Shown here one piece after another: positions 1 to 64,000 of a stretch of DNA of 64,000 nt. The DNA lies in NCBI GenBank assembly GCA_031292255.1, contig JARLHN010000031.1, positions 1-64,000 on the forward strand, given 5' to 3'. Under the pieces are notes generated by a model, which did not search any database, had not been told where the DNA came from, and saw only the letters and a list, made by a program, of their open reading frames with translations. How positions within the stretch are numbered: the stretch's first letter is position 1; every line of letters starts with the position of its first letter. This stretch comes from Oryzomonas sp. (GTDB lineage Bacteria; Desulfobacterota; Desulfuromonadia; Geobacterales; Pseudopelobacteraceae). Position numbers and translations under genes: made by a program.

Positions 1-40
1 ATCCTAAGTCTGGTGCGTCTGCCAATTCCGCCACTCTCGC
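1..40 (-). tRNA. tRNA-Leu (anticodon UAG), 5' part only
   Basis: Read on the minus strand, the first 40 bases give a 5' acceptor strand GCGAGAG, then TG, a D-arm with the GGCGGAATTGGCAGACGC pattern typical of leucine tRNAs, and an anticodon stem and loop CAGACTTAGGA with TAG as anticodon. The variable arm, T-arm and 3' end lie outside the window. The identity rests on the class II D-arm pattern and the visible anticodon. Confidence 0.88.
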
Positions 41-135
41 CCAAATGCCAGCCTCATGCTTCTTCGCTCGGTGAAATGAACGAATAATGGAAAATATTTG
101 AAAAAATCATTAAGGTCAAGGAATTAATTGAATCA

Positions 136-489
136 TCACCCACCCGCCAGTTTGACTTGGTATCCACGAGACTCCAATTCCTTAAGCAGGGTTTCGCGGT
201 GATCTCCCTGGATCTCGATGACCCCCTCCTTGACAGTGCCGCCGCTGCCGCAACGTTTTTTCAATGCTCCCGCCAAATCCTTCAGCGCCTCTCCTTTGAG
301 CGGTACGCCGGTAATGACAATGACGGTTCCGCCGCCGCGGCCTTTGACTTCACGACGCAGGCGAACCGTCCCGTCGGCGGGCGGCTTCGACGGCTTCGAC
401 GGCTGCGTTCCCCGGGCCTTGCTTGCGCCGTGGCCCACGCGGCCCGTTTCGCTGGAGTAGACAAGGGTTGTTTCTTCTGTCCGTTTCAT
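136..489 (-). CDS. SUI1/eIF1-like translation factor (YciH family)
   Basis: A 117-residue protein with a basic, low-complexity N-terminal half (about residues 1-45, rich in Ser, Lys, Pro and Arg) and a C-terminal SUI1 fold (about 47-117). The family marks are the VRLRREVKGRGGGTVIVITG segment, the KDLAGALKKRCGSGGTVK stretch and the closing IQGDHRETLLKELESRGY. Bacterial YciH proteins resemble eukaryotic eIF1 and are thought to act at the small ribosomal subunit in start-site selection; the exact role in bacteria is not settled. It stands alone between the tRNA and the NAD synthetase pair, and the 140 bases downstream of nadE hold no gene. Family assignment is firm, function only by homology. 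Confidence 0.85.
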   Translation of the reverse strand: MKRTEETTLVYSSETGRVGHGASKARGTQPSKPSKPPADGTVRLRREVKGRGGGTVIVITGVPLKGEALKDLAGALKKRCGSGGTVKEGVIEIQGDHRETLLKELESRGYQVKLAGG

Positions 490-629
490 TCCCTCACAGC
501 TCCTTCCTGAAAACGAGCATCATCGTGCCGCCGTTTAATAAGAACTTCAACATGACGGCCATTTGCCGTTACCCTTGATTTGAACTGGAAATCGCCGTTG
601 AAACACCATCTGGTTCCGGTTGGGAGCAG

Positions 630-1454
630 TTACTTGCCCCAATCGCGGGAGTACCTGAAATCCCGATCGATGGTGCGGTTGGACACCTTGGCGATCACGG
701 GCAGGCGCCGTTTAAAGTGGGAGTTCTGGACCTTTTTATAGATGGTGTCGATGAACTCGGGTCCAAAGCCCGCGCCGATCAACTCCTCCCTGGTCAGGCG
801 CAGGTCTACCATGCGATAGAGCAGTTCGTCCACCTGGCGGTAGGAGAAGCCCAACTCTTCCTCATCTGTTTGGCCGGCCCACAGATCGGCGGAGGGTTGT
901 TTCTCGATCACCTCGCTCGGCACACCCATGGCCTCGGACAATTGCCAGATCTGGGTCTTGTACAGATCGCCGATTGGATTGAGGGCGCTGGCCATGTCGC
1001 CGAAAAGGGTTCCGTAACCGAGAAGCAGTTCGGTTTTGTTGCTGGTTCCCAGCACCAGGGCGGAGTAATGGGCGGAATGGTCGAAGAGGATGGTCATCCG
1101 CTCGCGGGCCATCTTGTTGCCGCGCCGCATATTGTCCGCATCCGGGAACATCCCGAAATAGGCGTCCACCATGGGGGTGATCGGCACCAACGAAAAATCC
1201 ACACCGCATGCCTGGGCCACCAGCCGGGCGTGGGCCTCGCTCTCCGGATTGCTGGTCTTGTAGGGCATGCAGATAGCGTGGACGTTTTCAGCTCCCAACG
1301 CCTCGGCCGCGATGAACGCCACCAGGGCCGAGTCGATCCCCCCCGACAACCCCAGCACGGCCTTTCTGACGCCCACCTTATGCACCTCGTCCCGCACGAA
1401 GCCGACCAGGATCTTGCGCAACAATTCCGTATTGGCTGCCAAGCCTGCCATCAT
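630..1454 (-). CDS. nadE: NAD+ synthase, ATP-pyrophosphatase subunit
   Basis: Makes NAD+ by amidating nicotinic acid adenine dinucleotide with ATP, the last step of NAD synthesis. About 274 residues, the size of a stand-alone synthetase domain. The PP-loop SGGIDS lies at residues 37-42 and the later block with [27 protein letters not shown] is the family's substrate-binding region. I chose the ATG at 1454 because its ATGA overlaps the stop of the upstream gene and an AGGAG lies just before it; a second ATG follows at once, and an open extension to 1502 has no ribosome site. The preceding gene is a nitrilase-fold amidase. In many bacteria these two activities are one glutamine-dependent NadE of about 550 residues, so here the enzyme appears split into two coupled genes. 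Confidence 0.9.
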
Positions 1455-2299
1455 AGTCTCCTTTCCCGTTCGATGCGCCTGAGTTCCTGCATGGTCACGC
1501 ACAGGTTCTCATCGCGCAACATGGGGGAGAATATCCTCTCCCGCCGCAAGGCGCCTTCCTCCACCAGAGCGTTGACGCTGTCCTCTTCCAGCAACCCGGC
1601 TCGCACGACCGATTCGCCGGAGGGAGCGATATATTCCGAGCCGCCCCAGAAATTGATACCGTCTTCGTAGCCCACCCGGTTGCAGTACAGCACCCGGCAA
1701 TTGAGGAAGAGCGCCGTAGTGGCGGTCAGTTTCTGCCAGGCCGTGGCCGAACCGAGGGTTTCGCCCTCCACGCCGCGGCCTGGGCTGCTGGAGAGGCAGA
1801 GCAGGGTTGCAGCGCCGTCCATGGCCAGGATGTAGGAGCTTGAAAGGTGCCACATGTCCTCGCAGATCAGGATGCCCATGCGGCCGAACTTGCAGTCAAA
1901 GGCGCGGAAACGTTCGCCCCTGGCCAGGTAGCGCTGCTCATCGAACAGGCCGTAGGTGGGGAGATAGACCTTGCGATGGAGATGTTTGATCGCCCCGTCT
2001 TCCAGGTAGAGGGCCGAATTGAAGAAGCGGTAGTCGGAGGTCTCCTCCACGAAGCCCACGGCAATGGAGATGCCGCGAGAGAGTTCGACCAGGCGGGCGA
2101 TCTCGGGCGAATCCAGCCGACGGGCCACCTCGGGCACCAAATCCTTGAGAAAATAGCCGGTCATGGCCAGTTCGGGGAAGACCACCAGGTCGGCCCCGGC
2201 TGTTCGGGCCTGTCCGATGCGCTCCTCGATGAGCGCAAGATTGTCGTCCACACAGCCGAGTTTGGGTTTGATCTGGGCCAGTTGGGCCGTGAAATCCAT
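1451..2299 (-). CDS. Nitrilase-fold amidase, probable glutaminase partner of NadE
   Basis: A carbon-nitrogen hydrolase of about 282 residues carrying the three catalytic positions of the superfamily: Glu in [11 protein letters not shown], Lys in [11 protein letters not shown] and Cys in [10 protein letters not shown]. The sequence around each matches the amidase domain of glutamine-dependent NAD synthetases, which frees ammonia from glutamine and channels it to the synthetase. Its TGA overlaps the nadE start by four bases, so the two are translationally coupled. The start at 2299 is preceded by AAGGAG at good spacing; the frame extends 13 codons further without a better site. Role as NadE glutaminase is inferred from adjacency and sequence type. 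Confidence 0.83.
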
Positions 2300-2360
2300 A
2301 GGGGGCTCCTTCTTGAACAGGTTCAACAACCTTTTCACTTTTTACTTTTTATTGCTCTGT

Positions 2361-2783
2361 TCAGTATGCCAGCTCAAACGCATTCACGATGTGCTCGATC
2401 GCGGGGGCTCCGCCATCCGCCAGGAGGATAGCGATCACGTCGAAACGGGCATCGGCGTCCTGCTGCCGGTGCTTGGCCAGCCACGTCAGGGCTGCCTTTG
2501 ATATCTGGCGCTGCTTGAACGGGGTGACCGCCAGTTGGGGCACACCGTAGGAGAGGTCGCGGCGGGCCTTGACCTCCACGAAGACCAGGCTCTTGTCCCT
2601 CGGGTCCCGGGCCACGATATCCACCTCGCCCCCCTTGCAGCGATAGTTGCGTTCCAGGATGCGGTACCTTTTGCCTTCGAGAAAGGAAACGGCCAGGTCT
2701 TCGCCCAGGTCGCCGATGCCTCTGTTATCCGTGGGCAGCGGCCCGCTCTGCCCGGTGGAGGCGCCTCCGCCGAACCATTTCAC
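2361..2783 (-). CDS. YraN / UPF0102 family endonuclease-like protein
   Basis: A 140-residue protein of the UPF0102 family, which has a Holliday-junction-resolvase/restriction-endonuclease-like fold. The core motifs are visible: an N-terminal GEDLAVSFLEGKRYRILERNYR helix-strand unit, GEVDIVARD (the Asp and Glu of the PD-(D/E)xK-like site) and LVFVEVKAR with the E-x-K. The biochemical role in bacteria is poorly known. The start overlaps the stop of the upstream aldehyde oxidoreductase by four bases (ATGA), so they share a transcript, though no functional link is obvious. Confidence 0.85.
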   Translation of the reverse strand: MKWFGGGASTGQSGPLPTDNRGIGDLGEDLAVSFLEGKRYRILERNYRCKGGEVDIVARDPRDKSLVFVEVKARRDLSYGVPQLAVTPFKQRQISKAALTWLAKHRQQDADARFDVIAILLADGGAPAIEHIVNAFELAY

Positions 2784-4519
2784 GGCATTTTCTCCAGGAA
2801 GGCGGCATCATCAAAGCAGCCATCGGCATTCAATCCCCTGATGCGGTAGTACTTGCCCAACTCCTCTTCAAAACGCCGCCGGTCGATGGGGGGGATGCCG
2901 ATACCGTCGCCGCTCGTGCCCGGCTCACTGAAAAACCGCTCCGGCAGGCAGTCGTCCCTGCGGGAGAAACCGTTGACGCAGTTGTAGAAACGCTCTGTCA
3001 GGCAGATGCGGCGGCCGATCTCCTTCAGCCGCTGGGGGGAGTACTCGATGCCGGTGGTAGCGGTCAGTAGTTCGCCGTACTCCTCCAGGCTGGCGCCGAA
3101 AAAGGAAAACTTGCAGGCTACCAGGGAATCCACGGCGGCGTTGGTGTCCTCGGCAATGGTGATGATGCGGGCCTTGCCGGAAAAAGAGAAGCGATCCGTG
3201 GGCACCGGCTTGCGCAGGATTTCATGGGAGATGGGATAGGCACTCAGGTGGCAGCCGCCCCGGTTGCTGGTGCAATATGCCAGTGCCATGCCGTAGGCGC
3301 CGCGCGGGTCGTAGGCCGGCAATTCCAGTGACTTGACGCTCATGGAGAGTTCCGGGCAGCCCATTGTTTCCGCGAGACGGCGCGAGCCAAGCGAAAGGAG
3401 TTCGCCCTCTCCGCGACGCAGAGCCATATCCTCCAGCAGGCCGGGGATCTGCTCTGCCGTGGGGAATTGCCCCCTGATCTCGCCCCAGGCCGCCAAGGTG
3501 GCGGCGGCCGTGATGGTATCCAGCCCCAGGTCGTTGCAGACGCGGTTCGATTCCACGATGGCGTGCAGGTCGTCCACCTTGTTGAGCGCCCCGAAGTGGG
3601 AAATGGTCTCATATTCCGGCAGATGGCCGCACTGTTCCGCCGATTTCTGGCACTGGATCGGGCAGCCGTAGCAGCCATCCTTCCTGGCCCCGAAGGCCTT
3701 TTTGATGGCCGGGCCGGAGTAGTTGGCCGAATGTTCGAAAAAGGTCTTGCGGAAGTTCTCGGTGGGGGTCATGCGGCGTTGGGCCATTAGATCCACCAGC
3801 ACCGGCGTGCCGAACTCGGCGATCCCCAGAGGGCCGAAGATCACCGGTGATGCCTTGAAGAGCCGCATCACATCCTGGCGGGCCCTGTCGAACAGGACGG
3901 GGTCGGCGATGGCCGTCACGCGGTCGCCGTCAACCACCACCCCCTTGAGGTTCTTCGCGCCCATCACGGCGCCCAGTCCGCCCCGGCCGACCGAGTTGCC
4001 TTCCCCAATTACGATGCTGGCAAAGGGGACGCCGTTTTCGCCGGCCGGACCGATGGCCGCAACGCTGCCGCGCTCCTTCAGGGCATTCACCGTGAAGGGG
4101 ATTGCCTTGCCCCACAGGTGACCGGCCGGCAGGATTTCAACCGCATCGGGCCGGATGGCCAGGACGACCGGCTCAGGGCTTCTGCCGGTAACGGCAAGGC
4201 AGTCCAGCCCGGCCGCTTTCAGGCGCCAGGCAAACCTGCCGCCTGCGGAGCAGTCGCAGATGGTGCCGGTCAGGGGGGAGCGGGAGATCACCGAGAGTCG
4301 CGCCGCAGTCGGGGCAGAGGTGCCGCACAGCGGGCCGACGGCAAAGATCAGCGGCAGGGCGGGATCGGAGGGAGCGAGCCGGAAGTGGTCGCGCATCAGG
4401 CGCACCCCCAATCCGCGGCCGCCGAGGTACTCCTCCAGCAATGGGCGGGGAATTTCCTCGCGTTGCGCCGTTTTGGCGCTCAGGTCTACCCTGAGTATGG
4501 TTCCGGTCCAGCCGTTCAT
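2780..4519 (-). CDS. aor: Tungsten-dependent aldehyde:ferredoxin oxidoreductase
   Basis: Oxidises aldehydes to carboxylic acids with ferredoxin as electron acceptor, using a tungsten bis-pterin cofactor and one [4Fe-4S] cluster; a cytosolic enzyme of strict anaerobes. At 579 residues it has the family length. The N-terminal beta domain (GWTGTILRVDLSAK, then EYLGGRGLGVRLMRDH) is typical. The GCYGCPIQCQ segment near residue 280 carries clustered cysteines, with a further Cys in DSLVACKFSFF near 466, matching the cluster ligands. It opens the operon with yraN. A 265-base repeat element lies immediately upstream, so its promoter must be inside or beyond that element. No partner ferredoxin or cofactor gene is visible nearby. 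Confidence 0.92.
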   Translation of the reverse strand: MNGWTGTILRVDLSAKTAQREEIPRPLLEEYLGGRGLGVRLMRDHFRLAPSDPALPLIFAVGPLCGTSAPTAARLSVISRSPLTGTICDCSAGGRFAWRLKAAGLDCLAVTGRSPEPVVLAIRPDAVEILPAGHLWGKAIPFTVNALKERGSVAAIGPAGENGVPFASIVIGEGNSVGRGGLGAVMGAKNLKGVVVDGDRVTAIADPVLFDRARQDVMRLFKASPVIFGPLGIAEFGTPVLVDLMAQRRMTPTENFRKTFFEHSANYSGPAIKKAFGARKDGCYGCPIQCQKSAEQCGHLPEYETISHFGALNKVDDLHAIVESNRVCNDLGLDTITAAATLAAWGEIRGQFPTAEQIPGLLEDMALRRGEGELLSLGSRRLAETMGCPELSMSVKSLELPAYDPRGAYGMALAYCTSNRGGCHLSAYPISHEILRKPVPTDRFSFSGKARIITIAEDTNAAVDSLVACKFSFFGASLEEYGELLTATTGIEYSPQRLKEIGRRICLTERFYNCVNGFSRRDDCLPERFFSEPGTSGDGIGIPPIDRRRFEEELGKYYRIRGLNADGCFDDAAFLEKMP

Positions 4520-4530
4520 GGTCTCCTAAG

Positions 4531-4795
4531 AGGTTGTTGAAAAACAGTCATCTCGCCACCATCCTCGAAAGCCCTTTTGTGACTTCGGCCTGCGGCCTCA
4601 CCCTTCGGGCGCCTTCGCGGTCCGATTTCACGAGTGAAATTGTGCGGCGTAGCGCTGCTACGCCTCCGCAGGGCCTTTAGCAGAACCGTTCCGGTTCTGT
4701 CCCTTCGGGATGAACTCCGCTGGCGCTCCGTCACCGATAATCGCCTGAGGCGATTATACTGCGGGTGCGACGATCTGACTGTTTTTGAACAACCT
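4531..4795. repeat. MITE-like multi-hairpin element with terminal inverted repeats
   Basis: Both ends carry the same inverted sequence: AGGTTGTT(G/C)AAAAACAGTCA at the left and its reverse complement at the right, followed inward by an imperfect continuation (TCTCG / GATCGTCG). Between them lies a string of short palindromes, such as GGCCTGCGGCC, TTTCACGAGTGAAA, GGCGTAGCGCTGCTACGCC, AGAACCGTTCCGGTTCT and AATCGCCTGAGGCGATT. There is no reading frame of interest. The structure fits a non-autonomous mobile element or a structured intergenic repeat. It fills the whole gap between the aor start and the gph stop. Confidence 0.75.
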
Positions 4796-4803
4796 GAGAT
4801 TAT

Positions 4804-5466
4804 TCAAAAGCCCGCTAATGTCCCGCTCAACAGAATGGCTGCCAGGTCGCCGGGCGAAGCGGCGCAATGGTCGGCCCCCGCCAATTCCTCCGGCCCGCCA
4901 TAGCCCCAGGTGCAGCCGATGGTGGCTACGCCGGCCTGTTGGCCGGCCTGTATGTCGTTGATGCTGTCTCCCACCATGACCGCGTCATGGGCGGCAATGC
5001 CGAGACGTGCCAGGGTCTGCAACAGGGGCAGGGGGGATGGCTTCAACTCCGGAAAGGTGTCCCCGCCGCAGATGATTTCAAACAGACGGTCAATGCCGAG
5101 CGCCTCCATGATCAGGTGGCAGAGGGCCTCATGCTTGTTGGAGATGACTGCCAGGCGGATGCCGTTTTCGGCCAACTGCCCCAGCGCCTCCCGGACGCCG
5201 GGATAGAGCGTGCTTTTGTCCGTGACATGGTCTTTGTTGTAGGCCACGAACGATTCGATCCCGCGTGTGATCGCCTCCTCCGATTCGGTTTCGAGCGCTC
5301 TCCGTACCAGGTTATGGGCTCCTTTGCCCACCAGTCGGCGCACCGAGGCGGGTGTCAGGGAAGGCCGCCCGAAGCCGGCCAACATATGGTTGACGGCATC
5401 GGTCAGGTCCTCCAGCGAATCCACCAGGGTGCCGTCGAGATCGAACAGGGCCGCGCGTACGGTCAT
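4804..5466 (-). CDS. gph: HAD-superfamily phosphoglycolate phosphatase-like
   Basis: Probable 2-phosphoglycolate phosphatase of about 220 residues. HAD motif I is FDLDGTLVDSLEDL at the N-terminus with both catalytic Asp residues, motif II is LAVISNK, the motif III Lys lies in FPELKPSPLPL, and motif IV is MVGDSINDIQAG. The helical cap lies between I and II. I chose the ATG at 5466, which overlaps the yhbY stop as ATGA and puts motif I close to the N-terminus; the upstream extension has no homology. Substrate specificity within HAD enzymes cannot be fixed from sequence alone (pyrophosphatase PpaX is close). Confidence 0.85.
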   Translation of the reverse strand: MTVRAALFDLDGTLVDSLEDLTDAVNHMLAGFGRPSLTPASVRRLVGKGAHNLVRRALETESEEAITRGIESFVAYNKDHVTDKSTLYPGVREALGQLAENGIRLAVISNKHEALCHLIMEALGIDRLFEIICGGDTFPELKPSPLPLLQTLARLGIAAHDAVMVGDSINDIQAGQQAGVATIGCTWGYGGPEELAGADHCAASPGDLAAILLSGTLAGF

Positions 5467-5783
5467 GACTGCTTTTCCCCGGCAGGCTTGTCCGCTTTCG
5501 GCAAGACGATAACCGGTGGCGTCGCCGGGCGGTAGAGCAGGAAGGTCTTGCCCAATACCTGGGCAATGTCGGCGTCGCATGATCCGGCCAGCATGTCGGC
5601 CGCCTCGTTCTTGTCCAGAAGGCAGCTCTCCAGAAGCTTGACCTTGATCAGCTCATGACAGTCCAAAGCGGCGTTGGCCTCCTTGATCAAGGCCTCTTCA
5701 ATCTCCTTCTTGCCGATGTGGATGACCGGTTTGAGGCTATGCCCGAGGGCGCGCAGGTGGCGTTTCTGTTTTCCCGACAGCAT
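5463..5783 (-). CDS. yhbY: YhbY-type CRM-domain RNA-binding protein
   Basis: A CRM (chloroplast RNA splicing and ribosome maturation) domain protein of about 106 residues. Family marks are LSGKQKRHLRALGHSLKPVI at the N-terminus, the IGKKE loop in place of the GxxG RNA-binding loop, and ELIKVKLLESC. E. coli YhbY associates with pre-50S particles, so a role in large-subunit assembly is likely. The start at 5783 is used because AGGAG lies 11 bases upstream and the protein then begins at the domain edge; a longer frame to 5819 would encode the ribosome site itself. It is coupled to gph by ATGA. Confidence 0.85.
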   Translation of the reverse strand: MLSGKQKRHLRALGHSLKPVIHIGKKEIEEALIKEANAALDCHELIKVKLLESCLLDKNEAADMLAGSCDADIAQVLGKTFLLYRPATPPVIVLPKADKPAGEKQS

Positions 5784-6031
5784 ATAAAAAGATCTCCTAT
5801 TCATTCTTGCCGCATTCATGGCGGATTTATCGTTTGTATATCATACCAGCTCAAGAGTGGCAAACCACAAACTGGGGCCGGTGTGCCAGGCGGCACGGCA
5901 TGCCTATGTTACGGCCGTGTATCGGGAATATTAAAAAGAATATACATCTTCCGGTTTATGTGATATTAAAGCATAATTTAACTGACAAATACTCTGGCAT
6001 TGCCTCATTGCGACCATCAGGAGCTTTGTGA

Positions 6032-8080
6032 ATGAGTTTAAGTAAATACCCGATTTCCACGGCACTGACATCATTCAATTCGGATACTGCCGTACCTGCC
6101 GGCAACGCCCCCAAAAAAACAATTGCCAAGGTGCACCACCTGCCGCCTTCCATCTGGAAGAAGATGGTGGGCGATGCAAAAAGTCCGCTTGACAAGGCCA
6201 TTGAACGGACCCGTGATTTCTTTTTCCGGGAACAGTTGCCGGACGGTTACTGGTGGGCCGAACTGGAGTCGAACGTCACCATCGCAGCGGAATACGTCAT
6301 GCTTTTCCATTTTCTGGGCATGGTGGACAAGGTGCGCGAGCGGAAGATTGCCCGCTATATCCTCAGCAAGCAGACCGAAGAGGGATATTGGGCCATCTGG
6401 CATACCGGTCCCGGCGACCTCTCGACCACCATCGAGGCCTATTTTGCCCTCAAGCTGGCGGGCTACCCGGCGGATCATCCGTCCATGCGCAAGGCGCGGG
6501 AATTTGTTCTGGCCAACGGCGGCATCATCAAGGCGCGTGTTTTCACCAAGATTTTCCTGGCCCTGTTCGGCGAGTTCTCCTGGCTCGGCGTCCCGTCGAT
6601 GCCGATTGAACTGATGCTTCTGCCCAATTGGGCCTATTTCAACGTCTACGAGTTGTCCAGTTGGGCGCGGGGGACCATTATCCCGCTTTCGGTGGTGATG
6701 GCCGAGCGTCCGGTGCGCAAACTGCCCCCCTGGGCGCGGGTGCAGGAACTTTACGTCCGCCCGCCGCGGCCGACCGACTACACCTTCAGCAAGGAAGACG
6801 GCATCCTTACCTGGAAAAATTTCTTCATCGGCGTGGACCACCTGCTCAAGGTGTACGAGTCCAGCCCCATACGGCCGTTCAAGAAAAAAGCCACCGCCGT
6901 TGCCGAAAAGTGGATTCTCGATCATCAGGAACCCACCGGCGACTGGGGCGGCATCCAGCCGGCCATGCTCAATTCCATACTGGCCCTGAATTGCCTGGGC
7001 TACGCAAACGATCATCCCGCCGTCGTAAAAGGGCTTGAGGCACTGGCGAATTTCTGTATCGAGGATGAAGAGTGCCTGGTGCTGCAATCATGCATATCGC
7101 CGGTATGGGATACCGCCCTGGCGCTCGTCGCCATGCAGGAAGCCGGGGTCCCCGCCGATCACCCGGCGCTGGTCAAAGCGGCCCAATGGCTGTTGGACCT
7201 TGAGGTACGCCGCAAGGGGGACTGGCAGGTCAAGGCGCCTGAACTGGAGCCGGGCGGATGGGCATTCGAGTTTCTCAACGACTGGTTCCCCGACGTTGAC
7301 GACTCCGGTTTCGTCATGCTGTCCATCAAGGATATCAAGGTCCGGGACCGCAAGCACAAGGATCAGGCCATCAAACGCGGCATTGCCTGGTGTCTGGGGA
7401 TGCAGAGCAAAAACGGCGGATGGGGCGCTTTCGATAAGGACAATACGAAATACCTGCTGAACAAGATCCCCTTCGCCGACCTGGAGGCCCTGATCGATCC
7501 GCCGTCGGCTGACCTGACCGGGCGCATGATGGAGTTGATGGGTAACTTCGACTATTCCAATAAGCATCCGGCAGCCGCGCGCGCTCTCGAATTCCTGAAA
7601 AAGGAACAAGAGCCTGAAGGCCCCTGGTGGGGTCGTTGGGGGGTCAACTACATCTACGGCACCTGGTCGGTCTTGTGCGGATTGCAGGCCATCGGTGAAG
7701 ATATGACCCAGCCTTACATCAAAAAGGCGGTCAACTGGTTCAAGTCCAAACAGAACATGGATGGTGGCTGGGGAGAGGTTTGCGAGTCCTATTTCGATCG
7801 TTCCTTGATGGGCAGCGGTCCGAGCACCCCTTCCCAGACGGGGTGGGCGCTCTTGGCTCTCATGGCGACCGGCGAGGTGAATTCCAAAACAGTGGCACGT
7901 GGCATCGACTACCTGCTGAACACCCAGAAACAGGACGGGACCTGGGACGAGGACGCCTTCACCGGCACCGGATTCCCCAAGTTCTTCATGATCAAATACC
8001 ACATTTACCGCAATTGTTTCCCGTTGACGGCGCTGGGCAAGTACCGTCGCCTGATAGCGGAAGGTGGAGACCATAAATAG
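6032..8080 (+). CDS. shc: Squalene-hopene cyclase
   Basis: Cyclises squalene to hopene/hopanol, the first committed step of hopanoid synthesis, at the inner membrane. 682 residues, normal for the family. The catalytic DVDD (family DxDD) acid motif lies at residues 421-424 within WFPDVDDSGF, and several QW repeats are visible, for instance QLPDGYWWAEL, QEPTGDWGGIQ, QSKNGGWGAFDKDN, QNMDGGWGE and QKQDGTWDEDAFTGTGFP. It opens a plus-strand hopanoid block with hpnA, dxs and hpnH. About 250 bases of AT-richer DNA without a gene separate it from the divergent yhbY and must hold the promoter; I cannot assign promoter boxes with confidence. Confidence 0.97.
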   Translation: MSLSKYPISTALTSFNSDTAVPAGNAPKKTIAKVHHLPPSIWKKMVGDAKSPLDKAIERTRDFFFREQLPDGYWWAELESNVTIAAEYVMLFHFLGMVDKVRERKIARYILSKQTEEGYWAIWHTGPGDLSTTIEAYFALKLAGYPADHPSMRKAREFVLANGGIIKARVFTKIFLALFGEFSWLGVPSMPIELMLLPNWAYFNVYELSSWARGTIIPLSVVMAERPVRKLPPWARVQELYVRPPRPTDYTFSKEDGILTWKNFFIGVDHLLKVYESSPIRPFKKKATAVAEKWILDHQEPTGDWGGIQPAMLNSILALNCLGYANDHPAVVKGLEALANFCIEDEECLVLQSCISPVWDTALALVAMQEAGVPADHPALVKAAQWLLDLEVRRKGDWQVKAPELEPGGWAFEFLNDWFPDVDDSGFVMLSIKDIKVRDRKHKDQAIKRGIAWCLGMQSKNGGWGAFDKDNTKYLLNKIPFADLEALIDPPSADLTGRMMELMGNFDYSNKHPAAARALEFLKKEQEPEGPWWGRWGVNYIYGTWSVLCGLQAIGEDMTQPYIKKAVNWFKSKQNMDGGWGEVCESYFDRSLMGSGPSTPSQTGWALLALMATGEVNSKTVARGIDYLLNTQKQDGTWDEDAFTGTGFPKFFMIKYHIYRNCFPLTALGKYRRLIAEGGDHK

Positions 8081-8115
8081 CGGCGTACAGTCGGCACGTA
8101 CATTTTAATTCGCTG

Positions 8116-8150
8116 GGAAGCCCCGAGTTTGCCACATTTCGGGGCTTTCC
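8116..8150 (+). promoter_or_regulatory. Intercistronic hairpin between shc and hpnA
   Basis: AAGCCCCGA (8118-8126) pairs with TCGGGGCTT (8139-8147) around a 12-base loop, giving a GC-rich hairpin. The run after it is TCCCCATTT rather than a T-tract, so it is a weak candidate for an intrinsic terminator and may instead be an RNA-processing or attenuation element between the two hopanoid genes. Confidence 0.5.
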
Positions 8151-8212
8151 CCATTTATGACGTTGTGGCCGCACACCACCGGCGGGATCTGGTCCACGGA
8201 TAAAGAACGGCT

Positions 8213-9205
8213 ATGAAAACATTTGTCACCGGCGCGACCGGATTCATCGGCGCAAGCATTGTCAGGGGATTGCTGAAAGACGGCCGGGAGGTGCGCGCCC
8301 TCGTGAGGGCCGGATCGGATACCTCCAACCTGGCGGGACTTGACATCGAGCTGTGGAAGGGCGACCTCCTGGACCGCGACAGCCTGCGGCAAGGGCTTAA
8401 GGGGTGTGATGCGCTCTATCACGCTGCCGCCGATTATCGCCTCTGGACACGCGATCCGCGGCAGATGTACCGCATCAACGTCGAAGGCACCACGGCCGTT
8501 CTGGAGGCAGCCCTGGAAAACGGCCTTTCACGGGTGGTCTATACCAGCAGTGTGGGGACCCTGGGCAACCCCGGCGACGGCACGCCGGGCGCGGAAGATA
8601 CGCCGGTGACCCTGGCCGACATGGTGGGGCATTACAAAAAGAGCAAATTTCTGGCGGAACGGGAGGCTGAAAGGTTTGTCGCCCGCGGTCTGCACCTGGT
8701 GATCGTCAATCCGTCAACGCCGGTCGGGCCGCTTGATATCAAGCCTACCCCCACCGGAAAGATCATTGTCGATTTTCTCCGCCGCAAGATGCCGGCTTAT
8801 CTGGATACGGGGCTCAACATCATCGCCGTCGAGGATTGCGCCCGTGGCCATATCCTGGCTGAACACAAGGGACGTGTGGGCGAAAAATACATCCTGGGCA
8901 ACGCCAACCTGACTCTGCGGGATATCTTTGCCCTGCTGGAGGGGATCACCGGCCTGGCGGCACCCCGGGTGCGGCTTCCCTACACGCCGATCCTGCTGGC
9001 GGCCTACATCAATGAAGGCATTGCACGCATTACCGGCAAAGAGCCGCTGATCCCCCTGGCAGGCGTGCAGATGGCGGCGAAGTTCATGTTTTTTGATTCG
9101 ACCAAGGCGGTGCGGGAACTGGGCTTGCCCCAGGCATCGGTGAAAGACGCTCTGCAACGCGCCGTAGAGTGGTTCAGGGACAACGGGTACGCGCAAAATC
9201 GTTAA
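8213..9205 (+). CDS. hpnA: Hopanoid-associated NAD(P)-dependent sugar epimerase-like (HpnA)
   Basis: An extended short-chain dehydrogenase of 330 residues. The nucleotide-binding TGATGFIG motif lies at about residues 7-14, and the active site is represented by YTSSVGTLGNP and the catalytic HYKKSKFLAERE (YxxxK) segment. HpnA proteins are recurrent members of hopanoid loci; their substrate is not established. It follows shc by 132 bases with a hairpin between, and precedes dxs. Assignment as HpnA rests on the combination of family and neighbours, since OleD-like and other epimerases are similar in outline. Confidence 0.85.
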   Translation: MKTFVTGATGFIGASIVRGLLKDGREVRALVRAGSDTSNLAGLDIELWKGDLLDRDSLRQGLKGCDALYHAAADYRLWTRDPRQMYRINVEGTTAVLEAALENGLSRVVYTSSVGTLGNPGDGTPGAEDTPVTLADMVGHYKKSKFLAEREAERFVARGLHLVIVNPSTPVGPLDIKPTPTGKIIVDFLRRKMPAYLDTGLNIIAVEDCARGHILAEHKGRVGEKYILGNANLTLRDIFALLEGITGLAAPRVRLPYTPILLAAYINEGIARITGKEPLIPLAGVQMAAKFMFFDSTKAVRELGLPQASVKDALQRAVEWFRDNGYAQNR

Positions 9206-9290
9206 AGGAGGCTAGCGACAATGACTTGTTATTGCCAGCCCCTAACCATCGCTGTTAAGCCGCAGTGATTTTTCAATGGAGAAAGAATCT

Positions 9291-11165
9291 ATGTACACAT
9301 ATCTCGACAAGATTGACTCTCCAGCTGATCTGAAAAAGCTCAAGCCCGAACAGTTGCCGGCCCTGGCGGAAGAGGTGCGCCGCTTCCTGCTGGAGACGGT
9401 CTCGAACACGGGCGGCCACCTGGGGTCAAATCTGGGAGCGGTGGAGTTGACCATTGCTCTCCACTACTGCTTTGACTCCCCCCAGGACAAGATTATCTGG
9501 GATGTGGGACATCAGGCATATACCCACAAGATCCTCACCGGGCGGCGAGAACGTTTTCCCACCCAACGCCAGTACAAGGGCCTTTCAGGGTTCCCCAAAC
9601 GGTGCGAATCCGAGCACGACGCCTTTGGCGTGGGGCACTCATCCACCTCCATCTCGGCGGGCCTCGGCATGGCTGTGGCCAGTGACCTGGAGGGTACCGG
9701 AAACCGCGCCATCGCCGTTATCGGCGACGGTTCCCTGACCGGCGGCATGGCCTTTGAAGCGCTCAACCAGGCCGGGCACCTCAAGAAAAACCTGGTTGTC
9801 GTCCTCAACGACAACGAGATGTCGATTTCAAAGAATGTGGGCGCCTTTTCGTCGTTCATCTCCCGCAAGATGACCGGCCGGTATTTCCGCGACCTGAAGA
9901 AGGAGATGCAGGGGCTTTTGCGGAATATCCCGGCCATCGGCACGGATATCCTCCACTTCGCCAAGCGGGCGGAAAACTCGCTGAAGGGCTTTCTCACCCC
10001 CGGATCGCTCTTTGAAGCCCTGGGGTTCGACTACCTGGGGCCGCTGGACGGCCATGATCTGGTGCAACTGGTCGAGGTCTTCAACAATCTCACCCAGGTG
10101 GACGGCCCGATACTGGTTCATGTCATGACCACCAAAGGGAAGGGGTACAAGCCGGCCGAGGAAACGCCCGCCAAGTACCACGGCGTGGGGGCCTTCGACG
10201 TCGCCACCGGCAAAGGCGCGCCCAAGGCGGCCGGCAAATCGTACACCGACGTGTTCGGCGAGACCATGGTGCGCCTGGCCGAACAGGACCCCAAGATCGT
10301 GGCCATCACCGCTGCCATGCCGGACGGGACCGGCCTCCTCGGTTTTGCCGAACGTTTTCCGAAGCGGTTCTTCGATGTGGGTATCGCAGAACAGCACGGC
10401 ATGACCTTTGCCGCCGGTCTTGCTGCCGATGGCTTCCGGCCGGTGACCGCCATTTATTCCACCTTTGTGCAACGAGCCTACGACCAGGTCTTTCACGATA
10501 TCTGCCTGCAAAACCTGCCGGTGACCATCGCCATGGACCGGGCCGGCCTGGTTGGCGACGACGGACCGACCCATCACGGCGTCTTCGACATCTCTTATCT
10601 GCGTCATTTGCCCGGTTTGACGCTGATGGCCCCCAAGGATGAGAACGAACTGCAACATATGCTCAAGACCGCCCTCTACGCCGGCACCCCCATGGCCCTG
10701 CGCTATCCGCGCGGTGCAGGCTATGGCGTGGAGATGGACCGCGAACTGAAACCCCTGGAGATCGGCAAGGGGGAACTGCTCGTCGAGGGGGGCGACGTGT
10801 GCATCGTCGCCATCGGCTCCACGGTCTACCCCGCCCTGCAGGCAGCCGAAACCTTGAAGGAGCGGGGCATCTCGGCCGGCGTGGTCAACGCCCGCTTCGC
10901 CAAGCCGTTGGATGCGGATCTGATCCTGTCCGTGGCCGGGAAGACCGGCCGTATCGTTACTGTCGAGGAAAACGCCCTGCAAGGCGGCTTCGGCAGCGCC
11001 GTGCTGGAGCTACTCTTCGACAACGGCCGTCATGACGTGAAGATCAAGCGGCTCGGCGTCCCGGACCGGTATGTCGAACAAGGGAGCCAGGCCCAACTGC
11101 GGAAGGATCTGGGCATCGACGCCGAAGGGATCGCCGCTGCCGTGGAAGGGTTTGTTAGATCGTAA
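9291..11165 (+). CDS. dxs: 1-deoxy-D-xylulose-5-phosphate synthase
   Basis: Thiamin-diphosphate enzyme joining pyruvate and glyceraldehyde 3-phosphate, the entry step of the MEP isoprenoid pathway. About 624 residues, full length. Visible motifs include [12 protein letters not shown], the ThDP/Mg site [16 protein letters not shown], the catalytic-Glu region [16 protein letters not shown] and [16 protein letters not shown] prefer the ATG at 9291, since GGAG lies nine bases ahead; an in-frame ATG at 9276 would add five residues. Its place between hpnA and hpnH suggests that isoprenoid precursor supply is co-expressed with squalene cyclisation. Confidence 0.97.
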
Positions 11166-11261
11166 AAAAATGAAATAATATCAGTTACAGAAGAGACGAA
11201 GAAGGTCAACATCGAAAATGAGTGGCAGATTTACAGTTGTAAAAAGTGAAAGGATCAATAA

Positions 11262-12260
11262 ATGCGTTTCCCGATGCGCCTCAACTACGACCTGACCAAG
11301 TACATCATCAGCAACAAGCTCAACAAGGTGGAGAAATTTCCCCTCGTCCTCATGCTCGAACCGACCCATCTCTGCAACCTGGCCTGTTCCGGCTGCGGCC
11401 GCATCCGCGAATACGCCGACACCATCCAGGAGATGATGAGCCTGGAGGAGTGCCTGAAGTCGGTGGACGAATGTCCCGCACCGGTCGTCACCATCACCGG
11501 CGGCGAACCGTTCCTCTACCCCCATGTGTATGACCTGATCCGCGGCGTGCTCGACCGGGGCAAGCACATCTATTTCTGCACCAACGGCGTGCTGCTGGAA
11601 AAGGCGCTGGACAACATGAAGCCCCACCCCAATTTCACCCTCAACGTCCACATGGACGGCCTGGAGGAAACTCACGACCGTATCCTGGAGCGCAAGGGCG
11701 CCTTCAAGATGGCCATGGAGGGGATAAAGAAGGCCAAGAAACTGGGGTTCCGCGTCTGCACCAACACGACAATCTTCAAGGAAACCAACCTGCTGGAGAT
11801 CGAGATGCTCTTTACCCACCTGGAGGAGATCGGGGTGGACGGTCTGCTGGTGGCGCCCGGTTTCGGCTACGAGGCCGTGGGTGAAAAGCTGTTCCTGGAG
11901 CGGCGCGATATTGAAAAGAAGTTTGCCGAGGTCTATGAGATGAGCAAGAAGCATCGCTTCTACTCGACCCCCATGTACCTGCGGTTCCTCAAGGGTGAAA
12001 AAAAGCTGGAATGCACCCCCTGGGGCAATCCCACCCGCAACCCGCGGGGATGGAAGGCACCCTGTTACCTGATCACCGATGCCCACTATCCGACCTTCAG
12101 GGAGATGATGGAAAAGACCGATTGGAGCAAATACGGGGTAGGCAAGGACCCCCGCTGCGCCCAGTGCATGATGCATTGCGGATTCGAGCCCACGGTTGTC
12201 GGGGAGATCGGCAAGAGCTTCAAGGATATTATTGAAATGATGATCTGGAATTTGACGTAG
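11262..12260 (+). CDS. hpnH: Hopanoid radical-SAM protein HpnH (adenosylhopane synthase)
   Basis: Radical S-adenosylmethionine enzyme of 332 residues that adds an adenosyl group to the hopene side chain, leading to C35 hopanoids. The CxxxCxxC cluster motif is CNLACSGC at residues 38-45, followed by TITGGEPFLYP and NVHMDGLEETHDR. A C-terminal cysteine set (CAQCMMHCGFEP) is present, as in HpnH/YhbK relatives. It is the last gene of the shc-hpnA-dxs-hpnH block and is followed by a strong terminator. Downstream side-chain genes such as hpnG are not in this window. Confidence 0.94.
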   Translation: MRFPMRLNYDLTKYIISNKLNKVEKFPLVLMLEPTHLCNLACSGCGRIREYADTIQEMMSLEECLKSVDECPAPVVTITGGEPFLYPHVYDLIRGVLDRGKHIYFCTNGVLLEKALDNMKPHPNFTLNVHMDGLEETHDRILERKGAFKMAMEGIKKAKKLGFRVCTNTTIFKETNLLEIEMLFTHLEEIGVDGLLVAPGFGYEAVGEKLFLERRDIEKKFAEVYEMSKKHRFYSTPMYLRFLKGEKKLECTPWGNPTRNPRGWKAPCYLITDAHYPTFREMMEKTDWSKYGVGKDPRCAQCMMHCGFEPTVVGEIGKSFKDIIEMMIWNLT

Positions 12261-12356
12261 CCTAAAAAACCAGGGACTGTAACTCACGAAGATTACCATT
12301 CCCTTTCCGGTGCCGAATAACGCTTGAATAGTGATATATGGCTTGGCTCCCTCCCG

Positions 12357-12395
12357 AAAGCCCGCTAACCGTTAAAACGGTGTTAGCGGGCTTTT
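12357..12395 (+). terminator. Intrinsic terminator after hpnH
   Basis: A 13-base perfect stem, AAAGCCCGCTAAC with GTTAGCGGGCTTT, closes a loop of about 12 bases and runs into TTTTCACTTTTTAA. It is placed 97 bases after the hpnH stop and fits a rho-independent terminator ending the hopanoid block. Confidence 0.85.
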
Positions 12396-12499
12396 CACTT
12401 TTTAACCTCCAAAGACGCTTATCATACTGCCTGCCACCTTTTCGTCTCCGGAATTCAAGATGCATTTTATGTCTGACATATCCATTCCCTCCTAATACC

Positions 12500-12660
12500 T
12501 TACATCAAGCCCTCTATCACAAATGAACTACTGCTGCCGATGTCGGTGTCAATTATGACATGGTCGAGGAGACGAACGCCCAAAATCTCCGGATTCTTTC
12601 CAGCGACGGGTTATGGCGATGGGAGGCGCAGCCCTTCAGCCGTTTTGGTGGGTCGCCGGT
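12500..12660 (-). pseudogene. Remnant of a radC (JAB-domain) gene, C-terminal end
   Basis: On the minus strand 12598-12500 reads NPEILGVRLLDHVIID, then SSFVIEGLM and a stop, which matches the C-terminal signature of RadC proteins (ILGI-x-LLDHIII then a short hydrophobic tail). Upstream, in another frame, come CASHRHNPSLE and TGDPP, resembling the damaged HNHPSGDP metal-binding motif. No intact frame joins them, so this is a decayed fragment. RadC-like genes often sit near mobile DNA, which fits this scarred stretch. Confidence 0.5.
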
Positions 12661-12673
12661 AATTTTAACTGAA

Positions 12674-12847
12674 GTGTGCAGTTTCTGGACACATTTACAT
12701 TATATGTAATTTATTTGTGTGATATCGGCTGGTTAGGTGGATGACGATGAGTGCCCAGTTTCTGTACACTTTCAGAAAAGTAGTAATTTTGTTGTGTGAT
12801 GACGATTGTTTAGATGGATGGCGCTGAAGTGTTCATTTTTTGGACAC
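12674..12847. repeat. Three spaced imperfect palindromes (about 77-78 bp apart)
   Basis: Three copies of a palindrome built as TGTxCAG-TTT-CTGxACA start near 12675, 12752 and 12830: TGTGCAGTTTCTGGACA, TGCCCAGTTTCTGTACA and TGTTCATTTTTTGGACA. The DNA between them is also loosely repeated (GTGTGAT, GGTTAGGTGGATGACGATGAG against TGTTTAGATGGATGGCGCTGAAG). They lie 250-430 bases upstream of the lipoprotein gene. They look like protein-binding sites or ends of a mobile element; nothing in the sequence says which. Confidence 0.55.
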
Positions 12848-13104
12848 TTTTTAAGTAAGGTTAATATTTTTAACATGTTGATTTTGTGGTTGAATATTGT
12901 GTATTCAGAGAGTAGAAGGGGGTTATGGATTTTAATCGGAGGGTGAAGGCGGAAGGGTTGTTTTGAGATAGATCATGTACCTTGAAATCCAATTTTTAGT
13001 GAAATAGAAGCGGAAGTGCGGGTGTAAGTCGGCATTTTTTTGAAGAAAAAATAGTCTGCCGTCGATAAACATATGCCCCGGAATTCTCAAAGGAGATCGA
13101 TCAT

Positions 13105-14871
13105 ATGCGCACCTTTAGAGAGGATAGCCGCAAACTTCTAATTTCGATTTTCTTGATTTTCTCCATTTCAGCGCTTTTAACTGGATGCAGCGGAGGAGAA
13201 GGTGGAGATAGAGGTGGGGGGCCGACGCCAACAGTTGTTTCCATAAGCCCGAATTCCGCAGCAGCCAATGGGGTCGCATTTGTTCTGACGGTTAATGGTT
13301 CCGGCTTTGAGCCCCAGTCGGTCGTGCAATGGAATGGCTCCGTGAGGCCAACCACGTACATTTCCCCCAGTCAGCTAATAGCACAAATCCCCGCAACAGA
13401 CATAGTCAACGCCGGAACCGCCGCAGTAACGGTATCTAATGCAACTCTGGGCGAAGGAACCTCGACTGTCGTGGGCTTCACGATTCTGGTCCCTCCATTA
13501 GCGCTTACCGGCATATCGCCCACTTCTGTTTCCGTTGGCGGGTCTGCATTCGTCATGACCGCAACTGGGACCGGCTTCAACCAAACGTCGGTCCTGCAAT
13601 GGAACGGCTCTTCCAGAATCACCACCTATGTTTCGCCGACCGAACTGACCGCGCAAATCACTGCCGCTGATATCGCCGGCATAGGAACTGCCTCGGTTTC
13701 GGTTTACAATCCGGGTGCATCCGGGGCGACGTCCACTCCCTTTCAGGTTAGCATTGCCGCGCCTTCCAAGGATGCTGTGGCTCTTCAGATAAATGCAGCC
13801 CACACAGGCGTCGTTAATTTCAACAATGTCAGCATGCCACCTACAAGTACGTGGAGCGTCAACCTCGGCGGCGTCCCTTCTTACGCCCTGATCGCCGGAG
13901 GGAAGGTATTCGTAACCGTCCACTTTTCCAGCAATTCACAACTCGTTGCACTTGATCAGGTCACAGGCGCGACAGTATGGGGGCCCATATCCATTGCCGG
14001 AGTCGCGAATGCAGCATACGACAACAACACCGTTTTTGTTGTCAGCGATATGATCAGCAATTCGGGACTGATGCAGGCATTTGATGCCGCTACAGGCATG
14101 TTGAAATGGAGTACGTCCCTGACAGGTCAGTATATGTTCTCTTCTCCGCCAACAGCCGCGAATGGGTTCATATATACGGGAGGCGCCGGTTCCGGCGGCA
14201 CCGTGTATGCGGTAAACCAAAGCAATGGCGCAATCGCATGGACCCAAGGTGTTGCGAACGGTGATGACAGTGCGCCGGCTGTCAGTGCTGACGGCGTGTA
14301 CGTCACTTATCCTTGCCAGACCTACTCATTCAATCCAAGCACTGGTGAGACTATCTGGCATAACAGTACAGGGTGCGATGGCGGCAGGGGTGCCACCCCT
14401 TTGATCGCCAACGGCGTTTTGTATGCTCCCGATGGAGTCGGCGCCTACAGTGGCGTCACATTCAATGCCGAAACAGGAGCCTTGCTTGGCTCTTATGTGG
14501 CAGACAACCCCCCAGCCATTGATAACCAGAATGGCTACTTCCTGCAAAGCGGCACTTTGAGGGGAACTTCGTTGACGACAAATTTTGTTCTCTGGAGCTT
14601 TGCTGGAGACGGCAAACTGGTAACCTCGCCCATCGTGGTTGATTCGGGGGTCAATTCATACGTATTCGTAGGGTCTTCATTGGGCAATCTCTACGCATTG
14701 AATGCAGCAACAGGCGCGCAGCTTTGGAGCGTGAACGTAGGCGCTGCCATACCTGCGGGACCGGGTTGGGGCGCAGGTATGCCGATTTCTTCGCTTGCGG
14801 CTGGAGATGGCTTGTTGTTGGTTCCAGCGGGGAATACATTGACCGCTTATACCTTGTCCACTGCCCCATAG
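13105..14871 (+). CDS. Lipoprotein with two IPT/TIG domains and a PQQ-type beta-propeller
   Basis: 588 residues. A signal peptide with hydrophobic core LLISIFLIFSISALLTGC ends in a lipobox Cys near residue 28, followed by a Gly-rich spacer. Two IPT/TIG immunoglobulin-like domains follow (about 40-125 and 130-215), each with the motif GSGFEPQSVVQWNG or GTGFNQTSVLQWNGSSR. The remainder (about 225-588) is a propeller of PQQ-like repeats such as YALNAATGAQLWSVNVG, FNPSTGETIWHNS and VYAVNQSNGAIAWTQG. Such proteins are exported and membrane-anchored; no catalytic residues are evident, so binding or scaffolding is more likely than dehydrogenase activity. An AAAGGAG ribosome site precedes the ATG. 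It stands alone in a scarred zone; function unknown. Confidence 0.85.
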   Translation: MRTFREDSRKLLISIFLIFSISALLTGCSGGEGGDRGGGPTPTVVSISPNSAAANGVAFVLTVNGSGFEPQSVVQWNGSVRPTTYISPSQLIAQIPATDIVNAGTAAVTVSNATLGEGTSTVVGFTILVPPLALTGISPTSVSVGGSAFVMTATGTGFNQTSVLQWNGSSRITTYVSPTELTAQITAADIAGIGTASVSVYNPGASGATSTPFQVSIAAPSKDAVALQINAAHTGVVNFNNVSMPPTSTWSVNLGGVPSYALIAGGKVFVTVHFSSNSQLVALDQVTGATVWGPISIAGVANAAYDNNTVFVVSDMISNSGLMQAFDAATGMLKWSTSLTGQYMFSSPPTAANGFIYTGGAGSGGTVYAVNQSNGAIAWTQGVANGDDSAPAVSADGVYVTYPCQTYSFNPSTGETIWHNSTGCDGGRGATPLIANGVLYAPDGVGAYSGVTFNAETGALLGSYVADNPPAIDNQNGYFLQSGTLRGTSLTTNFVLWSFAGDGKLVTSPIVVDSGVNSYVFVGSSLGNLYALNAATGAQLWSVNVGAAIPAGPGWGAGMPISSLAAGDGLLLVPAGNTLTAYTLSTAP

Positions 14872-14885
14872 TTGTGAAAAAGTAT

Positions 14886-15452
14886 TTATAGCCCCGGGTA
14901 CTTGAACGAGGACTGGAGGGCGGTTCGTTTTTTCGGAACAGCGTGAAACAGCGCGAAAGGGAACATCAGTGGGGCCTGCCCTTGATACGAGACAATATCA
15001 ATGACTGCTTTCTTAAATAAATGTCTCGTGTCAAGGGCAGGCCCCTTCGGTTTGTCTTGAGATGCTGAATAGGCTAAGGAACTGCTTAAATCTATGTTCT
15101 GTAGACCTGACCCTTTAGGGACATGCCCATCGGTCAGGGGTGACAATCGCTGGACAATGACCCGCGTACTGAGTAGGAGCAGAAAACGGCGCCAGTTAGC
15201 AGTAATCGAGTTCAACAACCGATATGCCGGGTCTTTACCGATGCCTTCCGGTGCCGCTGCACTCTCAAGCAGACGGAAGAGATTTTTGCCGGTAAAAGCA
15301 AGTGCCAGCATGAACTGGAATAAGGTGTCGAGGCAAACACCCTTATCTTTCCTGATGTTGCTTTGACGAAGTAACTGACCGAGGCTCTGATTATGAAAGA
15401 ACGTATGAATCCGGTTTTCTACAGCGGTAATTCCTGTTACAATGGGCTGCAT
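14886..15452 (-). pseudogene. Internally deleted IS4-type transposase
   Basis: The 188-residue frame begins MQPIVTGITAVENRIHTFF and continues GQLLRQSNIRKDKG and ALAFTGKNLFRLLESA, the N-terminus I associate with an IS4-type transposase of Geobacter genomes that is usually well over 400 residues. After about residue 105 the sequence jumps through unrelated residues to DTRHLFKKAVIDIVSYQG, and the DDE catalytic core is missing. It is therefore a dead copy. It lies at the left edge of the AT-rich conflict island, and a piece with the same DTRHLFKK coding sequence recurs at the right edge. Confidence 0.7.
14971..15045. repeat. 24-bp inverted repeat inside the dead transposase
   Basis: The arm at 14971-14994 (beginning GGGGCCTGCCCTTGA) is the reverse complement of 15022-15045 with one mismatch; the loop is 27 bases. 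The right arm and the 20 bases before it (15003-15036) recur almost exactly at 19853-19885 and 20188-20220, on the other side of the island. Confidence 0.8.
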
Positions 15453-15615
15453 AGCGTCGTCTCTCTGTGTAAGTGGATTTGTTGGGGAACAAAGCCATAT
15501 TAACCCAGATTGCGGCGCTATACTAATAATAATTACAACAAGTTATATGTTTTTTCCAACTGCGAAAGTTGAGTTATTAGTAGGTCAGATGTAACACAAA
15601 GGGGCACTGTCAATA

Positions 15616-15993
15616 ATGACTCTTTCTGATTTTGGATCTTGGGCCAGCATCATATCATTTCCAGTTTCTATACTTGCTATAGTGACAGCAGTCAGAGTTC
15701 GGAGTTCAATAAGACGGATAGGTATGGACCATCAAATAAATGATATGTTCAAAAGGGTTAGAGATATCCCTCCAGGTAAAATAAATCTTACTTCAGCACA
15801 AAGAACTAATCTATCTTCACTTCTTCAGCATGTTGAAAGCTATTATTTAAGTTGGTGGGTTTGGAGTGATAACGATGCTAAAAAGTTGGTGAAACAGATC
15901 AAGTCCAAACTAACAAGTAATGCAAATGCTCAAGAAATTAAAATATTTGTATTATCTCTTGAATCACAAATTATTAATACAACGAGGATTTGA
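15616..15993 (+). CDS. Small N-terminally membrane-anchored protein, ABC-3C island gene 1
   Basis: 125 residues. A single hydrophobic segment (about 9-29: SIISFPVSILAIVTAVRV) is followed by a basic stretch and a soluble domain of about 95 residues with two short helices (INLTSAQRTNLSSLLQHVESYY and DAKKLVKQIKSKLTS). I do not recognise a family. It starts the AT-rich cassette, and its stop lies two bases before the next gene's start, so it is co-translated with the rest. An AAAGGGG ribosome site lies upstream of the ATG. An accessory or membrane-targeting part of the following ABC-three-component system is a guess from position. Confidence 0.65.
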   Translation: MTLSDFGSWASIISFPVSILAIVTAVRVRSSIRRIGMDHQINDMFKRVRDIPPGKINLTSAQRTNLSSLLQHVESYYLSWWVWSDNDAKKLVKQIKSKLTSNANAQEIKIFVLSLESQIINTTRI

Positions 15994-15995
15994 CA

Positions 15996-16376
15996 ATGGA
16001 TAAATTTGATCGTTTTTTAGAAGACATCATAATTAAAACTGAAGGGGACAACATAAGGTGGGAGCCAGTGTTACCAAGTAGCTACTATGAATACATTTTT
16101 CAAAGCCAGTTTGCATATCAAGCATTTTCTGGAACTTATGATAATGGCAAACATAAATATAAACTTATCTTTGTTAACAAAAAAATACCTGGGCTTCATG
16201 AGGAGTGGGACATGACAGTTGAACGTCATTATTCTGAGGTTCTGGTATTTGATGGAAACACGCTGATAATAACATTAAATAACAATTATGTAGACGACGA
16301 AAATCTCACCCGACTTGGCATGCTAATTGAAGATAATAACTCAAGTGCAAGAGAACTCCTTGCAAGTTTTGAATAA
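15996..16376 (+). CDS. Uncharacterised protein, ABC-3C island gene 2
   Basis: 126 residues, acidic, without membrane segments, rich in aromatic residues (SSYYEYIFQSQFAYQAFSGTY) and predicted mostly beta by eye (YKLIFVNKKIPG, SEVLVFDGNTLIITLNNNY). No family recognised. The start at 15996 is chosen over a TTG six bases earlier because GAGGA lies seven bases before the ATG. It directly follows gene 1 and shares its low GC content. Confidence 0.6.
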   Translation: MDKFDRFLEDIIIKTEGDNIRWEPVLPSSYYEYIFQSQFAYQAFSGTYDNGKHKYKLIFVNKKIPGLHEEWDMTVERHYSEVLVFDGNTLIITLNNNYVDDENLTRLGMLIEDNNSSARELLASFE

Positions 16377-16433
16377 AATTATCTTCAATATTACTTAACC
16401 AATATTTTATAAATAATGATAATGGAGTGTAAT

Positions 16434-16619
16434 ATGGAACTTTTTAATATTATATCTGGTATAGCATCCATAGTATCATTAATAGTTTCGTTATTTGTTG
16501 CTTCTAAAGTAATTACTATTTCGAATAAATTTAATCTTGTAAATAACAGTAACGATTCAAAAAATATAACTCAAAGAATTCATGGTGATAGAAATACACA
16601 GATAGGTAAAACGAAATGA
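16434..16619 (+). CDS. 61-residue single-span membrane protein with GDRNTQIG tail, island gene 3
   Basis: The first half is one membrane helix (IISGIASIVSLIVSLFVASKVI); the tail ends KNITQRIHGDRNTQIGKTK. The GDRNTQIG motif resembles the SIDGNNNQQIAGN motif at the start of the next protein, a short Asn/Gln-rich beta-turn repeat. GGAG sits six bases before the ATG at 16434, which decides that start over the one at 16416. The stop overlaps the start of gene 4 (ATGA). It may anchor the complex at the membrane by pairing its tail with that of the next protein; this is inference. Confidence 0.6.
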   Translation: MELFNIISGIASIVSLIVSLFVASKVITISNKFNLVNNSNDSKNITQRIHGDRNTQIGKTK

Positions 16620-17173
16620 GTGCATTTGAACAGTCAATTGATGGCAATAACAATCAGCAAATTGCTGGTAATGTTTATAACATTACAACACCAGTTGCCA
16701 AGGGTGCATTAAAAACACTCATAGATAAAATTGTTGATGAATGCCACCAGGACCATGAGTTATGTGGATTCATCTCTGAACTTCAGGATTATATCAATGT
16801 TAATCCTCGTAGAAGTATTATTGGCTTGGAAAATAAGTTGAATAGCTCGGGCAGATCATCATTTATAGATAATGCAATTACACTAAAAGATCGATTCAGC
16901 AGAAAACTATATAAGAATCAGTTATCTATCTCTGTTCAAACTATATACATCCATGTTCTGGCATATATATCTAAGATGTTTAGACATAAAATAAGGCCGC
17001 TACTAATAGCTAAAGTATCAGACACAGAATTACATAATGCCATATATAGTGAGATTGTAGATCACATTTTTGACCAGATAGCTAGCCCAACTGTTGGACT
17101 AACAATAGAAGACATTGAAGGGATGTTGTATTTCTTATCAGGACAATGCCACTTAGATTGGAGCAATGAATGA
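16616..17173 (+). CDS. ABC-three-component system protein (C-terminal-domain type), island gene 4
   Basis: 185 residues. The N-terminus carries an Asn-rich turn motif (IDGNNNQQIAGNVYNI). The rest is helical, with ECHQDHELCGFISELQDYI, LIDKIVDECHQD and a C-terminal EIVDHIFDQIASPTVGLTIEDIEGMLYFLSGQCHLDW. This pattern, an effector or sensor-side subunit ending in a helical domain and encoded just before a 'middle component' and a RecN/Rad50-like ATPase, matches the ABC-3C conflict systems described computationally by Aravind and colleagues. No enzymatic effector domain is fused, unlike many ABC-3C relatives. Coupled to genes 3 and 5 by four-base overlaps. Confidence 0.7.
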   Translation: MSAFEQSIDGNNNQQIAGNVYNITTPVAKGALKTLIDKIVDECHQDHELCGFISELQDYINVNPRRSIIGLENKLNSSGRSSFIDNAITLKDRFSRKLYKNQLSISVQTIYIHVLAYISKMFRHKIRPLLIAKVSDTELHNAIYSEIVDHIFDQIASPTVGLTIEDIEGMLYFLSGQCHLDWSNE

Positions 17174-17673
17174 TTGTCTATCACCCTGCATATGACGTAT
17201 CACATTGTCTCTATAGAATGCTCCTCTTGCTAGAAAACTTACCAAATAATGATATAGAATGGGAGCGACTTCAGTTATTAGATTTTTTAATTCTTTTCCC
17301 CTCTTTATTAAAGAACATATCATTCCCATCAGAGCTTAGGTCGGCTCGAAAAACATTAACAAACATACAAGAGCCATATGAAAACATACCTAACCCAACA
17401 CGTTTGATGTTTGAATTAGATAATATACAAAAAGAAAGTGTATCATCATTAATCGCTAGAGGTTTCATTGATAAAGACAAAATCTATAATAACATTGTAT
17501 CAAGAACAAATGTAGAATTGCCTATGGAATTATCAAATAAAATGCTTAGTGATAATGTGGTTAAAGAACCATGGTTTTTACTGCTAGTAAACAATTTGTC
17601 TATATTAGACTTTTATGGTGCTAAAGGTTTAAAAGCAAGAACAGGTATGATGGAGTATCGATATGATATATAA
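17170..17673 (+). CDS. ABC-three-component system middle component, island gene 5
   Basis: 167 residues, mainly helical, with YHPAYDVSHCLYRMLLLL at the start, ERLQLLDFLILFPSLLKNI, and PTRLMFELDNIQKESVSSLIARGFID. These features (aromatic start, LLDF-LFP motif, a late LMFELDNIQ segment) match what I know of ABC-3C middle components, small adaptors between the ATPase and the effector-side protein. It overlaps gene 4 by four bases and the ATPase gene by eleven. Function beyond adaptor is unknown. Confidence 0.72.
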   Translation: MIVYHPAYDVSHCLYRMLLLLENLPNNDIEWERLQLLDFLILFPSLLKNISFPSELRSARKTLTNIQEPYENIPNPTRLMFELDNIQKESVSSLIARGFIDKDKIYNNIVSRTNVELPMELSNKMLSDNVVKEPWFLLLVNNLSILDFYGAKGLKARTGMMEYRYDI

Positions 17674-19564
17674 TCCACGTATTAGGATCTCCAGGCTGAT
17701 TATAGTTGGCTATGGCAAGATAGTTTATGATCAAGTTTTCCATAGTGGTATTAATATTATTAGAGGTGATAATGGTACTGGTAAATCTACAGTAATGGAC
17801 TTCATTTTTTATGTATTAGGTGGCGAGATAAAAGGCTGGACACGAGAAGCTGGTGGTTGCGACACCGTTTACTGTGAACTGTATCTTAATGATATCATTT
17901 ACACATTCATTCGTGACGTAGAGCATAAAGATAAAACAAAGATATCAATATATGAAGGACCATATAATAAGTGTAATGAGAATAAACATGCATGGCAGGT
18001 ATTCCCCTATTCAAGGAGTGAACATAAGAAAAGCTTTTCCCAGGCTATATTTGATATGCTTGGCATGCCCTATCATAAAACTGAAGATCAATCCAACCTA
18101 ACCATGCATCAAATATTGCGCCTAATATACCTTGACCAAATAACACCTCCTAATATGATATTTAGACAAGAAGAAATGTTTGACAGTGAGTCTACAAGAG
18201 TTGCTATTGGCGAATATCTTCTAGGGCTAGATAATCTTGTAGGACACAAGCTTAGGCAGGATCTATTACAGAAGAACAAGGACTTTGATCAAATTTATGG
18301 TGAGCTGAAAGCTTTATACAAGTTTTTAGGTGCACATAATGTCCTTTTAAATGTTAAATCAATCATAGATGAAATTGCTAAAGTTAACAGTTCCATCAGT
18401 CTTATGCGTGAACAGCTTGAAACGTTATACAAAATGAGAGAAAGTGAAGTTCTTAAGGAAGCGTTGCAAAAGGCAACATTGATTAGGGTGACAATTGAAG
18501 AAGATGCTAAAACACTCGTGTTGTTACAGGAAGAAAGACAGGAATGTGTTTCTGAGTTGATGGACATTGAAGCTTTTGTTGTGGCAATAGCAAATCGGTT
18601 AAAGTGCTTAGATGAATCTGAAACAGTTTACAAAACATTGGGAGGAGTATCATTCAAATATTGCCCAGCATGTATGTCTGCAATTGATGATGCAATTGAT
18701 GATGCAAGTGATAATGCATGTGCACTATGCAAAACTAAAAAAGATCACCCTGCAAAAAACCTTGGTTATCTTAAGATCCGTAGAGATCTCGAATTTCAGT
18801 TAGTTGAGTCAAATAAGGTTGCTGATACCATGAAGAAGAGGATGATAGAGACAAAGGCGGAGCTAATTCGGTTATCATCTGCTCTCGATTCAAATAAAGC
18901 TAAGTATAGAATGCTTACAAAAGGTGCGTCAATGTATGATGCACAAGCTTCAACTATTTTGGTTGACATAGGTTCCGCTGAAAAGACAATTGAAAATCTA
19001 AATGAGAAAATAAGCGTTGCTCAAGAGCTTGATGCTCTCAGTGCAACTAAGCAGAGCCTTCAAACGGAGATAAATAAACTGAAAGAACAACTATTGAGAC
19101 TTGTTGAAGTCAATGCTAATCGACGTAATCATGTTTTAAAAGAATTGACTGATGCAATGATGAATCTAATTAAATTAGATGACTTTGAACCAGAGTTCGT
19201 CAATTCAGAAGATTTTGAATTTGACTTTGGTAAGAATAAAACAGAAATAAATGGTAGGTCAAAATTCTCAGCAAGCTCAATGGTCTATCTTAAAAATACT
19301 TTCAGGCTTACAATATTGCTATCATCTCTTACTGATAAGTATATCAGATTCCCTAGGTTCTTGCTAATGGACAATATTGAGGATAAAGGTATGCAACCGG
19401 AAAGGAGCCAATCATTTCAGCATACCATCGTTGATTATTGTTCAGATGCTAAACACCCATATCAGATTATATTTACAACTAGTATGATCTCAGAAGAGCT
19501 TGAAGGAACTGATTATTGTGTTGGTCCTTTTTATAAGAAAGGTACACATACACTCACAATATAA
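17663..19564 (+). CDS. ABC-3C SMC/Rad50/RecN-like ATPase, island gene 6
   Basis: 633 residues. The Walker A motif is GDNGTGKST at residues 35-43 and Walker B is FLLMDNIEDKG with Asp near 570 and Glu near 573; the DNIEDKGM string is characteristic of this ATPase group. Long coiled-coil arms span about 200-330 and 365-500. They meet at a four-cysteine zinc site, C334-x2-C337 and C353-x2-C356, a Rad50-like hinge. The protein probably senses or acts on nucleic acid ends and drives the two small partners. It closes a six-gene coupled cassette of low GC content, flanked by IS4-type scars, which speaks for recent transfer. Antiviral defence is inferred from the family, not shown. Confidence 0.85.
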   Translation: MIYNPRIRISRLIIVGYGKIVYDQVFHSGINIIRGDNGTGKSTVMDFIFYVLGGEIKGWTREAGGCDTVYCELYLNDIIYTFIRDVEHKDKTKISIYEGPYNKCNENKHAWQVFPYSRSEHKKSFSQAIFDMLGMPYHKTEDQSNLTMHQILRLIYLDQITPPNMIFRQEEMFDSESTRVAIGEYLLGLDNLVGHKLRQDLLQKNKDFDQIYGELKALYKFLGAHNVLLNVKSIIDEIAKVNSSISLMREQLETLYKMRESEVLKEALQKATLIRVTIEEDAKTLVLLQEERQECVSELMDIEAFVVAIANRLKCLDESETVYKTLGGVSFKYCPACMSAIDDAIDDASDNACALCKTKKDHPAKNLGYLKIRRDLEFQLVESNKVADTMKKRMIETKAELIRLSSALDSNKAKYRMLTKGASMYDAQASTILVDIGSAEKTIENLNEKISVAQELDALSATKQSLQTEINKLKEQLLRLVEVNANRRNHVLKELTDAMMNLIKLDDFEPEFVNSEDFEFDFGKNKTEINGRSKFSASSMVYLKNTFRLTILLSSLTDKYIRFPRFLLMDNIEDKGMQPERSQSFQHTIVDYCSDAKHPYQIIFTTSMISEELEGTDYCVGPFYKKGTHTLTI

Positions 19565-19598
19565 AACACCAAATATAATTAAAAGAGGTCCTACTTGT

Positions 19599-19763
19599 AT
19601 GAAAAAAACAAGACCACACCATTTTATAACACTACCAGATGATTTTGATGTTGATGTGCCATCAGAGTCCATTCCGTTAGAGAAACATTTTAACATGAGA
19701 CCATCAGGAATATATATTGGCCTGGGGGACGTTGTTATATTGGCCTGGGGGACGTTGTTAATT
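19599..19763 (+). pseudogene. Truncated start of an unknown island gene
   Basis: Beginning 35 bases after the ATPase stop, an ATG frame reads MKKTRPHHFITLPDDFDVDV, then PSESIPLEKHFNMRPSGIYIG, before running into a repeated 24-base segment (GGCCTGGGGGACGTTGTTAT occurs at 19719-19738 and again at 19743-19762, diverging at the last bases). The composition matches the island up to about 19718 and changes sharply there. I read it as a seventh island gene cut short by the rearrangement that made the tandem duplication. The protein family is not recognised. Confidence 0.45.
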
Positions 19764-20006
19764 TTGCAAACTATCTTTTCGAGGCTGTGTCGGCTAATTT
19801 TGGTATGAAGCATGATTAGATGGACAATTCGGCAAAGTTTACAAACTGAACCACTGCTTCTTAAATAAATGTCTCGTGTCAAGGGTGCGCAAGTGTGTTC
19901 AGAAGATCGATGATGAGATAGCGTTTCGATCCCCACTGAATCGTGTCACCCGCTAGCCACATGGCAACCGGTAAGGGCCGAATCCGTTGGTCAAATCAGT
20001 TTGGCA

Positions 20007-20026
20007 GTAAATACAAATGTATTTAC
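20007..20026. promoter_or_regulatory. Duplicated BrnA-type operator palindrome (orphan copy)
   Basis: GTAAATACAAATGTATTTAC: perfect 9-base arms GTAAATACA and TGTATTTAC around AA, 11 bases before the truncated brnT start. It is the upstream twin of the copy at 20342. Confidence 0.6.
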
Positions 20027-20037
20027 AATGAGGCTAT

Positions 20038-20079
20038 ATGAAATATGAGTGGGATGAAGCCAAAAACGCTCGGGACCTC
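20038..20079 (+). pseudogene. Truncated duplicate of the brnT start
   Basis: ATG followed by codons for KYEWDEAKNA, then divergence at the duplication join. It differs from the intact copy at one base in this stretch (Asp for Asn at codon 5). It cannot make a toxin, but it retains promoter and operator, so it may titrate the antitoxin repressor or drive readthrough into the intact module. Confidence 0.65.
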
Positions 20080-20341
20080 CTGGGGGACGTTGTTAATTTT
20101 GCAAACTATCTTTTCGAGGCTGTGTCGGCTAATTTTGGTATGAAGCATGATTAGATGGACAATTCGGCAAAGTTTACAAACTGAACCACTGCTTCTTAAA
20201 TAAATATCTCGTGTCAAGGGTGCGCAAGTGTGTTCAGAAGATCAATGATGAGATAGCGTTTCGATCTCCACTGAATCATGTCACCCGCTAGCCACATGGC
20301 AACCGGTGAGGGACAAATCCGTTGGTCAAATCAGTTTGACA

Positions 20342-20361
20342 GTAAATACAAATGTATTTAC
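20342..20361. promoter_or_regulatory. Probable brnTA operator
   Basis: The same perfect 9-2-9 palindrome as at 20007, ending 11 bases before the brnT ATG. BrnA-type antitoxins autorepress from a site in the promoter, so this is the natural candidate; binding itself is inferred. Confidence 0.6.
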
Positions 20362-20372
20362 AATGAGGCTAT

Positions 20373-20651
20373 ATGAAATATGAGTGGAATGAAGCCAAAA
20401 ACGCTCTAAATGTCGAAAATCACGGTTTTGACTTCAATGATGCTCATGAGTTGTTTGAAGGCAATAGGCTGATAATCCCTGATGATAGGAGAGATTACGG
20501 CGAGAAGCGGTTTATCACTATTGGCCATATCAATGACCGTCTGATGGTCTTGCTCTATACCCAAAGGACACCGGAAACCATAAGGATAATTTCTCTACGA
20601 AAGGCAAACAGCCGTGAAAAAGCAAGATTTGAAAAAACAATCAAAAACTGA
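20373..20651 (+). CDS. brnT: BrnT-family ribonuclease toxin
   Basis: 92 residues, the family length. The BrnT core is evident: EWNEAKNALNVENHGFDFNDA at the N-terminus (family WDxxKxxxNxxKHGxxF, here with Asn-His), then RRDYGEKRFITIGHINDRLMVLLYTQR and a C-terminal TIRIISLRKANSREKARFE with the basic residues of the RelE-like fold. BrnT cleaves RNA and is neutralised by BrnA. Its gene overlaps the antitoxin gene by 38 bases. The toxin lies at the right edge of the AT-rich island and may help stabilise it. Confidence 0.9.
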   Translation: MKYEWNEAKNALNVENHGFDFNDAHELFEGNRLIIPDDRRDYGEKRFITIGHINDRLMVLLYTQRTPETIRIISLRKANSREKARFEKTIKN

Positions 20652-20904
20652 TTGGGCACGGATTGACGCCATGGCGGACGAGGATATTGACTACACCGAC
20701 ATCCCGGAGATAAGCGAAGATCTTTTTGAACAGGCTACCATCGTTCCCGCCAAACAGCTTATAACGATCCGGCTCGATGCCGATATAGTGGCATGGCTTA
20801 AGAGAAACGGGAGAGGGTATCAGACCCGCACCAACAAGATTCTTCGCGCCGTCATGGAGTCACAAGAGAAGCCGACTAGGAAAAGAGCCGGTAAGGCAGC
20901 ATGA
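20614..20904 (+). CDS. brnA: BrnA-family antitoxin
   Basis: 96 residues, starting at a GTG inside the end of brnT. The N-terminus has the family phrase SKTDWARIDAMADEDIDYTDIPE; the C-terminal half (ITIRLDADIVAWLKRNGRGYQTRTNKILRAVME) is the ribbon-helix-helix DNA-binding domain with the conserved LDADIVAWLK strand and helix. BrnA binds BrnT and, with it, represses the operon at the upstream palindrome. The order toxin first, antitoxin second is usual for this family. Confidence 0.9.
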   Translation: MKKQDLKKQSKTDWARIDAMADEDIDYTDIPEISEDLFEQATIVPAKQLITIRLDADIVAWLKRNGRGYQTRTNKILRAVMESQEKPTRKRAGKAA

Positions 20905-20930
20905 TTTCACCCTATTCCGGCGGATGTAAC

Positions 20931-21761
20931 TCATTTCGCTATCTCCACGAACACGGCCAAGCTCCGTTCAACCTCCACCATTGTATCCACGCCAATGCTC
21001 CCGAATGCAGAGCCGGGCAGGTGTTCTTGGCTTCCTGGAAAGTGTCGTTCAATCAGGACCGCTTTGGGTAGCGGTAGCGCTGCTGAACGGATTTCAAACG
21101 CCAGTGCCGCGCAGTAATTGAGCGGTACGTCCATATCCATGACGCGCCAGTTGCATTCGGTTGAGGGATGAGAGTTGAAGGTTGAGATCGTTGACGCTGC
21201 GGTAAGCAAGGGGACGCTGAAGCTGCCGCCGGGTAGTGAAAACCCCCTGCCGCATGCTTTCAGACAGGCTTCCTTACAGACCCAAAAGCGGTAGAAGGCT
21301 TCCACCTGCCGCGAAGCAGGCAGGGCAAGCAGTTCTTCTTGTTCCTGCCGGGAGAACGCCAATCGCGCCATATCATGAATGGCCTTGCCCGGGTCGATCC
21401 TTTCGATATCCACACCGACCTCGACACCGGTGCTAACCGCCAGAACCATCATCTCGTCCGCGTGCGACAGGTTGAAGCGAAGGTCCGCCGCGCCATCCGC
21501 CAAAAACGGCTTGCCGTGTTCTCCCGTGGCAAGCGTCACGTCCGCGGGATCGATGCCAAGATACCCCCCCAGTATGTCACGCAGCATTCCCCGTCCGGCA
21601 ATAAAGCGGTTTCTCGTTTGGGCGCTTTTCAGCCGTCCTGCCCGGTCAGCCTCGTTTTTCGAGAGCAGATGCTCAAAACGGGTCAACTCCGATGTTTCTT
21701 GCGGCAGGGTCAAACAGTACAGGTGTATTTCGCCGTCAAGCGGCCGGGGGGAGGGGTTCAT
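20931..21761 (-). CDS. Sfp-type 4'-phosphopantetheinyl transferase
   Basis: Transfers phosphopantetheine from CoA to the serine of carrier proteins. 276 residues, Sfp/EntD size. The signature motifs are GVDIERIDPGK (near residue 115) and FYRFWVCKEACLKACGRGF (near 155-173), with LRFNLSHADEMMVLAVS ahead. It is the last gene of the lipid operon, overlapping oleD by four bases, so it most likely primes the four ACPs of the PfaA-type synthase, playing the part of PfaE in Shewanella-type clusters. Confidence 0.92.
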   Translation of the reverse strand: MNPSPRPLDGEIHLYCLTLPQETSELTRFEHLLSKNEADRAGRLKSAQTRNRFIAGRGMLRDILGGYLGIDPADVTLATGEHGKPFLADGAADLRFNLSHADEMMVLAVSTGVEVGVDIERIDPGKAIHDMARLAFSRQEQEELLALPASRQVEAFYRFWVCKEACLKACGRGFSLPGGSFSVPLLTAASTISTFNSHPSTECNWRVMDMDVPLNYCAALAFEIRSAALPLPKAVLIERHFPGSQEHLPGSAFGSIGVDTMVEVERSLAVFVEIAK

Positions 21762-22753
21762 GCGGGATGAGCTTGCAGCGACTGGCGCAGCCGCCGCAAT
21801 CCCTCATCGATGGAAATCTCGGGGGTGTAGCCGAAGTCGCGGCGGGCGGCGCTGATGTCGAACCAGTGGGCAGAGGCAAGTTCGTGGGCGACAAAACGGG
21901 TCATGGGCGGTTCGCCGGATAACCTGAGGCAGCTCCACAGACCTTCGCAGATGCAGCCGATGGCGAAAGCGAGTTTCGGCGGAATGCTGCGGGTAACCGG
22001 AGGAACCGAGGCCGCGTCGAGGATGCGGTTGACCATATCCCAGAGCGGCAGCGGCTCGTTATTGCTGATGAAATAGCAGTTGCCCGCGACGCTGCCGCCG
22101 GGGGAAAGCATGTCTGCGGCTTGGAGGTGGGCACGGGCGGCGTTGTCCACATACACGGTATCCACCATGTTGGGGCGGGTGCCGATCCGGCGCAGTTTGC
22201 CGGCACGCCCCTTGGCAATGATGCGCGGAACCAGGTGATTGTCGCCCGGCCCCCAGATCAGGTGGGGACGCAGGGCCGTTACCGCCAGTTCCGGAGAGTT
22301 GGCTGCCAGTACCATTTGTTCGGCCAGGGCCTTGGTTGCCGGGTAGTATGCTTCATAGGAATCAGGGTAGGGGAGCGACTCGTTGCCGCCTTCCACATCG
22401 CTGCCGTCGAAGACGACACTGGGCGAGCTGGTGTAAACCAGCTTGCCGGTGCCGTTTTTCAGGCAGGCGGCTATCACATGCTTGGTGCCGGCCACGTTGG
22501 CCTGGTAGAAATCATGGTAACGCCCCCAGATACCGGCCTTGGCGGCGACATGAAACACCAGGTCGCAGCCCTTGACCGCCGTGGCTACCGCATCCGCATC
22601 CTCCAGCATGCCGCTTGCCTGCTCCACGCCGAGCGATGCCAGGGCCGGATAGACACCGCGCGAGAAGCTGCGCACCTCATCGCCCCGTTCGCGCAGCATC
22701 CGGACGATCGCACCGCCGAGAAAACCGCCCCCTCCGGTTACCAGCACCTTCAT
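21758..22753 (-). CDS. oleD: OleD-type NAD(P)H-dependent beta-ketoacid reductase
   Basis: 331-residue extended SDR. The Rossmann motif TGGGGFLGGA lies at residues 6-15, and the catalytic segment is YTSSPSVVFDG with YYPATKALAEQ (YxxxK). OleD reduces the 2-alkyl-3-ketoacid formed by OleA to the hydroxy acid. Family identity would be uncertain alone (3-beta-hydroxysteroid dehydrogenase relatives look similar), but it follows oleA, oleB and oleC in one operon with four-base overlaps on both sides. Confidence 0.9.
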   Translation of the reverse strand: MKVLVTGGGGFLGGAIVRMLRERGDEVRSFSRGVYPALASLGVEQASGMLEDADAVATAVKGCDLVFHVAAKAGIWGRYHDFYQANVAGTKHVIAACLKNGTGKLVYTSSPSVVFDGSDVEGGNESLPYPDSYEAYYPATKALAEQMVLAANSPELAVTALRPHLIWGPGDNHLVPRIIAKGRAGKLRRIGTRPNMVDTVYVDNAARAHLQAADMLSPGGSVAGNCYFISNNEPLPLWDMVNRILDAASVPPVTRSIPPKLAFAIGCICEGLWSCLRLSGEPPMTRFVAHELASAHWFDISAARRDFGYTPEISIDEGLRRLRQSLQAHPA

Positions 22754-24387
22754 GACCGTGCCTTCTCTGCCCAGACCGCCAGTTTTTCACGGAATATCTT
22801 GGCATTGTGACGGATATCGACCGGAAAAGCGGGATGGAAGAGAATCGTGCGAATGTTGTGCGTGTGGGGATAGAGGCTGCCGAGTTCGAGAAGTGCCGTG
22901 CGGATTCGCTCTTGTTCCGGTTTTCCGGCCTTCTTTTCCAGTTCCACGCAGAGCACCGGCTGTTGGCTGCCCGGCATGCCCACGCCCACCAGCGCGGTAC
23001 GGAAGACCGCCGGATGGGTGTTGAATACGCCCTCCACCGAAACGGTAAAAAGAGTCTCCCGCGAGGTTACCACGCGGTGGGATTTGCGTCCGCAGAACCA
23101 GATGCGGCCGCTGTTGTCCCGGTAGCCGACATCGCCCATGCGGTGCCAGACGCCGCCGTCGGCATCGGGTATTTTTGCCAGCCTGGTGGCGTCGGGCCGG
23201 TTCAGGTAGGCGCGGCTGACCTGCGGCCCGCGCACGGCGATCTCGCCGACTTCCAGGGGGGGAAGCGCCATTGTGTCGTTCCATGCGGCTATAGGGGCGT
23301 CGCTGATCGGAATAATGGCGAGGGAGATGCTCTCTACCGGCCGGCCGACACAGACACCATGCCCTTTGCCAGCCATGGCCCCGGTTTCGGCCAGGACTTC
23401 GCGGCTGCCGATGGAGCAGACCGGCAACGCCTCGGTGGCGCCGTAGGGGGTGAAAATTTCGGCATCGTCGGGGAGCATTGCGGCAAAACGTTCCAGTACA
23501 GCGGCCGGGACGGGAGCACCGGCGGAAATGACCCGTTTGATATGGGGAAACTGGCTGCCGTGGGACTCGCCGAAACGGCCGACCCGATTCAACAGGGCCG
23601 GGGAGCCGAACATGGTCGTGGCGGAATATTCGGTTGCCGGACCCAGGATCTTGCGGGGATCGACCGATCCGGGGCGGGTGAAATCCATCTGCGGGATCAG
23701 GGCCGTCATGCCGAGGGCCGGTGCAAACAGGGCGAAGAGCGGAAAGGTCGGAAGATCGACCTCGCCGGGGCGGAAATCGTACATTTCCCGCAGGGTCTCG
23801 ACCTGGGCCGCGAACGTTCCATGGGTATAGACGGCACCCTTGGGGGCGCCGGTGCTGCCGCTGGTGAACAAGATGGCGGCCACATCGTCACGGCAGGTGT
23901 TCGCCGCAACAAACGGTGCCGGTTGGGCACAGCCGCGCAGTTCGTCGAGTGGGACGCCGCCCCAGAAGGAACTGCCCCCCACGACGACGGTGCTGCGGAT
24001 ACTGGCGCGTCCCCAGCCCAAAAGCCGCCGGGCCACATGCGCCTTGGGAATGCCGAAGAAGGCTTCCGGTTCCGCCTCGGCAAGACACCCCTTCATGTTC
24101 CGCGCCCCGATGCCCGGATCTATGAACACCGGTACGGACCCGGCCTTGAACAGGGCAAAGGTAATGGCAAACAGCTCGGGAGAGGGCGGGACCAACAGCG
24201 CAACCCTGGTGCCGCGGTCAATGCCGATCCGCCCCAGCCCGTCCGCAATACGGTCGCTGTCCCGATCCAGTTCACGAAAAGTCAGGGAACGCTTTTCCTG
24301 CGGAAAGATGATGGCCGGCGTATCCGGCTGTAACCGGGCCATTTCGGTCAAGGGGCGGGCAATGTTGACGATCTCAGTCGCGGCCAT
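22750..24387 (-). CDS. oleC: OleC-type beta-lactone synthetase (AMP-dependent synthetase family)
   Basis: 545 residues of the ANL adenylating superfamily. The P-loop AAILFTSGSTGAPKGAVYTH lies near residue 170-190, followed by FTPYGATEALPV and the GDVGYRDNSGRIWFCGRKSH hinge motif. OleC converts the 2-alkyl-3-hydroxy acid to a cis-beta-lactone using ATP. It lies four bases after the oleB stop, with oleD overlapping its end. In some actinobacteria oleB and oleC are fused; here they are separate, as in Xanthomonas and Shewanella. Confidence 0.92.
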   Translation of the reverse strand: MAATEIVNIARPLTEMARLQPDTPAIIFPQEKRSLTFRELDRDSDRIADGLGRIGIDRGTRVALLVPPSPELFAITFALFKAGSVPVFIDPGIGARNMKGCLAEAEPEAFFGIPKAHVARRLLGWGRASIRSTVVVGGSSFWGGVPLDELRGCAQPAPFVAANTCRDDVAAILFTSGSTGAPKGAVYTHGTFAAQVETLREMYDFRPGEVDLPTFPLFALFAPALGMTALIPQMDFTRPGSVDPRKILGPATEYSATTMFGSPALLNRVGRFGESHGSQFPHIKRVISAGAPVPAAVLERFAAMLPDDAEIFTPYGATEALPVCSIGSREVLAETGAMAGKGHGVCVGRPVESISLAIIPISDAPIAAWNDTMALPPLEVGEIAVRGPQVSRAYLNRPDATRLAKIPDADGGVWHRMGDVGYRDNSGRIWFCGRKSHRVVTSRETLFTVSVEGVFNTHPAVFRTALVGVGMPGSQQPVLCVELEKKAGKPEQERIRTALLELGSLYPHTHNIRTILFHPAFPVDIRHNAKIFREKLAVWAEKARS

Positions 24388-24390
24388 TTT

Positions 24391-25284
24391 TTACGGCTCC
24401 GTCCGGTCGAGAAACCCGGAGATCAGCGGAACGACTTCTTCTTTGGCGTCCTCAAGGATATAGTGGCCGCAATCCGGGTAACCGTGAACTTCGGCATCGG
24501 GAAAACGTTGTCGCCATTCGGCCAGAAAGTGCCGGTCGAACACGAAATCCCGCTCGCCCCAGCAGATCAGCATCGGCAGGGTGCTGAACCGCCCGATTCC
24601 GTCGGAAACGGTGCTGACCAGATCATAGCCCCGGTCAGAGGGAAACAGCGGAATATCCTGCACGAACCGGAGCGTGGCAATGCGGTTGCGCCATGAATCG
24701 TACGGGAGCCGGTAGAGGGCGCGGAGTGCCGGGGACATGGGATTACGCTTGCACCCCACACGGGCGGCACCGGCGCTAAAAGCGTTGAAGCCGCGCACCA
24801 GCAGCGTGCCGAGCACCGTATCACGGCAGATGAGCAGGCTGAGCGGGAACGGTTTGCAGCCCGGCAGGTGGAATGCACCGGTATTGAGTATCACCAGGCG
24901 CGCAATGCGCTCGGGATGGCGTACGGCATAGGCCATCCCGATCATCCCGCCCCAGTCGTGAACAACGAGGGTGATATTCTCCATGACCCCGAGAGTGTCG
25001 AGCAGTCGTTCCAGATCGGCGACGCGGCGGGAGAGCGTGTACTCATAGCGGTCATCGCCCGGCTTGTCGGACAGGCCGCAGCCGATATGATCGGGCACAA
25101 TGCAGCGATACCGGTCCCGCAGCGCCAGCACCAGATTGCGGTAATAGAACGACCAGGAGGGGTTGCCATGCACCATCACCACCGGCGCGCCGGTCCCCTC
25201 GTCGAGGTAATGATACCCCAGGCCGTCAAGATCCAGGCGTTTTCCGTCAAAGGGATATTCTTTGTTTAGTGCGCTTTCTACCAT
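24391..25284 (-). CDS. oleB: OleB-type beta-lactone decarboxylase (alpha/beta hydrolase)
   Basis: 297 residues, close to haloalkane dehalogenases. The oxyanion region is VHGNPSWSFYYRN, the nucleophile is Asp110 in VVHDWGGMIG (Asp, not Ser, as in OleB and dehalogenases), and the catalytic His lies in DCGHYILEDAKEE near residue 277. OleB removes CO2 from the beta-lactone to yield the cis-olefin. It overlaps the oleA end by seven bases. Without the neighbours it would be called haloalkane dehalogenase-like. Confidence 0.92.
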   Translation of the reverse strand: MVESALNKEYPFDGKRLDLDGLGYHYLDEGTGAPVVMVHGNPSWSFYYRNLVLALRDRYRCIVPDHIGCGLSDKPGDDRYEYTLSRRVADLERLLDTLGVMENITLVVHDWGGMIGMAYAVRHPERIARLVILNTGAFHLPGCKPFPLSLLICRDTVLGTLLVRGFNAFSAGAARVGCKRNPMSPALRALYRLPYDSWRNRIATLRFVQDIPLFPSDRGYDLVSTVSDGIGRFSTLPMLICWGERDFVFDRHFLAEWRQRFPDAEVHGYPDCGHYILEDAKEEVVPLISGFLDRTEP

Positions 25285-26321
25285 TCCATCCCCAGCATCA
25301 GGCAGTTCAATCCGCTGCCTATTCCAAGAAACGCCACCTTGTCGCCCGCCTCCAGGATGCCCCGTTCGTCGGCAATGGCAGCGGTCAGCGGCAGGGACAC
25401 GGTGCCCATGTTGCCCAGATATTCATACGTGGTGAAGTCTTTTTCCGCAGGAATGTCGAGCGACTTGAGGATTGCGCTTTGATGGGCGGAACCGACCTGA
25501 TGACAGACCACCTGGTCAACATCCTCGGTTTTCCAGCCGACCTGCGGGAGGAACGCTTCCCAGGTGCGCCGGCCCAGTTCGACGCCGTAATTCATGACAT
25601 TGACACCGTCCGTCGACATGGTCTGCGTGTAGCCCCCTTTGCCGTCCGAGATGACACCCCACAGGCAGAGCCGATGGTGTTCCGGGGCGGTCTGGGTAAT
25701 GCCGCCCAAAAGCTGCCTGCGCGTGGCGCCCGAGAAGGAACCGTCGGTCAGCAGAATTGCCGCGGCGCCGGAACCGCCGGTCAGGGTCGCCAGCGAAGCG
25801 GCAAAATGCTGCATCGTCCGTTCCTCCAGCATCCGGGCAATCATGATGTCGTTGATCTCGCGGGCGCTCTCGCAGGAGACCACCAGCCCTGCCTTGATCT
25901 GCCCCAGCTCGATCCGGTTGGCCACGTCGAGAATACCGTTCAATACGCCGAGGCAGGCGTTGGAAAGATCAAACACGGCGGTATTGCCGCCGATGCCGAG
26001 TCCGGCTGCCACGCGGCAGGCGGTGGCCGGTTCGAACTGCTCACGGCAGACACCGGCATAGATCAGTGCCCCGATATCGTCAGCAGAAACCCCGGAGGAA
26101 AGCATCACTTTCCGGGCAGCGGCAATGGCGCCAAGGGAAAGCGGATAACCGGGCTCCCACCAGCGGCGCTCCTTGATGCCGGTCAACGCCTGCAACTGTC
26201 CGGGTGCGATGCGCAGATAGCGGTACAGAGACTCCAGGCGGGTCTCCAGTTCTGCCGTGGTGACAACGACCGGTGCCAGTTCGTAGCCGAGCGCCTCGAT
26301 GGTGACTTTTCGGTACTTCAT
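25278..26321 (-). CDS. oleA: OleA-type thiolase: head-to-head acyl condensation
   Basis: 347 residues, KAS III/thiolase fold. It condenses two activated fatty acyl chains without decarboxylation first, giving a 2-alkyl-3-ketoacid. The catalytic Cys is C123 in LSNACLGVLNG, His is H274 in VVCHQVGSAHQ and Asn is N304 in YLGNMGTVS. The second-channel glutamate typical of OleA, 26 residues before the Cys, is present as E97 (REQFEP), which separates it from FabH. The start at 26321 is chosen because the frame further up runs into a repeat element and has no homology. It is separated from the PfaC-type gene by that repeat. Confidence 0.93.
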   Translation of the reverse strand: MKYRKVTIEALGYELAPVVVTTAELETRLESLYRYLRIAPGQLQALTGIKERRWWEPGYPLSLGAIAAARKVMLSSGVSADDIGALIYAGVCREQFEPATACRVAAGLGIGGNTAVFDLSNACLGVLNGILDVANRIELGQIKAGLVVSCESAREINDIMIARMLEERTMQHFAASLATLTGGSGAAAILLTDGSFSGATRRQLLGGITQTAPEHHRLCLWGVISDGKGGYTQTMSTDGVNVMNYGVELGRRTWEAFLPQVGWKTEDVDQVVCHQVGSAHQSAILKSLDIPAEKDFTTYEYLGNMGTVSLPLTAAIADERGILEAGDKVAFLGIGSGLNCLMLGMEW

Positions 26322-26350
26322 GTCAACAACTCCATTTAGACTCTTGCAAA

Positions 26351-26466
26351 TTGACTCCCCCTCCCTTGACGGGAGGGGGTAGGGGGGTGGGTGAAGCTGC
26401 AACACGCCGATATCTCGGCAAACTTCCCCCCCACCCTAACCCTCCCCCGCAAGGGGGGAGGGGATT
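26351..26466. repeat. Palindromic C/G-rich repeat between pfaC and oleA
   Basis: Two hairpins, CCCCTCCCTTGACGGGAGGGG on the left and CCTCCCCCGCAAGGGGGAGG on the right, enclose GGTGGGTGAAGC and CTTCCCCCCCACC arms. The same element occurs in opposite orientation at 49891-50007. The flanks also form an inverted pair, GACTCTTGCAAA (26339-26350) and TTTGCAAGAGTC (26476-26487), the latter inside the last codons of pfaC. It interrupts the operon with strong secondary structure. Confidence 0.85.
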
Positions 26467-26468
26467 TT

Positions 26469-29400
26469 CTAGACTTTTGCAAGAGTCTCCATTGTAATGG
26501 TAAAATCATTCATCTGATAAATCGTCTTTCCATCCACGGACAGGAAACCATCCGCGGTCATAATCCGTTTCCGATCATCCACGGCGGTAATCCAGGCGGA
26601 AACAGTTACCCGGCTGTTGGTCGGCACAACCTGGCCGCGATAAAGCCAGCGGTGTTTCCGCTCACGCGCCACGGCCGATACGGCCGCTCCATTCTGCCAT
26701 CCCCAGCGTTTCACGGCCGCAAACTTCATCAGCTGGATGAACGATTCCAGTCCCAACGAGCCGGGCGTTACCGGGTCCTCGTAAAAGTGCGCCTTGAAGA
26801 ACCATTCATCCGGATCCACATCCTTGATGCCACGGATGTACCCGAGTCCGTTCGGGCCGCCATCGGGAACGAACAGTTCGATACGATCGATCATGGCCAG
26901 CTTTTTATCCGGGAACGGAGCACTGTCCGGATAGGGGAGGGCGCTGCCCCGCCCGGTCTCATCCGTTGTCGGCAGATACGGCTGGGCGTCACGGATGCCG
27001 ACCTGATTGGCCAGCGCCTCTTTGGCAAAGAACCCGAACATGGTTTCGCCTTCGTAGAGAACACCGTGTTGGTCGGCAACGCTGAAGCCGAACTCCTGGA
27101 TGATCATGCCGCCGCTGGTGGCAACCTTGGTCATGGTGGCGCAACAGGTCAGCATGCCGGTGTCCGGCGCCACGGCACGGTGCTGCACGGCGGTGCCACC
27201 CAGGTTGCGGAAGGAGATATCGTTCGGGGTGGTCAGCGCCGAACCCACATACGCGGCCAGCCAGCCGCACGGCTGCAACGCCGCTTCCAAAAGGACGCAA
27301 AACGGCATGCGCGGCTGGCGTTCGGCGGCAAAGAACCAGGCATCGGCCGGCAGATCATACTGGGCTTCAACCATGGCGCCGGCGGTCATCTGCCACGGTT
27401 CGCCGCGCACGGCGGTGACGCGGTCCATGAACTGGAACGGTGGCCCCGGCAGGCGGGCAATCTTGCGTTCAGCGTCGAACACGCGGTAACGGTCGCCGAA
27501 TCCTTCGGACGGGTTGCCGTTACTGTAGGCCATGATCTGTTCTTTTGTATAGATGGCGGGTTTTATCCCGCCCTGATCGTCCGTCGGCAGTCGGGACGCG
27601 GAAGCGGACCAGAGCGCCCGAAGCTGTTCCAAGGTCGTTCCGGTCAGGCGGGCCGACATGCCGGTGATCTCGACAATCGGCTTGCCGTCGGCGTACATCA
27701 GGGCATCCACGATCACGTACGGCTCCGGACGGTAGCCGATTTCACGGATCGTGACCTCATAGGTAACGACTTTGGTGCTTTCCAACACCTGACCGCGACA
27801 GCAGAGTTTGCTGGCCACGCCCGGCACCGGTTCCCAGACGGAACCCCCCGATTCAGCCACCCACCCCAGCCGCAGCAGGTAGATGCGGAGTGTGTGCATG
27901 CAGCACTCGTACATCAGGGTGCCCGGCATGACCCGGTCATCGACGAAGTGGCAGGTGATGAACCAGTCCTCCGGGTGGATGTCCGCTTCGGCCCTGATAA
28001 TGCCGATGCCGCAGCGTCCCCCGGCCGGATCGATTTCGATGACGCGATGGACGAGGCGCATCCTGCCGCCCGGAATCGTCAGCGGTCGGGACAGTGCCAG
28101 CCCGGTGAACAACGGCCCGAAACAACCGGCCAGATCGCCGTCGCGCAGTTTGTCGAGCTGTGCCGCATCGTACCCTTCACGCGCCGGAGGCACCAGATTC
28201 TGCCAGTCGGTCGGGCGGATGCCGACCGTGGGGCGCAGATCCAGCGCGGGACGGACAATGCCCTTGCCGGCGTCCAGTTCCTGCTGGCTGAAGAACCCGG
28301 CGCAGCCGTCGCGCATGGACAAAAGCGGCCAGCCATTCACCGTGGCCTCGAAGAAGAAGCGGAACAGCCAGGTGTCCCCCTGACGGAAGAACCGCTCGAT
28401 GCGGATGTCGTAATGGATTGTTTCGCCCGGTCCGGGCAGGCCGCGGTGGAAGGTGACCACGGCGTCGAGCAGTCGGTAGACCGCCACTCCACGGGTAATG
28501 AAATCGATGCCGAGATACCCGGAAAGGAACAGGTCGGCCTGACCGGCTTCCACGGCAATACAGGTGGGGATACGGCCACCGTCCAGATACCAGGCGCCCG
28601 GATGGATGTCATGTTCCGTTACGACCCTGCCGTGGGTCATGGAGCGTGGTTCACCCTCGACGCTCATGATCCGGTCCACCAGCATGAGCGGTTCATCCGG
28701 CAGCCGGACACGGGTAGGGAAGCCGTCCACCTCGGCGAATTCGCGGCCAAGCATCCGGCCGACCGAACCGCGGGCGAATTCGAAGCACAAGTCGCGGTTG
28801 AAGGCAACGTTCTTGCCGGCCGATATTTCTCCTCCATCAACACGGGCAGGCATTCCCTGAGCTGGGTGGAATGGAGCGGCGTCCATGGGTGCATCATCCC
28901 CAAGCGCCTGCAGCAGCGACATTTCCAGGGCAAGAGCCTGCGCCATCGAACGGGTCACCGTCTCGCCGGCGGCAAGGAACGCCGCATGGGCTTCCGTATA
29001 GCTCTTCCTGGACCGGGCCAGTTCATGTATCAGCGAATCGGCGGCGTTATCATGGGGAATCGGAACAGTCGGCATGGCGGCCGCAAAAACCTGTGACTCC
29101 GCAGACATATCCGGCACGGCTGCCCGTTTGTTCGCCTGAGCCGCAGGCGGCTGGGGCGGCTGAAATGGCGCGCCTCCGAGAGCGACACGTACCGTTTTCG
29201 AGGCGTTTGGGACGGTAGCGCTGCCGCGTGGCACATCAAAGAACAACGACAGGTCAACCGGCACCCGCTCGGCGATCAGGTTTGCCATCATCCTCAGTAC
29301 GACGGATACGGGATCCTGTCCGGCAAAACAGGCGGAGCGGGCCAGGTGCGGCCGCTTACCGAGGATACGGCCGATCATGCGGCTGCATGATGCACCAGGC

Positions 29401-32400
29401 CCCATTTCCAGAAACAGCCGGACACCGTCGCGATACGCCGACTCGATCACCCGAGGATAGTCGATGCCGTGCAGGGCCTGGCCGAGGATCGAGGTGGCGG
29501 CACTTTCTCGGGTGAGTTCGTAGGAATCACCCTTGACGCCGCTGTAATAGACCACGCCTGCCGGTGCCTGCGTAGGGTAGAGATGCAGATCGTGGTACGG
29601 GGCCGCCACCTGCCGCGCCACCTCGCAATGCACCGTGGTTACGCCGGCTAGCGGAAAAAACCGGCTGCCGAGCGTCGCCACCAGCCGGGACAGCTCATCG
29701 GCATCGCCGCCGACAACACATTCATCGGGAGTGTTGACGATCAGAAGATAGGTACGGGGGAACTCCGGTAGCGCCGCCCGGACCGCCTGCTCCGGGGCCG
29801 CGACGACTCCGAGGCTCCAGTTCACGGTCGCGCCTTCTTCCAGACCCCAGGCCCGCTTGGCCGCGCGGCACTCGCCGGCCAGATCGTCGGTAAACAGGGT
29901 CGAGTCCTTCATGCGGCCATACATGGCGTCCCGGTCGCGCCACGCCCGCTGGGAAAAGAGCCCCGCCGACTCACCAAGGCTGTAGCCGATGACAGCGGCA
30001 GGGTGGATGCCGAAGCACCGCACCAGGTCGCTGACGGCGCAGCCGGTGGCCACCTGGCCGAAAATCACGGCCCGATGATCGTCATTGATCCGGGATGATG
30101 GCGCACCGTTCCAGAACAACTCCGGCTGGAACTGCGCCCGTAGAAGAAGATTTTCAGCGTCCTGCCGGCGCAAAATATCCGGCCAGCGGCTGAACAGTTC
30201 CATCCCCATGCCGGCATAGTGGTTGCCGGAACCGGGAAAGACAAAGGCTATCTTACCCGTTATTCCGAGGGGCTCCGATGAATGGAAGAGCCGGTCGCGC
30301 AGAGCCGGCGGAATGGCGGGAACAGTGCCGTCATTGTTCAAGATGGAGCGGCCGAGATCAATCAACGCAGCCAACTCGACACGGTCCCGGGCGACCATGG
30401 CCATGGCGCGCGCCGTGCCGGCAGCTGCCGCGAAGTTTGGATACCAGGCGGCTGCAAGATCGTAGATGGCGGCGGAAGACCGCAGCACCTTATCCTCAAG
30501 CAGGCCTAACTGCGCCAGAAGCTCGGCGGTCGTATCTCCGGCAACGGCGAACAGCGCTTCAGACCCTGCTCCGAGCGGAGCGTTTCGGTTCGTTTCAGCG
30601 TCGGACGGGGCGCGGTCCCACCCTTCCAGGACCACATGGCTGCACGAACCGTCGATACCTCGGACACTGACCCCGGCACGGCGCGGACCATCGTCCCGGT
30701 TGCGAAGCCAGTAGCGGGAGGATCGGGGAAAATAAAGGGGGGACTGTTCCGGGAGAACCGGAGCGGCTGATGCCAGCCCCCGGCAGCCGGGAATGATTTC
30801 ATGGTACAGGGCAAGACAGCCGCGCACCAGCGACGCAAGGCCGGAAGCCGAACTGCTGTGGCCGATGTCGCCCTTGACGCTGCTGACGGCGCATGAACGG
30901 GCCGACGATGCATCGGAAGCAAACCAGGATGCCAGGGCGGCTGCTTCGCCGGAGTCATCTTCCGGAGTGCCGTCGGCGCTCGCTTCAACGAAGCCGATGG
31001 ATTCCCGGGGGACTCCTGCATCCGCATAGGCTCTGTCGAGGGCTAGGCGATAGGTTTCACCCCCGGAAGCCGCCGGGTCACCGCTTGCGGAGCCGATGCC
31101 TCGAATAACGGCATAAATCCGGTCGCCATCACGCTCGGCATCCTCCAGCCGCTTGAGTACGACGGCACAGGCGCCTTCGCCGATCACGGCTCCATCGGCC
31201 GCGGTGTCAAACGGTATGCCGGTTCCCGAGCGGGAATAGGGTTGCACGGCATGCCGACCGAGAACGGCCCTCAGGTCGCCGGCCAGATCCACGGCACCCA
31301 CCAGCGCCTGGTCCAGTTCACGGTTCTGAAGCTGGCGGATGGCCACCTCCAGCGCCCTGACGCCGGAATTTTCCTCACTGGAGATCGTAAAACTCGGCCC
31401 GCCGATGCGAAATTCGCGGGCAATCCTGCTGGCAACGACGCTTCCGAGCGCGCCCATGGTGCGGTTGGCGGTCAGGGCCGGCCCGGCGGCGGCCCGAAGC
31501 CGGGACGTCCATTCCGTCAGCTCTTCCGGCGTCAGCTCCCGTCCCAGTTCCAAAGCCCAGCGGGATGCCTGTCCGGGCAGAGCCCAACGCAGGCTGAAGT
31601 TGGTGCTGTTCAGGTCAAGGGCGATGCCGATAAAGACGCCGGTAGAGGCGTTATCGTCCCGGTCGCACCCCGCATGGTGCAACGCATCTGCCGCCGTTTG
31701 CAGCATGAGCAGTTGTTGCGGAAGCATCTCCTCGATCTCGCGGGGCGGAATACGGAAGCGGTTGGCCGGCAGCGCCACCTCATCCATGGTAAAACCGGCG
31801 AACGGCGTCGCATCCAAACCTTCCGCGCGGAACCATTTGCTCTCGGATGCTCCATGCCACGCCTTTGGCGGAGTCGGGACTGCTGAGTCATCGCCGCCCA
31901 GTACCCGCTCCTGAAACGCCACAAGCGATTGCCACCGGCCGAAACGGGCATCCATGCCGACTATGGCGACGGCGTTGCCTGCTGTCTCCAAAACCTGAGA
32001 CTTTGTGTCGGCCGCACCCTCTTGAAGGAGAGGGGGCATGGCGGCCGATGAGGAGTGCGGCAGCCATTCCTCTATCAACAGATGTGCGTTGATGCCGCCG
32101 AAACCAAAGGCGCTGACGGCGGCACGCCGGGGAATGCCGCCGCCCCGTCGCTGCCAGGAGGTTGGTGATGTCAGGACGCGAAACGGGCTGTTGTCCAGTT
32201 CCATGCCGGACTGGGGCGTGCTGAAATTGGCCGTGGGGGGGAATGTTTCGTTCTGCATGGCCAGCAGCACCTTGGTCAGGGCTGCGCCGCCCGCGGCGGT
32301 CAGCAGATGGCCGATGTTGGACTTGACGGAACCGATGACACAGCGCGCGTCGTCCCGGCCGACGCCGGACCAGAGCTGTTTGAGACTGGCGACCTCAACC

Positions 32401-33407
32401 GCGTCGCCGATCGGGGTGCCGGTGGCGTGGCATTCTATCAGATCGACATCGCCCGGCAGCCAGCCGGCCCGCCGGTAGGCGGCACGCATGGCGCGCAGTT
32501 GCCCCTCCTGCATGGGAGCCAGCAGACTGCCGCCGACGTCGTTGGCCAGGCCGACCCCCCTGATAACACCGTAAATCCGGTCACCATGTGCCACGGCGTC
32601 TTCAGTCCGCTTGAGCAGGAACAGACCGGCACCTTCGCCGACGACAAGGCCGTCGCCGGATGCGTCGAAAGGGGAACAGACGCCCCGTTTCGAAAGGGCG
32701 CGCAGCTGGGAGAACCCCATCTGGGTAAAGAGCGGATCGGGGCGCGAAACGCCTCCGGACAGCATGGCATCGGCTCTGCCGGACAGCAGTTCGTCCATTG
32801 CCAGTTTCAGGGCATACAGCGATGAGGCACAGGCAGCATCGAGTGTATAGCCGCCGCCACCCAAGCCGAGAGCCCGGGCCAGGATGCCGGCGGGCAGACC
32901 GGTGGGAAAGCGGTTGAGCGGCGAACAGGGAGAGGGGGCTGAGGCAGATCCGAGCAACCGTTCTTCGAAGGTACGCCCCAGCCAGTTGTGGGTCAGGACG
33001 GCGGAGGTTTCGCTCGGCAGCGCCAGGTTGCCGATGATGATCCCAACGCGGGAGCGGTCCAGCGGTGCGGTGACGCCATCATCAAAGGCACGTTTCCCGG
33101 CATGGATCAGAAGGTGAAAGAGGGGATCGAGCCTATCCAGCAGCGCCGGATCGATGGCAATATCCGGAAGGGTTGACGCCGACGGGAGCGGGTCGATGAA
33201 GCAGCCGCGGCGGGAATAGACGCAATCGGCTTTGCCCGGTTCCGGATCGAATACGGAGTCGGCCGGAACCATCCAGCGGCCATCGGGAACCTCGCGAAAG
33301 GCGCTGCGGCAACTCCTGATGTTGTCCCAGAAAGCCGCCAGGTCGGGCGCATCGGGGAATATGCCGCCGATGCCGACAATGGCTACGGTAGAACGGTAAT
33401 CAGCCAT
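26469..33407 (-). CDS. pfaC: PfaC-type polyunsaturated lipid synthase (KS-CLF-AT-DH-DH)
   Basis: About 2312 residues. Domains in order: an active ketosynthase (about 1-450; Cys193 in LDAACASSLYAL, His in ECHATGTPIGD); a second KS fold (about 490-950) whose Cys is replaced (ISSEENSG), a chain-length-factor type; an acyltransferase (about 1080-1400; FPGSGNHYAGM, GYSLGESAGL); and two FabA-type dehydratase regions (about 1570-2312), with repeated hot-dog motifs such as CHFVDDRVMPGTLMYE and AHFYEDPVTPGSLGLE. This KS-CLF-AT-DH-DH order matches Pfa3 of myxobacterial PUFA synthases, but the C-terminal acylglycerolphosphate acyltransferase of those is absent. The ATG at 33407 overlaps the pfaA stop (TGATG). 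Confidence 0.93.
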   Translation of the reverse strand: MADYRSTVAIVGIGGIFPDAPDLAAFWDNIRSCRSAFREVPDGRWMVPADSVFDPEPGKADCVYSRRGCFIDPLPSASTLPDIAIDPALLDRLDPLFHLLIHAGKRAFDDGVTAPLDRSRVGIIIGNLALPSETSAVLTHNWLGRTFEERLLGSASAPSPCSPLNRFPTGLPAGILARALGLGGGGYTLDAACASSLYALKLAMDELLSGRADAMLSGGVSRPDPLFTQMGFSQLRALSKRGVCSPFDASGDGLVVGEGAGLFLLKRTEDAVAHGDRIYGVIRGVGLANDVGGSLLAPMQEGQLRAMRAAYRRAGWLPGDVDLIECHATGTPIGDAVEVASLKQLWSGVGRDDARCVIGSVKSNIGHLLTAAGGAALTKVLLAMQNETFPPTANFSTPQSGMELDNSPFRVLTSPTSWQRRGGGIPRRAAVSAFGFGGINAHLLIEEWLPHSSSAAMPPLLQEGAADTKSQVLETAGNAVAIVGMDARFGRWQSLVAFQERVLGGDDSAVPTPPKAWHGASESKWFRAEGLDATPFAGFTMDEVALPANRFRIPPREIEEMLPQQLLMLQTAADALHHAGCDRDDNASTGVFIGIALDLNSTNFSLRWALPGQASRWALELGRELTPEELTEWTSRLRAAAGPALTANRTMGALGSVVASRIAREFRIGGPSFTISSEENSGVRALEVAIRQLQNRELDQALVGAVDLAGDLRAVLGRHAVQPYSRSGTGIPFDTAADGAVIGEGACAVVLKRLEDAERDGDRIYAVIRGIGSASGDPAASGGETYRLALDRAYADAGVPRESIGFVEASADGTPEDDSGEAAALASWFASDASSARSCAVSSVKGDIGHSSSASGLASLVRGCLALYHEIIPGCRGLASAAPVLPEQSPLYFPRSSRYWLRNRDDGPRRAGVSVRGIDGSCSHVVLEGWDRAPSDAETNRNAPLGAGSEALFAVAGDTTAELLAQLGLLEDKVLRSSAAIYDLAAAWYPNFAAAAGTARAMAMVARDRVELAALIDLGRSILNNDGTVPAIPPALRDRLFHSSEPLGITGKIAFVFPGSGNHYAGMGMELFSRWPDILRRQDAENLLLRAQFQPELFWNGAPSSRINDDHRAVIFGQVATGCAVSDLVRCFGIHPAAVIGYSLGESAGLFSQRAWRDRDAMYGRMKDSTLFTDDLAGECRAAKRAWGLEEGATVNWSLGVVAAPEQAVRAALPEFPRTYLLIVNTPDECVVGGDADELSRLVATLGSRFFPLAGVTTVHCEVARQVAAPYHDLHLYPTQAPAGVVYYSGVKGDSYELTRESAATSILGQALHGIDYPRVIESAYRDGVRLFLEMGPGASCSRMIGRILGKRPHLARSACFAGQDPVSVVLRMMANLIAERVPVDLSLFFDVPRGSATVPNASKTVRVALGGAPFQPPQPPAAQANKRAAVPDMSAESQVFAAAMPTVPIPHDNAADSLIHELARSRKSYTEAHAAFLAAGETVTRSMAQALALEMSLLQALGDDAPMDAAPFHPAQGMPARVDGGEISAGKNVAFNRDLCFEFARGSVGRMLGREFAEVDGFPTRVRLPDEPLMLVDRIMSVEGEPRSMTHGRVVTEHDIHPGAWYLDGGRIPTCIAVEAGQADLFLSGYLGIDFITRGVAVYRLLDAVVTFHRGLPGPGETIHYDIRIERFFRQGDTWLFRFFFEATVNGWPLLSMRDGCAGFFSQQELDAGKGIVRPALDLRPTVGIRPTDWQNLVPPAREGYDAAQLDKLRDGDLAGCFGPLFTGLALSRPLTIPGGRMRLVHRVIEIDPAGGRCGIGIIRAEADIHPEDWFITCHFVDDRVMPGTLMYECCMHTLRIYLLRLGWVAESGGSVWEPVPGVASKLCCRGQVLESTKVVTYEVTIREIGYRPEPYVIVDALMYADGKPIVEITGMSARLTGTTLEQLRALWSASASRLPTDDQGGIKPAIYTKEQIMAYSNGNPSEGFGDRYRVFDAERKIARLPGPPFQFMDRVTAVRGEPWQMTAGAMVEAQYDLPADAWFFAAERQPRMPFCVLLEAALQPCGWLAAYVGSALTTPNDISFRNLGGTAVQHRAVAPDTGMLTCCATMTKVATSGGMIIQEFGFSVADQHGVLYEGETMFGFFAKEALANQVGIRDAQPYLPTTDETGRGSALPYPDSAPFPDKKLAMIDRIELFVPDGGPNGLGYIRGIKDVDPDEWFFKAHFYEDPVTPGSLGLESFIQLMKFAAVKRWGWQNGAAVSAVARERKHRWLYRGQVVPTNSRVTVSAWITAVDDRKRIMTADGFLSVDGKTIYQMNDFTITMETLAKV

Positions 33408-36400
33408 CAGGCTACTTCCAACTCTACGCACCCCGGTTGTACCAGTTGATTACGCCGGAAAGCCTTTTGCAGGGAAGGGTCGATGACGCACTCGTAATTT
33501 TCCAGGCGAGCAATCAGTTTGCCGCTGGTCCGGTCAAGAAATTCGATATCGGCGGACGCACCATAACTCCGTTCCGCAGTGACCCTGATCACGATCTGGG
33601 CGCCTTCACGGGGGAAGTTCTCCTGGAACTGGCGATACCTTCCGGCGAACGACGGAAGGGAACCGGAACCGGAGCGTTCGAAACTCCAGAGGATCATCAA
33701 CTGAAAGGCGCAATCCACGACAAGCGGATCGGTCAACCAGGTATTCCGCAGCGGCTGTTTGATCCAGACCCCGGGTTTCGGGGCAGCCTTGGCCAGTGCG
33801 GTAATTCCCTTGGGAGAGCAGCCGCCGACCTGTTCGATCCCTTTCAGGTCCGACCCGTGGAAGAGACGCTCATGGTCGTAGATGGTGTCGTTGCCCGGAG
33901 TATATGGTGAGGTCGGGACATCGACAATGGAGCGAATCCCTTCCGGCAGCTTGGATGCAAGCACGATCTCGGCGCGAACGTGCAGGAAGCTCTGTCCGTC
34001 ACCGGTGCTGCCGGTCAGTTCGACCGGAACGACGAAGAGGGACTCATGTTTTTCGGCGCGGCCGGCCATGATGCGGAGCGTGCAGGTGCATCCCTGATCG
34101 AAGATTACCCCCTTGCAGATGCGCAGGTTGTTGAACCCGTGGAACCGGAAGCCGGGATTGCCGTGCAGGGCGCCGTGAGCCAGCCACTCAACGGCCATGG
34201 CCATGGGAAGAACAGCCTTGCCGTCAATCACGTGGGAACGGATGAAGGGGTAATCCTCAACGGTCAGGTTCAGGTGGAATGCCTCGGTAAGCGGTGTCTC
34301 CGGAGCTGGCGGGGCAATTGCCAGCGAACTGGCGGTTACCCCCGCCAGGGCAATGATTTCAACCGGTTCACGCGTGGCGGCAATCTCACGAACCAGCAGA
34401 TGGCCGCCTTCTTTCATGCCGATCAGACCGATCCCTTCACCGGCAAAGACCTTTTTCAGCGATGGAGTAACCATGCCGCCATCCCATGGTCCCCAGTTTA
34501 TGCTGACGGTCCGGCACGCGGAACGGCGGCGCGACTCGGCCTGGGCCAGCTTGTTGAGCACTTCGTTGGCAACGGCGTAATCAACCTGGCCGCTCCGGCC
34601 AAAGCGGCCCGTCGTGGAAGAAAACAGGGCAATAAAGCGCAGGTCGTCCTGCGTGGTTGCGGCAAGCAATGCCCGTAATCCCTTCACTTTGGTGCCGTAC
34701 ACCAGGGAGAACTGTTCCAGGGATTTATCGCTGATGAGTCGATCGGCCAGAACCCCGGCGCCATGTACGATACCCCGGATGGTACCGAACTCCCGGCGGA
34801 TTTCGGCAAGCAGTGCGAAAACGGCGGCAGCATCACGAATGTCCACGGAGCGGTATATTGCCCGGCCGCCTGCCTGTGCGACTTTCGCCAATGTTTCCTT
34901 GAGTTCCCGGCCGGCGGTGATGGCTCGGTATTGTTCCTCAATCTCCCTGGGGTGGAGTTTTTCAGCGGTGTGCTCAAGGATGGCCCGTTTTATCTGGCTC
35001 TCATTCTCTAACGATGCCAGCCATTCCGGTTCCGCCCGGAGTTCCCGGCTGCGTCCCAATAGGACCAGCAGCGGCTTGTAGGCTGCTGCCAGCGCAACGG
35101 CTGCCGCTGCCGTCACCCCGCGCCCCCCTCCGGTGATTACGACAACATCTCCGGCGTGTAATGGTTCGGCGCCCGTTTGAGGCTGCTCCGGAAGGTCAAT
35201 CGTCTTCAGGGTGGTTCTGCCTGCCGGCGTCAGGCCGACTTCCAGGGGGCCGTCAAGCAAAAGCTCGCTCGCAACCGCTTCGGCCTCTGCCGCATAATCG
35301 GCAAAATGCCATAGATCGATCGCTTTACAAGATACTTCGCCCCATTCATGGGCCGCCGTCTTTGCCAAACCGGCAAGACCGCCGGAGAGCGGGTCGGATA
35401 GAGCGGTATTGGTTCCGCAACCGAAGGAACCGTCCAGGCGGGAAATTGTAGCAAACAAGGCGCCGCCGTTTTCTCCGGACCTGCGCAGGGCAGTGGCAGA
35501 ATTTTTCAGGAGCAAAAAGGCATTTTCGTAAAATTTGTCATCGGTTCCGCCCGAGGGAGCGCAGATCACCAGACCAGCAAGATCGGCCCCGGAGGCGTTC
35601 ATAAACGCGTCCTCGATACGAACCATCAGAATGTTATGCCCGGTAGCACTTAACAGGGCACATAGTTTGGCGGAAAAATCCGAACCGTCATCCGTAATCC
35701 AGATTGTTCCTGTATCCGCCAATGGCAGTTTCTGTGCCGGAGCGGTCAGCGGGACCGGTACGATCGTGCTTCGGTTGACCGTATGGACGGAATTGCCGTT
35801 GTCATCGGATTCGTCGGCAGCGTTTACAGCGTGTGAAGACGCCGGTCCATTCCCGGCCGCCGGAGTGGCGGCACCGGCACTCAGATGGCGGGCAATTTCA
35901 CCCAGCGTATGCAAGGTGCCCAGATGCTCGGGGCCGATGACCGGTGAACCGGGGAGGCGTTCCTGAAGTGCCGACAGGATCTCGACCCGTTTGATGGAAT
36001 CTATGCCGAGATCGGATTCCAACCCCATTTCAATTTCCAGCATCTCCACCGGATAACCGGTTTTCTCGCTGACTACCGCCAGGAGGATTTCAGTAATGTC
36101 GGACAGTGAGGCGGGTGCGACGCCGCTCACCCGGCAGTCAGCCGATATTGGAGCCGAAGCAGCGCCTGCGCCCAGATGGGCGGCAATTTCACCCAGTGTG
36201 TGCAAGGTGCCCAGATGCTCGGGGCCGATGACCGGTGATCCGGGCAGGTGTTCCTGAAGCGCCGACAGGATCTCGACCCGCTTGATTGAGTCGATACCGA
36301 GATCGGATTCCAGCCCCATCTCCATCTCCAGCATCTCCACAGGATAGCCGGTCTTCTCGCCGACTACCGCCAGGAGGATTTCAGTAATGTTGGACAGTGA

Positions 36401-39400
36401 GGCGGGTGCGGCTTCGCTTACCCGGCTGTCAGTCGATGATGGAGCCGAAGCTGCGACCGCACCCAGATGTGCGGCAATTTCTCCCAGTGTGTGCAGGGTG
36501 CCCAAGTGTTCCGGTCCGATGACCGGTGAGCCGGGGAGGCGTTCCTGGAGCGCCGACAGAATCTCGACCCGCTTGATTGAGTCGATACCGAGGTCAGAAT
36601 CGAGTCCCATTTCCATTTCCAGCATTTCCACTGGATAGCCGGTCTTCTCGCTGACCACCGCCAGCAGCATTTCGGCGATGTTGGACGGTACGGGGGACGT
36701 TCCGTTCACAACCGGGGTGACTATTGATGCAGAGGTGGGACCGGCGCCCAGGTGGGCGGCAATTTCACCAAGGGTATGCAGGGTTCCCAGATGCTCGGGG
36801 CCGATGACCGGTGAACCGGGAAGGCGTTCCTGAAGTGCCGACAGGATTTCGACTCGCTTGATGGAGTCGATGCCGAGGTCTGAATCGAGTCCCATGTCCA
36901 TCTCCAGCATCTCAACCGGGTAACCGGTCTTCTCGCTGACCACCGCCAACAGTGTTTCGGCAATCCGGTCCGATTTCGGCTGAGCAGACGAAACAGCGGT
37001 CCCGGCAGGTTTGACCGCGGGTGTCACGAACGCAGTGGTTGCCGACGGAAGAACGGCCGAGGCAACCGCGGTTGAGGATGTTGTCGGAAACGATGCCGGC
37101 GAAGAAGTGACGCCCCCCCCCTGAAGAATCCGCTGCTGCTGTTCGAGCAGCATCTGGATGGTCTTTGCGGCGGTATCCTGTCCTTCCAGGAAGCGGCGGT
37201 GAAGCTGGGCGGTCTCGTCCTGAATCCGCGTAAGCGCCGACATCCCTTCCCGGGTGACCTTCAGGGACTCGGCCAGGGCATCGCGGGATACGGCTGATGG
37301 AGCCGCCTGTGGAGCCGGCGTAGCTGTGGCGGCAGGCAGGGAAACGGGTGTGGCAGCGGCCGGCATTACTGTCGGACGAGGAGGTGCCGCAGGGCGTTTT
37401 GCCTTTGGTTTGATATAATTCGCACCGCTCAGGTGCATGGTCAGCGCCGGTTTTTTGCCGATGGCATGCGGAGCGGGGCAATACCCTTCATCCCAGCCGG
37501 TCAGGGTAATATCATGGCCAAGCACAGCCAGCTGAGCCAGGCAGCGGGCCAGATCGGCAACCCCGGAGCGTCTGCCGACGGATGCATCAAGTGCGACAGT
37601 GGTATGTGGACGGCCGTCAAGTATGGCGGATACAAGTCCGCTGAGACGAGCTCCCGGACCAATTTCCACAAATGTACGGACTCCCGCGGCATACATGGCT
37701 TCAATTTCGGCAACGAATTCGACCGGACGGGCCAGTTGTCCGGCAAGCAGTGCTGCGGCTTCGTCCGCCGCGACCGGGTACACGGCCGCAGTACTGTTCG
37801 CATAGACCGGAAGCGACCCGTCCGCAATGGCGATTTCCGACAGGGCAGCCAGCAGCGGGGCAGCGGCATCGGCTACCAGTGGGCTATGGAATGCCGCGGC
37901 AACGGTCAGGCGTTTGCAGGAAAGTTTAGCGGCAGTACAAGCCTCGGCGGCGCGGGCGATCTCGGCGCTGCTGCCGGAGAGAACGGCCTGGTTCGGCGCA
38001 TTGCGGTTGGCTATGACCAGATCGAGTTTTTCATCGCTGATCAGCTGCCGCACATCGGCCAAAGGCGCGGACACGGCCAGCATGGTGCCCCGGTCGCCAT
38101 CGCCGGAGGCCATCAATTGTCCGCGCAGGCGGGACAATTGATGGAACGAGGTTTCATCAAGCCGTCCAGCCGCACAGAGGGCGGTAAGCTCCCCGTAGCT
38201 GTGACCGGCAGCGGCATCGGGTGCAAAGCCGAACGACTCCAGAACCCGCAGGGCGCCGAGGCTGACCGCGCCGATGGCGGGCTGGGCGGCGTCGGTGGCG
38301 CGCAAAGCTGCATCCCCGGCATCCCGGTCAGCGTCACTGAATGGGGTAGGGGGATAGATCAGGTCGGACAGGCTGCTGCCGGTAGACGTGCCGAACTCCC
38401 GGTCCGCGGCGTCAAGACATGCCAGCATGGCAGGGAAACTACAGGCGAGATCGCGCAGCATCCCGGTGTACTGAGCGCCTTGACCGGGGAACAGCATGCC
38501 GACCTTGCCGGGTACGGCACCGGTTGCATACCAGGCGCCGTCAGGGGTATTCCAGGAAGCGTCCGGTTGTTTGCGAAGCATGGTCACGACGTTATTGCAG
38601 AGCGATTTCAGTACGGTTTTTCCCTGCTCGACGACCAGCGCCAGACGGCACGGGGCGTTCGTGTCAAAGGATGAGCGGAGCTCTGCCCCCATGGCGCGGA
38701 GTTCACTCCAGACGACCGTTTCGGCACAAGCGGCAAGCGCTTTTTCCAATAACAGGGTATCGCTGGCGGAGAAGGGGAGTATCTGGACGGTGCCGTCCCA
38801 GTCTGCCACGGTGGCGACAGGTGTATATTCTTCGAGTACCACATGAAAGTTCGAACCGCCGAAACCGAGGGCACTGACCGCTGCCCGGCGCGGCTGCCCG
38901 TTGCGGGAAAGCCAGGGCCGCTTGTGGCTGGTGAGATAGAACGGTGATTGTCCGTCTGAAACCTCATGCAGCGGCTGTTGCACCTTGATGGTGGGGGGAA
39001 TGACCTTGTGGTGCAGCGCCAGGGCTGCCTTGATCATTCCGGCGGCACCGGCGGCCGCCTTGGTATGGCCGATCTGCGACTTGACTGAACCGAGAGCGCA
39101 CCACGGTTTGGAGGCTTTGCCGTAGATCTCGCGCAGCGCCGATACTTCCACCGCATCACCAACCTTGGTGCCGGTGCCGTGGGCTTCCACCAGGGCGATA
39201 CTGTCCGGAGAAACGCCGGCGCGCTGATACGCGTCTTTGATGGCCTTTATCTGGCCGGACGCACTGGGGGTGTAGATCGCCTCGCCCTTGCCGTCACTGG
39301 AAGAACCGACACCGCGAATCACCGCGTAGATCCGGTCTCCGTCGCGCTCCGCATCGGCAAGTCGCTTGATTACCATGATGCCGAGCCCTTCACCCAGGAT

Positions 39401-40231
39401 GGTGCCGTCGCCGGAGGCGTCGAACGGCTTGATATCGCCGCTTGGCGACAGCGCCGGGGTCTTGCTGAAGCACATATACATGAAGATATCGTTGAAAGTG
39501 TCGATGCCGCCGGTGACCACCATATCGGACTTGCCGGTTGCCAACTCCATTGACGCCAAGTGCAGGGCACTGAGCGAACTGGCGCAAGCGGCATCCACCA
39601 CACAATTGGTACCCCCCAGGTCGTACTGCTTGCTGATCCTTCCTGCAACAACATTGCCGAGCAGGCCGGGGAAGGAGTTTTCCTGCCACGAAACATAGGA
39701 ATCGGAGATGCGCTGCACAACGTCTTCTGCGGTTGCATCGTCCACCCCGGCGTCCTTGAGGGCCGTTCGCCAATGGGGATGCCCGAGACGCGCGGCCAGA
39801 GGGATAACCAGTTCAAGTGTGCCGGTAACCCCCAGTATGACGCTGACCCGGTCGCGGTCATAGCTCCGGTCGGCGCCATAACCGGCATCTTTCAACGCCT
39901 GGCCGGTCGCCACCAGTCCCAGCAGTTGCGAGCTGTCTATCGCTTCCATAGTGGCGGGCGGAATATTGTATTCCATCGGATTGAAAGGAACTTCGGACAG
40001 AAATCCGCCCCGGCGACCGTACGTCATGTCCGGTGCTTTGGGATCCTGATTATGGTAGTCCGCCACACGCCAGTGGGTCGCCGGGATGTCGCTTATGGCG
40101 TCGATCCCTTCGCGAATATTAGCCCAGTACGTGCCGCTGTCTTCGGCACGGGGGAAGAAGCATCCGATTCCTATGATGGCCAGCGGTACGGTGCTGGGTG
40201 TGGTGGTCAGATTGGCATTGGCCTGTGTCAC
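33407..40231 (-). CDS. pfaA: PfaA-type polyunsaturated lipid synthase (KS-AT-4xACP-KR-DH)
   Basis: 2274 residues. Domains: ketosynthase 1-470 with Cys216 (VDAACASS), His351 (EAHGTGT) and His389 (KSQIGHT); malonyl-type acyltransferase about 575-895 (FPGQGAQYTG; Ser678 in GHSYGE); an Ala/Pro-rich linker; four tandem ACPs (about 1085-1455) with phosphopantetheine serines at 1123, 1218, 1315 and 1412, each in SDLGIDSIKRVEIL; a ketoreductase (about 1640-1970; VVITGGGRGVTAAAA, FSSTTGRFGRSGQVDYAVAN); and a C-terminal PKS-type dehydratase (about 2010-2274; HVIDGKAVLPMAMAVEW). The protein builds the chain iteratively together with the next two gene products. It overlaps pfaD and pfaC by three to four bases. 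Confidence 0.95.
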   Translation of the reverse strand: MTQANANLTTTPSTVPLAIIGIGCFFPRAEDSGTYWANIREGIDAISDIPATHWRVADYHNQDPKAPDMTYGRRGGFLSEVPFNPMEYNIPPATMEAIDSSQLLGLVATGQALKDAGYGADRSYDRDRVSVILGVTGTLELVIPLAARLGHPHWRTALKDAGVDDATAEDVVQRISDSYVSWQENSFPGLLGNVVAGRISKQYDLGGTNCVVDAACASSLSALHLASMELATGKSDMVVTGGIDTFNDIFMYMCFSKTPALSPSGDIKPFDASGDGTILGEGLGIMVIKRLADAERDGDRIYAVIRGVGSSSDGKGEAIYTPSASGQIKAIKDAYQRAGVSPDSIALVEAHGTGTKVGDAVEVSALREIYGKASKPWCALGSVKSQIGHTKAAAGAAGMIKAALALHHKVIPPTIKVQQPLHEVSDGQSPFYLTSHKRPWLSRNGQPRRAAVSALGFGGSNFHVVLEEYTPVATVADWDGTVQILPFSASDTLLLEKALAACAETVVWSELRAMGAELRSSFDTNAPCRLALVVEQGKTVLKSLCNNVVTMLRKQPDASWNTPDGAWYATGAVPGKVGMLFPGQGAQYTGMLRDLACSFPAMLACLDAADREFGTSTGSSLSDLIYPPTPFSDADRDAGDAALRATDAAQPAIGAVSLGALRVLESFGFAPDAAAGHSYGELTALCAAGRLDETSFHQLSRLRGQLMASGDGDRGTMLAVSAPLADVRQLISDEKLDLVIANRNAPNQAVLSGSSAEIARAAEACTAAKLSCKRLTVAAAFHSPLVADAAAPLLAALSEIAIADGSLPVYANSTAAVYPVAADEAAALLAGQLARPVEFVAEIEAMYAAGVRTFVEIGPGARLSGLVSAILDGRPHTTVALDASVGRRSGVADLARCLAQLAVLGHDITLTGWDEGYCPAPHAIGKKPALTMHLSGANYIKPKAKRPAAPPRPTVMPAAATPVSLPAATATPAPQAAPSAVSRDALAESLKVTREGMSALTRIQDETAQLHRRFLEGQDTAAKTIQMLLEQQQRILQGGGVTSSPASFPTTSSTAVASAVLPSATTAFVTPAVKPAGTAVSSAQPKSDRIAETLLAVVSEKTGYPVEMLEMDMGLDSDLGIDSIKRVEILSALQERLPGSPVIGPEHLGTLHTLGEIAAHLGAGPTSASIVTPVVNGTSPVPSNIAEMLLAVVSEKTGYPVEMLEMEMGLDSDLGIDSIKRVEILSALQERLPGSPVIGPEHLGTLHTLGEIAAHLGAVAASAPSSTDSRVSEAAPASLSNITEILLAVVGEKTGYPVEMLEMEMGLESDLGIDSIKRVEILSALQEHLPGSPVIGPEHLGTLHTLGEIAAHLGAGAASAPISADCRVSGVAPASLSDITEILLAVVSEKTGYPVEMLEIEMGLESDLGIDSIKRVEILSALQERLPGSPVIGPEHLGTLHTLGEIARHLSAGAATPAAGNGPASSHAVNAADESDDNGNSVHTVNRSTIVPVPLTAPAQKLPLADTGTIWITDDGSDFSAKLCALLSATGHNILMVRIEDAFMNASGADLAGLVICAPSGGTDDKFYENAFLLLKNSATALRRSGENGGALFATISRLDGSFGCGTNTALSDPLSGGLAGLAKTAAHEWGEVSCKAIDLWHFADYAAEAEAVASELLLDGPLEVGLTPAGRTTLKTIDLPEQPQTGAEPLHAGDVVVITGGGRGVTAAAAVALAAAYKPLLVLLGRSRELRAEPEWLASLENESQIKRAILEHTAEKLHPREIEEQYRAITAGRELKETLAKVAQAGGRAIYRSVDIRDAAAVFALLAEIRREFGTIRGIVHGAGVLADRLISDKSLEQFSLVYGTKVKGLRALLAATTQDDLRFIALFSSTTGRFGRSGQVDYAVANEVLNKLAQAESRRRSACRTVSINWGPWDGGMVTPSLKKVFAGEGIGLIGMKEGGHLLVREIAATREPVEIIALAGVTASSLAIAPPAPETPLTEAFHLNLTVEDYPFIRSHVIDGKAVLPMAMAVEWLAHGALHGNPGFRFHGFNNLRICKGVIFDQGCTCTLRIMAGRAEKHESLFVVPVELTGSTGDGQSFLHVRAEIVLASKLPEGIRSIVDVPTSPYTPGNDTIYDHERLFHGSDLKGIEQVGGCSPKGITALAKAAPKPGVWIKQPLRNTWLTDPLVVDCAFQLMILWSFERSGSGSLPSFAGRYRQFQENFPREGAQIVIRVTAERSYGASADIEFLDRTSGKLIARLENYECVIDPSLQKAFRRNQLVQPGCVELEVA
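35870..36979 (-). repeat. Four tandem ACP-coding repeats in pfaA
   Basis: Four units with spacings of 95, 97 and 97 codons between phosphopantetheine serines. The cores (KTGYPVEMLE to TLHTLGEIAAHL) are almost identical in protein and closely similar in DNA; only the linkers (about 25 residues, Ala/Ser-rich) differ. Near-identity suggests recent duplication or gene conversion. Confidence 0.92.
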
Positions 40232-41751
40232 GTGAGGTACTCCTTGATGTGTATGTCTTCAAGCGGTTCGATACGGAAATCGGCGGGAAGTTTGATGTCC
40301 TGATACCGGAGGATGTTGGCGCGTGTGAGCAGGGCCGCCCCGAACAGAAGATTTCGAGCAACCGTCGCCACCCGGCGCTGCTCCGGGGTCGCCAGAAAGC
40401 TACCGGCAGTCCATTCATTGAATGCGCCCATGGCCGGTCCGCACCAGACCTGGTAGTCCATTGTGCGAGTTGAGGTGCCATCCTTGGCCCAGTGGGCGGC
40501 CTGTCCCAGATACCAGCGGAACACGAGCGCCATGAGGTGTTTTGGATCCCGCTCCGCACGCTCGACCTGGCATGGATCGCGTTGCAGGAAAAAGGCCCGG
40601 GTGTCGCGCCAGATATCGGCAATGGGGGCCAGGAATAACGTTTTTTCGAGTTTGTCCCGTTCAGGACCGGGAATGCTCTCCAGTCCGTCATGGCTGCGAT
40701 ACATGTCGTACAGTTTGGCTGCCCTCATGGGAAACATGGTGCCGCGCTTCAATACCTGTACAGAAACGCCCATTTCGAACATGTCCGCGGCCGGCGCCAT
40801 GATCACATCGGCTTGACGGGTTTCCGCCAGCAACCGGCGTACAACATCGGATGTTCCGGATTCGACGCAGGCTTGGTTGACGGAACCGGTCATGATGTAT
40901 GCGGCCCCCATGGCAAATGCGGCGGCAGCGGCGGCCGGGGTGGCGATTCCGCCGGCCAGTCCGACCCGCAGCTTAACGGCATACCCGAATTTCTGTTCCA
41001 TCCGGCCGGCCAGAGAGGCGATGGTCGGGAACAGGGCGATGGCCGGGCGGTTGTCGGTATGACCGCCGGAATCGGCTTCCGCGGTGACTTCCTGCGCCAT
41101 CGGTATCCGGGCGGCCCACTCAGCCTGCTCGGCAGTGATGGCCCCCTCGTCCAAGAGCTGTCGCAGGAATTTTTCCGGTGGCGGCGAGAAGAATTTTTCG
41201 GCAAGCTCTTCCCTCGATACCTTGGCTATAATCCGGTTCGGTGCGATGATCGTCCCATCAGCGGCGCGATGGATGCCATGGGTGCGGTAGCGGACCAGTG
41301 GGAGCGTCAGGGCCAGAAATGCGGATGCCTCCACCAAACGGACGTTCTTGTGAATGTACAGTTCGGCAAGAGCAGCCTCCAGGTCCGGTTCGTGGGGTGA
41401 ATGTATCAAGTTGAAACCGCAGGGGAAACCAAAGACCGACAGCTTGTCCACAGCTGCTTCAACGGCAGAAAACCGTAGGCCGGCAGCTCCGAAAAAACCA
41501 AGCATTCCGGAACGCCCCAACTCCTCAGCCATGGCAACAGAGCTGATCCCTTTGGCCATTGAGCCGCCAAGATAGGGATAACGGATCCCGACTTCGCGGC
41601 AGAATTCCCGGTCGCCAAGTTGGTCCGGCATCAGCGGCGGGACGTACACGGCATGAGACTGGTTGTCCGGTCCCACGGAACTAATATGGACGGGGTGTGA
41701 AAGTTTCCGGAGAGCTTCAGTGATGTTGTGGTCTGTAACTATATGAATCAA
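40228..41751 (-). CDS. pfaD: PfaD-type enoyl reductase (FMN, 2-nitropropane dioxygenase-like)
   Basis: 507 residues. A trans-acting TIM-barrel flavoprotein that reduces enoyl intermediates in PUFA synthases. Characteristic parts are RYPYLGGSMAKGISSVAMAE, FFGAAGLRF, RVGLAGGIATPAAAAAAFAMGAAYIMTGSVNQAC (FMN site) and DVIMAPAADMFEMGVSVQVLKRGTMFPMRA. It is the first gene of the operon, as in myxobacterial pfa clusters where ER comes first. The start appears to be TTG at 41751, with AAGAG nine bases upstream. The AT-rich 326-base gap ahead (41752-42077) must hold the operon promoter. Confidence 0.94.
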   Translation of the reverse strand: MIHIVTDHNITEALRKLSHPVHISSVGPDNQSHAVYVPPLMPDQLGDREFCREVGIRYPYLGGSMAKGISSVAMAEELGRSGMLGFFGAAGLRFSAVEAAVDKLSVFGFPCGFNLIHSPHEPDLEAALAELYIHKNVRLVEASAFLALTLPLVRYRTHGIHRAADGTIIAPNRIIAKVSREELAEKFFSPPPEKFLRQLLDEGAITAEQAEWAARIPMAQEVTAEADSGGHTDNRPAIALFPTIASLAGRMEQKFGYAVKLRVGLAGGIATPAAAAAAFAMGAAYIMTGSVNQACVESGTSDVVRRLLAETRQADVIMAPAADMFEMGVSVQVLKRGTMFPMRAAKLYDMYRSHDGLESIPGPERDKLEKTLFLAPIADIWRDTRAFFLQRDPCQVERAERDPKHLMALVFRWYLGQAAHWAKDGTSTRTMDYQVWCGPAMGAFNEWTAGSFLATPEQRRVATVARNLLFGAALLTRANILRYQDIKLPADFRIEPLEDIHIKEYLT

Positions 41752-41940
41752 TTGAATATGCTCTTTTCGCTCGGTTTAATTAAAAGCCTGAAGCCTGTCA
41801 CAGAAAGATACACTGAAATTAGTACAGAATAAAAAAACTAAACATATATATTTATAATAAACTGCGAGATCTTACAAGAAATAGACGCATCTGACGTCAT
41901 AATTATCCAAATTATCGGCGAAGCTACTTGAAACAACCAG

Positions 41941-41981
41941 ACAATATAAAGCCCTTCTCTCTCGGGCGGGCTTTATATTGT
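41941..41981 (-). terminator. Strong hairpin terminator between SDR gene and pfa operon
   Basis: ACAATATAAAGCCC and GGGCTTTATATTGT form a perfect 14-base stem around TTCTCTCTCGGGC. AT-rich outer stem and GC-rich inner stem suit termination in the leftward direction, after the SDR gene and before the pfa promoter. The other part of this gap (41752-41940) is AT-rich and shows no gene. Confidence 0.7.
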
Positions 41982-42077
41982 ACGTACATTTCCTGACTCG
42001 CTACCAAAGCAAGAAATGCCTTTTCCCGGCAACGGGACACCAGACCTGCGACGGTACGCAACGCCCTCGATCACCGG

Positions 42078-42794
42078 TTACATCAATGAAAACTGGCGTT
42101 CGAGACCTTTCGGGTCTTTCGACCACAATTCGCCCAACTGCAAAGACATGGGATCTGGGAAAATATCTTCCTGATCCGCCAGGATGCCTTTGACAATGTT
42201 CTCAGCCGTTACCTGCGCACTGGTTTTCGGCATGTCAAGGTCACGGGCCATATCGGTATCGATCGGACCCGGGAAGATGGCGTGCACGAAAATGCCTTTG
42301 GTCTTCAATTCTGCCCGCATCGCCTGCGTTGCGGAAAAGAGCGCTGCTTTTGAGGCACAATAGCCGCCTGCGGCGGACATGCTGGAGAGGCCCACGACAG
42401 ATATGACATTGGCAATGGCGCCGTTGCCTCGCTTCTCCAGCACCGGCACAAAAGAACGAACCATATTGAGCGTGCCCAGATAATTCACCCCCATATCGTA
42501 TTTCAGCGCGTCGGTTTCACCCGAAACAACGGACGCAAATGTCGCAACGCCGGCATTGTTGATGAGGAGATCGACATCCCGTGCCTGACCGGCAGCCTTT
42601 TCGACGAGATCAAGGTCGGTAATGTCGAGTTTTAACGGCACCACCCGGCCGTCGCCGAATTCCGGAAGATCTTCTGTTTTGCGGGCCGCTGCATAGATTC
42701 TGCTGACCGGATATTTGAGTAACGCTTCAACGAGGGCCTTTCCGATTCCTCGATTCGATCCGGTCACCAGAATGGTTTTATTTTCGAGTTTCAT
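42078..42794 (-). CDS. Short-chain dehydrogenase/reductase
   Basis: Classical SDR of 238 residues. The cofactor motif is TGSNRGIG at about 11-18, with NNAGV (about 78-82), the catalytic Ser in VISVVGLSS and YCASK (Tyr/Lys near 147-151), then PGPIDTDM. The Arg residues in YAAARKTEDLP after the second strand hint at NADP(H). Substrate unknown. It is transcribed in the same direction as the pfa operon but is separated from it by a strong terminator, so a role in that pathway is possible yet unsupported. Confidence 0.88.
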   Translation of the reverse strand: MKLENKTILVTGSNRGIGKALVEALLKYPVSRIYAAARKTEDLPEFGDGRVVPLKLDITDLDLVEKAAGQARDVDLLINNAGVATFASVVSGETDALKYDMGVNYLGTLNMVRSFVPVLEKRGNGAIANVISVVGLSSMSAAGGYCASKAALFSATQAMRAELKTKGIFVHAIFPGPIDTDMARDLDMPKTSAQVTAENIVKGILADQEDIFPDPMSLQLGELWSKDPKGLERQFSLM

Positions 42795-43040
42795 GGTCTT
42801 CTCCTTTCATGGGTATGAAGCCCTTGGTATCATAATAAGACTATAATGGTCTTTTGTGGCAACATCAAGTGACATTCGGCATCCACTCAAAGGCATCTGC
42901 CGACAAGCCGGAGCCGGCACGGGACCAGCAATCAATCCGAAGCGGCGGATTTGGGATGCCTTGCATGAAGACAGGAAAACCCCAGGTTATTTCGCCTATT
43001 TTCTGTTGCTATCTGGGCAGTTAGACCGTATTATCTTCAG

Positions 43041-43142
43041 GTGTCAGGAGTTGCGCGCATTGTAGCCGCAGTCCATCCGCATCATATCACGCAACGTGGC
43101 AGCAATTGCACAATGGTTGTTTCCGATGGCGAAGGCCGGCTA
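43041..43142 (+). pseudogene. Remnant of a REP-associated (Y1/IS200-like) transposase
   Basis: The frame reads GVARIVAAVHPHHITQRGSN, matching the conserved N-terminus of RayT-type transposases (ARIARVVxPGxPHHITQRGNR), and is lost soon after. No HUH-Tyr core remains. The remaining gap from 42795 to 43280 shows no other gene. The segment also contains the left copy of a 22-bp direct repeat. Confidence 0.6.
43063..43084. repeat. Left copy of 22-bp direct repeat flanking the HDOD cassette
   Basis: The 22 bases starting TAGCCGCAGTCCATCC recur exactly at 44556-44577. Here they are part of the transposase remnant (codons for AAVHPHH). Confidence 0.85.
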
Positions 43143-43280
43143 GTGTCGCTGGTTTTTTTAGAGGAATTGGCTATCGAAGCAAGGAGGGTATTGTTATTTG
43201 GGCCGAGTAAAATACTGAGGACGATGATCAACTAAAAATCAACGGAAAATTATGTTTTTTCTACCAGAGGTATAATAAAT

Positions 43281-44132
43281 ATGGGTTATATCATGACGAA
43301 TACGGCTATTCCAACACCCATCAAAAATATTTTAACCTCTCAGCCGATTGCCATACCTGTTTTTCACGAAGTGGCAATAAAGTTGTTGCAAATGATGAAC
43401 GGCAACTTTTATAAGATTGAAGAAGTAATAATATTAGTGCATGAAGACCAGGCCTTAGCTTCAGAAATGCTTAAATGCGCGAATAGTACCTATTACTCAG
43501 GACAGACGCCAATTTCTACTATCAAGAATGCCATCCTAAGACTTGGCTCGCAACAGATTGTAAATTTAGCTTTTTCTGCAAGCATGTCGAATACCAAATC
43601 CGATAATGCGTTGATAAACGCACATATGAAAAATCTTTGGTCTCATTGTCGTGCAGTAGCAAAAACCAGTGCATATTTGGCATTGGAGGTTAGTCATGAT
43701 AAGAAAATACCAGAATTAAATCATGATGAAGTATACTTGGCCGGGTTATTACATGATATCGGCAAATTATATCTGTTGAAAGTAATTGATAGCCTAATGA
43801 TGTCAGATACAATACATCCTGATAATAGTTTGATAGAAGATATACTTGTCGAGCTCAATACTCAGCAAGGTGTTAAAGTGATGAAGCATTATAATATACC
43901 TGATATATATTCAGACTTACTAGACAGGCTTATTCGTGATAATTGGAAATGTGGCTCAAATGATCATTTTGTAGCTACTGTCAGACTGGCTGATAAAATG
44001 CATTATTGTAGAGAACATGATATTGATATTACAGATAGCATTGACGCATGTGATATTAGTGATGAAATGTCGTTTTTGGATATGAATGATGTTTCGGAGC
44101 TTAATAATTTGGTAAATATTATTATTGAATAA
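43281..44132 (+). CDS. HDOD-domain signalling protein
   Basis: 283 residues, nearly all one HDOD domain: ILTSQPIAIPVFHEVAIKLLQMM, then VHEDQALASEMLKCANSTYY, AILRLGSQQIVNLAFSAS and a later EVYLAGLLHDIGKLYLLKV, an HD-like pair. HDOD proteins take part in signalling and stress responses, without a fixed catalytic role. GC content is far below that of neighbours, and the gene with the next one is enclosed by a 22-bp direct repeat, suggesting acquisition. The start may be the ATG at 43281 or the in-frame ATG 12 bases later. Confidence 0.85.
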   Translation: MGYIMTNTAIPTPIKNILTSQPIAIPVFHEVAIKLLQMMNGNFYKIEEVIILVHEDQALASEMLKCANSTYYSGQTPISTIKNAILRLGSQQIVNLAFSASMSNTKSDNALINAHMKNLWSHCRAVAKTSAYLALEVSHDKKIPELNHDEVYLAGLLHDIGKLYLLKVIDSLMMSDTIHPDNSLIEDILVELNTQQGVKVMKHYNIPDIYSDLLDRLIRDNWKCGSNDHFVATVRLADKMHYCREHDIDITDSIDACDISDEMSFLDMNDVSELNNLVNIIIE

Positions 44133-44178
44133 ATTATCACAATAATAGTTTTGACAACCTTGCTTTTAACTCGGACTT

Positions 44179-44517
44179 GTGATTACTAATAAATCAATAC
44201 ATATATTTGATATTATATTTAGATTTGCATTAATTTCGATTGCTATTGTTGCGTTAGGGTATTTGGATTTTATAACTGGAGAGATATCATTAGATATCCT
44301 CTATATGTTATGTATAATAGTTGCTACATGGTTTACAAATACATATATTGGACTAATATGTGTAGTTGAGGTTATTTTTGTTAAAGTAGCGGCTGATTAC
44401 TATGATAATATCAGGGTAGGTTCTCACTTCTATGAATGGAATACAATAAATTACATTGTATTTTATCTTATTACATGCTTATTGATTGGCAAACTAAAAA
44501 ATCTTTTGACTAAATAG
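44179..44517 (+). CDS. Small membrane protein, possible orphan sensor domain
   Basis: 112 residues with a GTG start. It has about four hydrophobic segments (FDIIFRFALISIAIVALGYL; ISLDILYMLCIIVATWF; YIGLICVVEVIFVKVAA; TINYIVFYLITCLLIGKL). The layout (EISLDILYMLCIIVATWFTN) resembles the N-terminal membrane domain of certain sensor kinases and diguanylate cyclases, but no output domain follows. It is either a truncated receptor or a free membrane partner of the HDOD protein 46 bases upstream. Low GC content like that gene. Confidence 0.6.
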   Translation: MITNKSIHIFDIIFRFALISIAIVALGYLDFITGEISLDILYMLCIIVATWFTNTYIGLICVVEVIFVKVAADYYDNIRVGSHFYEWNTINYIVFYLITCLLIGKLKNLLTK

Positions 44518-44555
44518 TTTTCATCAGGAATTTACGGATGTGAAACTATTGGTCA

Positions 44556-44577
44556 TAGCCGCAGTCCATCCGCATCA
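44556..44577. repeat. Right copy of 22-bp direct repeat
   Basis: Identical to 43063-43084, and it includes the stop codon of the DCC-family gene on the minus strand. The two copies enclose 1.47 kb of AT-rich DNA. Confidence 0.85.
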
Positions 44578-45006
44578 ATTCAATCCCGTCCTCCCGTTGC
44601 CGATCCGGCAGGAACCTGCCGTACACGCGACATCCCGTTTTGGCAGATACTTGCGGATGCGGGCAAAACCTTTGTAGCAGAGCCGGGCGACCGGCTTCAC
44701 CACCGGCAGGGTAATGAATGCCCCCAAAAGACCAAGGATCGTCGAGGCCGGGAAAGCTTGCCAGATGGCCCAGAATGCCTCCACGTTGCGATACACCGTG
44801 CCGTTTCGGTCGATGGCATGCATCTGGTACATGATCTCGTCCCGGCTAAAGCCCAAGGGGACGGGATCGAAGTCCGGGGCGCTGATGTCCACCAGGATCA
44901 GCCGTCCTTCCCGATCCATGCGGCCGTAGCGTTCAATCTCCGTCGCGCAGACGGAGCATGCGCCATCATACAAAAGGCGCAACGGGAAATCAGGTTTTGT
45001 CTGCAT
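44575..45006 (-). CDS. DCC-family thiol-disulfide oxidoreductase-like (DUF393)
   Basis: 143 residues. The family name motif is visible as LLYDGACSVCATEIERY near the N-terminus (DxxCxxC), followed by ILVDISAPDFDP and a hydrophobic stretch TILGLLGAFITLPVVKPVARLCY. DCC proteins are thioredoxin-like and their function is unsettled. The C-terminal tail carries two further cysteines (CTAGSC). Confidence 0.85.
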   Translation of the reverse strand: MQTKPDFPLRLLYDGACSVCATEIERYGRMDREGRLILVDISAPDFDPVPLGFSRDEIMYQMHAIDRNGTVYRNVEAFWAIWQAFPASTILGLLGAFITLPVVKPVARLCYKGFARIRKYLPKRDVACTAGSCRIGNGRTGLN

Positions 45007-45103
45007 GGTCTCACCTCATGCTGTTTTCCACGCTTATCTATCTATGTATATCGTAATCCCTTCCGCCGGCGGTAATCAAGTGCCGCCTGCCGTGGCTCCA
45101 CGG

Positions 45104-45214
45104 GACGTATTCGAGCACGCCTTTATGCTGGATTACGGGCTGAAGAGGGCAGACTGCATCGAAGCTTTTTTCGGATACATCGACTGGAAGGCGGTAGAGA
45201 CGCGGCTCGGGTAA
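45104..45214 (+). pseudogene. C-terminal fragment of an iron/manganese superoxide dismutase
   Basis: The frame reads DVFEHAFMLDYGLKRADCIE, then AFFGYIDWKAVETRLG and stop. This matches the C-terminus of Fe/Mn-SOD, with the metal-ligand motif DVWEHAF and the YIEAFF-x-IDW segment. Nothing of the remaining 150 or so residues precedes it, so it is a gene remnant. The rest of the gap up to 45431 holds only an inverted repeat. Confidence 0.75.
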
Positions 45215-45267
45215 GCGGCAATGGAGCACTCGACTACCTGGGAATTAACCTGAAAAATGTAAACAAA

Positions 45268-45387
45268 CCACAAAGACACAAAGAATACGGAGGAAAACCA
45301 GTCAGTTGCCTTGCCAACGTCATTCAACAATTCGGTTCGAGTCTTTATTTTCATAAGCATTTGAATTTCTTTGTGCTCTTTGTGACC
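45268..45387. repeat. Inverted CACAAAG repeat pair
   Basis: CCACAAAGACACAAAGAA at 45268-45285 is inverted as TTCTTTGTGCTCTTTGTG at 45367-45384, enclosing about 80 bases. It looks like a small palindromic intergenic element; position downstream of the RND operon. Confidence 0.6.
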
Positions 45388-45431
45388 TTATGGTTATTAA
45401 CTGCCGTTTTTAGGATTAACGTGATCGGGAT

Positions 45432-48400
45432 TTATGAAACCTCTGCCGCTTCTGCTGCTGCAACGATTGCCTCGCGCTCGCGGTCCTTGCCGTGGTCGCG
45501 GGCGATGAGCATGTAGATGGAGGGGACGACGAACAGTGTAAAGAGGGTTCCGACAAACATGCCTCCCACCAGCACGAGACCGATGGAGTTACGGGCGGCA
45601 GCGCCGGCGCCGGTGACCAGGGTCAGGGGAAAGTGGCCGGCGATGGTGGCGGCGCTGGTCATCAGGATCGGCCGCAGGCGGGTCATGGCTGCCTGGCGCA
45701 CGGCATCCAGCTTGGGAAGGCCCTGCAATTGCAACTTGTTGGCAAACTCGACGATCAGTATCCCGTTCTTGGACACCAGCCCCACCAGGGTCACCAGCCC
45801 GACCTGGGAGTAGATGTTGAGCGTGGTGGTCCAGCCATGGGTCCAGAAAGGGGTGTTGGGGTTGGGCATCTTCAGGAAGGTGAAGATCAACGCACCGAAG
45901 ATGGCCAGCGGCACCGAACCGGCCAGGATGACGAAGGGGTCGCGGAAGCTGTTGAACTGTGCCGCCAGCACCAGGAAGATCAGGATCACGGCCAGGGCGA
46001 AGGCGGGCAGGAATTTGTTCCCCTCGGTTCGCAGTTGGCGCGACTCACCGGTGTAGTCCAGTACGTATCCCTTGGGCAGGATCTTGCCCGCCTCTCCCTC
46101 CAGGAAGCGCAGCGCCTCGTCCAGCGGCCGCATGGCCACCCCGCTGATCATGACGGCGTTCAACTGCTGGAAGCGGTTCAGTGAGCGGGGCACGACCGAT
46201 TCCTTCAGGGTGGCCACGGTGGAGAGCGGGATCAGCTTCCCCCCGGGTCCGGTAACGTAGATCTTCTTCAACTGATCCGGATTGAGGCGGCCGATCCGCT
46301 CGATCTGCGGGATGACCTTGTAGCTGCGGCCTGAGATGTCGAAACGGTTGACGTAGTCCCCCCCCACCATGCCTCCCAGGTCGGCGCCGATCTGCCCCAG
46401 GTTCAGGCCCAGGGCGGCGACCTTGTCGCGGTCGATGGCAAACTCGGTCTGGGGCTGGTCCACCTTGACGTCGATCAGGGGGGGGAAGGCGAACATCTTG
46501 CTCTCGACGGCCTTGAGCTGCAACTTCTGGGCAAACTCCAGGATCTGGCCTGCATCGGCGGTGGAGGCCAGGATGAACTCCACCGGGAACTGTCCGCCGC
46601 CCGGCAGTGCCGGTGGGGTGACCGGGAACATCCGGATGCCGGGGATTGCCTGCAGCTTCTGCTGGACCTCGGGCATGATCTGGAAGACCGTGCGTTTCCG
46701 GTCATCCCAGGGCTTGGTGACCATGCCGCCAAAACCGGAGTTGGGCATGGTGATCTGGAAGGTGAATTGGGTTTCGGGTATGCCCATGAATATCTGGTTG
46801 GCAGCTGCGGCATAACGGCTGTTCTGGTCCAGGGTAGAATTGGCCGCGGCGTCCAGGATGCCGAAAATGACCCCCTGGTCCTCGGTGGGGGCCAGTTCGC
46901 GGGCCGACATGGTGAACATGGGGATGGTCAGCAGGGTGATCACGATCCAGACCGTATAGACCGCCGGCCGGGCTGCCAAAGTGATGTCGAGCAAGCGGCC
47001 GTAGACATTTTTCAGGCGGTTGAAGTCACGGGCGATGCGGCCTGCCAAGCCGTGCTTCTCAGTGTCCGGTTTGAGCAGTTTGGCCGACATGACCGGGGAC
47101 AGGGTCAGGGCCACGATGCCGGAGATGGTTACGGCGCCGGCCAGGGTCAGGGAAAACTCGCGGAAGAGCGACCCGGTCAGCCCCCCTTGCAGGCCGATGG
47201 GGAGGTAGACGGCCGCCAGGGTGATGGTCATGGCGATGATTGGTCCCACCAGTTCCCGTGCACCGAGCAGGGCCGCTTCCAGGGAGGATTTCCCCTCACC
47301 CAGGTGGCGCTCCACGTTCTCCACCACCACGATGGCGTCGTCAACCACCAGGCCGACGGAGAGCACCACCGCAAGGAGGGTCAGCAGGTTGACGGTAAAG
47401 CCGAAGGCCTGCATCAGGAAGACCGCGCCGATCAGTGAGACCGGGATGGCCACCACCGGTATCAATACCGAGCGGAAGGAGCCCAGGAAGAGGAATATCA
47501 CCACCATTACGATTATCAGGGTGTCCCCCAGGGTCTTCAAGACCTCGTGGATGGCGGTGTTGATGTAATCGGTGGCGTCGTAGGCCACGTGGGCCTGCAT
47601 GCCGCTGGGCAGGTCGCGTTGAATGGCCGCCATCTCGGCCTGCACCTTTTTGATGACGTCGATGGAATTGGCGTTGGGCAGGGGCCAAATGCCTATGAAT
47701 ACGGCGGTCTGGCCGGAGAAGTGCACCTCGGAGTCGTAGTCCTCGGCCCCCAGCGATACGTCGGCGATGTCCGAGATTCGCACGATGGCGTCGTTCTGTT
47801 CGCGCACAGCCAGGCGTTTGAATTCGTCCACCGTGTTGAGATTGGTGTCGGCGGTCAGGTTGACCTGGATCAGCGACCCCTTGCTGTGTCCCAGGGCCGA
47901 AAGGAAGTTGTTGGCCGCCAGGGCCTGGCGCACCTGGGCCGGGGTGATGTTGAGCGCCGCCATGCGTTCCGGTTTCAACCAGATGCGCATGGCAAAGGTG
48001 CGGGCGCCCAGGATGTCGGCCCGCTGGACACCGGCGATGGCCGACAGGCGCGGCTGGACGACGCGCACCAGGTAGTCGGTGATCTCGTTCTGTTTGAGGA
48101 TGCCGGAGGAGAAACTCAGGTAGGCCGAAGCAAACTGGCTGTCGGCCGACTCGATGTTGATCACCGGCACTTCCGCCTCCGGCGGCAGGTCGCGGCGCAC
48201 CTGGTCAACCTTGGAGCTGATCTCGGCCAGGGCCTTGGTGGAATCGTAGTTGATCTTGAGGCGCACCGTGATGGTGGAAAGCCCCAGGGTGCTCTGGGAT
48301 TGCATGTATTCGATGCCGTCCGCGGCGGCGATGGCCCGCTCCAGGGGAGTGGTGATGAAGCCGCGCACCAATTCGGCGCTGGCGCCGACATAGACGGTGG

Positions 48401-48542
48401 AGACGGTTATCGATGCATTCTCGCTGTGCGGATACTGGCGCACGTTAAGGGTGCGGATGGCCTGCAGGCCGGCGATGACGATCACCAGGTTGACCACCAT
48501 GGCCAGGACAGGGCGGCGGATGAAGAGATCGGTGATTTGCAT
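45432..48542 (-). CDS. RND-family efflux pump, HAE1 type (AcrB-like)
   Basis: 1036 residues, full length for a hydrophobe/amphiphile RND transporter of the inner membrane. The N-terminus MQITDLFIRRPVLAMVVNLVIVIAGL and the first-helix pattern are typical. The proton-relay region is LLAVVLSVGLVVDDAIVVVENVERHL with the paired Asp residues, and GLVSKNGILIVEFANKL marks the second membrane half. It exports drugs or other amphiphiles by proton exchange with the adaptor encoded two bases upstream. Last gene of the order outer-membrane factor, adaptor, pump. Confidence 0.94.
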   Translation of the reverse strand: MQITDLFIRRPVLAMVVNLVIVIAGLQAIRTLNVRQYPHSENASITVSTVYVGASAELVRGFITTPLERAIAAADGIEYMQSQSTLGLSTITVRLKINYDSTKALAEISSKVDQVRRDLPPEAEVPVINIESADSQFASAYLSFSSGILKQNEITDYLVRVVQPRLSAIAGVQRADILGARTFAMRIWLKPERMAALNITPAQVRQALAANNFLSALGHSKGSLIQVNLTADTNLNTVDEFKRLAVREQNDAIVRISDIADVSLGAEDYDSEVHFSGQTAVFIGIWPLPNANSIDVIKKVQAEMAAIQRDLPSGMQAHVAYDATDYINTAIHEVLKTLGDTLIIVMVVIFLFLGSFRSVLIPVVAIPVSLIGAVFLMQAFGFTVNLLTLLAVVLSVGLVVDDAIVVVENVERHLGEGKSSLEAALLGARELVGPIIAMTITLAAVYLPIGLQGGLTGSLFREFSLTLAGAVTISGIVALTLSPVMSAKLLKPDTEKHGLAGRIARDFNRLKNVYGRLLDITLAARPAVYTVWIVITLLTIPMFTMSARELAPTEDQGVIFGILDAAANSTLDQNSRYAAAANQIFMGIPETQFTFQITMPNSGFGGMVTKPWDDRKRTVFQIMPEVQQKLQAIPGIRMFPVTPPALPGGGQFPVEFILASTADAGQILEFAQKLQLKAVESKMFAFPPLIDVKVDQPQTEFAIDRDKVAALGLNLGQIGADLGGMVGGDYVNRFDISGRSYKVIPQIERIGRLNPDQLKKIYVTGPGGKLIPLSTVATLKESVVPRSLNRFQQLNAVMISGVAMRPLDEALRFLEGEAGKILPKGYVLDYTGESRQLRTEGNKFLPAFALAVILIFLVLAAQFNSFRDPFVILAGSVPLAIFGALIFTFLKMPNPNTPFWTHGWTTTLNIYSQVGLVTLVGLVSKNGILIVEFANKLQLQGLPKLDAVRQAAMTRLRPILMTSAATIAGHFPLTLVTGAGAAARNSIGLVLVGGMFVGTLFTLFVVPSIYMLIARDHGKDREREAIVAAAEAAEVS

Positions 48543-48544
48543 CG

Positions 48545-49666
48545 TCAGTTATTCTCCGGCTTGGGCGACTGCTGGAAGGGGGGGGCGAGCTTGTTGTCGA
48601 TGACCGCCGTCTGGCCGTTGCGCAGCTTGAAAACTCCCGTGGTGACGATCGATTCGCCTTCCTTCAGCCCGCTGGTGACGGCGACGAAATCGCCCCGTTT
48701 TTCGCCGAGGCGCACGAACTGCTGTCGCAGCACCATCCCCTTCTTCCCCTCCTTCTGAGCCTCGATGATGAAGACCGAGTCTCCATAGGGGGCGTAGAGC
48801 ACCGCCGTGGCAGGGATTGCCAGTACCTTCGGGCGCGTGGGCAGGACGACCGCCACGTTGACGAACATGCCGGGCCGCAGCTTCTCGGCGCTGTTGGTCA
48901 ACGTGGCTTGAAGCTTGATGGTGCGTGTATCGCTGTCCACCAGCGGATTTATGGCGGTGATGCGTCCCACGATCGTCTCGCCCGGCAGGGCGTCACACGT
49001 CACCTGCACCGGCAGGCCGGCATGCACCTGGGCCATCTGCTGCTGGGGCAGGGTGAAATCGACAAAGATCGGGCTGAGTGTCTGCAGGGTAACGATGGGA
49101 TCTCCCTCGCGGAGTATCTGGCCGAGGTTGACCTGGCGGATGCCGAGGCGTCCGGTGAAGGGGGCGTGGATGGTCTTTTTGTCGATGGTGGCCCGGATGT
49201 TGTTGACTTGGGCCACAGCCTGATCGTAGGCTGCCGCGGCCTTGTCGTAGTCGGACTGGGAGATGATCTTGTCGGCCAGCATCTTTCCGTCACGCGCCAG
49301 TTCGGTGCGGGCCAGTTTCACCTGGGCCGCCAGGCCGGGGAGTTGGGCTTCTTCCGAGGAGGTGTCCTGCCGCACCAGCAGGTCCCCCTTCTTCACCGCC
49401 GTGCCCGGCTCGAATCCTATCTTCACGACCTTGCCGACCAACTCGGTCGCCACGGTAACCCCCTGCACCGCTGTCAGCGTGCCGACCGCGGTCAGGTTGG
49501 CGGTCCATGTTTCTGTTTTGGCCTGGGTCGAAGTCACCGTTTCGGGCGGCGGGACGAATTTCTTTCCCTGGTTGATCATGGCGCCGATCTGCATGGCCTT
49601 GATGCCCGCGAGGGTGGCGATGACGGCAACCAGGGCGAGTATGCAGAGGATGATGCGTTTTTTCAT
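48545..49666 (-). CDS. RND efflux periplasmic adaptor (membrane fusion protein)
   Basis: 373 residues. An N-terminal membrane anchor (IILCILALVAVIATLAGI) precedes the lipoyl-like/barrel-sandwich halves (VTVATELVGKVVKIGFEPGTAVKKGDLLVRQD and TIHAPFTGRLGIRQVNLGQILREGDPIVTLQ) around a coiled-coil hairpin rich in Ala/Gln/Lys (QLPGLAAQVKLARTELAR and DKAAAAYDQAVAQVNNIRA). The beta-barrel follows (VDFTLPQQQMAQVHAGLPVQV). It bridges the pump and the TolC-like channel. The pump gene follows after two bases. Confidence 0.93.
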   Translation of the reverse strand: MKKRIILCILALVAVIATLAGIKAMQIGAMINQGKKFVPPPETVTSTQAKTETWTANLTAVGTLTAVQGVTVATELVGKVVKIGFEPGTAVKKGDLLVRQDTSSEEAQLPGLAAQVKLARTELARDGKMLADKIISQSDYDKAAAAYDQAVAQVNNIRATIDKKTIHAPFTGRLGIRQVNLGQILREGDPIVTLQTLSPIFVDFTLPQQQMAQVHAGLPVQVTCDALPGETIVGRITAINPLVDSDTRTIKLQATLTNSAEKLRPGMFVNVAVVLPTRPKVLAIPATAVLYAPYGDSVFIIEAQKEGKKGMVLRQQFVRLGEKRGDFVAVTSGLKEGESIVTTGVFKLRNGQTAVIDNKLAPPFQQSPKPENN

Positions 49667-49705
49667 GGTTGGACGTCTCCGTTCGCGGATGAAAACTAGT
49701 GTGCT

Positions 49706-49852
49706 GCGCAGTTAATAGTTGTAAATAATTCCTTTGCAATTCTGGCAGGTGCCAAGGCGCGGCGATGCAGGTGTAGCAGGGCCTACATCAAGGAGCCGTA
49801 ACGACGGCAGATGGCAAAAGAGCCGGAATTATACCAACTAATTAACTGCACA
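49706..49852. repeat. MITE-like element with inverted ends, between adaptor and channel genes
   Basis: Left end GCAGTTAATAGTTGTAAATA (then ATTCC) and right end GGAATTATACCAACTAATTA (then ACTGC) are imperfect inverted repeats of about 25 bases. The 95-base interior (GGCAGGTGCCAAGGCGCGGC and onward) has no frame. I associate this interior with a dispersed Geobacter intergenic repeat, from memory only. Confidence 0.65.
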
Positions 49853-49890
49853 GTGCAATAGTACCTTGTAACACTTAAATTAACGGATAA

Positions 49891-50007
49891 AATCCCCTCC
49901 CCCCTTGCGGGGGAGGGTTGGGGTGGGGGGGAGGTCGCAATGGAATGAGCTCGGTTGCGGCTTCACCCACCCCCTAACCCCCTCCCGTCAAGGGAGGAGG
50001 GACTTTT
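49891..50007. repeat. Second copy of the C/G-rich palindromic repeat
   Basis: CCCCTCCCCCCTTGCGGGGG and the matching far end CCCCCTCCCGTCAAGGGAGG enclose a G-rich and a C-rich arm with GCTTCACCCACCCCC. Reverse-complement relation to 26351-26466. Together with the element at 49706 it fills the 392-base gap between the adaptor and channel genes, which contains no gene. Confidence 0.85.
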
Positions 50008-50058
50008 CCGATATGTTTAATGTTATGTGGTATTAGCTACTTATTATTGCTAATCGCC

Positions 50059-51627
50059 TTATCTGGTACTGCCGTTTCCGTCGGCGGACTCCGTTTTCCG
50101 GTTCCACCACCCGCCGCCCAGGGCTTGGAAGAGCGCCGCGCTGTCGGCAACACGCGCCGCCTGGGCCTGAACCAGGCTGAGGAGCGCCTGCTGGTGCTGG
50201 CGCTCGGCGTTGAGCAGCAACAGGTAGTTTACCGCACCGAGCGCGAACTGCCGCTGCGTCAGCTCAAGGGAATCACGAGCACTCCTTTCGGCCTCAGCCT
50301 GCGCCTTGAGCGCCGCTGCATCCGATTCGATCGCCTGCAACACGTCGGCTACGTTCTGGAAGGCCTGCAGCAGGGTTTCGCGATATTGTGCCCCTGCCTG
50401 ATCCAGGGCGGCAATGGCGGCGCGGCGTTTGGCGGTCAGTTCGCCGCCATGAAAGAGCGGCTGGGTGAGGCCTGCGCCCAGGCTCCAGATAAAGGTCCCC
50501 GGGGCGAACAGGTCCTGCAGGCTGGTCGCCTGCGATCCCATGCTGCCGTTGAGGGTGATCTGCGGGTAGAGGTTGGCCGTGGCCACGCCGACCTGGGCGC
50601 CGGCGGCGTGCAGCAGCTCTTCCGAGGCGCGTATGTCGGGACGCTGGCGCACCAGGGAGGAAGGAAGACTGAGGGGTAGCTCCCCAGGAAGATTCAGCTT
50701 TTTCAGATCGAACACCGGCAGCGCCGCTTCGCTCGGGAGTTTGCCGGTATACACCGCCAGCAGGTTGCGGGTCTGGGCCAGCTCCTTCTCCAGCGGGGGA
50801 AGGCCGGTCCGGCTCTGGGCAAGCTGCGCCTGCTGGGCCAGGGTGTCGGTACGTGACGCGCCGCCCAGCTGGAATTGGCGTTCCACCAACGCCAACTGTC
50901 GTTCCTGCAGGGTTATGATCTCCCGCGTGGCCTTCAGTTGAGCCCGCAGGGAGGCATCTTTCACCGCCGCGGCGACGATGTTGGAAGCGAGCGTCAGGTA
51001 GGTGCCTTCGAGCTGAAAGCGCTGATAGTCCACCTGCGACCTGAGCCCCTCCAGTTCACGCCGTCCCCCGCCGAACACGTCGAGGGCATAGGACACGCCC
51101 ACCGTTGCGCTGAGGAGGCTGAAGACGAATGTGCCGGCGTTGGGCTGGCCGAAGGCAGCGCCGGAAGCCTGCTGGCGCGTTCCCGTAAAAGACGCATCCA
51201 CACTCGGGTAGTACACGCTGCCGCTCCGGGCACGCAGGTTTTCCTGGGCCTGGATCAGGGTTGCCTGTGCCGCGGCAAGGGTCGGGTTGTCTTTCAGGGC
51301 TTGGCGGATCAGGTGGTCCAGTTCCGGGTTGTGGAACATCTGCCACCATTGGGCCGGGATATCCGCTCCCAGCATGAAGTGCTGCGCTGCGCCTCCCGCG
51401 GCCGGGGTGGAAACGGTTTCCGCCGGCAGGGCCGTGGCCGTGTAGCCCGTGGCTGCCGGTGCAGCCGGCACATGAAAATCGGGTCCGACCATGCAACCGC
51501 ACATTGCCAGGCATACGGCGGCGACCAACAGCCCGGCCGTCAAACGTACGGCGCGTGCGCCACTATCGTTGGTCACGGCGTTATTGTTCCTACGTGGGGT
51601 GCGGTTTGTCGCGTGTATCTTCGTCAC
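50059..51627 (-). CDS. TolC-like outer-membrane efflux lipoprotein (NodT family)
   Basis: 522 residues. A signal peptide ends in lipobox AMCGC near residue 43, followed by VGPDFHVPAAP, the usual start of NodT/OprM lipoproteins. Two repeated outer-membrane-efflux domains follow (DHLIRQALKDNPTLAAAQATL and ...RPDIRASEELLHAAGAQVGVATANLYPQITL), each giving barrel strands plus long periplasmic helices. It forms the outer-membrane exit duct for the RND pump encoded downstream. First gene of the efflux operon; the two repeat elements separate it from the adaptor gene. Confidence 0.92.
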   Translation of the reverse strand: MTKIHATNRTPRRNNNAVTNDSGARAVRLTAGLLVAAVCLAMCGCMVGPDFHVPAAPAATGYTATALPAETVSTPAAGGAAQHFMLGADIPAQWWQMFHNPELDHLIRQALKDNPTLAAAQATLIQAQENLRARSGSVYYPSVDASFTGTRQQASGAAFGQPNAGTFVFSLLSATVGVSYALDVFGGGRRELEGLRSQVDYQRFQLEGTYLTLASNIVAAAVKDASLRAQLKATREIITLQERQLALVERQFQLGGASRTDTLAQQAQLAQSRTGLPPLEKELAQTRNLLAVYTGKLPSEAALPVFDLKKLNLPGELPLSLPSSLVRQRPDIRASEELLHAAGAQVGVATANLYPQITLNGSMGSQATSLQDLFAPGTFIWSLGAGLTQPLFHGGELTAKRRAAIAALDQAGAQYRETLLQAFQNVADVLQAIESDAAALKAQAEAERSARDSLELTQRQFALGAVNYLLLLNAERQHQQALLSLVQAQAARVADSAALFQALGGGWWNRKTESADGNGSTR

Positions 51628-51708
51628 GTATACCTCGTGCTAAATGAGTTTCCGCTCGTAGGGTCGAGTCAAAAAGCCCTCCTTTCCGAATCGGAAACCA
51701 ATAGTTTT

Positions 51709-51735
51709 TCATCCGGAGTTTCCGGATGGAAACTA
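51709..51735. repeat. Short palindromic repeat, copy 1
   Basis: TCATCCGGAGTTTCCGGATG followed by GAAACTA. ATCCGGA and TCCGGAT pair around GTT, extended by flanking T and A runs. An identical 27-base copy lies at 63201-63227. Both follow the stop of a minus-strand gene (here pepN). Confidence 0.85.
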
Positions 51736-51764
51736 ATAAATAGATACATGGATAAGCGATTTTG

Positions 51765-54404
51765 TCAAAGGCTCTTGGCCACAACTTCGTATACATCACG
51801 GGGAAGATCGGGAAGGGCCTGGATCCGCATCAGTTCCCGCTGCATGAGTTCCCGCCTTCCCGGCTCGAAACGGCGCCAAGTGGTCAGCGGTGCAAGCAGG
51901 CGAGCGGATACCTGGGGATTGAGCGGGATGAGGCGGAGCAGTTGGTCAACCAGAAACCGGTAGCCGGCGCCGTCCGGGGCATGGAAATGGGGCTGGTTCT
52001 GGCTGAAGGCACCTACCAGGGCGCGGAAACGGTTGGGATTGGTGAGCTCGAAGGCCGGATGGCTTATGAGCGCCTCGACGTCGTCGATGACGTCCGGGAT
52101 ATCAGACGTGGCCCTGAGCGAGAACCACTTGTCCACCACTTGGCGGTCCCCCTGCCAGTGTCGGTAGAAATCCTCCAACGCCTCGCTACGCTCGGGGCAG
52201 TTGCATGAAGCCAGCGGTGAAAGCGCCCCCATGGTGTCGGTCATGTTGTCCGAGGAACGATACTGCCGGATGCAGAGGTCAATAATGGCCTGCTCTTCAA
52301 GGCTCATAAGGTAGGCCAGGCAGAGGTTGGCAAAACGGCGTTCCCCGGAGCGGCCGTCGTCCACCGAATAGGGCCGCATGGCGCGGCATGCCTCTCGAGC
52401 CGCCAGAAAATCATCCCGCAGCAGAGTAGCAAGGGTGCGGATGATGAATTTGCGGGCAATGTGGATGGCTTCCGGATCAATGACAGGCATCAGTTCGGCC
52501 AGGTATTTCTCCGACGGCAGGGTGAGCGCCTCGGCCAGGAATGCCCGGTCCCGCTCCCCACCTGCGAGGGTGGCCCGGTAGGCCGCCACAAAGTCCTGGT
52601 CCGGCCTGAGTTCCCGCCCGGCCTGATGGTCGGCCGCCAGGCCGAGGATGACCTGTGACGCCAATTGCTGGCCCGCCTCCCAGCGGCAGAAAGGGTCGGT
52701 TTCGTGGGCCATGAGGAGCACGAGTTCTGCGTGACTGTAGGGATAGTCGAGTTTCACCGGTGCGGAGAAGCCGCGCAGCAACGCTGGCACCGGCTCTCGT
52801 TCCAGGCCGGAGAAATGGAATGCCTGCTCGGCTTTGAGTACCTCAAGAACCCTGGTGGCCGGGCCGGGCGTTGTTTCGCCGAACAGGGTGACCGGAAGCT
52901 CCCGGCCATCACGGTCCAGGAGGCCGATGGCCAATGGTATGTGGAAAGGCTGTTTTTCAGCCTGCCCCGGAGTCGGGGGACAGGATTGGCGCACCGTCAG
53001 GGTGAAGACGCCGTCAGCCGCCTCGAATGCGCCTGATGCCTCGATATGCGGCGTTCCGGCCAGACTGTACCAGAGGCGGAATTGGCCGAGGTCCCTCTCT
53101 CCCGCATCGGCCATGGCCTGGACAAAATCCTCGATCGTGACCGCCTGGCCGTCGTGGCGCTGGAAGTAGAGGTCCATGCCCTTTCTGAAGCGCTCTGCGC
53201 CCAGCAGGGCGCGAAGCATGCGGATCACCTCGGCACCCTTGTTGTAGACGGTCGTGGTGTAAAAGTTGTTGATCTCCATATAGGAGTCGGGCCGGACCGG
53301 GTGCGCCAGGGGGCCGTTATCTTCGGCGAATTGCGCGGTGCGCAGGTAGCGGACATCGGCTATGCGCTTCACGCCGCGCGATTCCATGTCAGCCGAAAAC
53401 TCCTGGTCGCGGAAGATGGTCAGCCCCTCCTTGAGGGAGAGCTGGAACCAATCGCGACAGGTTACCCTGTTGCCGCTCCAGTTGTGGAAATATTCGTGGC
53501 CGATGACCTCCTCGATGGCCTGGTAGTCCTCGTCGGTGGCGGTCTCGGGTGTTGCCAGGACGTAGCGGGAGTTGAAGACATTGAGTCCCTTGTTTTCCAT
53601 GGCCCCCATGTTGAAATCGTCAACCGCCACGATCATGTAGCAGTCCAGGTCGTATTCCCTGCCAAAGGTCTCCTCGTCCCAGCGCATGGCCTTTTTCAGG
53701 GAACGGAGCGCGTGTTCTCCCTTGTGGCGGTTCTCTTCCTGGAGATAGAGGCGCAGGCTCACCGCACGGCCGGTACAGGTCGTAAAGCTGTCCTCGATGC
53801 TGGCCAAGTCGCCGGCTACCAGGGCAAAGAGGTAGCTGGGCTTCTTGAAAGGGTCGTGCCAGGTGGCGAAATGGCGGCCGTTCGGCAATTCTCCCCTCTC
53901 CACCGGGTTGCCGTTGGATAGGAGCACCGGATAATGATCGCGGTCGGCAATTACGGTGACGGTGTAGATGGAAAGCACATCGGGACGGTCCGTATAGTAG
54001 GTGATGGAGCGGAAACCCTGGGCCTCGCACTGGGTGCAGAACATCCCGCCCGAGCGATAGAGCCCCTCCAGGCTGGTGTTGTCCTGGGGTCGCAGCTCGG
54101 TTTCCACCTCCAGGGTGAAGGCGGCAGGGACGGAAGGCACGACGAGCGCTTCTTCCGATACCTGAAAGGCTTCCGGGGCCAGGGGTGCGCCGTCGAGGCG
54201 CAATCCGCGCAGCACAAAGCGATGGCCGTCCAGGATCAGCGGCCGCTCCCCCTTGGAGCGGTCAAAGGCGGCTCGCATGGCGAGACGGGAGCGGACGAGA
54301 GTCATTTCCTCCCCCAGCTCAAAGATGAGGTCGATACTATCAACCGTATAATCGGGGGGGCGGTAATCGTGACGATGGATCGTGGTATGAGCGGATTCTG
54401 TCAT
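51765..54404 (-). CDS. pepN: Aminopeptidase N (M1 zinc metallopeptidase)
   Basis: 879 residues, the size of gammaproteobacterial-type PepN. Substrate-binding GAMENKGLNVFN lies near residue 265, and the zinc site HEYFHNWSGNRVTCRDWFQLSLKEG (HExxH plus the distant Glu) near 302-325. It removes N-terminal amino acids from peptides in the cytoplasm. The C-terminal helical domain is complete. It is preceded by a TetR-type regulator gene 27 bases upstream on the same strand, which may share its transcript. Confidence 0.95.
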   Translation of the reverse strand: MTESAHTTIHRHDYRPPDYTVDSIDLIFELGEEMTLVRSRLAMRAAFDRSKGERPLILDGHRFVLRGLRLDGAPLAPEAFQVSEEALVVPSVPAAFTLEVETELRPQDNTSLEGLYRSGGMFCTQCEAQGFRSITYYTDRPDVLSIYTVTVIADRDHYPVLLSNGNPVERGELPNGRHFATWHDPFKKPSYLFALVAGDLASIEDSFTTCTGRAVSLRLYLQEENRHKGEHALRSLKKAMRWDEETFGREYDLDCYMIVAVDDFNMGAMENKGLNVFNSRYVLATPETATDEDYQAIEEVIGHEYFHNWSGNRVTCRDWFQLSLKEGLTIFRDQEFSADMESRGVKRIADVRYLRTAQFAEDNGPLAHPVRPDSYMEINNFYTTTVYNKGAEVIRMLRALLGAERFRKGMDLYFQRHDGQAVTIEDFVQAMADAGERDLGQFRLWYSLAGTPHIEASGAFEAADGVFTLTVRQSCPPTPGQAEKQPFHIPLAIGLLDRDGRELPVTLFGETTPGPATRVLEVLKAEQAFHFSGLEREPVPALLRGFSAPVKLDYPYSHAELVLLMAHETDPFCRWEAGQQLASQVILGLAADHQAGRELRPDQDFVAAYRATLAGGERDRAFLAEALTLPSEKYLAELMPVIDPEAIHIARKFIIRTLATLLRDDFLAAREACRAMRPYSVDDGRSGERRFANLCLAYLMSLEEQAIIDLCIRQYRSSDNMTDTMGALSPLASCNCPERSEALEDFYRHWQGDRQVVDKWFSLRATSDIPDVIDDVEALISHPAFELTNPNRFRALVGAFSQNQPHFHAPDGAGYRFLVDQLLRLIPLNPQVSARLLAPLTTWRRFEPGRRELMQRELMRIQALPDLPRDVYEVVAKSL

Positions 54405-54431
54405 GTTGGCCCTCGTGTGCCGTTAGGAAGC

Positions 54432-55010
54432 CTACCGTTTTATGCCGTCCCAGCAGGCCGCGGTGGTTTTTTCGATCAGCAGGTCGTCCAGTTCTATGAA
54501 CCCGAGGATGTGGTCCCGGGTCAGGGTGATCATTGGCCCGAACGCCAGGGCAAAGAGTACGACATCGGGCAGATCCTTTATAACCTGCTGGGATACTCCC
54601 TGTTCGAACAATGTCAGGTACGGGAGGTCATCGTCCTTGGACTCTTTTGCAAACCTGCCCCGGCGCAATGCCGCCCCATAGGGGGAGTTGTGAAACTGCT
54701 CCATGTACTTGAAATCGAGCGGGTGAGTGGACCAATATTTGAGGAGCCCGACGCCCAGGTGCAGAAAGCGCTCCCTGATAGGGCGCTCCGTCTGGTAGCC
54801 CTCCTGGAGAGCCTTCAGCAGCTTTCCTTCAATCTCCCGGTACAACTCCTTGATGAGGATGTCCTTGCTCTCGAAATAGCAGTAGATCGTCCCGGCCGCC
54901 ACCCCGGCTTTTTCGGCGATCATGGCCATGGGAGCCCCATGGAATCCCTGTTCGGCAATAATCTGCAATGCCGCGCCAACTATGTCGCTACGCTTATCAG
55001 GTCTTGCCAT
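54432..55010 (-). CDS. TetR/AcrR-family transcriptional regulator
   Basis: 192 residues. The N-terminal helix-turn-helix is ALQIIAEQGFHGAPMAMIAEKAGVAAGTIYCYFESKDILIKELY (about 13-56), and the helical C-terminal ligand domain follows. A perfect palindrome just upstream of the start is a probable autoregulatory site. With pepN close behind and the RND operon further on in the same direction, it may control the efflux genes, as AcrR-type regulators often do, but pepN and a hairpin lie between. Confidence 0.9.
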   Translation of the reverse strand: MARPDKRSDIVGAALQIIAEQGFHGAPMAMIAEKAGVAAGTIYCYFESKDILIKELYREIEGKLLKALQEGYQTERPIRERFLHLGVGLLKYWSTHPLDFKYMEQFHNSPYGAALRRGRFAKESKDDDLPYLTLFEQGVSQQVIKDLPDVVLFALAFGPMITLTRDHILGFIELDDLLIEKTTAACWDGIKR

Positions 55011-55031
55011 GCGCCATTGCCCCCCTTGGTG

Positions 55032-55051
55032 TTGAATGAATGGTCATTCAA
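55032..55051. promoter_or_regulatory. Candidate TetR operator
   Basis: TTGAATGAATGGTCATTCAA: perfect 8-base arms around ATGG, 22 bases upstream of the TetR gene start. The form and position suit autorepression. Confidence 0.65.
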
Positions 55052-55208
55052 TGGCTTCAATCTATAATGTCTCCAAATGGTTTGTCAAGGTGTACTTATA
55101 ATTACTCAGGTCCCTCCCGTCAACGGAATTGCGTGTCATGTGCCGCGTGACAAGTCCCTTCGGTGCGCTGGGCAAAAAACGCCACATGTGCCTGGTATTG
55201 CCTTCATA

Positions 55209-55258
55209 CGCGCCAAAGCCCCGCCTCCCATCCGGGAGGGAAGCGGGGCTTTGGCGCG
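55209..55258. terminator. Perfect 16-bp stem hairpin
   Basis: CGCGCCAAAGCCCCGC and GCGGGGCTTTGGCGCG pair around an 18-base loop that itself contains CTCCC/GGGAG. It lies 57 bases after the stop of the enoyl-CoA hydratase gene. There is no clear T-run, so it may terminate weakly or protect the RNA end. The rest of the gap 55011-55314 holds the TetR operator and no gene. Confidence 0.6.
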
Positions 55259-55314
55259 TCTCGATTAGACATGGTCCGGTCCGGCCGGTGGCCTATTCCG
55301 CCATCCAGTGCAAA

Positions 55315-56037
55315 CTACCCGGCAAACTTGTTCAGAAGTATCTCGCGAAAGGCCTGGTCATGCTCCATGGCAAAGGATTCCTCGAATCCGCTTGCGCAGT
55401 TGGCAACAAAGGTTTGCTTCACATATCGCAACGCATCGGCAGGTGCTTCCAGGATAGCGGCCGCAAGTTTCTGCGCTTCTTCAGGCAAATACTCCTGATC
55501 ATGCACCGAACTCACCAGCCCGACCCGCAGCGCTTCTGCTGCGTCGATCCGTCGTCCGGTCAGGCACAACTCGCGGGCATGACCATCTCCAACGATCCAG
55601 CGCAAGGGAGTGCAGAGCGGCGGCGCGCCAAACTTGATCTCGGGGTGGCCAAAGCTGGCCGTTGCGGCGGCTATGCGAATATCGCAGAAACAGGCCAGAT
55701 CAAAGCCGCCTCCCAGGGCAGGGCCGTTGATTGCTGCAATTATCGGTTTTGAAAAATTCCACAGGTCGCGGTGATAGCGTGACGAGGACTCCAATAGTTC
55801 GGGATGGCGCTCAACCTGCTTGAATTCTTCCAGATCAAACCCTGCTGAAAAGGCGTTACCGGTTCCGGTGATAATCACGCATCCCACTTTATCGTAGTCC
55901 TGCCATTTCGCCAAACATGCCGAGATTTCCTGTCGCATCAGAATGGAGATGGCGTTGCGCCGCTCGGGACGGTTGAGGGTGATGGTGCCGTAGCCGTTGT
56001 TGTCGCCGATTGTGGTGATGATAGTCTGGAAGGTCAT
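55315..56037 (-). CDS. Enoyl-CoA hydratase/isomerase family protein
   Basis: 240 residues of the crotonase fold. The N-terminal strand is NGYGTITLNRPERRNAISILM, the oxyanion-hole segment is GNAFSAGFDLEEF and the second is INGPALGGGFDLACFCDIRIA, with HPEIKFGAPPLCTPLRWIVG after it. The first catalytic Glu of true hydratases is not evident in the GGGFDLACF helix, so isomerase or another crotonase activity is possible. It lies downstream of the flavodoxin-like gene on the same strand with 38 bases between. Confidence 0.8.
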   Translation of the reverse strand: MTFQTIITTIGDNNGYGTITLNRPERRNAISILMRQEISACLAKWQDYDKVGCVIITGTGNAFSAGFDLEEFKQVERHPELLESSSRYHRDLWNFSKPIIAAINGPALGGGFDLACFCDIRIAAATASFGHPEIKFGAPPLCTPLRWIVGDGHARELCLTGRRIDAAEALRVGLVSSVHDQEYLPEEAQKLAAAILEAPADALRYVKQTFVANCASGFEESFAMEHDQAFREILLNKFAG

Positions 56038-56075
56038 TAGATGCTCTCTAACTTGGAACAGAGCCGTAACGTCGC

Positions 56076-56732
56076 CTACTCGCTCCTTTTTCCTGCAAGT
56101 CTGGCCCCAAGCTCGTTAGCCTTCCGGCAGTCCTGGGGAAATACTTCCTCGCGCCGTTGAGCTTTATGGACGGGATCGAAGCTCTCTATCAGCACTTTCG
56201 CATAATCGTCGACCTGACAGGTGTCAAAGCTGCACAGGGACTCGGGCTTTTGCCCGAAGATCAGTTGCAGGTAACGGGCGTGGGAGTTGAAGAGGTCTTC
56301 GTAGCCGTTCGCCTTGCTCTGCTCCTCCGCGACGTTCATCGTATAGATGAACCCGGTGGCGATCTTTTTGGGGGCTATGGATGCGTAAGGCACGGTGTAG
56401 GTCAGGTACGGAAACAGCAGCCGTTCAAGGAAAGAGCGCGTTTCGCCGGTCACCGAGCCGAAATAGATCGGCGATCCGATGATCAGGGCATCGGCCTCAA
56501 TGATTCTTTGCAGGATCGGCGTCAAACCATCGATTAAACCGCATGTGCCATAGCTTTTACCCCCCCTCGTCTTGCAGGCAAGGCAGCTTATGCATCCTTT
56601 GAAGTCGAGGTCGTAGAGATGGACGAGTTCCGTTTCTGCCCCCTGTGCGGCTGCGCCTTCCAGGGCCTTGCCCAGCAGGGTCGCCGTGTTCCACGTTTTC
56701 CTCGGGCTCCCGTTAATCGCGATAACCTTCAT
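56076..56732 (-). CDS. NADPH-dependent FMN reductase / iron-sulfur flavoprotein-like
   Basis: About 218 residues. Flavodoxin-like fold with the FMN phosphate loop AINGSPRKTWNTATLL at the start, DFKGCISCLACKTRGGKSYG carrying clustered cysteines (CxxCxxC, as in iron-sulfur flavoproteins of anaerobes), and ADALIIGSPIYFGSVTGETRSFLERL. It probably carries one- or two-electron transfer between a cluster and FMN. The ATG at 56732 is used; a longer frame to 56774 lacks homology. Part of a group of flavin and Fe-S genes transcribed leftward. Confidence 0.82.
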   Translation of the reverse strand: MKVIAINGSPRKTWNTATLLGKALEGAAAQGAETELVHLYDLDFKGCISCLACKTRGGKSYGTCGLIDGLTPILQRIIEADALIIGSPIYFGSVTGETRSFLERLLFPYLTYTVPYASIAPKKIATGFIYTMNVAEEQSKANGYEDLFNSHARYLQLIFGQKPESLCSFDTCQVDDYAKVLIESFDPVHKAQRREEVFPQDCRKANELGARLAGKRSE

Positions 56733-56838
56733 AGTGGCACCTCTAGAGTATGATTTTTTTTCTTGGATTTTCACGTTAAGCCAGTAACGTCCGGTTAGAA
56801 AATTGCATTCGACTCAACAGATGATCAAAAGTCTCCCG

Positions 56839-57642
56839 TCATCGCCATTCGATCCGCGCCTCAAGGCGCGGTGGAACGCGGTGGTAGCTATAGCGGGGAA
56901 AGCCGTACATCAACGCTCCGAATACGCTGTGGTCAGCGGGAATGCCGAGTGCTTCCCGCAGCGGCAGGTGCCCGTTCGCCGCCCGCATCAGGAAACCGGC
57001 CCAGCAGGTGCCGATGCCCTGGGCGACCGCTGCCAGCTCGAATTGGGTCAGGGCAATGGTGCTGTCCACCGAACTCCAGATCCACTCGTCCGGGGCGTGG
57101 ATGACGGCCAGATGGGGCGCATTGCGCAGGATTGGGTCCCTGCCCTGTTCCCACAGTTCGATATACCGGGCGTAGCGGGGTTCCAGGCTGGTGCTCCGGC
57201 GCAGGTAGTCGATCACCAAGCCGGCCAGGCCTCTGACCTCGGCCGGGGTCTGTATCACCAGCCAGTGCACCGGCTGGCGGTTCACGGCCGAAGGGGCCCA
57301 GCGGGCGGTATCGATGATCTCCCTGACCATGGCTTGCGGCACCGGTTCCTCCCGGAATTCCCGTACAGAGCGGCGGCTTCTCAGGAGCTGGTTCAGGGCC
57401 GGGATGGGAACGGCCAGGGTGTGGTCGATGAGGTGTGCGTCTTCCATGGGCAGGGCTTCGTGGCTGACGGCGCCCTGGGGGCAGACTGCGACGCAGTGGC
57501 CGCAGGTGATGCAGTGCTGGTCCGCGCCGGCGCGAAAAGCGGGGAAACCCTCGCCATCCGGCTCGAAAAGTCCCTGAGGGCATACTTCTCCGCACATGCC
57601 GTCACGCAGGCAGGTGTTGTGATCAATGGTTACCAAGCTCAT
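56839..57642 (-). CDS. Ferredoxin-nitroreductase fusion
   Basis: About 267 residues. Residues 1-65 form a 2[4Fe-4S] ferredoxin (CLRDGMCGEVCPQGLF and CITCGHCVAVCPQGAV); residues 80-267 form an FMN nitroreductase domain (LLRSRRSVREFREEPVPQ, ARWAPSAVNRQPVHWLVI, AQGIGTCWAGFL, and YGFPRYSYHRVPPR). Such fusions are common in anaerobes and reduce nitro or enone compounds with ferredoxin electrons; the substrate is not known. An AGGAG lies ahead of the ATG at 57642. It follows the epoxyqueuosine-reductase-like gene by 29 bases. Confidence 0.88.
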   Translation of the reverse strand: MSLVTIDHNTCLRDGMCGEVCPQGLFEPDGEGFPAFRAGADQHCITCGHCVAVCPQGAVSHEALPMEDAHLIDHTLAVPIPALNQLLRSRRSVREFREEPVPQAMVREIIDTARWAPSAVNRQPVHWLVIQTPAEVRGLAGLVIDYLRRSTSLEPRYARYIELWEQGRDPILRNAPHLAVIHAPDEWIWSSVDSTIALTQFELAAVAQGIGTCWAGFLMRAANGHLPLREALGIPADHSVFGALMYGFPRYSYHRVPPRLEARIEWR

Positions 57643-57671
57643 GCTTTCCTCCTGTAAAATAAAAGTTTCGG

Positions 57672-58496
57672 TCAGGCCGGGATGCCCCCCTCGCACGGAA
57701 CCTTGGTCTGGCAGAGGCCGCAACCGGTTTGCGTCACACCGAATTGTTCAGCGACCGCAGCGACTGCGGTGCCGTAGACGTAGCGGCTGCAAGCATCCTT
57801 GTCGTGCCCCTGCTTTGAGATGGCTCCTGCCGGGCAGCGTGCGATGCAGGCACCGCAGCTCTTCTTTCGGTAATGAAGACAGTTGTGATAGTGGTGAGGG
57901 TAGGGGAGCGTGCTCGGCGCCAGCGGCAGATCGGTGATCACGCTGCCGCAACGATGGGCGATTCCCCGTGGGGTGATCAAGGCGTCGTTCAGGCTGAAGG
58001 TGCCCAGTCCGGCGGCATAGGCTGCGTGGCGTTCCGACCAGGTGGAGGCCCTCCCGGCCGGGGTGTCGGCATATTCACGCCAAGTCGCTTCCAATTGGGG
58101 AGCCACGGCGCGATGTCCCTGCTCGGCGAGCCACTCGGTCACATGTCGGCGCAGGGCGGTGTTTAACTGTTCGCCGAAGTTCCTGGTGCGGGCCCAGGCC
58201 TGGGAGGGGTAGAGCGTCTCCCGGCGGTTGCTTTCCCGCGTCGGCTGGGTAATCGGCAGTATCCAGGAAATGACCGAGGCTGCCCGCACGCCGGTGCCGA
58301 AGCCGATCTCCATCACCTCATGCGGTGTACGGTGAAACGGCCCGATGATCCGTTTGTAGTCATCGAAGAGTTGGTCGTCGGCAGCGGCGTAGCCGACCAG
58401 CGGTTCATCGAAATACGGCTGGCCGTCCTCGGGGAAACGGCCGGTCGGGCTTTCCTCGACAAAACGGCCTATCATGGCTCGGATGCGCTCTTCCAT
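57672..58496 (-). CDS. Fe-S protein, epoxyqueuosine reductase-like
   Basis: About 274 residues. The C-terminal region carries a cluster site CGACIARCPAGAISKQGHDKDAC and a further C-x2-C (GCGLCQTKVPC), as in QueG-like and reductive-dehalogenase-like ferredoxin domains. The middle has AGLGTFSLNDALITPRGIAHRCGSVITDL, which also matches the QueG family. The N-terminus of true QueG (cobalamin-binding) is not obvious, so I call it only QueG-like. An AAAGGAG precedes the ATG at 58496; longer frames lack support. Confidence 0.75.
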   Translation of the reverse strand: MEERIRAMIGRFVEESPTGRFPEDGQPYFDEPLVGYAAADDQLFDDYKRIIGPFHRTPHEVMEIGFGTGVRAASVISWILPITQPTRESNRRETLYPSQAWARTRNFGEQLNTALRRHVTEWLAEQGHRAVAPQLEATWREYADTPAGRASTWSERHAAYAAGLGTFSLNDALITPRGIAHRCGSVITDLPLAPSTLPYPHHYHNCLHYRKKSCGACIARCPAGAISKQGHDKDACSRYVYGTAVAAVAEQFGVTQTGCGLCQTKVPCEGGIPA

Positions 58497-58519
58497 ACCC
58501 GTCTCCTTTCGTGTCGAGA

Positions 58520-59089
58520 CTACGCCAACAGCCTGCGTGCCGTTTCCTCGGCCTGCCGCAGGATATGCCCGGGGACGACGTCCGTACTGCCGGGGCCGAT
58601 ACCGCAGGCGCGGATCAGTGTGGTCTCGCCGAACCCCATCCATTTCAGAAATCCTTCAAAGCGCGGGAAAATATCGGCAAATACGGTCTCGTCCGGTTGT
58701 CCCTGGGTCAGGACAAATACCAGTTTTTTTGGTGAAAGGCGACTCGGTTGCGGGTTGGTGCTGAAGTCGGGAACCAGATAGGAGAAGGTGCGGTCGATGA
58801 AACCCTTGAGCTGGCTGGTAATGTCACCGTAATAGACCGGTGACGCCAGCACCACTGCGTCAGCCTCGCTCACCGCTGCCAACACTTCGCTCAGGTCATC
58901 TTTGAGCACGCATTTGTCGAGCTTTGTCTTGCACGCATAGCATGCCTGGCACCCTCGGTAGCTCAGACGGTTCAATTCAAAGGAACGGGTCTCCGCTCCC
59001 AGCTCTCCGGCGATTTTCAGGACATGGTTGGCAATGGTCGAACTGTTCCCGGCCGTGCGTGGGCTCCCCAACAGGCTGACGATTTTCAT
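58520..59089 (-). CDS. NADPH-dependent FMN reductase-like flavoprotein
   Basis: 189 residues. Flavodoxin-like: SLLGSPRTAGNSSTIANHVL, then RGCQACYACKTKLDKCVLKDDL (Cys-rich, cluster-type) and ADAVVLASPVYYGDITSQLKGFIDRTF. A second member of the family seen at 56076. It is coupled to the flavin reductase gene by ATGA, and the Fe-S gene follows after 23 bases. Confidence 0.85.
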   Translation of the reverse strand: MKIVSLLGSPRTAGNSSTIANHVLKIAGELGAETRSFELNRLSYRGCQACYACKTKLDKCVLKDDLSEVLAAVSEADAVVLASPVYYGDITSQLKGFIDRTFSYLVPDFSTNPQPSRLSPKKLVFVLTQGQPDETVFADIFPRFEGFLKWMGFGETTLIRACGIGPGSTDVVPGHILRQAEETARRLLA

Positions 59090-59670
59090 TTTAATCCCTC
59101 CGTTGTGATTGTTTTACCGATCTCCCAGGCCGTGCCCAGAAATCCACCCACGCCGTAGTAGCCGCGATGGGCCGTGTCCCAGATCATGGGCCTGATCTTG
59201 GTGATGTCCGGGTACCCTTTGGCGCCCAGTACCGCCTCGTCAGCCTTGACGTCCACGATCTCGCCTACGAACTGGGTATGCAGACCAAGTTCCAGGGTAT
59301 GCAGCAGGCGGCATTCCACCACCAGCGGCGCTTCGGCCACAAAAGGGGCGTCCACCAGCTCGCTTTTCACCGCTGTCCAGGCGCAGGCGGCGAATTTGTC
59401 TCCATCGCGGCCCGAAACGGTCCCCACGTAGTCTGCCTGTGCAACCTGGCTTTCAGAGGGGATGCTGATAGTGAAGGCCTTGCGCGCCCCGATGGCGGCA
59501 TAGCTGTAGGTCGCCTTGCGCAACGATACCGTCAGGCAGGGAGGCTGGGAACAGCAGATGCCGCCCCAGGCGGCGGTCATGATGTTTGCCGCACCCGCTT
59601 CATCGTAAGTTCCAACCAGCCATACCGGCGTCGGGGTTGCCAACGTCTTTGCTCCCACGGATTGTTTCAT
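59086..59670 (-). CDS. Flavin reductase-like FMN-binding protein (split barrel)
   Basis: 194 residues of the flavin-reductase-like domain. Features: PTPVWLVGTYDEAGAANIMTAAWGGICCSQPP at the N-terminus, LRKATYSYAAI, KAFTISIPSESQVAQADYVG and the conserved HTQFVGEIVDV. It binds FMN and may serve as a small oxidoreductase. First gene of the leftward redox group. Its 5' region contains a TetR-type half-palindrome matching that of the adjacent regulator gene. Confidence 0.88.
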   Translation of the reverse strand: MKQSVGAKTLATPTPVWLVGTYDEAGAANIMTAAWGGICCSQPPCLTVSLRKATYSYAAIGARKAFTISIPSESQVAQADYVGTVSGRDGDKFAACAWTAVKSELVDAPFVAEAPLVVECRLLHTLELGLHTQFVGEIVDVKADEAVLGAKGYPDITKIRPMIWDTAHRGYYGVGGFLGTAWEIGKTITTEGLK

Positions 59671-59707
59671 GCGTCCCTCTTCGTGTGATTATATATCCCG
59701 TTGAATA

Positions 59708-59722
59708 ATAGACCGGTCGTAT
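59708..59722. promoter_or_regulatory. Candidate TetR operator before the flavin reductase gene
   Basis: ATAGACCGGTCGTAT contains the palindrome GACCGGTC, close in form to the site at 60344 (AGACCGATCGGTCT). It lies 38 bases before the flavin reductase start, in the promoter position. Confidence 0.55.
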
Positions 59723-59744
59723 AATTACTGTATAAAAAAATGGC

Positions 59745-60332
59745 TCATTTCTGCCGCAGGATGGCGCTGAAGAGGACATCGACGAAGTCCCGCATCGGCT
59801 GGGGCGATTTCATCACCTTGGCCCGCAGGATCGCCCCTTCCCAGCCGGAGAGTATGAAACCGGCCGTTATGGCCGGATCGATGGCGCTGGAAAGTTCACC
59901 CCGTTTTTGGGCCTCGGACAGGCAGGCTGCAAACCGTTCCCGCCACATGCCGAAGATCTCATCCAGGCGCGCGCGGAAACGCTCGTTCAGGTCGGCCAAT
60001 TCCTGTCCCAGGTTTCCGATGAGGCATCCCTTGGTGCACTGGTTCTGGGTTACAAGTGTCAAGCCGCTCTCCAGGATGTTGCGAATACGGCCAAGCGGTG
60101 CAACATCTTCATTGTTGAGGAACAATTCCAGGCGTTGCTCGAAGCGTTCGGCGAAATGGTCGATCACCGCCAGGCCGAATTCTTCCTTGCTCTTGAAGTA
60201 GTGGTAAAACGACCCCTTGGGCACACCGGTCTCTTTCAGGATCGCATCGATGCCGGTGGCGTTGAATCCCTGCCGGGCTATCATCTCGGTGCCGATCCGG
60301 ATGAGGTCCCCCTGAGTATCTTTCTTTTTCAT
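59745..60332 (-). CDS. TetR-family regulator of the redox genes
   Basis: 195 residues. The N-terminal helix-turn-helix is IGTEMIARQGFNATGIDAILKETGVPKGSFYHYFKSKEEFGLAVIDHF, the usual TetR form with GSFYHYF; the C-terminal domain (TetR_C_6/13-like) contains two cysteines (NQCTKGCLIGNLGQELAD). A perfect 14-base palindrome lies 11 bases ahead of the start. The same core recurs before the flavin reductase gene immediately downstream, so it probably represses itself and the flavin/Fe-S group; inducing ligand unknown. Confidence 0.88.
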   Translation of the reverse strand: MKKKDTQGDLIRIGTEMIARQGFNATGIDAILKETGVPKGSFYHYFKSKEEFGLAVIDHFAERFEQRLELFLNNEDVAPLGRIRNILESGLTLVTQNQCTKGCLIGNLGQELADLNERFRARLDEIFGMWRERFAACLSEAQKRGELSSAIDPAITAGFILSGWEGAILRAKVMKSPQPMRDFVDVLFSAILRQK

Positions 60333-60343
60333 GGGATAAAAAT

Positions 60344-60357
60344 AGACCGATCGGTCT
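60344..60357. promoter_or_regulatory. Candidate TetR operator (autoregulatory)
   Basis: AGACCGATCGGTCT is a perfect 14-base palindrome 11 bases upstream of the TetR start, at a usual position for autorepression. Confidence 0.7.
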
Positions 60358-60374
60358 GATGTGTCAAGGGGATT

Positions 60375-62270
60375 CTATGCAGGTACGTTCAGCAGCTGCA
60401 AAATAGACTCGACGGCATGCTCCACCCCTGTTGAAGCGGTATCAATCACTAACTCGGCTGACGCAGGTGGTTCATAGGGTGCACTGATGCCGGTAAAATT
60501 AGGGAGTTGACCCAGCCGTGCCTTTTTGTACAGTCCCTTTACGTCCCGCCGCTCACACTCTTCCAATGACGTATTGAGATATACCTCGATAAAATCACCC
60601 TCTGGCAGTAATTGACGCACCATGTCCCGTTCAGCGCAATAAGGGGAGATAAAAGCCGTTATTACGATCAACCCGGCGTCAGTCATCAGTTTGGCAACCT
60701 CACCGATACGGCGGATGTTCTCGACCCTGTCCGCATCTGTAAAGCCGAGATCCTTATTTAATCCATGCCGGATGTTGTCGCCATCAAGCAGCATCGTGTG
60801 TTTGCCAAGAGCGGACAGTTTTAGTTCCAGAGCATCGGCGATGGTCGATTTGCCTGAGCCGGAGAGACCGGTCAACCAGATTACGCAAGGATGCTGCCCC
60901 ATGAGTTCCGAACGCAGTTCGCGCGTTACCTGCTGGGCCTGCCAGTGGATATTGGTCGCCCGCCGGAGGGGGAAGTCAATCATACCGGCGCCAACAGTGG
61001 CGTTGGTGAAACGATCCATCAGGATAAAGCCGCCGGTTGTCCGGTTCAGGCGGTAAGGATCAGCTGCTATAGCTTTGCCCAGGGCAAGATTGCAGACACC
61101 AACCTCGTTCAGTTCAAGGGTTTTGGCCGGCTCGTGCTTCAGGGTGTTGACATTAATCTTGTATTTCAGGGTACTGATCTGCGCAGTTACCGTACTGGCG
61201 CAGCACTTGAGCAGGTAGCGGCGGCCGGGCAGCAGGCGTTCTTCGTGCATCCAGACAAGATGCGCCTCAAATTGGTCGGCCTGCTCGGGACGCGCCCGGG
61301 GATCCACCAGCAAGTCGCCACGGCTGATATCAACCTCGTCTTCAAGGGTGAGGGTAATGGACTGTCCTGCCTGCGCCTCGCCAAGATCGCCATCCATGGT
61401 CACGATCCGGGCTACCCGGCTCATTGTACCTGAAGCAGCCACCATCAGTGAATCGCCGGGCTTGACATGACCCGAAGCAATGGTGCCGCAGAATCCGCGA
61501 AAATCGAGATCGGGACGGTTGATCCACTGCACCGGCATTCGGAATGGCTGGGCAGCGGTCTCATCAACGATATTGACCGTTTCCAGGTATTCCATCAGCG
61601 TGGGGCCGTTGTACCAAGGGGTATGGCCACTGTGCAGCAGAACGTTGTCACCCTGCAAGGCGGAGATTGGGATGGCGGTAATGTCATTTAACCCGAGACC
61701 GGTGGAAAAGGCCACGTACTCCTCGCGAATGGCGTGAAACCGGGAGGCGTCGAAACCGACCAGGTCCATCTTGTTGATTGCCAGTACGACATGGCGGATG
61801 CCGACCAGCGAGACCAGAAAACTGTGGCGCCGGGTCTGGGTGAGCACCCCCTTGCGGGCATCAATCAGGATCACCGCCACGTGAGCGGTTGAAGCACCGG
61901 TAATCATATTACGGGTGTATTGCTCGTGCCCCGGGGTATCAGCCACGATAAACTTACGTTTCTCGGTGGAGAAGAAGCGGTAGGCCACATCAATGGTAAT
62001 CCCCTGCTCACGCTCGGCCTGAAGGCCATCCAAGAGCAGGGCATAGTCAACGGCGCCATTTTGCGTGCCGATACGTTTGCTGTCAGCCTCAAGAGCCGCC
62101 ATCTGGTCTTCGAAGATCAACTTCGAATCCCAGAGCAGCCGTCCGATCAGGGTGCTTTTGCCGTCGTCAACGCTGCCGCAGGTGATGAAACGGAGCATCC
62201 CCTTTTCTTCCTGGCTTTCCAGGTAGGCGTTGATATCAGAGACGATCAGGTCAGGTCGGTGGGACATCAA
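60375..62270 (-). CDS. cysNC: Bifunctional sulfate adenylyltransferase subunit 1 / APS kinase
   Basis: 631 residues. The N-terminal two thirds form the EF-Tu-like GTPase CysN: G1 loop GSVDDGKST near residue 32, [12 protein letters not shown] and NKMDLVGFD. The C-terminal third is APS kinase, CysC: P-loop GLSGSGKST near 463, then [15 protein letters not shown]. With CysD it makes adenosine phosphosulfate at the cost of GTP and phosphorylates it to PAPS, supplying activated sulfate. It overlaps cysD by four bases. Confidence 0.96.
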
Positions 62271-63172
62271 AAATATCCTTCCTGCTTCTTTTTTTCCATT
62301 GATCCAGCCTGATCATGGTCAATCAGGCGACCCTGGCGTTCCGAGGTCTTGGTCAGGAGCATTTCCCGGATGATATCAGGCAAGGTGGCGGCCGCGGATT
62401 CAATAGCCCCGGTCAGGGGATAACAACCCAAGGTGCGGAATCGTACCGATTTCATCTGCATCTGCTCATCAGGCTTTAACACCAGGCGGTCATCATCCAG
62501 CAGGATCAGCATGCCGGCCCGCTCCACCACTGGCCGCACCTTGGCGAAGTAAAGCGGCACGATCGGAATCCGTTCCATGTAAATATACTGCCAGATATCC
62601 AGTTCGGTCCAGTTGGAGAGCGGAAACACCCGAATACTCTCCCCTGATCCGACATGAGTGTTGTAGAGGTTCCAGAGTTCCGGCCGTTGATTTTTAGGAT
62701 CCCAGCGGTGGCCGGCGCTGCGAAAGGAAAAAACACGTTCCTTGGCCCGTGATTTTTCCTCGTCACGCCTTGCGCCCCCGAAAGCTGTGTCGAATTTGTA
62801 TTTATCCAGGGCCTGCTTGAGCCCTTCGGTCTTCATCACGTCGGTATACAGCGCGGAACCATGGGTGAACGGATTGATTCCCTGCCTGATTCCCTCTTCA
62901 TTGACATGCACCAGCAGATCAACCCCGTACTCAGCCGTCATCCGGTCACGGAAGGCTATCATTTCGCGGAACTTCCAGGTCGTGTCGATATGCAGTAGCG
63001 GAAAAGGGGGTCTGGCAGGGTAAAATGCCTTGAGTGCCAAGCGCAGCATGACCGAGGAATCCTTGCCGATGGAATACAGCATCACCGGGTTTGCAGATTC
63101 GGCGGCTACCTCGCGGATGATATGTATGCTCTCGGCCTCAAGCTGGCGCAGGTGGGTCATGGTTAAGCGCAT
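62267..63172 (-). CDS. cysD: Sulfate adenylyltransferase subunit 2
   Basis: 301 residues, normal CysD size. ATP-pyrophosphatase loop [20 protein letters not shown] near residue 34-53, then [36 protein letters not shown] and [15 protein letters not shown]. It catalyses formation of adenosine phosphosulfate from ATP and sulfate, driven by the GTPase CysN. ATGA overlap with cysNC. The short palindromic repeat (63201) lies 29 bases upstream of its start. Confidence 0.96.
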
Positions 63173-63200
63173 GTCCGATGGTTACTCCTGAAATATTTTC

Positions 63201-63227
63201 TCATCCGGAGTTTCCGGATGGAAACTA
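63201..63227. repeat. Short palindromic repeat, copy 2
   Basis: Identical over 27 bases to 51709-51735. It lies between the response-regulator stop and the cysD start, again after a minus-strand gene. Confidence 0.85.
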
Positions 63228-63287
63228 GACAATATCTGTGAGGACTTCAATCCGCCACAACCATACAGAAAACTCTGGTCACAAAAC

Positions 63288-63686
63288 TTACCGCATAATC
63301 TCCCCAAGGCATTGTTCGACCGCCGCGAACAGATCCAGCAAATCTACAGGCTTATCGATGACATGATCTATTTCGACCACATTTCCGAATGAATCTCCAA
63401 CGGTGAGTTTCCCATTATCACCGGTAAGGACGATGAATTTTGTGTCTGGTTTGATTTCAATAATTTTTTTGGTCATTTGCACGCCGCTGAGCTCCGGCAT
63501 ATTGATATCGGTGATGACGATATCGGGGCTGTGCTTTTTGAAGAGTTCCAGGCCTGTTCTGCCGTTAACGGCCTTATGGATCGCGACATCGGGATATTTC
63601 TTGGCAAGGGTAACGGCAATAACCTCAAGGGTTATCGCCTCATCTTCTACAACCATCATCGATACTGCCGGCTTGGGGGGGGGCAT
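63288..63686 (-). CDS. Stand-alone response regulator receiver
   Basis: 132 residues, a single receiver domain without output. The acidic pocket is MMVVEDEAIT near the N-terminus, the phosphoacceptor Asp lies in DIVITDINMPELSG, the Thr in FIVLTGDNG, and the usual Lys is represented in HVIDKPVDLLDL. It begins one base after the stop of the kinase gene (TGATATG), so the two form a coupled pair; output would pass to another protein by phosphorelay or protein contact. Confidence 0.9.
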   Translation of the reverse strand: MPPPKPAVSMMVVEDEAITLEVIAVTLAKKYPDVAIHKAVNGRTGLELFKKHSPDIVITDINMPELSGVQMTKKIIEIKPDTKFIVLTGDNGKLTVGDSFGNVVEIDHVIDKPVDLLDLFAAVEQCLGEIMR

Positions 63687-63687
63687 A

Positions 63688-64000
63688 TCACACCTCTACC
63701 CTGAATTCAGCGCCATCGGCAGTATTTCGTGCGGAAAGTCTACCGCCCATATTTTTTTCTATAATGATCTTCGACATGAACAGGCCGACCCCGGTTCCCT
63801 GTTGCGGACCCTTGGTGGTAAAGTAGGGATCAAAGATCTTATCCATGACCTCTTCAGGTATGCCGCCGGCATTGTCGGCAACCGTAACTACAGCCTTGTT
63901 CCCTTTAGCGCCAATTGTAATAGTCACTCTGGGGCTTTCGGTATTCCGTTCCGTAAAGGCATCCCGGGCATTGTTCAGGATGACGAGAAGAACTTGCCCG
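63688..64000 (-). CDS. Histidine kinase, C-terminal part (runs off window)
   Basis: The visible 104 residues are the ATP-binding domain: N box QVLLVILNNARDAF at the window edge, G1 VADNAGGIPEEVMDKIFDPYFTTK, then GTGVGLFMSKIIIEKNMGG (G2). The sensor and phosphoacceptor parts lie beyond base 64000. The stop is followed by the response regulator after one base. Confidence 0.9.
   Translation of the reverse strand, partial: GQVLLVILNNARDAFTERNTESPRVTITIGAKGNKAVVTVADNAGGIPEEVMDKIFDPYFTTKGPQQGTGVGLFMSKIIIEKNMGGRLSARNTADGAEFRVEV

Follow-up and report, generated by a model that had tools for sequence, protein, structure and literature searches.

The eight genes on the minus strand of the window (the whole 64,000-nt stretch of Oryzomonas sp. 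DNA analysed here) between positions 41,751 and 20,931 are very probably a Geobacterales version of the Type I pfa-ole operon already known, a line that would make a C31:9-like polyene. Their order is pfaD, pfaA, pfaBC, oleA, oleB, oleC, oleD and a phosphopantetheinyl transferase (PPTase) gene. What was observed in this analysis is the genes, their order, their motifs and their conservation in relatives, and on that footing the locus is a sound, well-formed example of an already described arrangement.

The original prediction supposed that related clusters might have been noted in surveys, which turned out to be right (relevant passages of PMC3098273 and PMC4882568); these published clusters therefore take away most of the novelty of the arrangement. 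For Geobacter bemidjiensis, a passage of PMC4882568 gives the tandem row pfaD,A,B,C,oleA,B,C,D,pfaE and cites a C31:9 hydrocarbon. That cluster resembles the present one in its tandem order and in belonging to a host of the same bacterial order; the hydrocarbon is reported there, whereas for the present host it is predicted. For the Type I synthase, Shulse and Allen 2011 describe a pfaBC fusion and propose that the synthase supplies olefin precursors (PMC3098273), whereas the G. bemidjiensis passage lists pfaB and pfaC by name (PMC4882568). Compared with that Type I description, the locus agrees in the fusion, the Deltaproteobacterial host, the co-occurrence with ole, the sporadic distribution and the proposed feeding of olefin synthesis, and no difference was found in these features (PMC3098273).

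The prediction had also placed pfa and ole at separate loci in Shewanella. This holds for some hosts but not for Photobacterium profundum SS9, where according to one passage oleABCD, sometimes clustered with pfa, adjoins it (PMC6463001), nor for G. bemidjiensis with its tandem row (PMC4882568, same passage). As described in PMC6463001 for Shewanella and SS9, the enzyme set is similar, and Pfa chains pass through OleA to a C31 polyene which in Shewanella requires a Pfa synthase that makes EPA too; the difference is that PfaB is a separate protein there and EPA is also produced. The same account places a thioesterase gene, pfaT, between the pfa and ole operons of SS9, whereas a scan of 20 of the ORFs flanking the present locus gave no thioesterase family.

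Eight genes on one strand

Every frame of the row is open, and the expected active-site motifs are present across all eight proteins (family matches and motif scan), with the KS motif reading DAACASS. ORFs, Pfam and NCBIfam confirmed the predicted genes, strand, place and order, with one amendment: the gene called pfaC does contain the C part, but it is a pfaB-pfaC fusion (KS, CLF, AT and FabA-type dehydratases) rather than a plain pfaC. For the Pfa and Ole proteins, the AT excepted, the active-site residues named below are those which we take to be catalytic.

The gene pfaD (40,228–41,751, minus strand, TTG start as listed) encodes the 507-aa enoyl reductase of a PUFA-type synthase and matches TIGR02814 at 600.7 bits (cut-off 449.25) as well as Pfam PF21607. 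PfaA (33,407–40,231, minus strand, 2274 aa) scores 1695.8 bits against TIGR02813 (cut-off 1010.1); Pfam domains resolve it into a KS, a MAT, four near-identical ACPs, a KR and a PS-DH, and the motif scan finds four LGIDSIKRVEIL motifs and GHSYGE. It is the one PfaA-family synthase over the TIGR02813 cut-off in its own genome, and 0 of 14 control genomes contain any. PfaBC (26,469–33,431, minus strand) holds KS, CLF, AT and FabA domains within one 2320-aa frame, as in Type I, with two FabA-like HF..D...PG sites in its dehydratase region; by eye, no active-site Cys was seen in the CLF, the second KS-like stretch. With marine EPA/DHA synthases (pfaABCDE) the locus shares PfaA and PfaD of the PUFA families, both over the curated cut-offs here, but those synthases have a separate PfaB, whereas here the AT is fused into PfaBC.

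All four Ole enzymes carry the residues taken as catalytic. OleA, a thiolase-fold head-to-head condensing enzyme (25,278–26,324, minus strand, from ATG), scores 491.2 against NF006720 (cut-off 285); its closest solved chains, 3fk5 and 3row, are both named 3-oxoacyl-ACP synthase III, and Cys, Glu, His and Asn are all present in the alignment. An alternative oleA start at GTG 26,405 was rejected, as the codon sits within a repeat element (see below). OleB (24,391–25,284, minus strand) is assigned by Pfam, NCBIfam and an HDWGG motif as the beta-lactone decarboxylase, an alpha/beta hydrolase close to haloalkane dehalogenases though below the cut-offs of those models (151 vs 241); its Asp and His are intact here and in all 25 rows from relatives. 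OleC, the AMP-binding beta-lactone synthetase (22,750–24,387, minus strand), scores 730.7 against NF006754 (cut-off 478) and has no solved relative at 1e-40. Its next-best matches are two olefin beta-lactone synthetase models, each below cut-off: the Xanthomonas type (671.7, with 900 needed) ranks above the Shewanella type (621.0), and the Ole proteins are therefore not specially Shewanella-like. OleD, the 2-alkyl-3-oxoalkanoate reductase (an SDR with YPATK; 21,758–22,753, minus strand), scores 466.4 bits against NF042422 OleD, its best NCBIfam model, under the cut-off of 580. These OleC and OleD scores under the Ole equivalog cut-offs count against our best reading. The pfaE-like PPTase (20,931–21,761, minus strand; PF01648, PF22624, GVDIE and WVCKEA motifs) has an ACPS domain above the Pfam cut-off and falls below those of the NCBIfam models matched.

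The AT within PfaBC has as its best solved match PfaB of Shewanella baltica (PfaBs, 9ry8; 1.1e-37, the next best at 7.4e-14 in the PDB search). We aligned 22 such domains from relatives on 19 distinct contigs and matched positions to PfaBs by hand from the alignment of the AT with 9ry8, with the key or catalytic status of residues following the relevant passages of the PfaB study (PMC12895367). All 22 rows keep the nucleophile Ser, the His and the Ile at the site equivalent to position 429; the Tyr preceding the Ser is found in 21, with Cys in the remaining one. The Arg of malonyl transferases occurs in no row, its place being taken by Glu (12), Asp (7) and one each of Gln, Ala and Lys, and the lid Glu is present in 18 rows (otherwise two Asp, one Arg and one Ser). 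Because Ser, His, Ile and Tyr are kept, the Arg is missing and the lid Glu is present, the domain is classed as PfaB-like, and judged by the Ile and lid Glu sites it is predicted to belong to the EPA type and not to the DHA type. What sequence comparison adds beyond print is this fused AT, nearest to a solved PfaB with key residues kept, together with the movement of the operon between genera.

Junctions between neighbouring genes overlap in five of seven cases (4, 25, 7, 4 and 4 nt), so that the claim of nearly all junctions overlapping goes a little too far: oleB-oleC has a 3-nt gap, and pfaBC-oleA a gap of 144 nt measured to the ATG of oleA. The latter junction holds a GC-rich palindromic repeat element (26,325–26,490, ends approximate, minus strand) with 13-nt inverted arms; scoring 40 of 68 candidates in its own genome gave at least 40 repeat matches including this copy, many of them partial or overlapping. 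Neither the nearest relative, G004, nor G048 has it at this junction; in both, pfaBC ends only a few bases ahead of the oleA start. The element is also a feature that sets the locus apart from the G. bemidjiensis cluster. Judged by eye, the 7-nt sequence AATGGAG flanks the palindrome on either side as a direct repeat, and GGAG is retained ahead of the oleA ATG; the gap looks as though a repeat element had inserted there and spared the GGAG. Such a repeat could uncouple the pfa and ole halves in this strain. The stronger reading, that it ends or processes the transcript and makes two transcription units of the eight genes in this strain, is suggested by the length of the gap and by the very stable RNA fold within it (-95 kcal/mol, z -7.6; 0/200 shuffles equally stable). 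We consider it unlikely: no T run follows the hairpin as judged by eye, the GGAG is kept and the genes from oleA through the PPTase are still tightly packed.

Gene order and distribution in related genomes

Seven carrier stretches were picked for having pfaD and oleC on a shared contig (G004, G048, G053, G052, G044, G080 and G069). All seven show pfaD-pfaA-pfaBC-oleA-oleB-oleC-oleD, and six of them continue into a PPTase, for which G044 gave no match. A further stretch, from G086, stops before ole. We also compared 29 named loci with a related oleC, including three contigs identical to those of G004, G048 and G053 and excluding matches of <38% identity or above E 1e-20. Their titles point to Geobacter and its relatives, as in Type I: Geobacter/Geobacteraceae (17), Desulfuromonad (6), Deltaproteobacteria (5) and Lysobacterales (1). 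In 15 of them pfaBC, oleA, oleB and oleC stand in order, with oleB and oleC in some spaced by 0.8–7.8 kb (7.8 kb in L047), and one short contig (L055) runs from oleA to oleD. One named locus with the cluster, L061, belongs to a cultured carrier, Geobacter argillaceus ATCC BAA-1139. The remaining 13 loci gave neither oleA nor a pfaBC of the same strand upstream of oleC. Seven of these (L041, L044, L050, L053, L060, L064 and L066) have about 9–10 kb of upstream DNA without either, and oleC-oleD can therefore lie away from the rest; pfa genes do adjoin oleC in L064, but on the opposite strand. L044, L045 and L046 still have the PPTase directly after oleD, and no oleD match (at least 38% identity, E 1e-20 or better) was found in L041 and L056. 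The complete eight-gene row in order is thus common but not universal: it recurs among relatives, with the G044 PPTase as the one absence in the picked stretches. Because the same order recurs, with these exceptions, the row exceeds what chance would produce.

Across 97 genomes of the order, counting oleC from 588 bits upwards and pfaD up to an E-value of 0.001, both genes were present in 70 and neither in 24; two had oleC alone (G057, 90% complete, and G081, 81% complete), and one had pfaD alone (G077). Hence oleC is present in 70 of 71 pfaD genomes, a co-occurrence (Fisher p 2e-19) among genomes that are related rather than independent and in part incomplete. The two genes share a contig in 47 of the 70 carriers and lie on separate contigs in 23. 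In 41 of the 47, both genes share a strand and pfaD lies upstream by 14.8–18.4 kb, a count resting on spacing and strand, with intervening genes individually checked in part of them. The six exceptions are G066 (506 nt, opposite strands), G065, G018, G012 and G008 (21–29 kb) and G006 (287 kb). This incomplete linkage, in the 23 carriers with separate contigs, the six deviating in order or spacing and the 13 named loci, also counts against our best reading.

Proposed product and alternative readings

The substrate, product and location in the following scheme would be those suggested by published work on relatives and by general enzymology. The PPTase would arm the four ACPs of PfaA, and PfaA, PfaBC and PfaD would then build a polyunsaturated acyl chain through repeated rounds of condensation, with dehydration/isomerisation and a limited degree of enoyl reduction. 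By analogy about 16:4, this chain would reach OleA, and we infer that the PfaB-like AT may be what passes it on. OleA would join two chains head to head, OleD would reduce the beta-keto acid, OleC would close the beta-lactone and OleB would remove CO2, giving a C31:9-type polyene hydrocarbon destined for the membrane. That the synthase feeds OleABCD with its own PPTase, as had been predicted, agrees with a reading already in print for Geobacter, with C31:9 in G. bemidjiensis (sections of PMC4882568 and PMC3098273). To call the line dedicated rests on co-occurrence and on the single over-cut-off synthase in the genome rather than on chemistry.

Could the synthase instead serve mainly phospholipid PUFA, with Ole only tapping it on the side, the way it does in EPA-producing Shewanella? 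The PfaB residues kept in the fused AT, with the EPA-type Ile throughout and the EPA-type lid Glu in most rows, would fit such a role, and a passage on Shewanella puts one Pfa synthase behind both EPA and the C31 polyene (PMC6463001). We nevertheless regard it as very unlikely, given that pfaD is found without a strong oleC in just one of the 97 genomes, a near-strict pairing with ole, and that for G. bemidjiensis the hydrocarbon is reported while the passages at hand neither report nor deny PUFA (PMC4882568, PMC3098273). A different product, such as a beta-lactone, a long ketone, or an olefin that differs in length or unsaturation, is a rather less improbable alternative, though still not one we would expect. 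OleC and OleD scoring below their equivalog cut-offs leave room for it, as do the distance between oleB and oleC in L047 and the occurrence elsewhere of oleC without oleA or oleB nearby; against it stand the intact Asp and His of OleB here and in its relatives, clusters lacking oleB being those thought to yield beta-lactones (as stated in a passage of PMC7064751), and the C31:9 made by G. bemidjiensis (PMC4882568, PMC3098273, same sections).

The preferred reading, a line to a C31:9-like polyene, also bears out, over many more genomes, the 2011 proposal that the Type I synthase feeds Ole. It directs attention to how the growing chain is intercepted at C16, and a single row with pfaB, pfaC and ole and with no separate PfaB gene offers a clean system for testing this. 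Tentatively, and with more doubt than confidence, we suggest that the AT in PfaBC has come to serve as the device that hands the chain over in an obligate hydrocarbon line. It would take a chain of about C16 off the ACPs to OleA, the synthase of these anaerobes would yield no free or phospholipid PUFA, and the unit would be a metabolic cassette that moves from genus to genus. As to what such hydrocarbons do in strict anaerobes, the antioxidant role proposed for the polyene is labelled speculative by its own authors in the passage concerned (PMC4882568).

Movement between genera

The operon is carried by two of the six genomes of the source genus (G000 and G004). A search of this draft genome gave no rpoB, so gyrB and dxs were used as markers. 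In the GyrB tree (best 30 of 87 gyrB matches), the source genus groups with g4, g5, g7, g8 and g9, and g6 stands apart as a starred clade (100/100). In the OleC tree (best 30 of 72 oleC-positive genomes), by contrast, its two copies group with five of the eleven g6 copies (96/90). AU tests rejected placing all eleven g6 OleC rows together (p 3.75e-82) as well as the g1, g5, g7 and g8 rows together (p 6e-06). Keeping the five nearest g6 rows together was not rejected (p 0.114), which leaves the source-genus copies either inside or beside them. Identities follow the same pattern: G048 is 81% identical in Dxs, 88% in GyrB, 90% in PfaD and 89% in OleC, whereas G009 reaches 87% and 91% in Dxs and GyrB and falls to 73% in PfaD and 64% in OleC. 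From the conflict between the OleC and GyrB trees and from these identities, we conclude that the operon has moved between genera, or that oleC and pfaD at least have done so.

Two non-carriers of the same genus, G002 and G003, keep an RND pump on one flank of the site and dxs with the 11181 gene on the other, with about 18 kb of other DNA between, and this intervening DNA therefore allows no direct reading of gain versus loss at the site. An SDR gene at 42,078 was rejected as a member of the operon, since the G004 stretch gave no match to it. RND pump genes adjoin the operon at the same place in G000 and G004.

A possible two-half make-up of the eight-gene row

Among relatives with a related oleC, oleC-oleD-PPTase (ending in the phosphopantetheinyl transferase gene) forms a unit of its own at three loci, L044, L045 and L046, and neither oleA nor oleB was found 5' of oleC in the 10 kb, 1.8 kb and 3.6 kb of upstream DNA, respectively. 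It is as if the row were composed of two halves, pfaD-pfaA-pfaBC-oleAB and oleCD-PPTase. At two further loci, oleB and oleC are separated from each other: by about 7.8 kb of other DNA in one Desulfuromonad MAG (L047, 2222-10000), and by 1.8 kb in L048, where small toxin-antitoxin-like ORFs (named by eye) are located.

Within the row itself, a palindromic repeat element, apparently an insertion, lies between pfaBC and oleA (26325-26490). Related copies occur elsewhere in the genome, for example at 49889-50000 of the window.

The operon site and its neighbours

In two genomes of the same genus that lack the operon, G002 (L096-L097) and G003 (L098-L099), the genes that flank it here enclose other DNA, about 18 kb long, which gives the place the look of an exchange hot spot.

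Beside the operon, an AT-rich stretch (16616-19564, GC 0.32-0.37) carries an ABC-three-component type set made up of CTD9, the MC5 middle component and an AAA ATPase, and a BrnT-type ribonuclease toxin, member of a toxin-antitoxin pair, adjoins the operon end (20373-20651). Consecutive genes for squalene-hopene cyclase, an epimerase and Dxs (6032-11165) are found about 10 kb away from the hydrocarbon operon.
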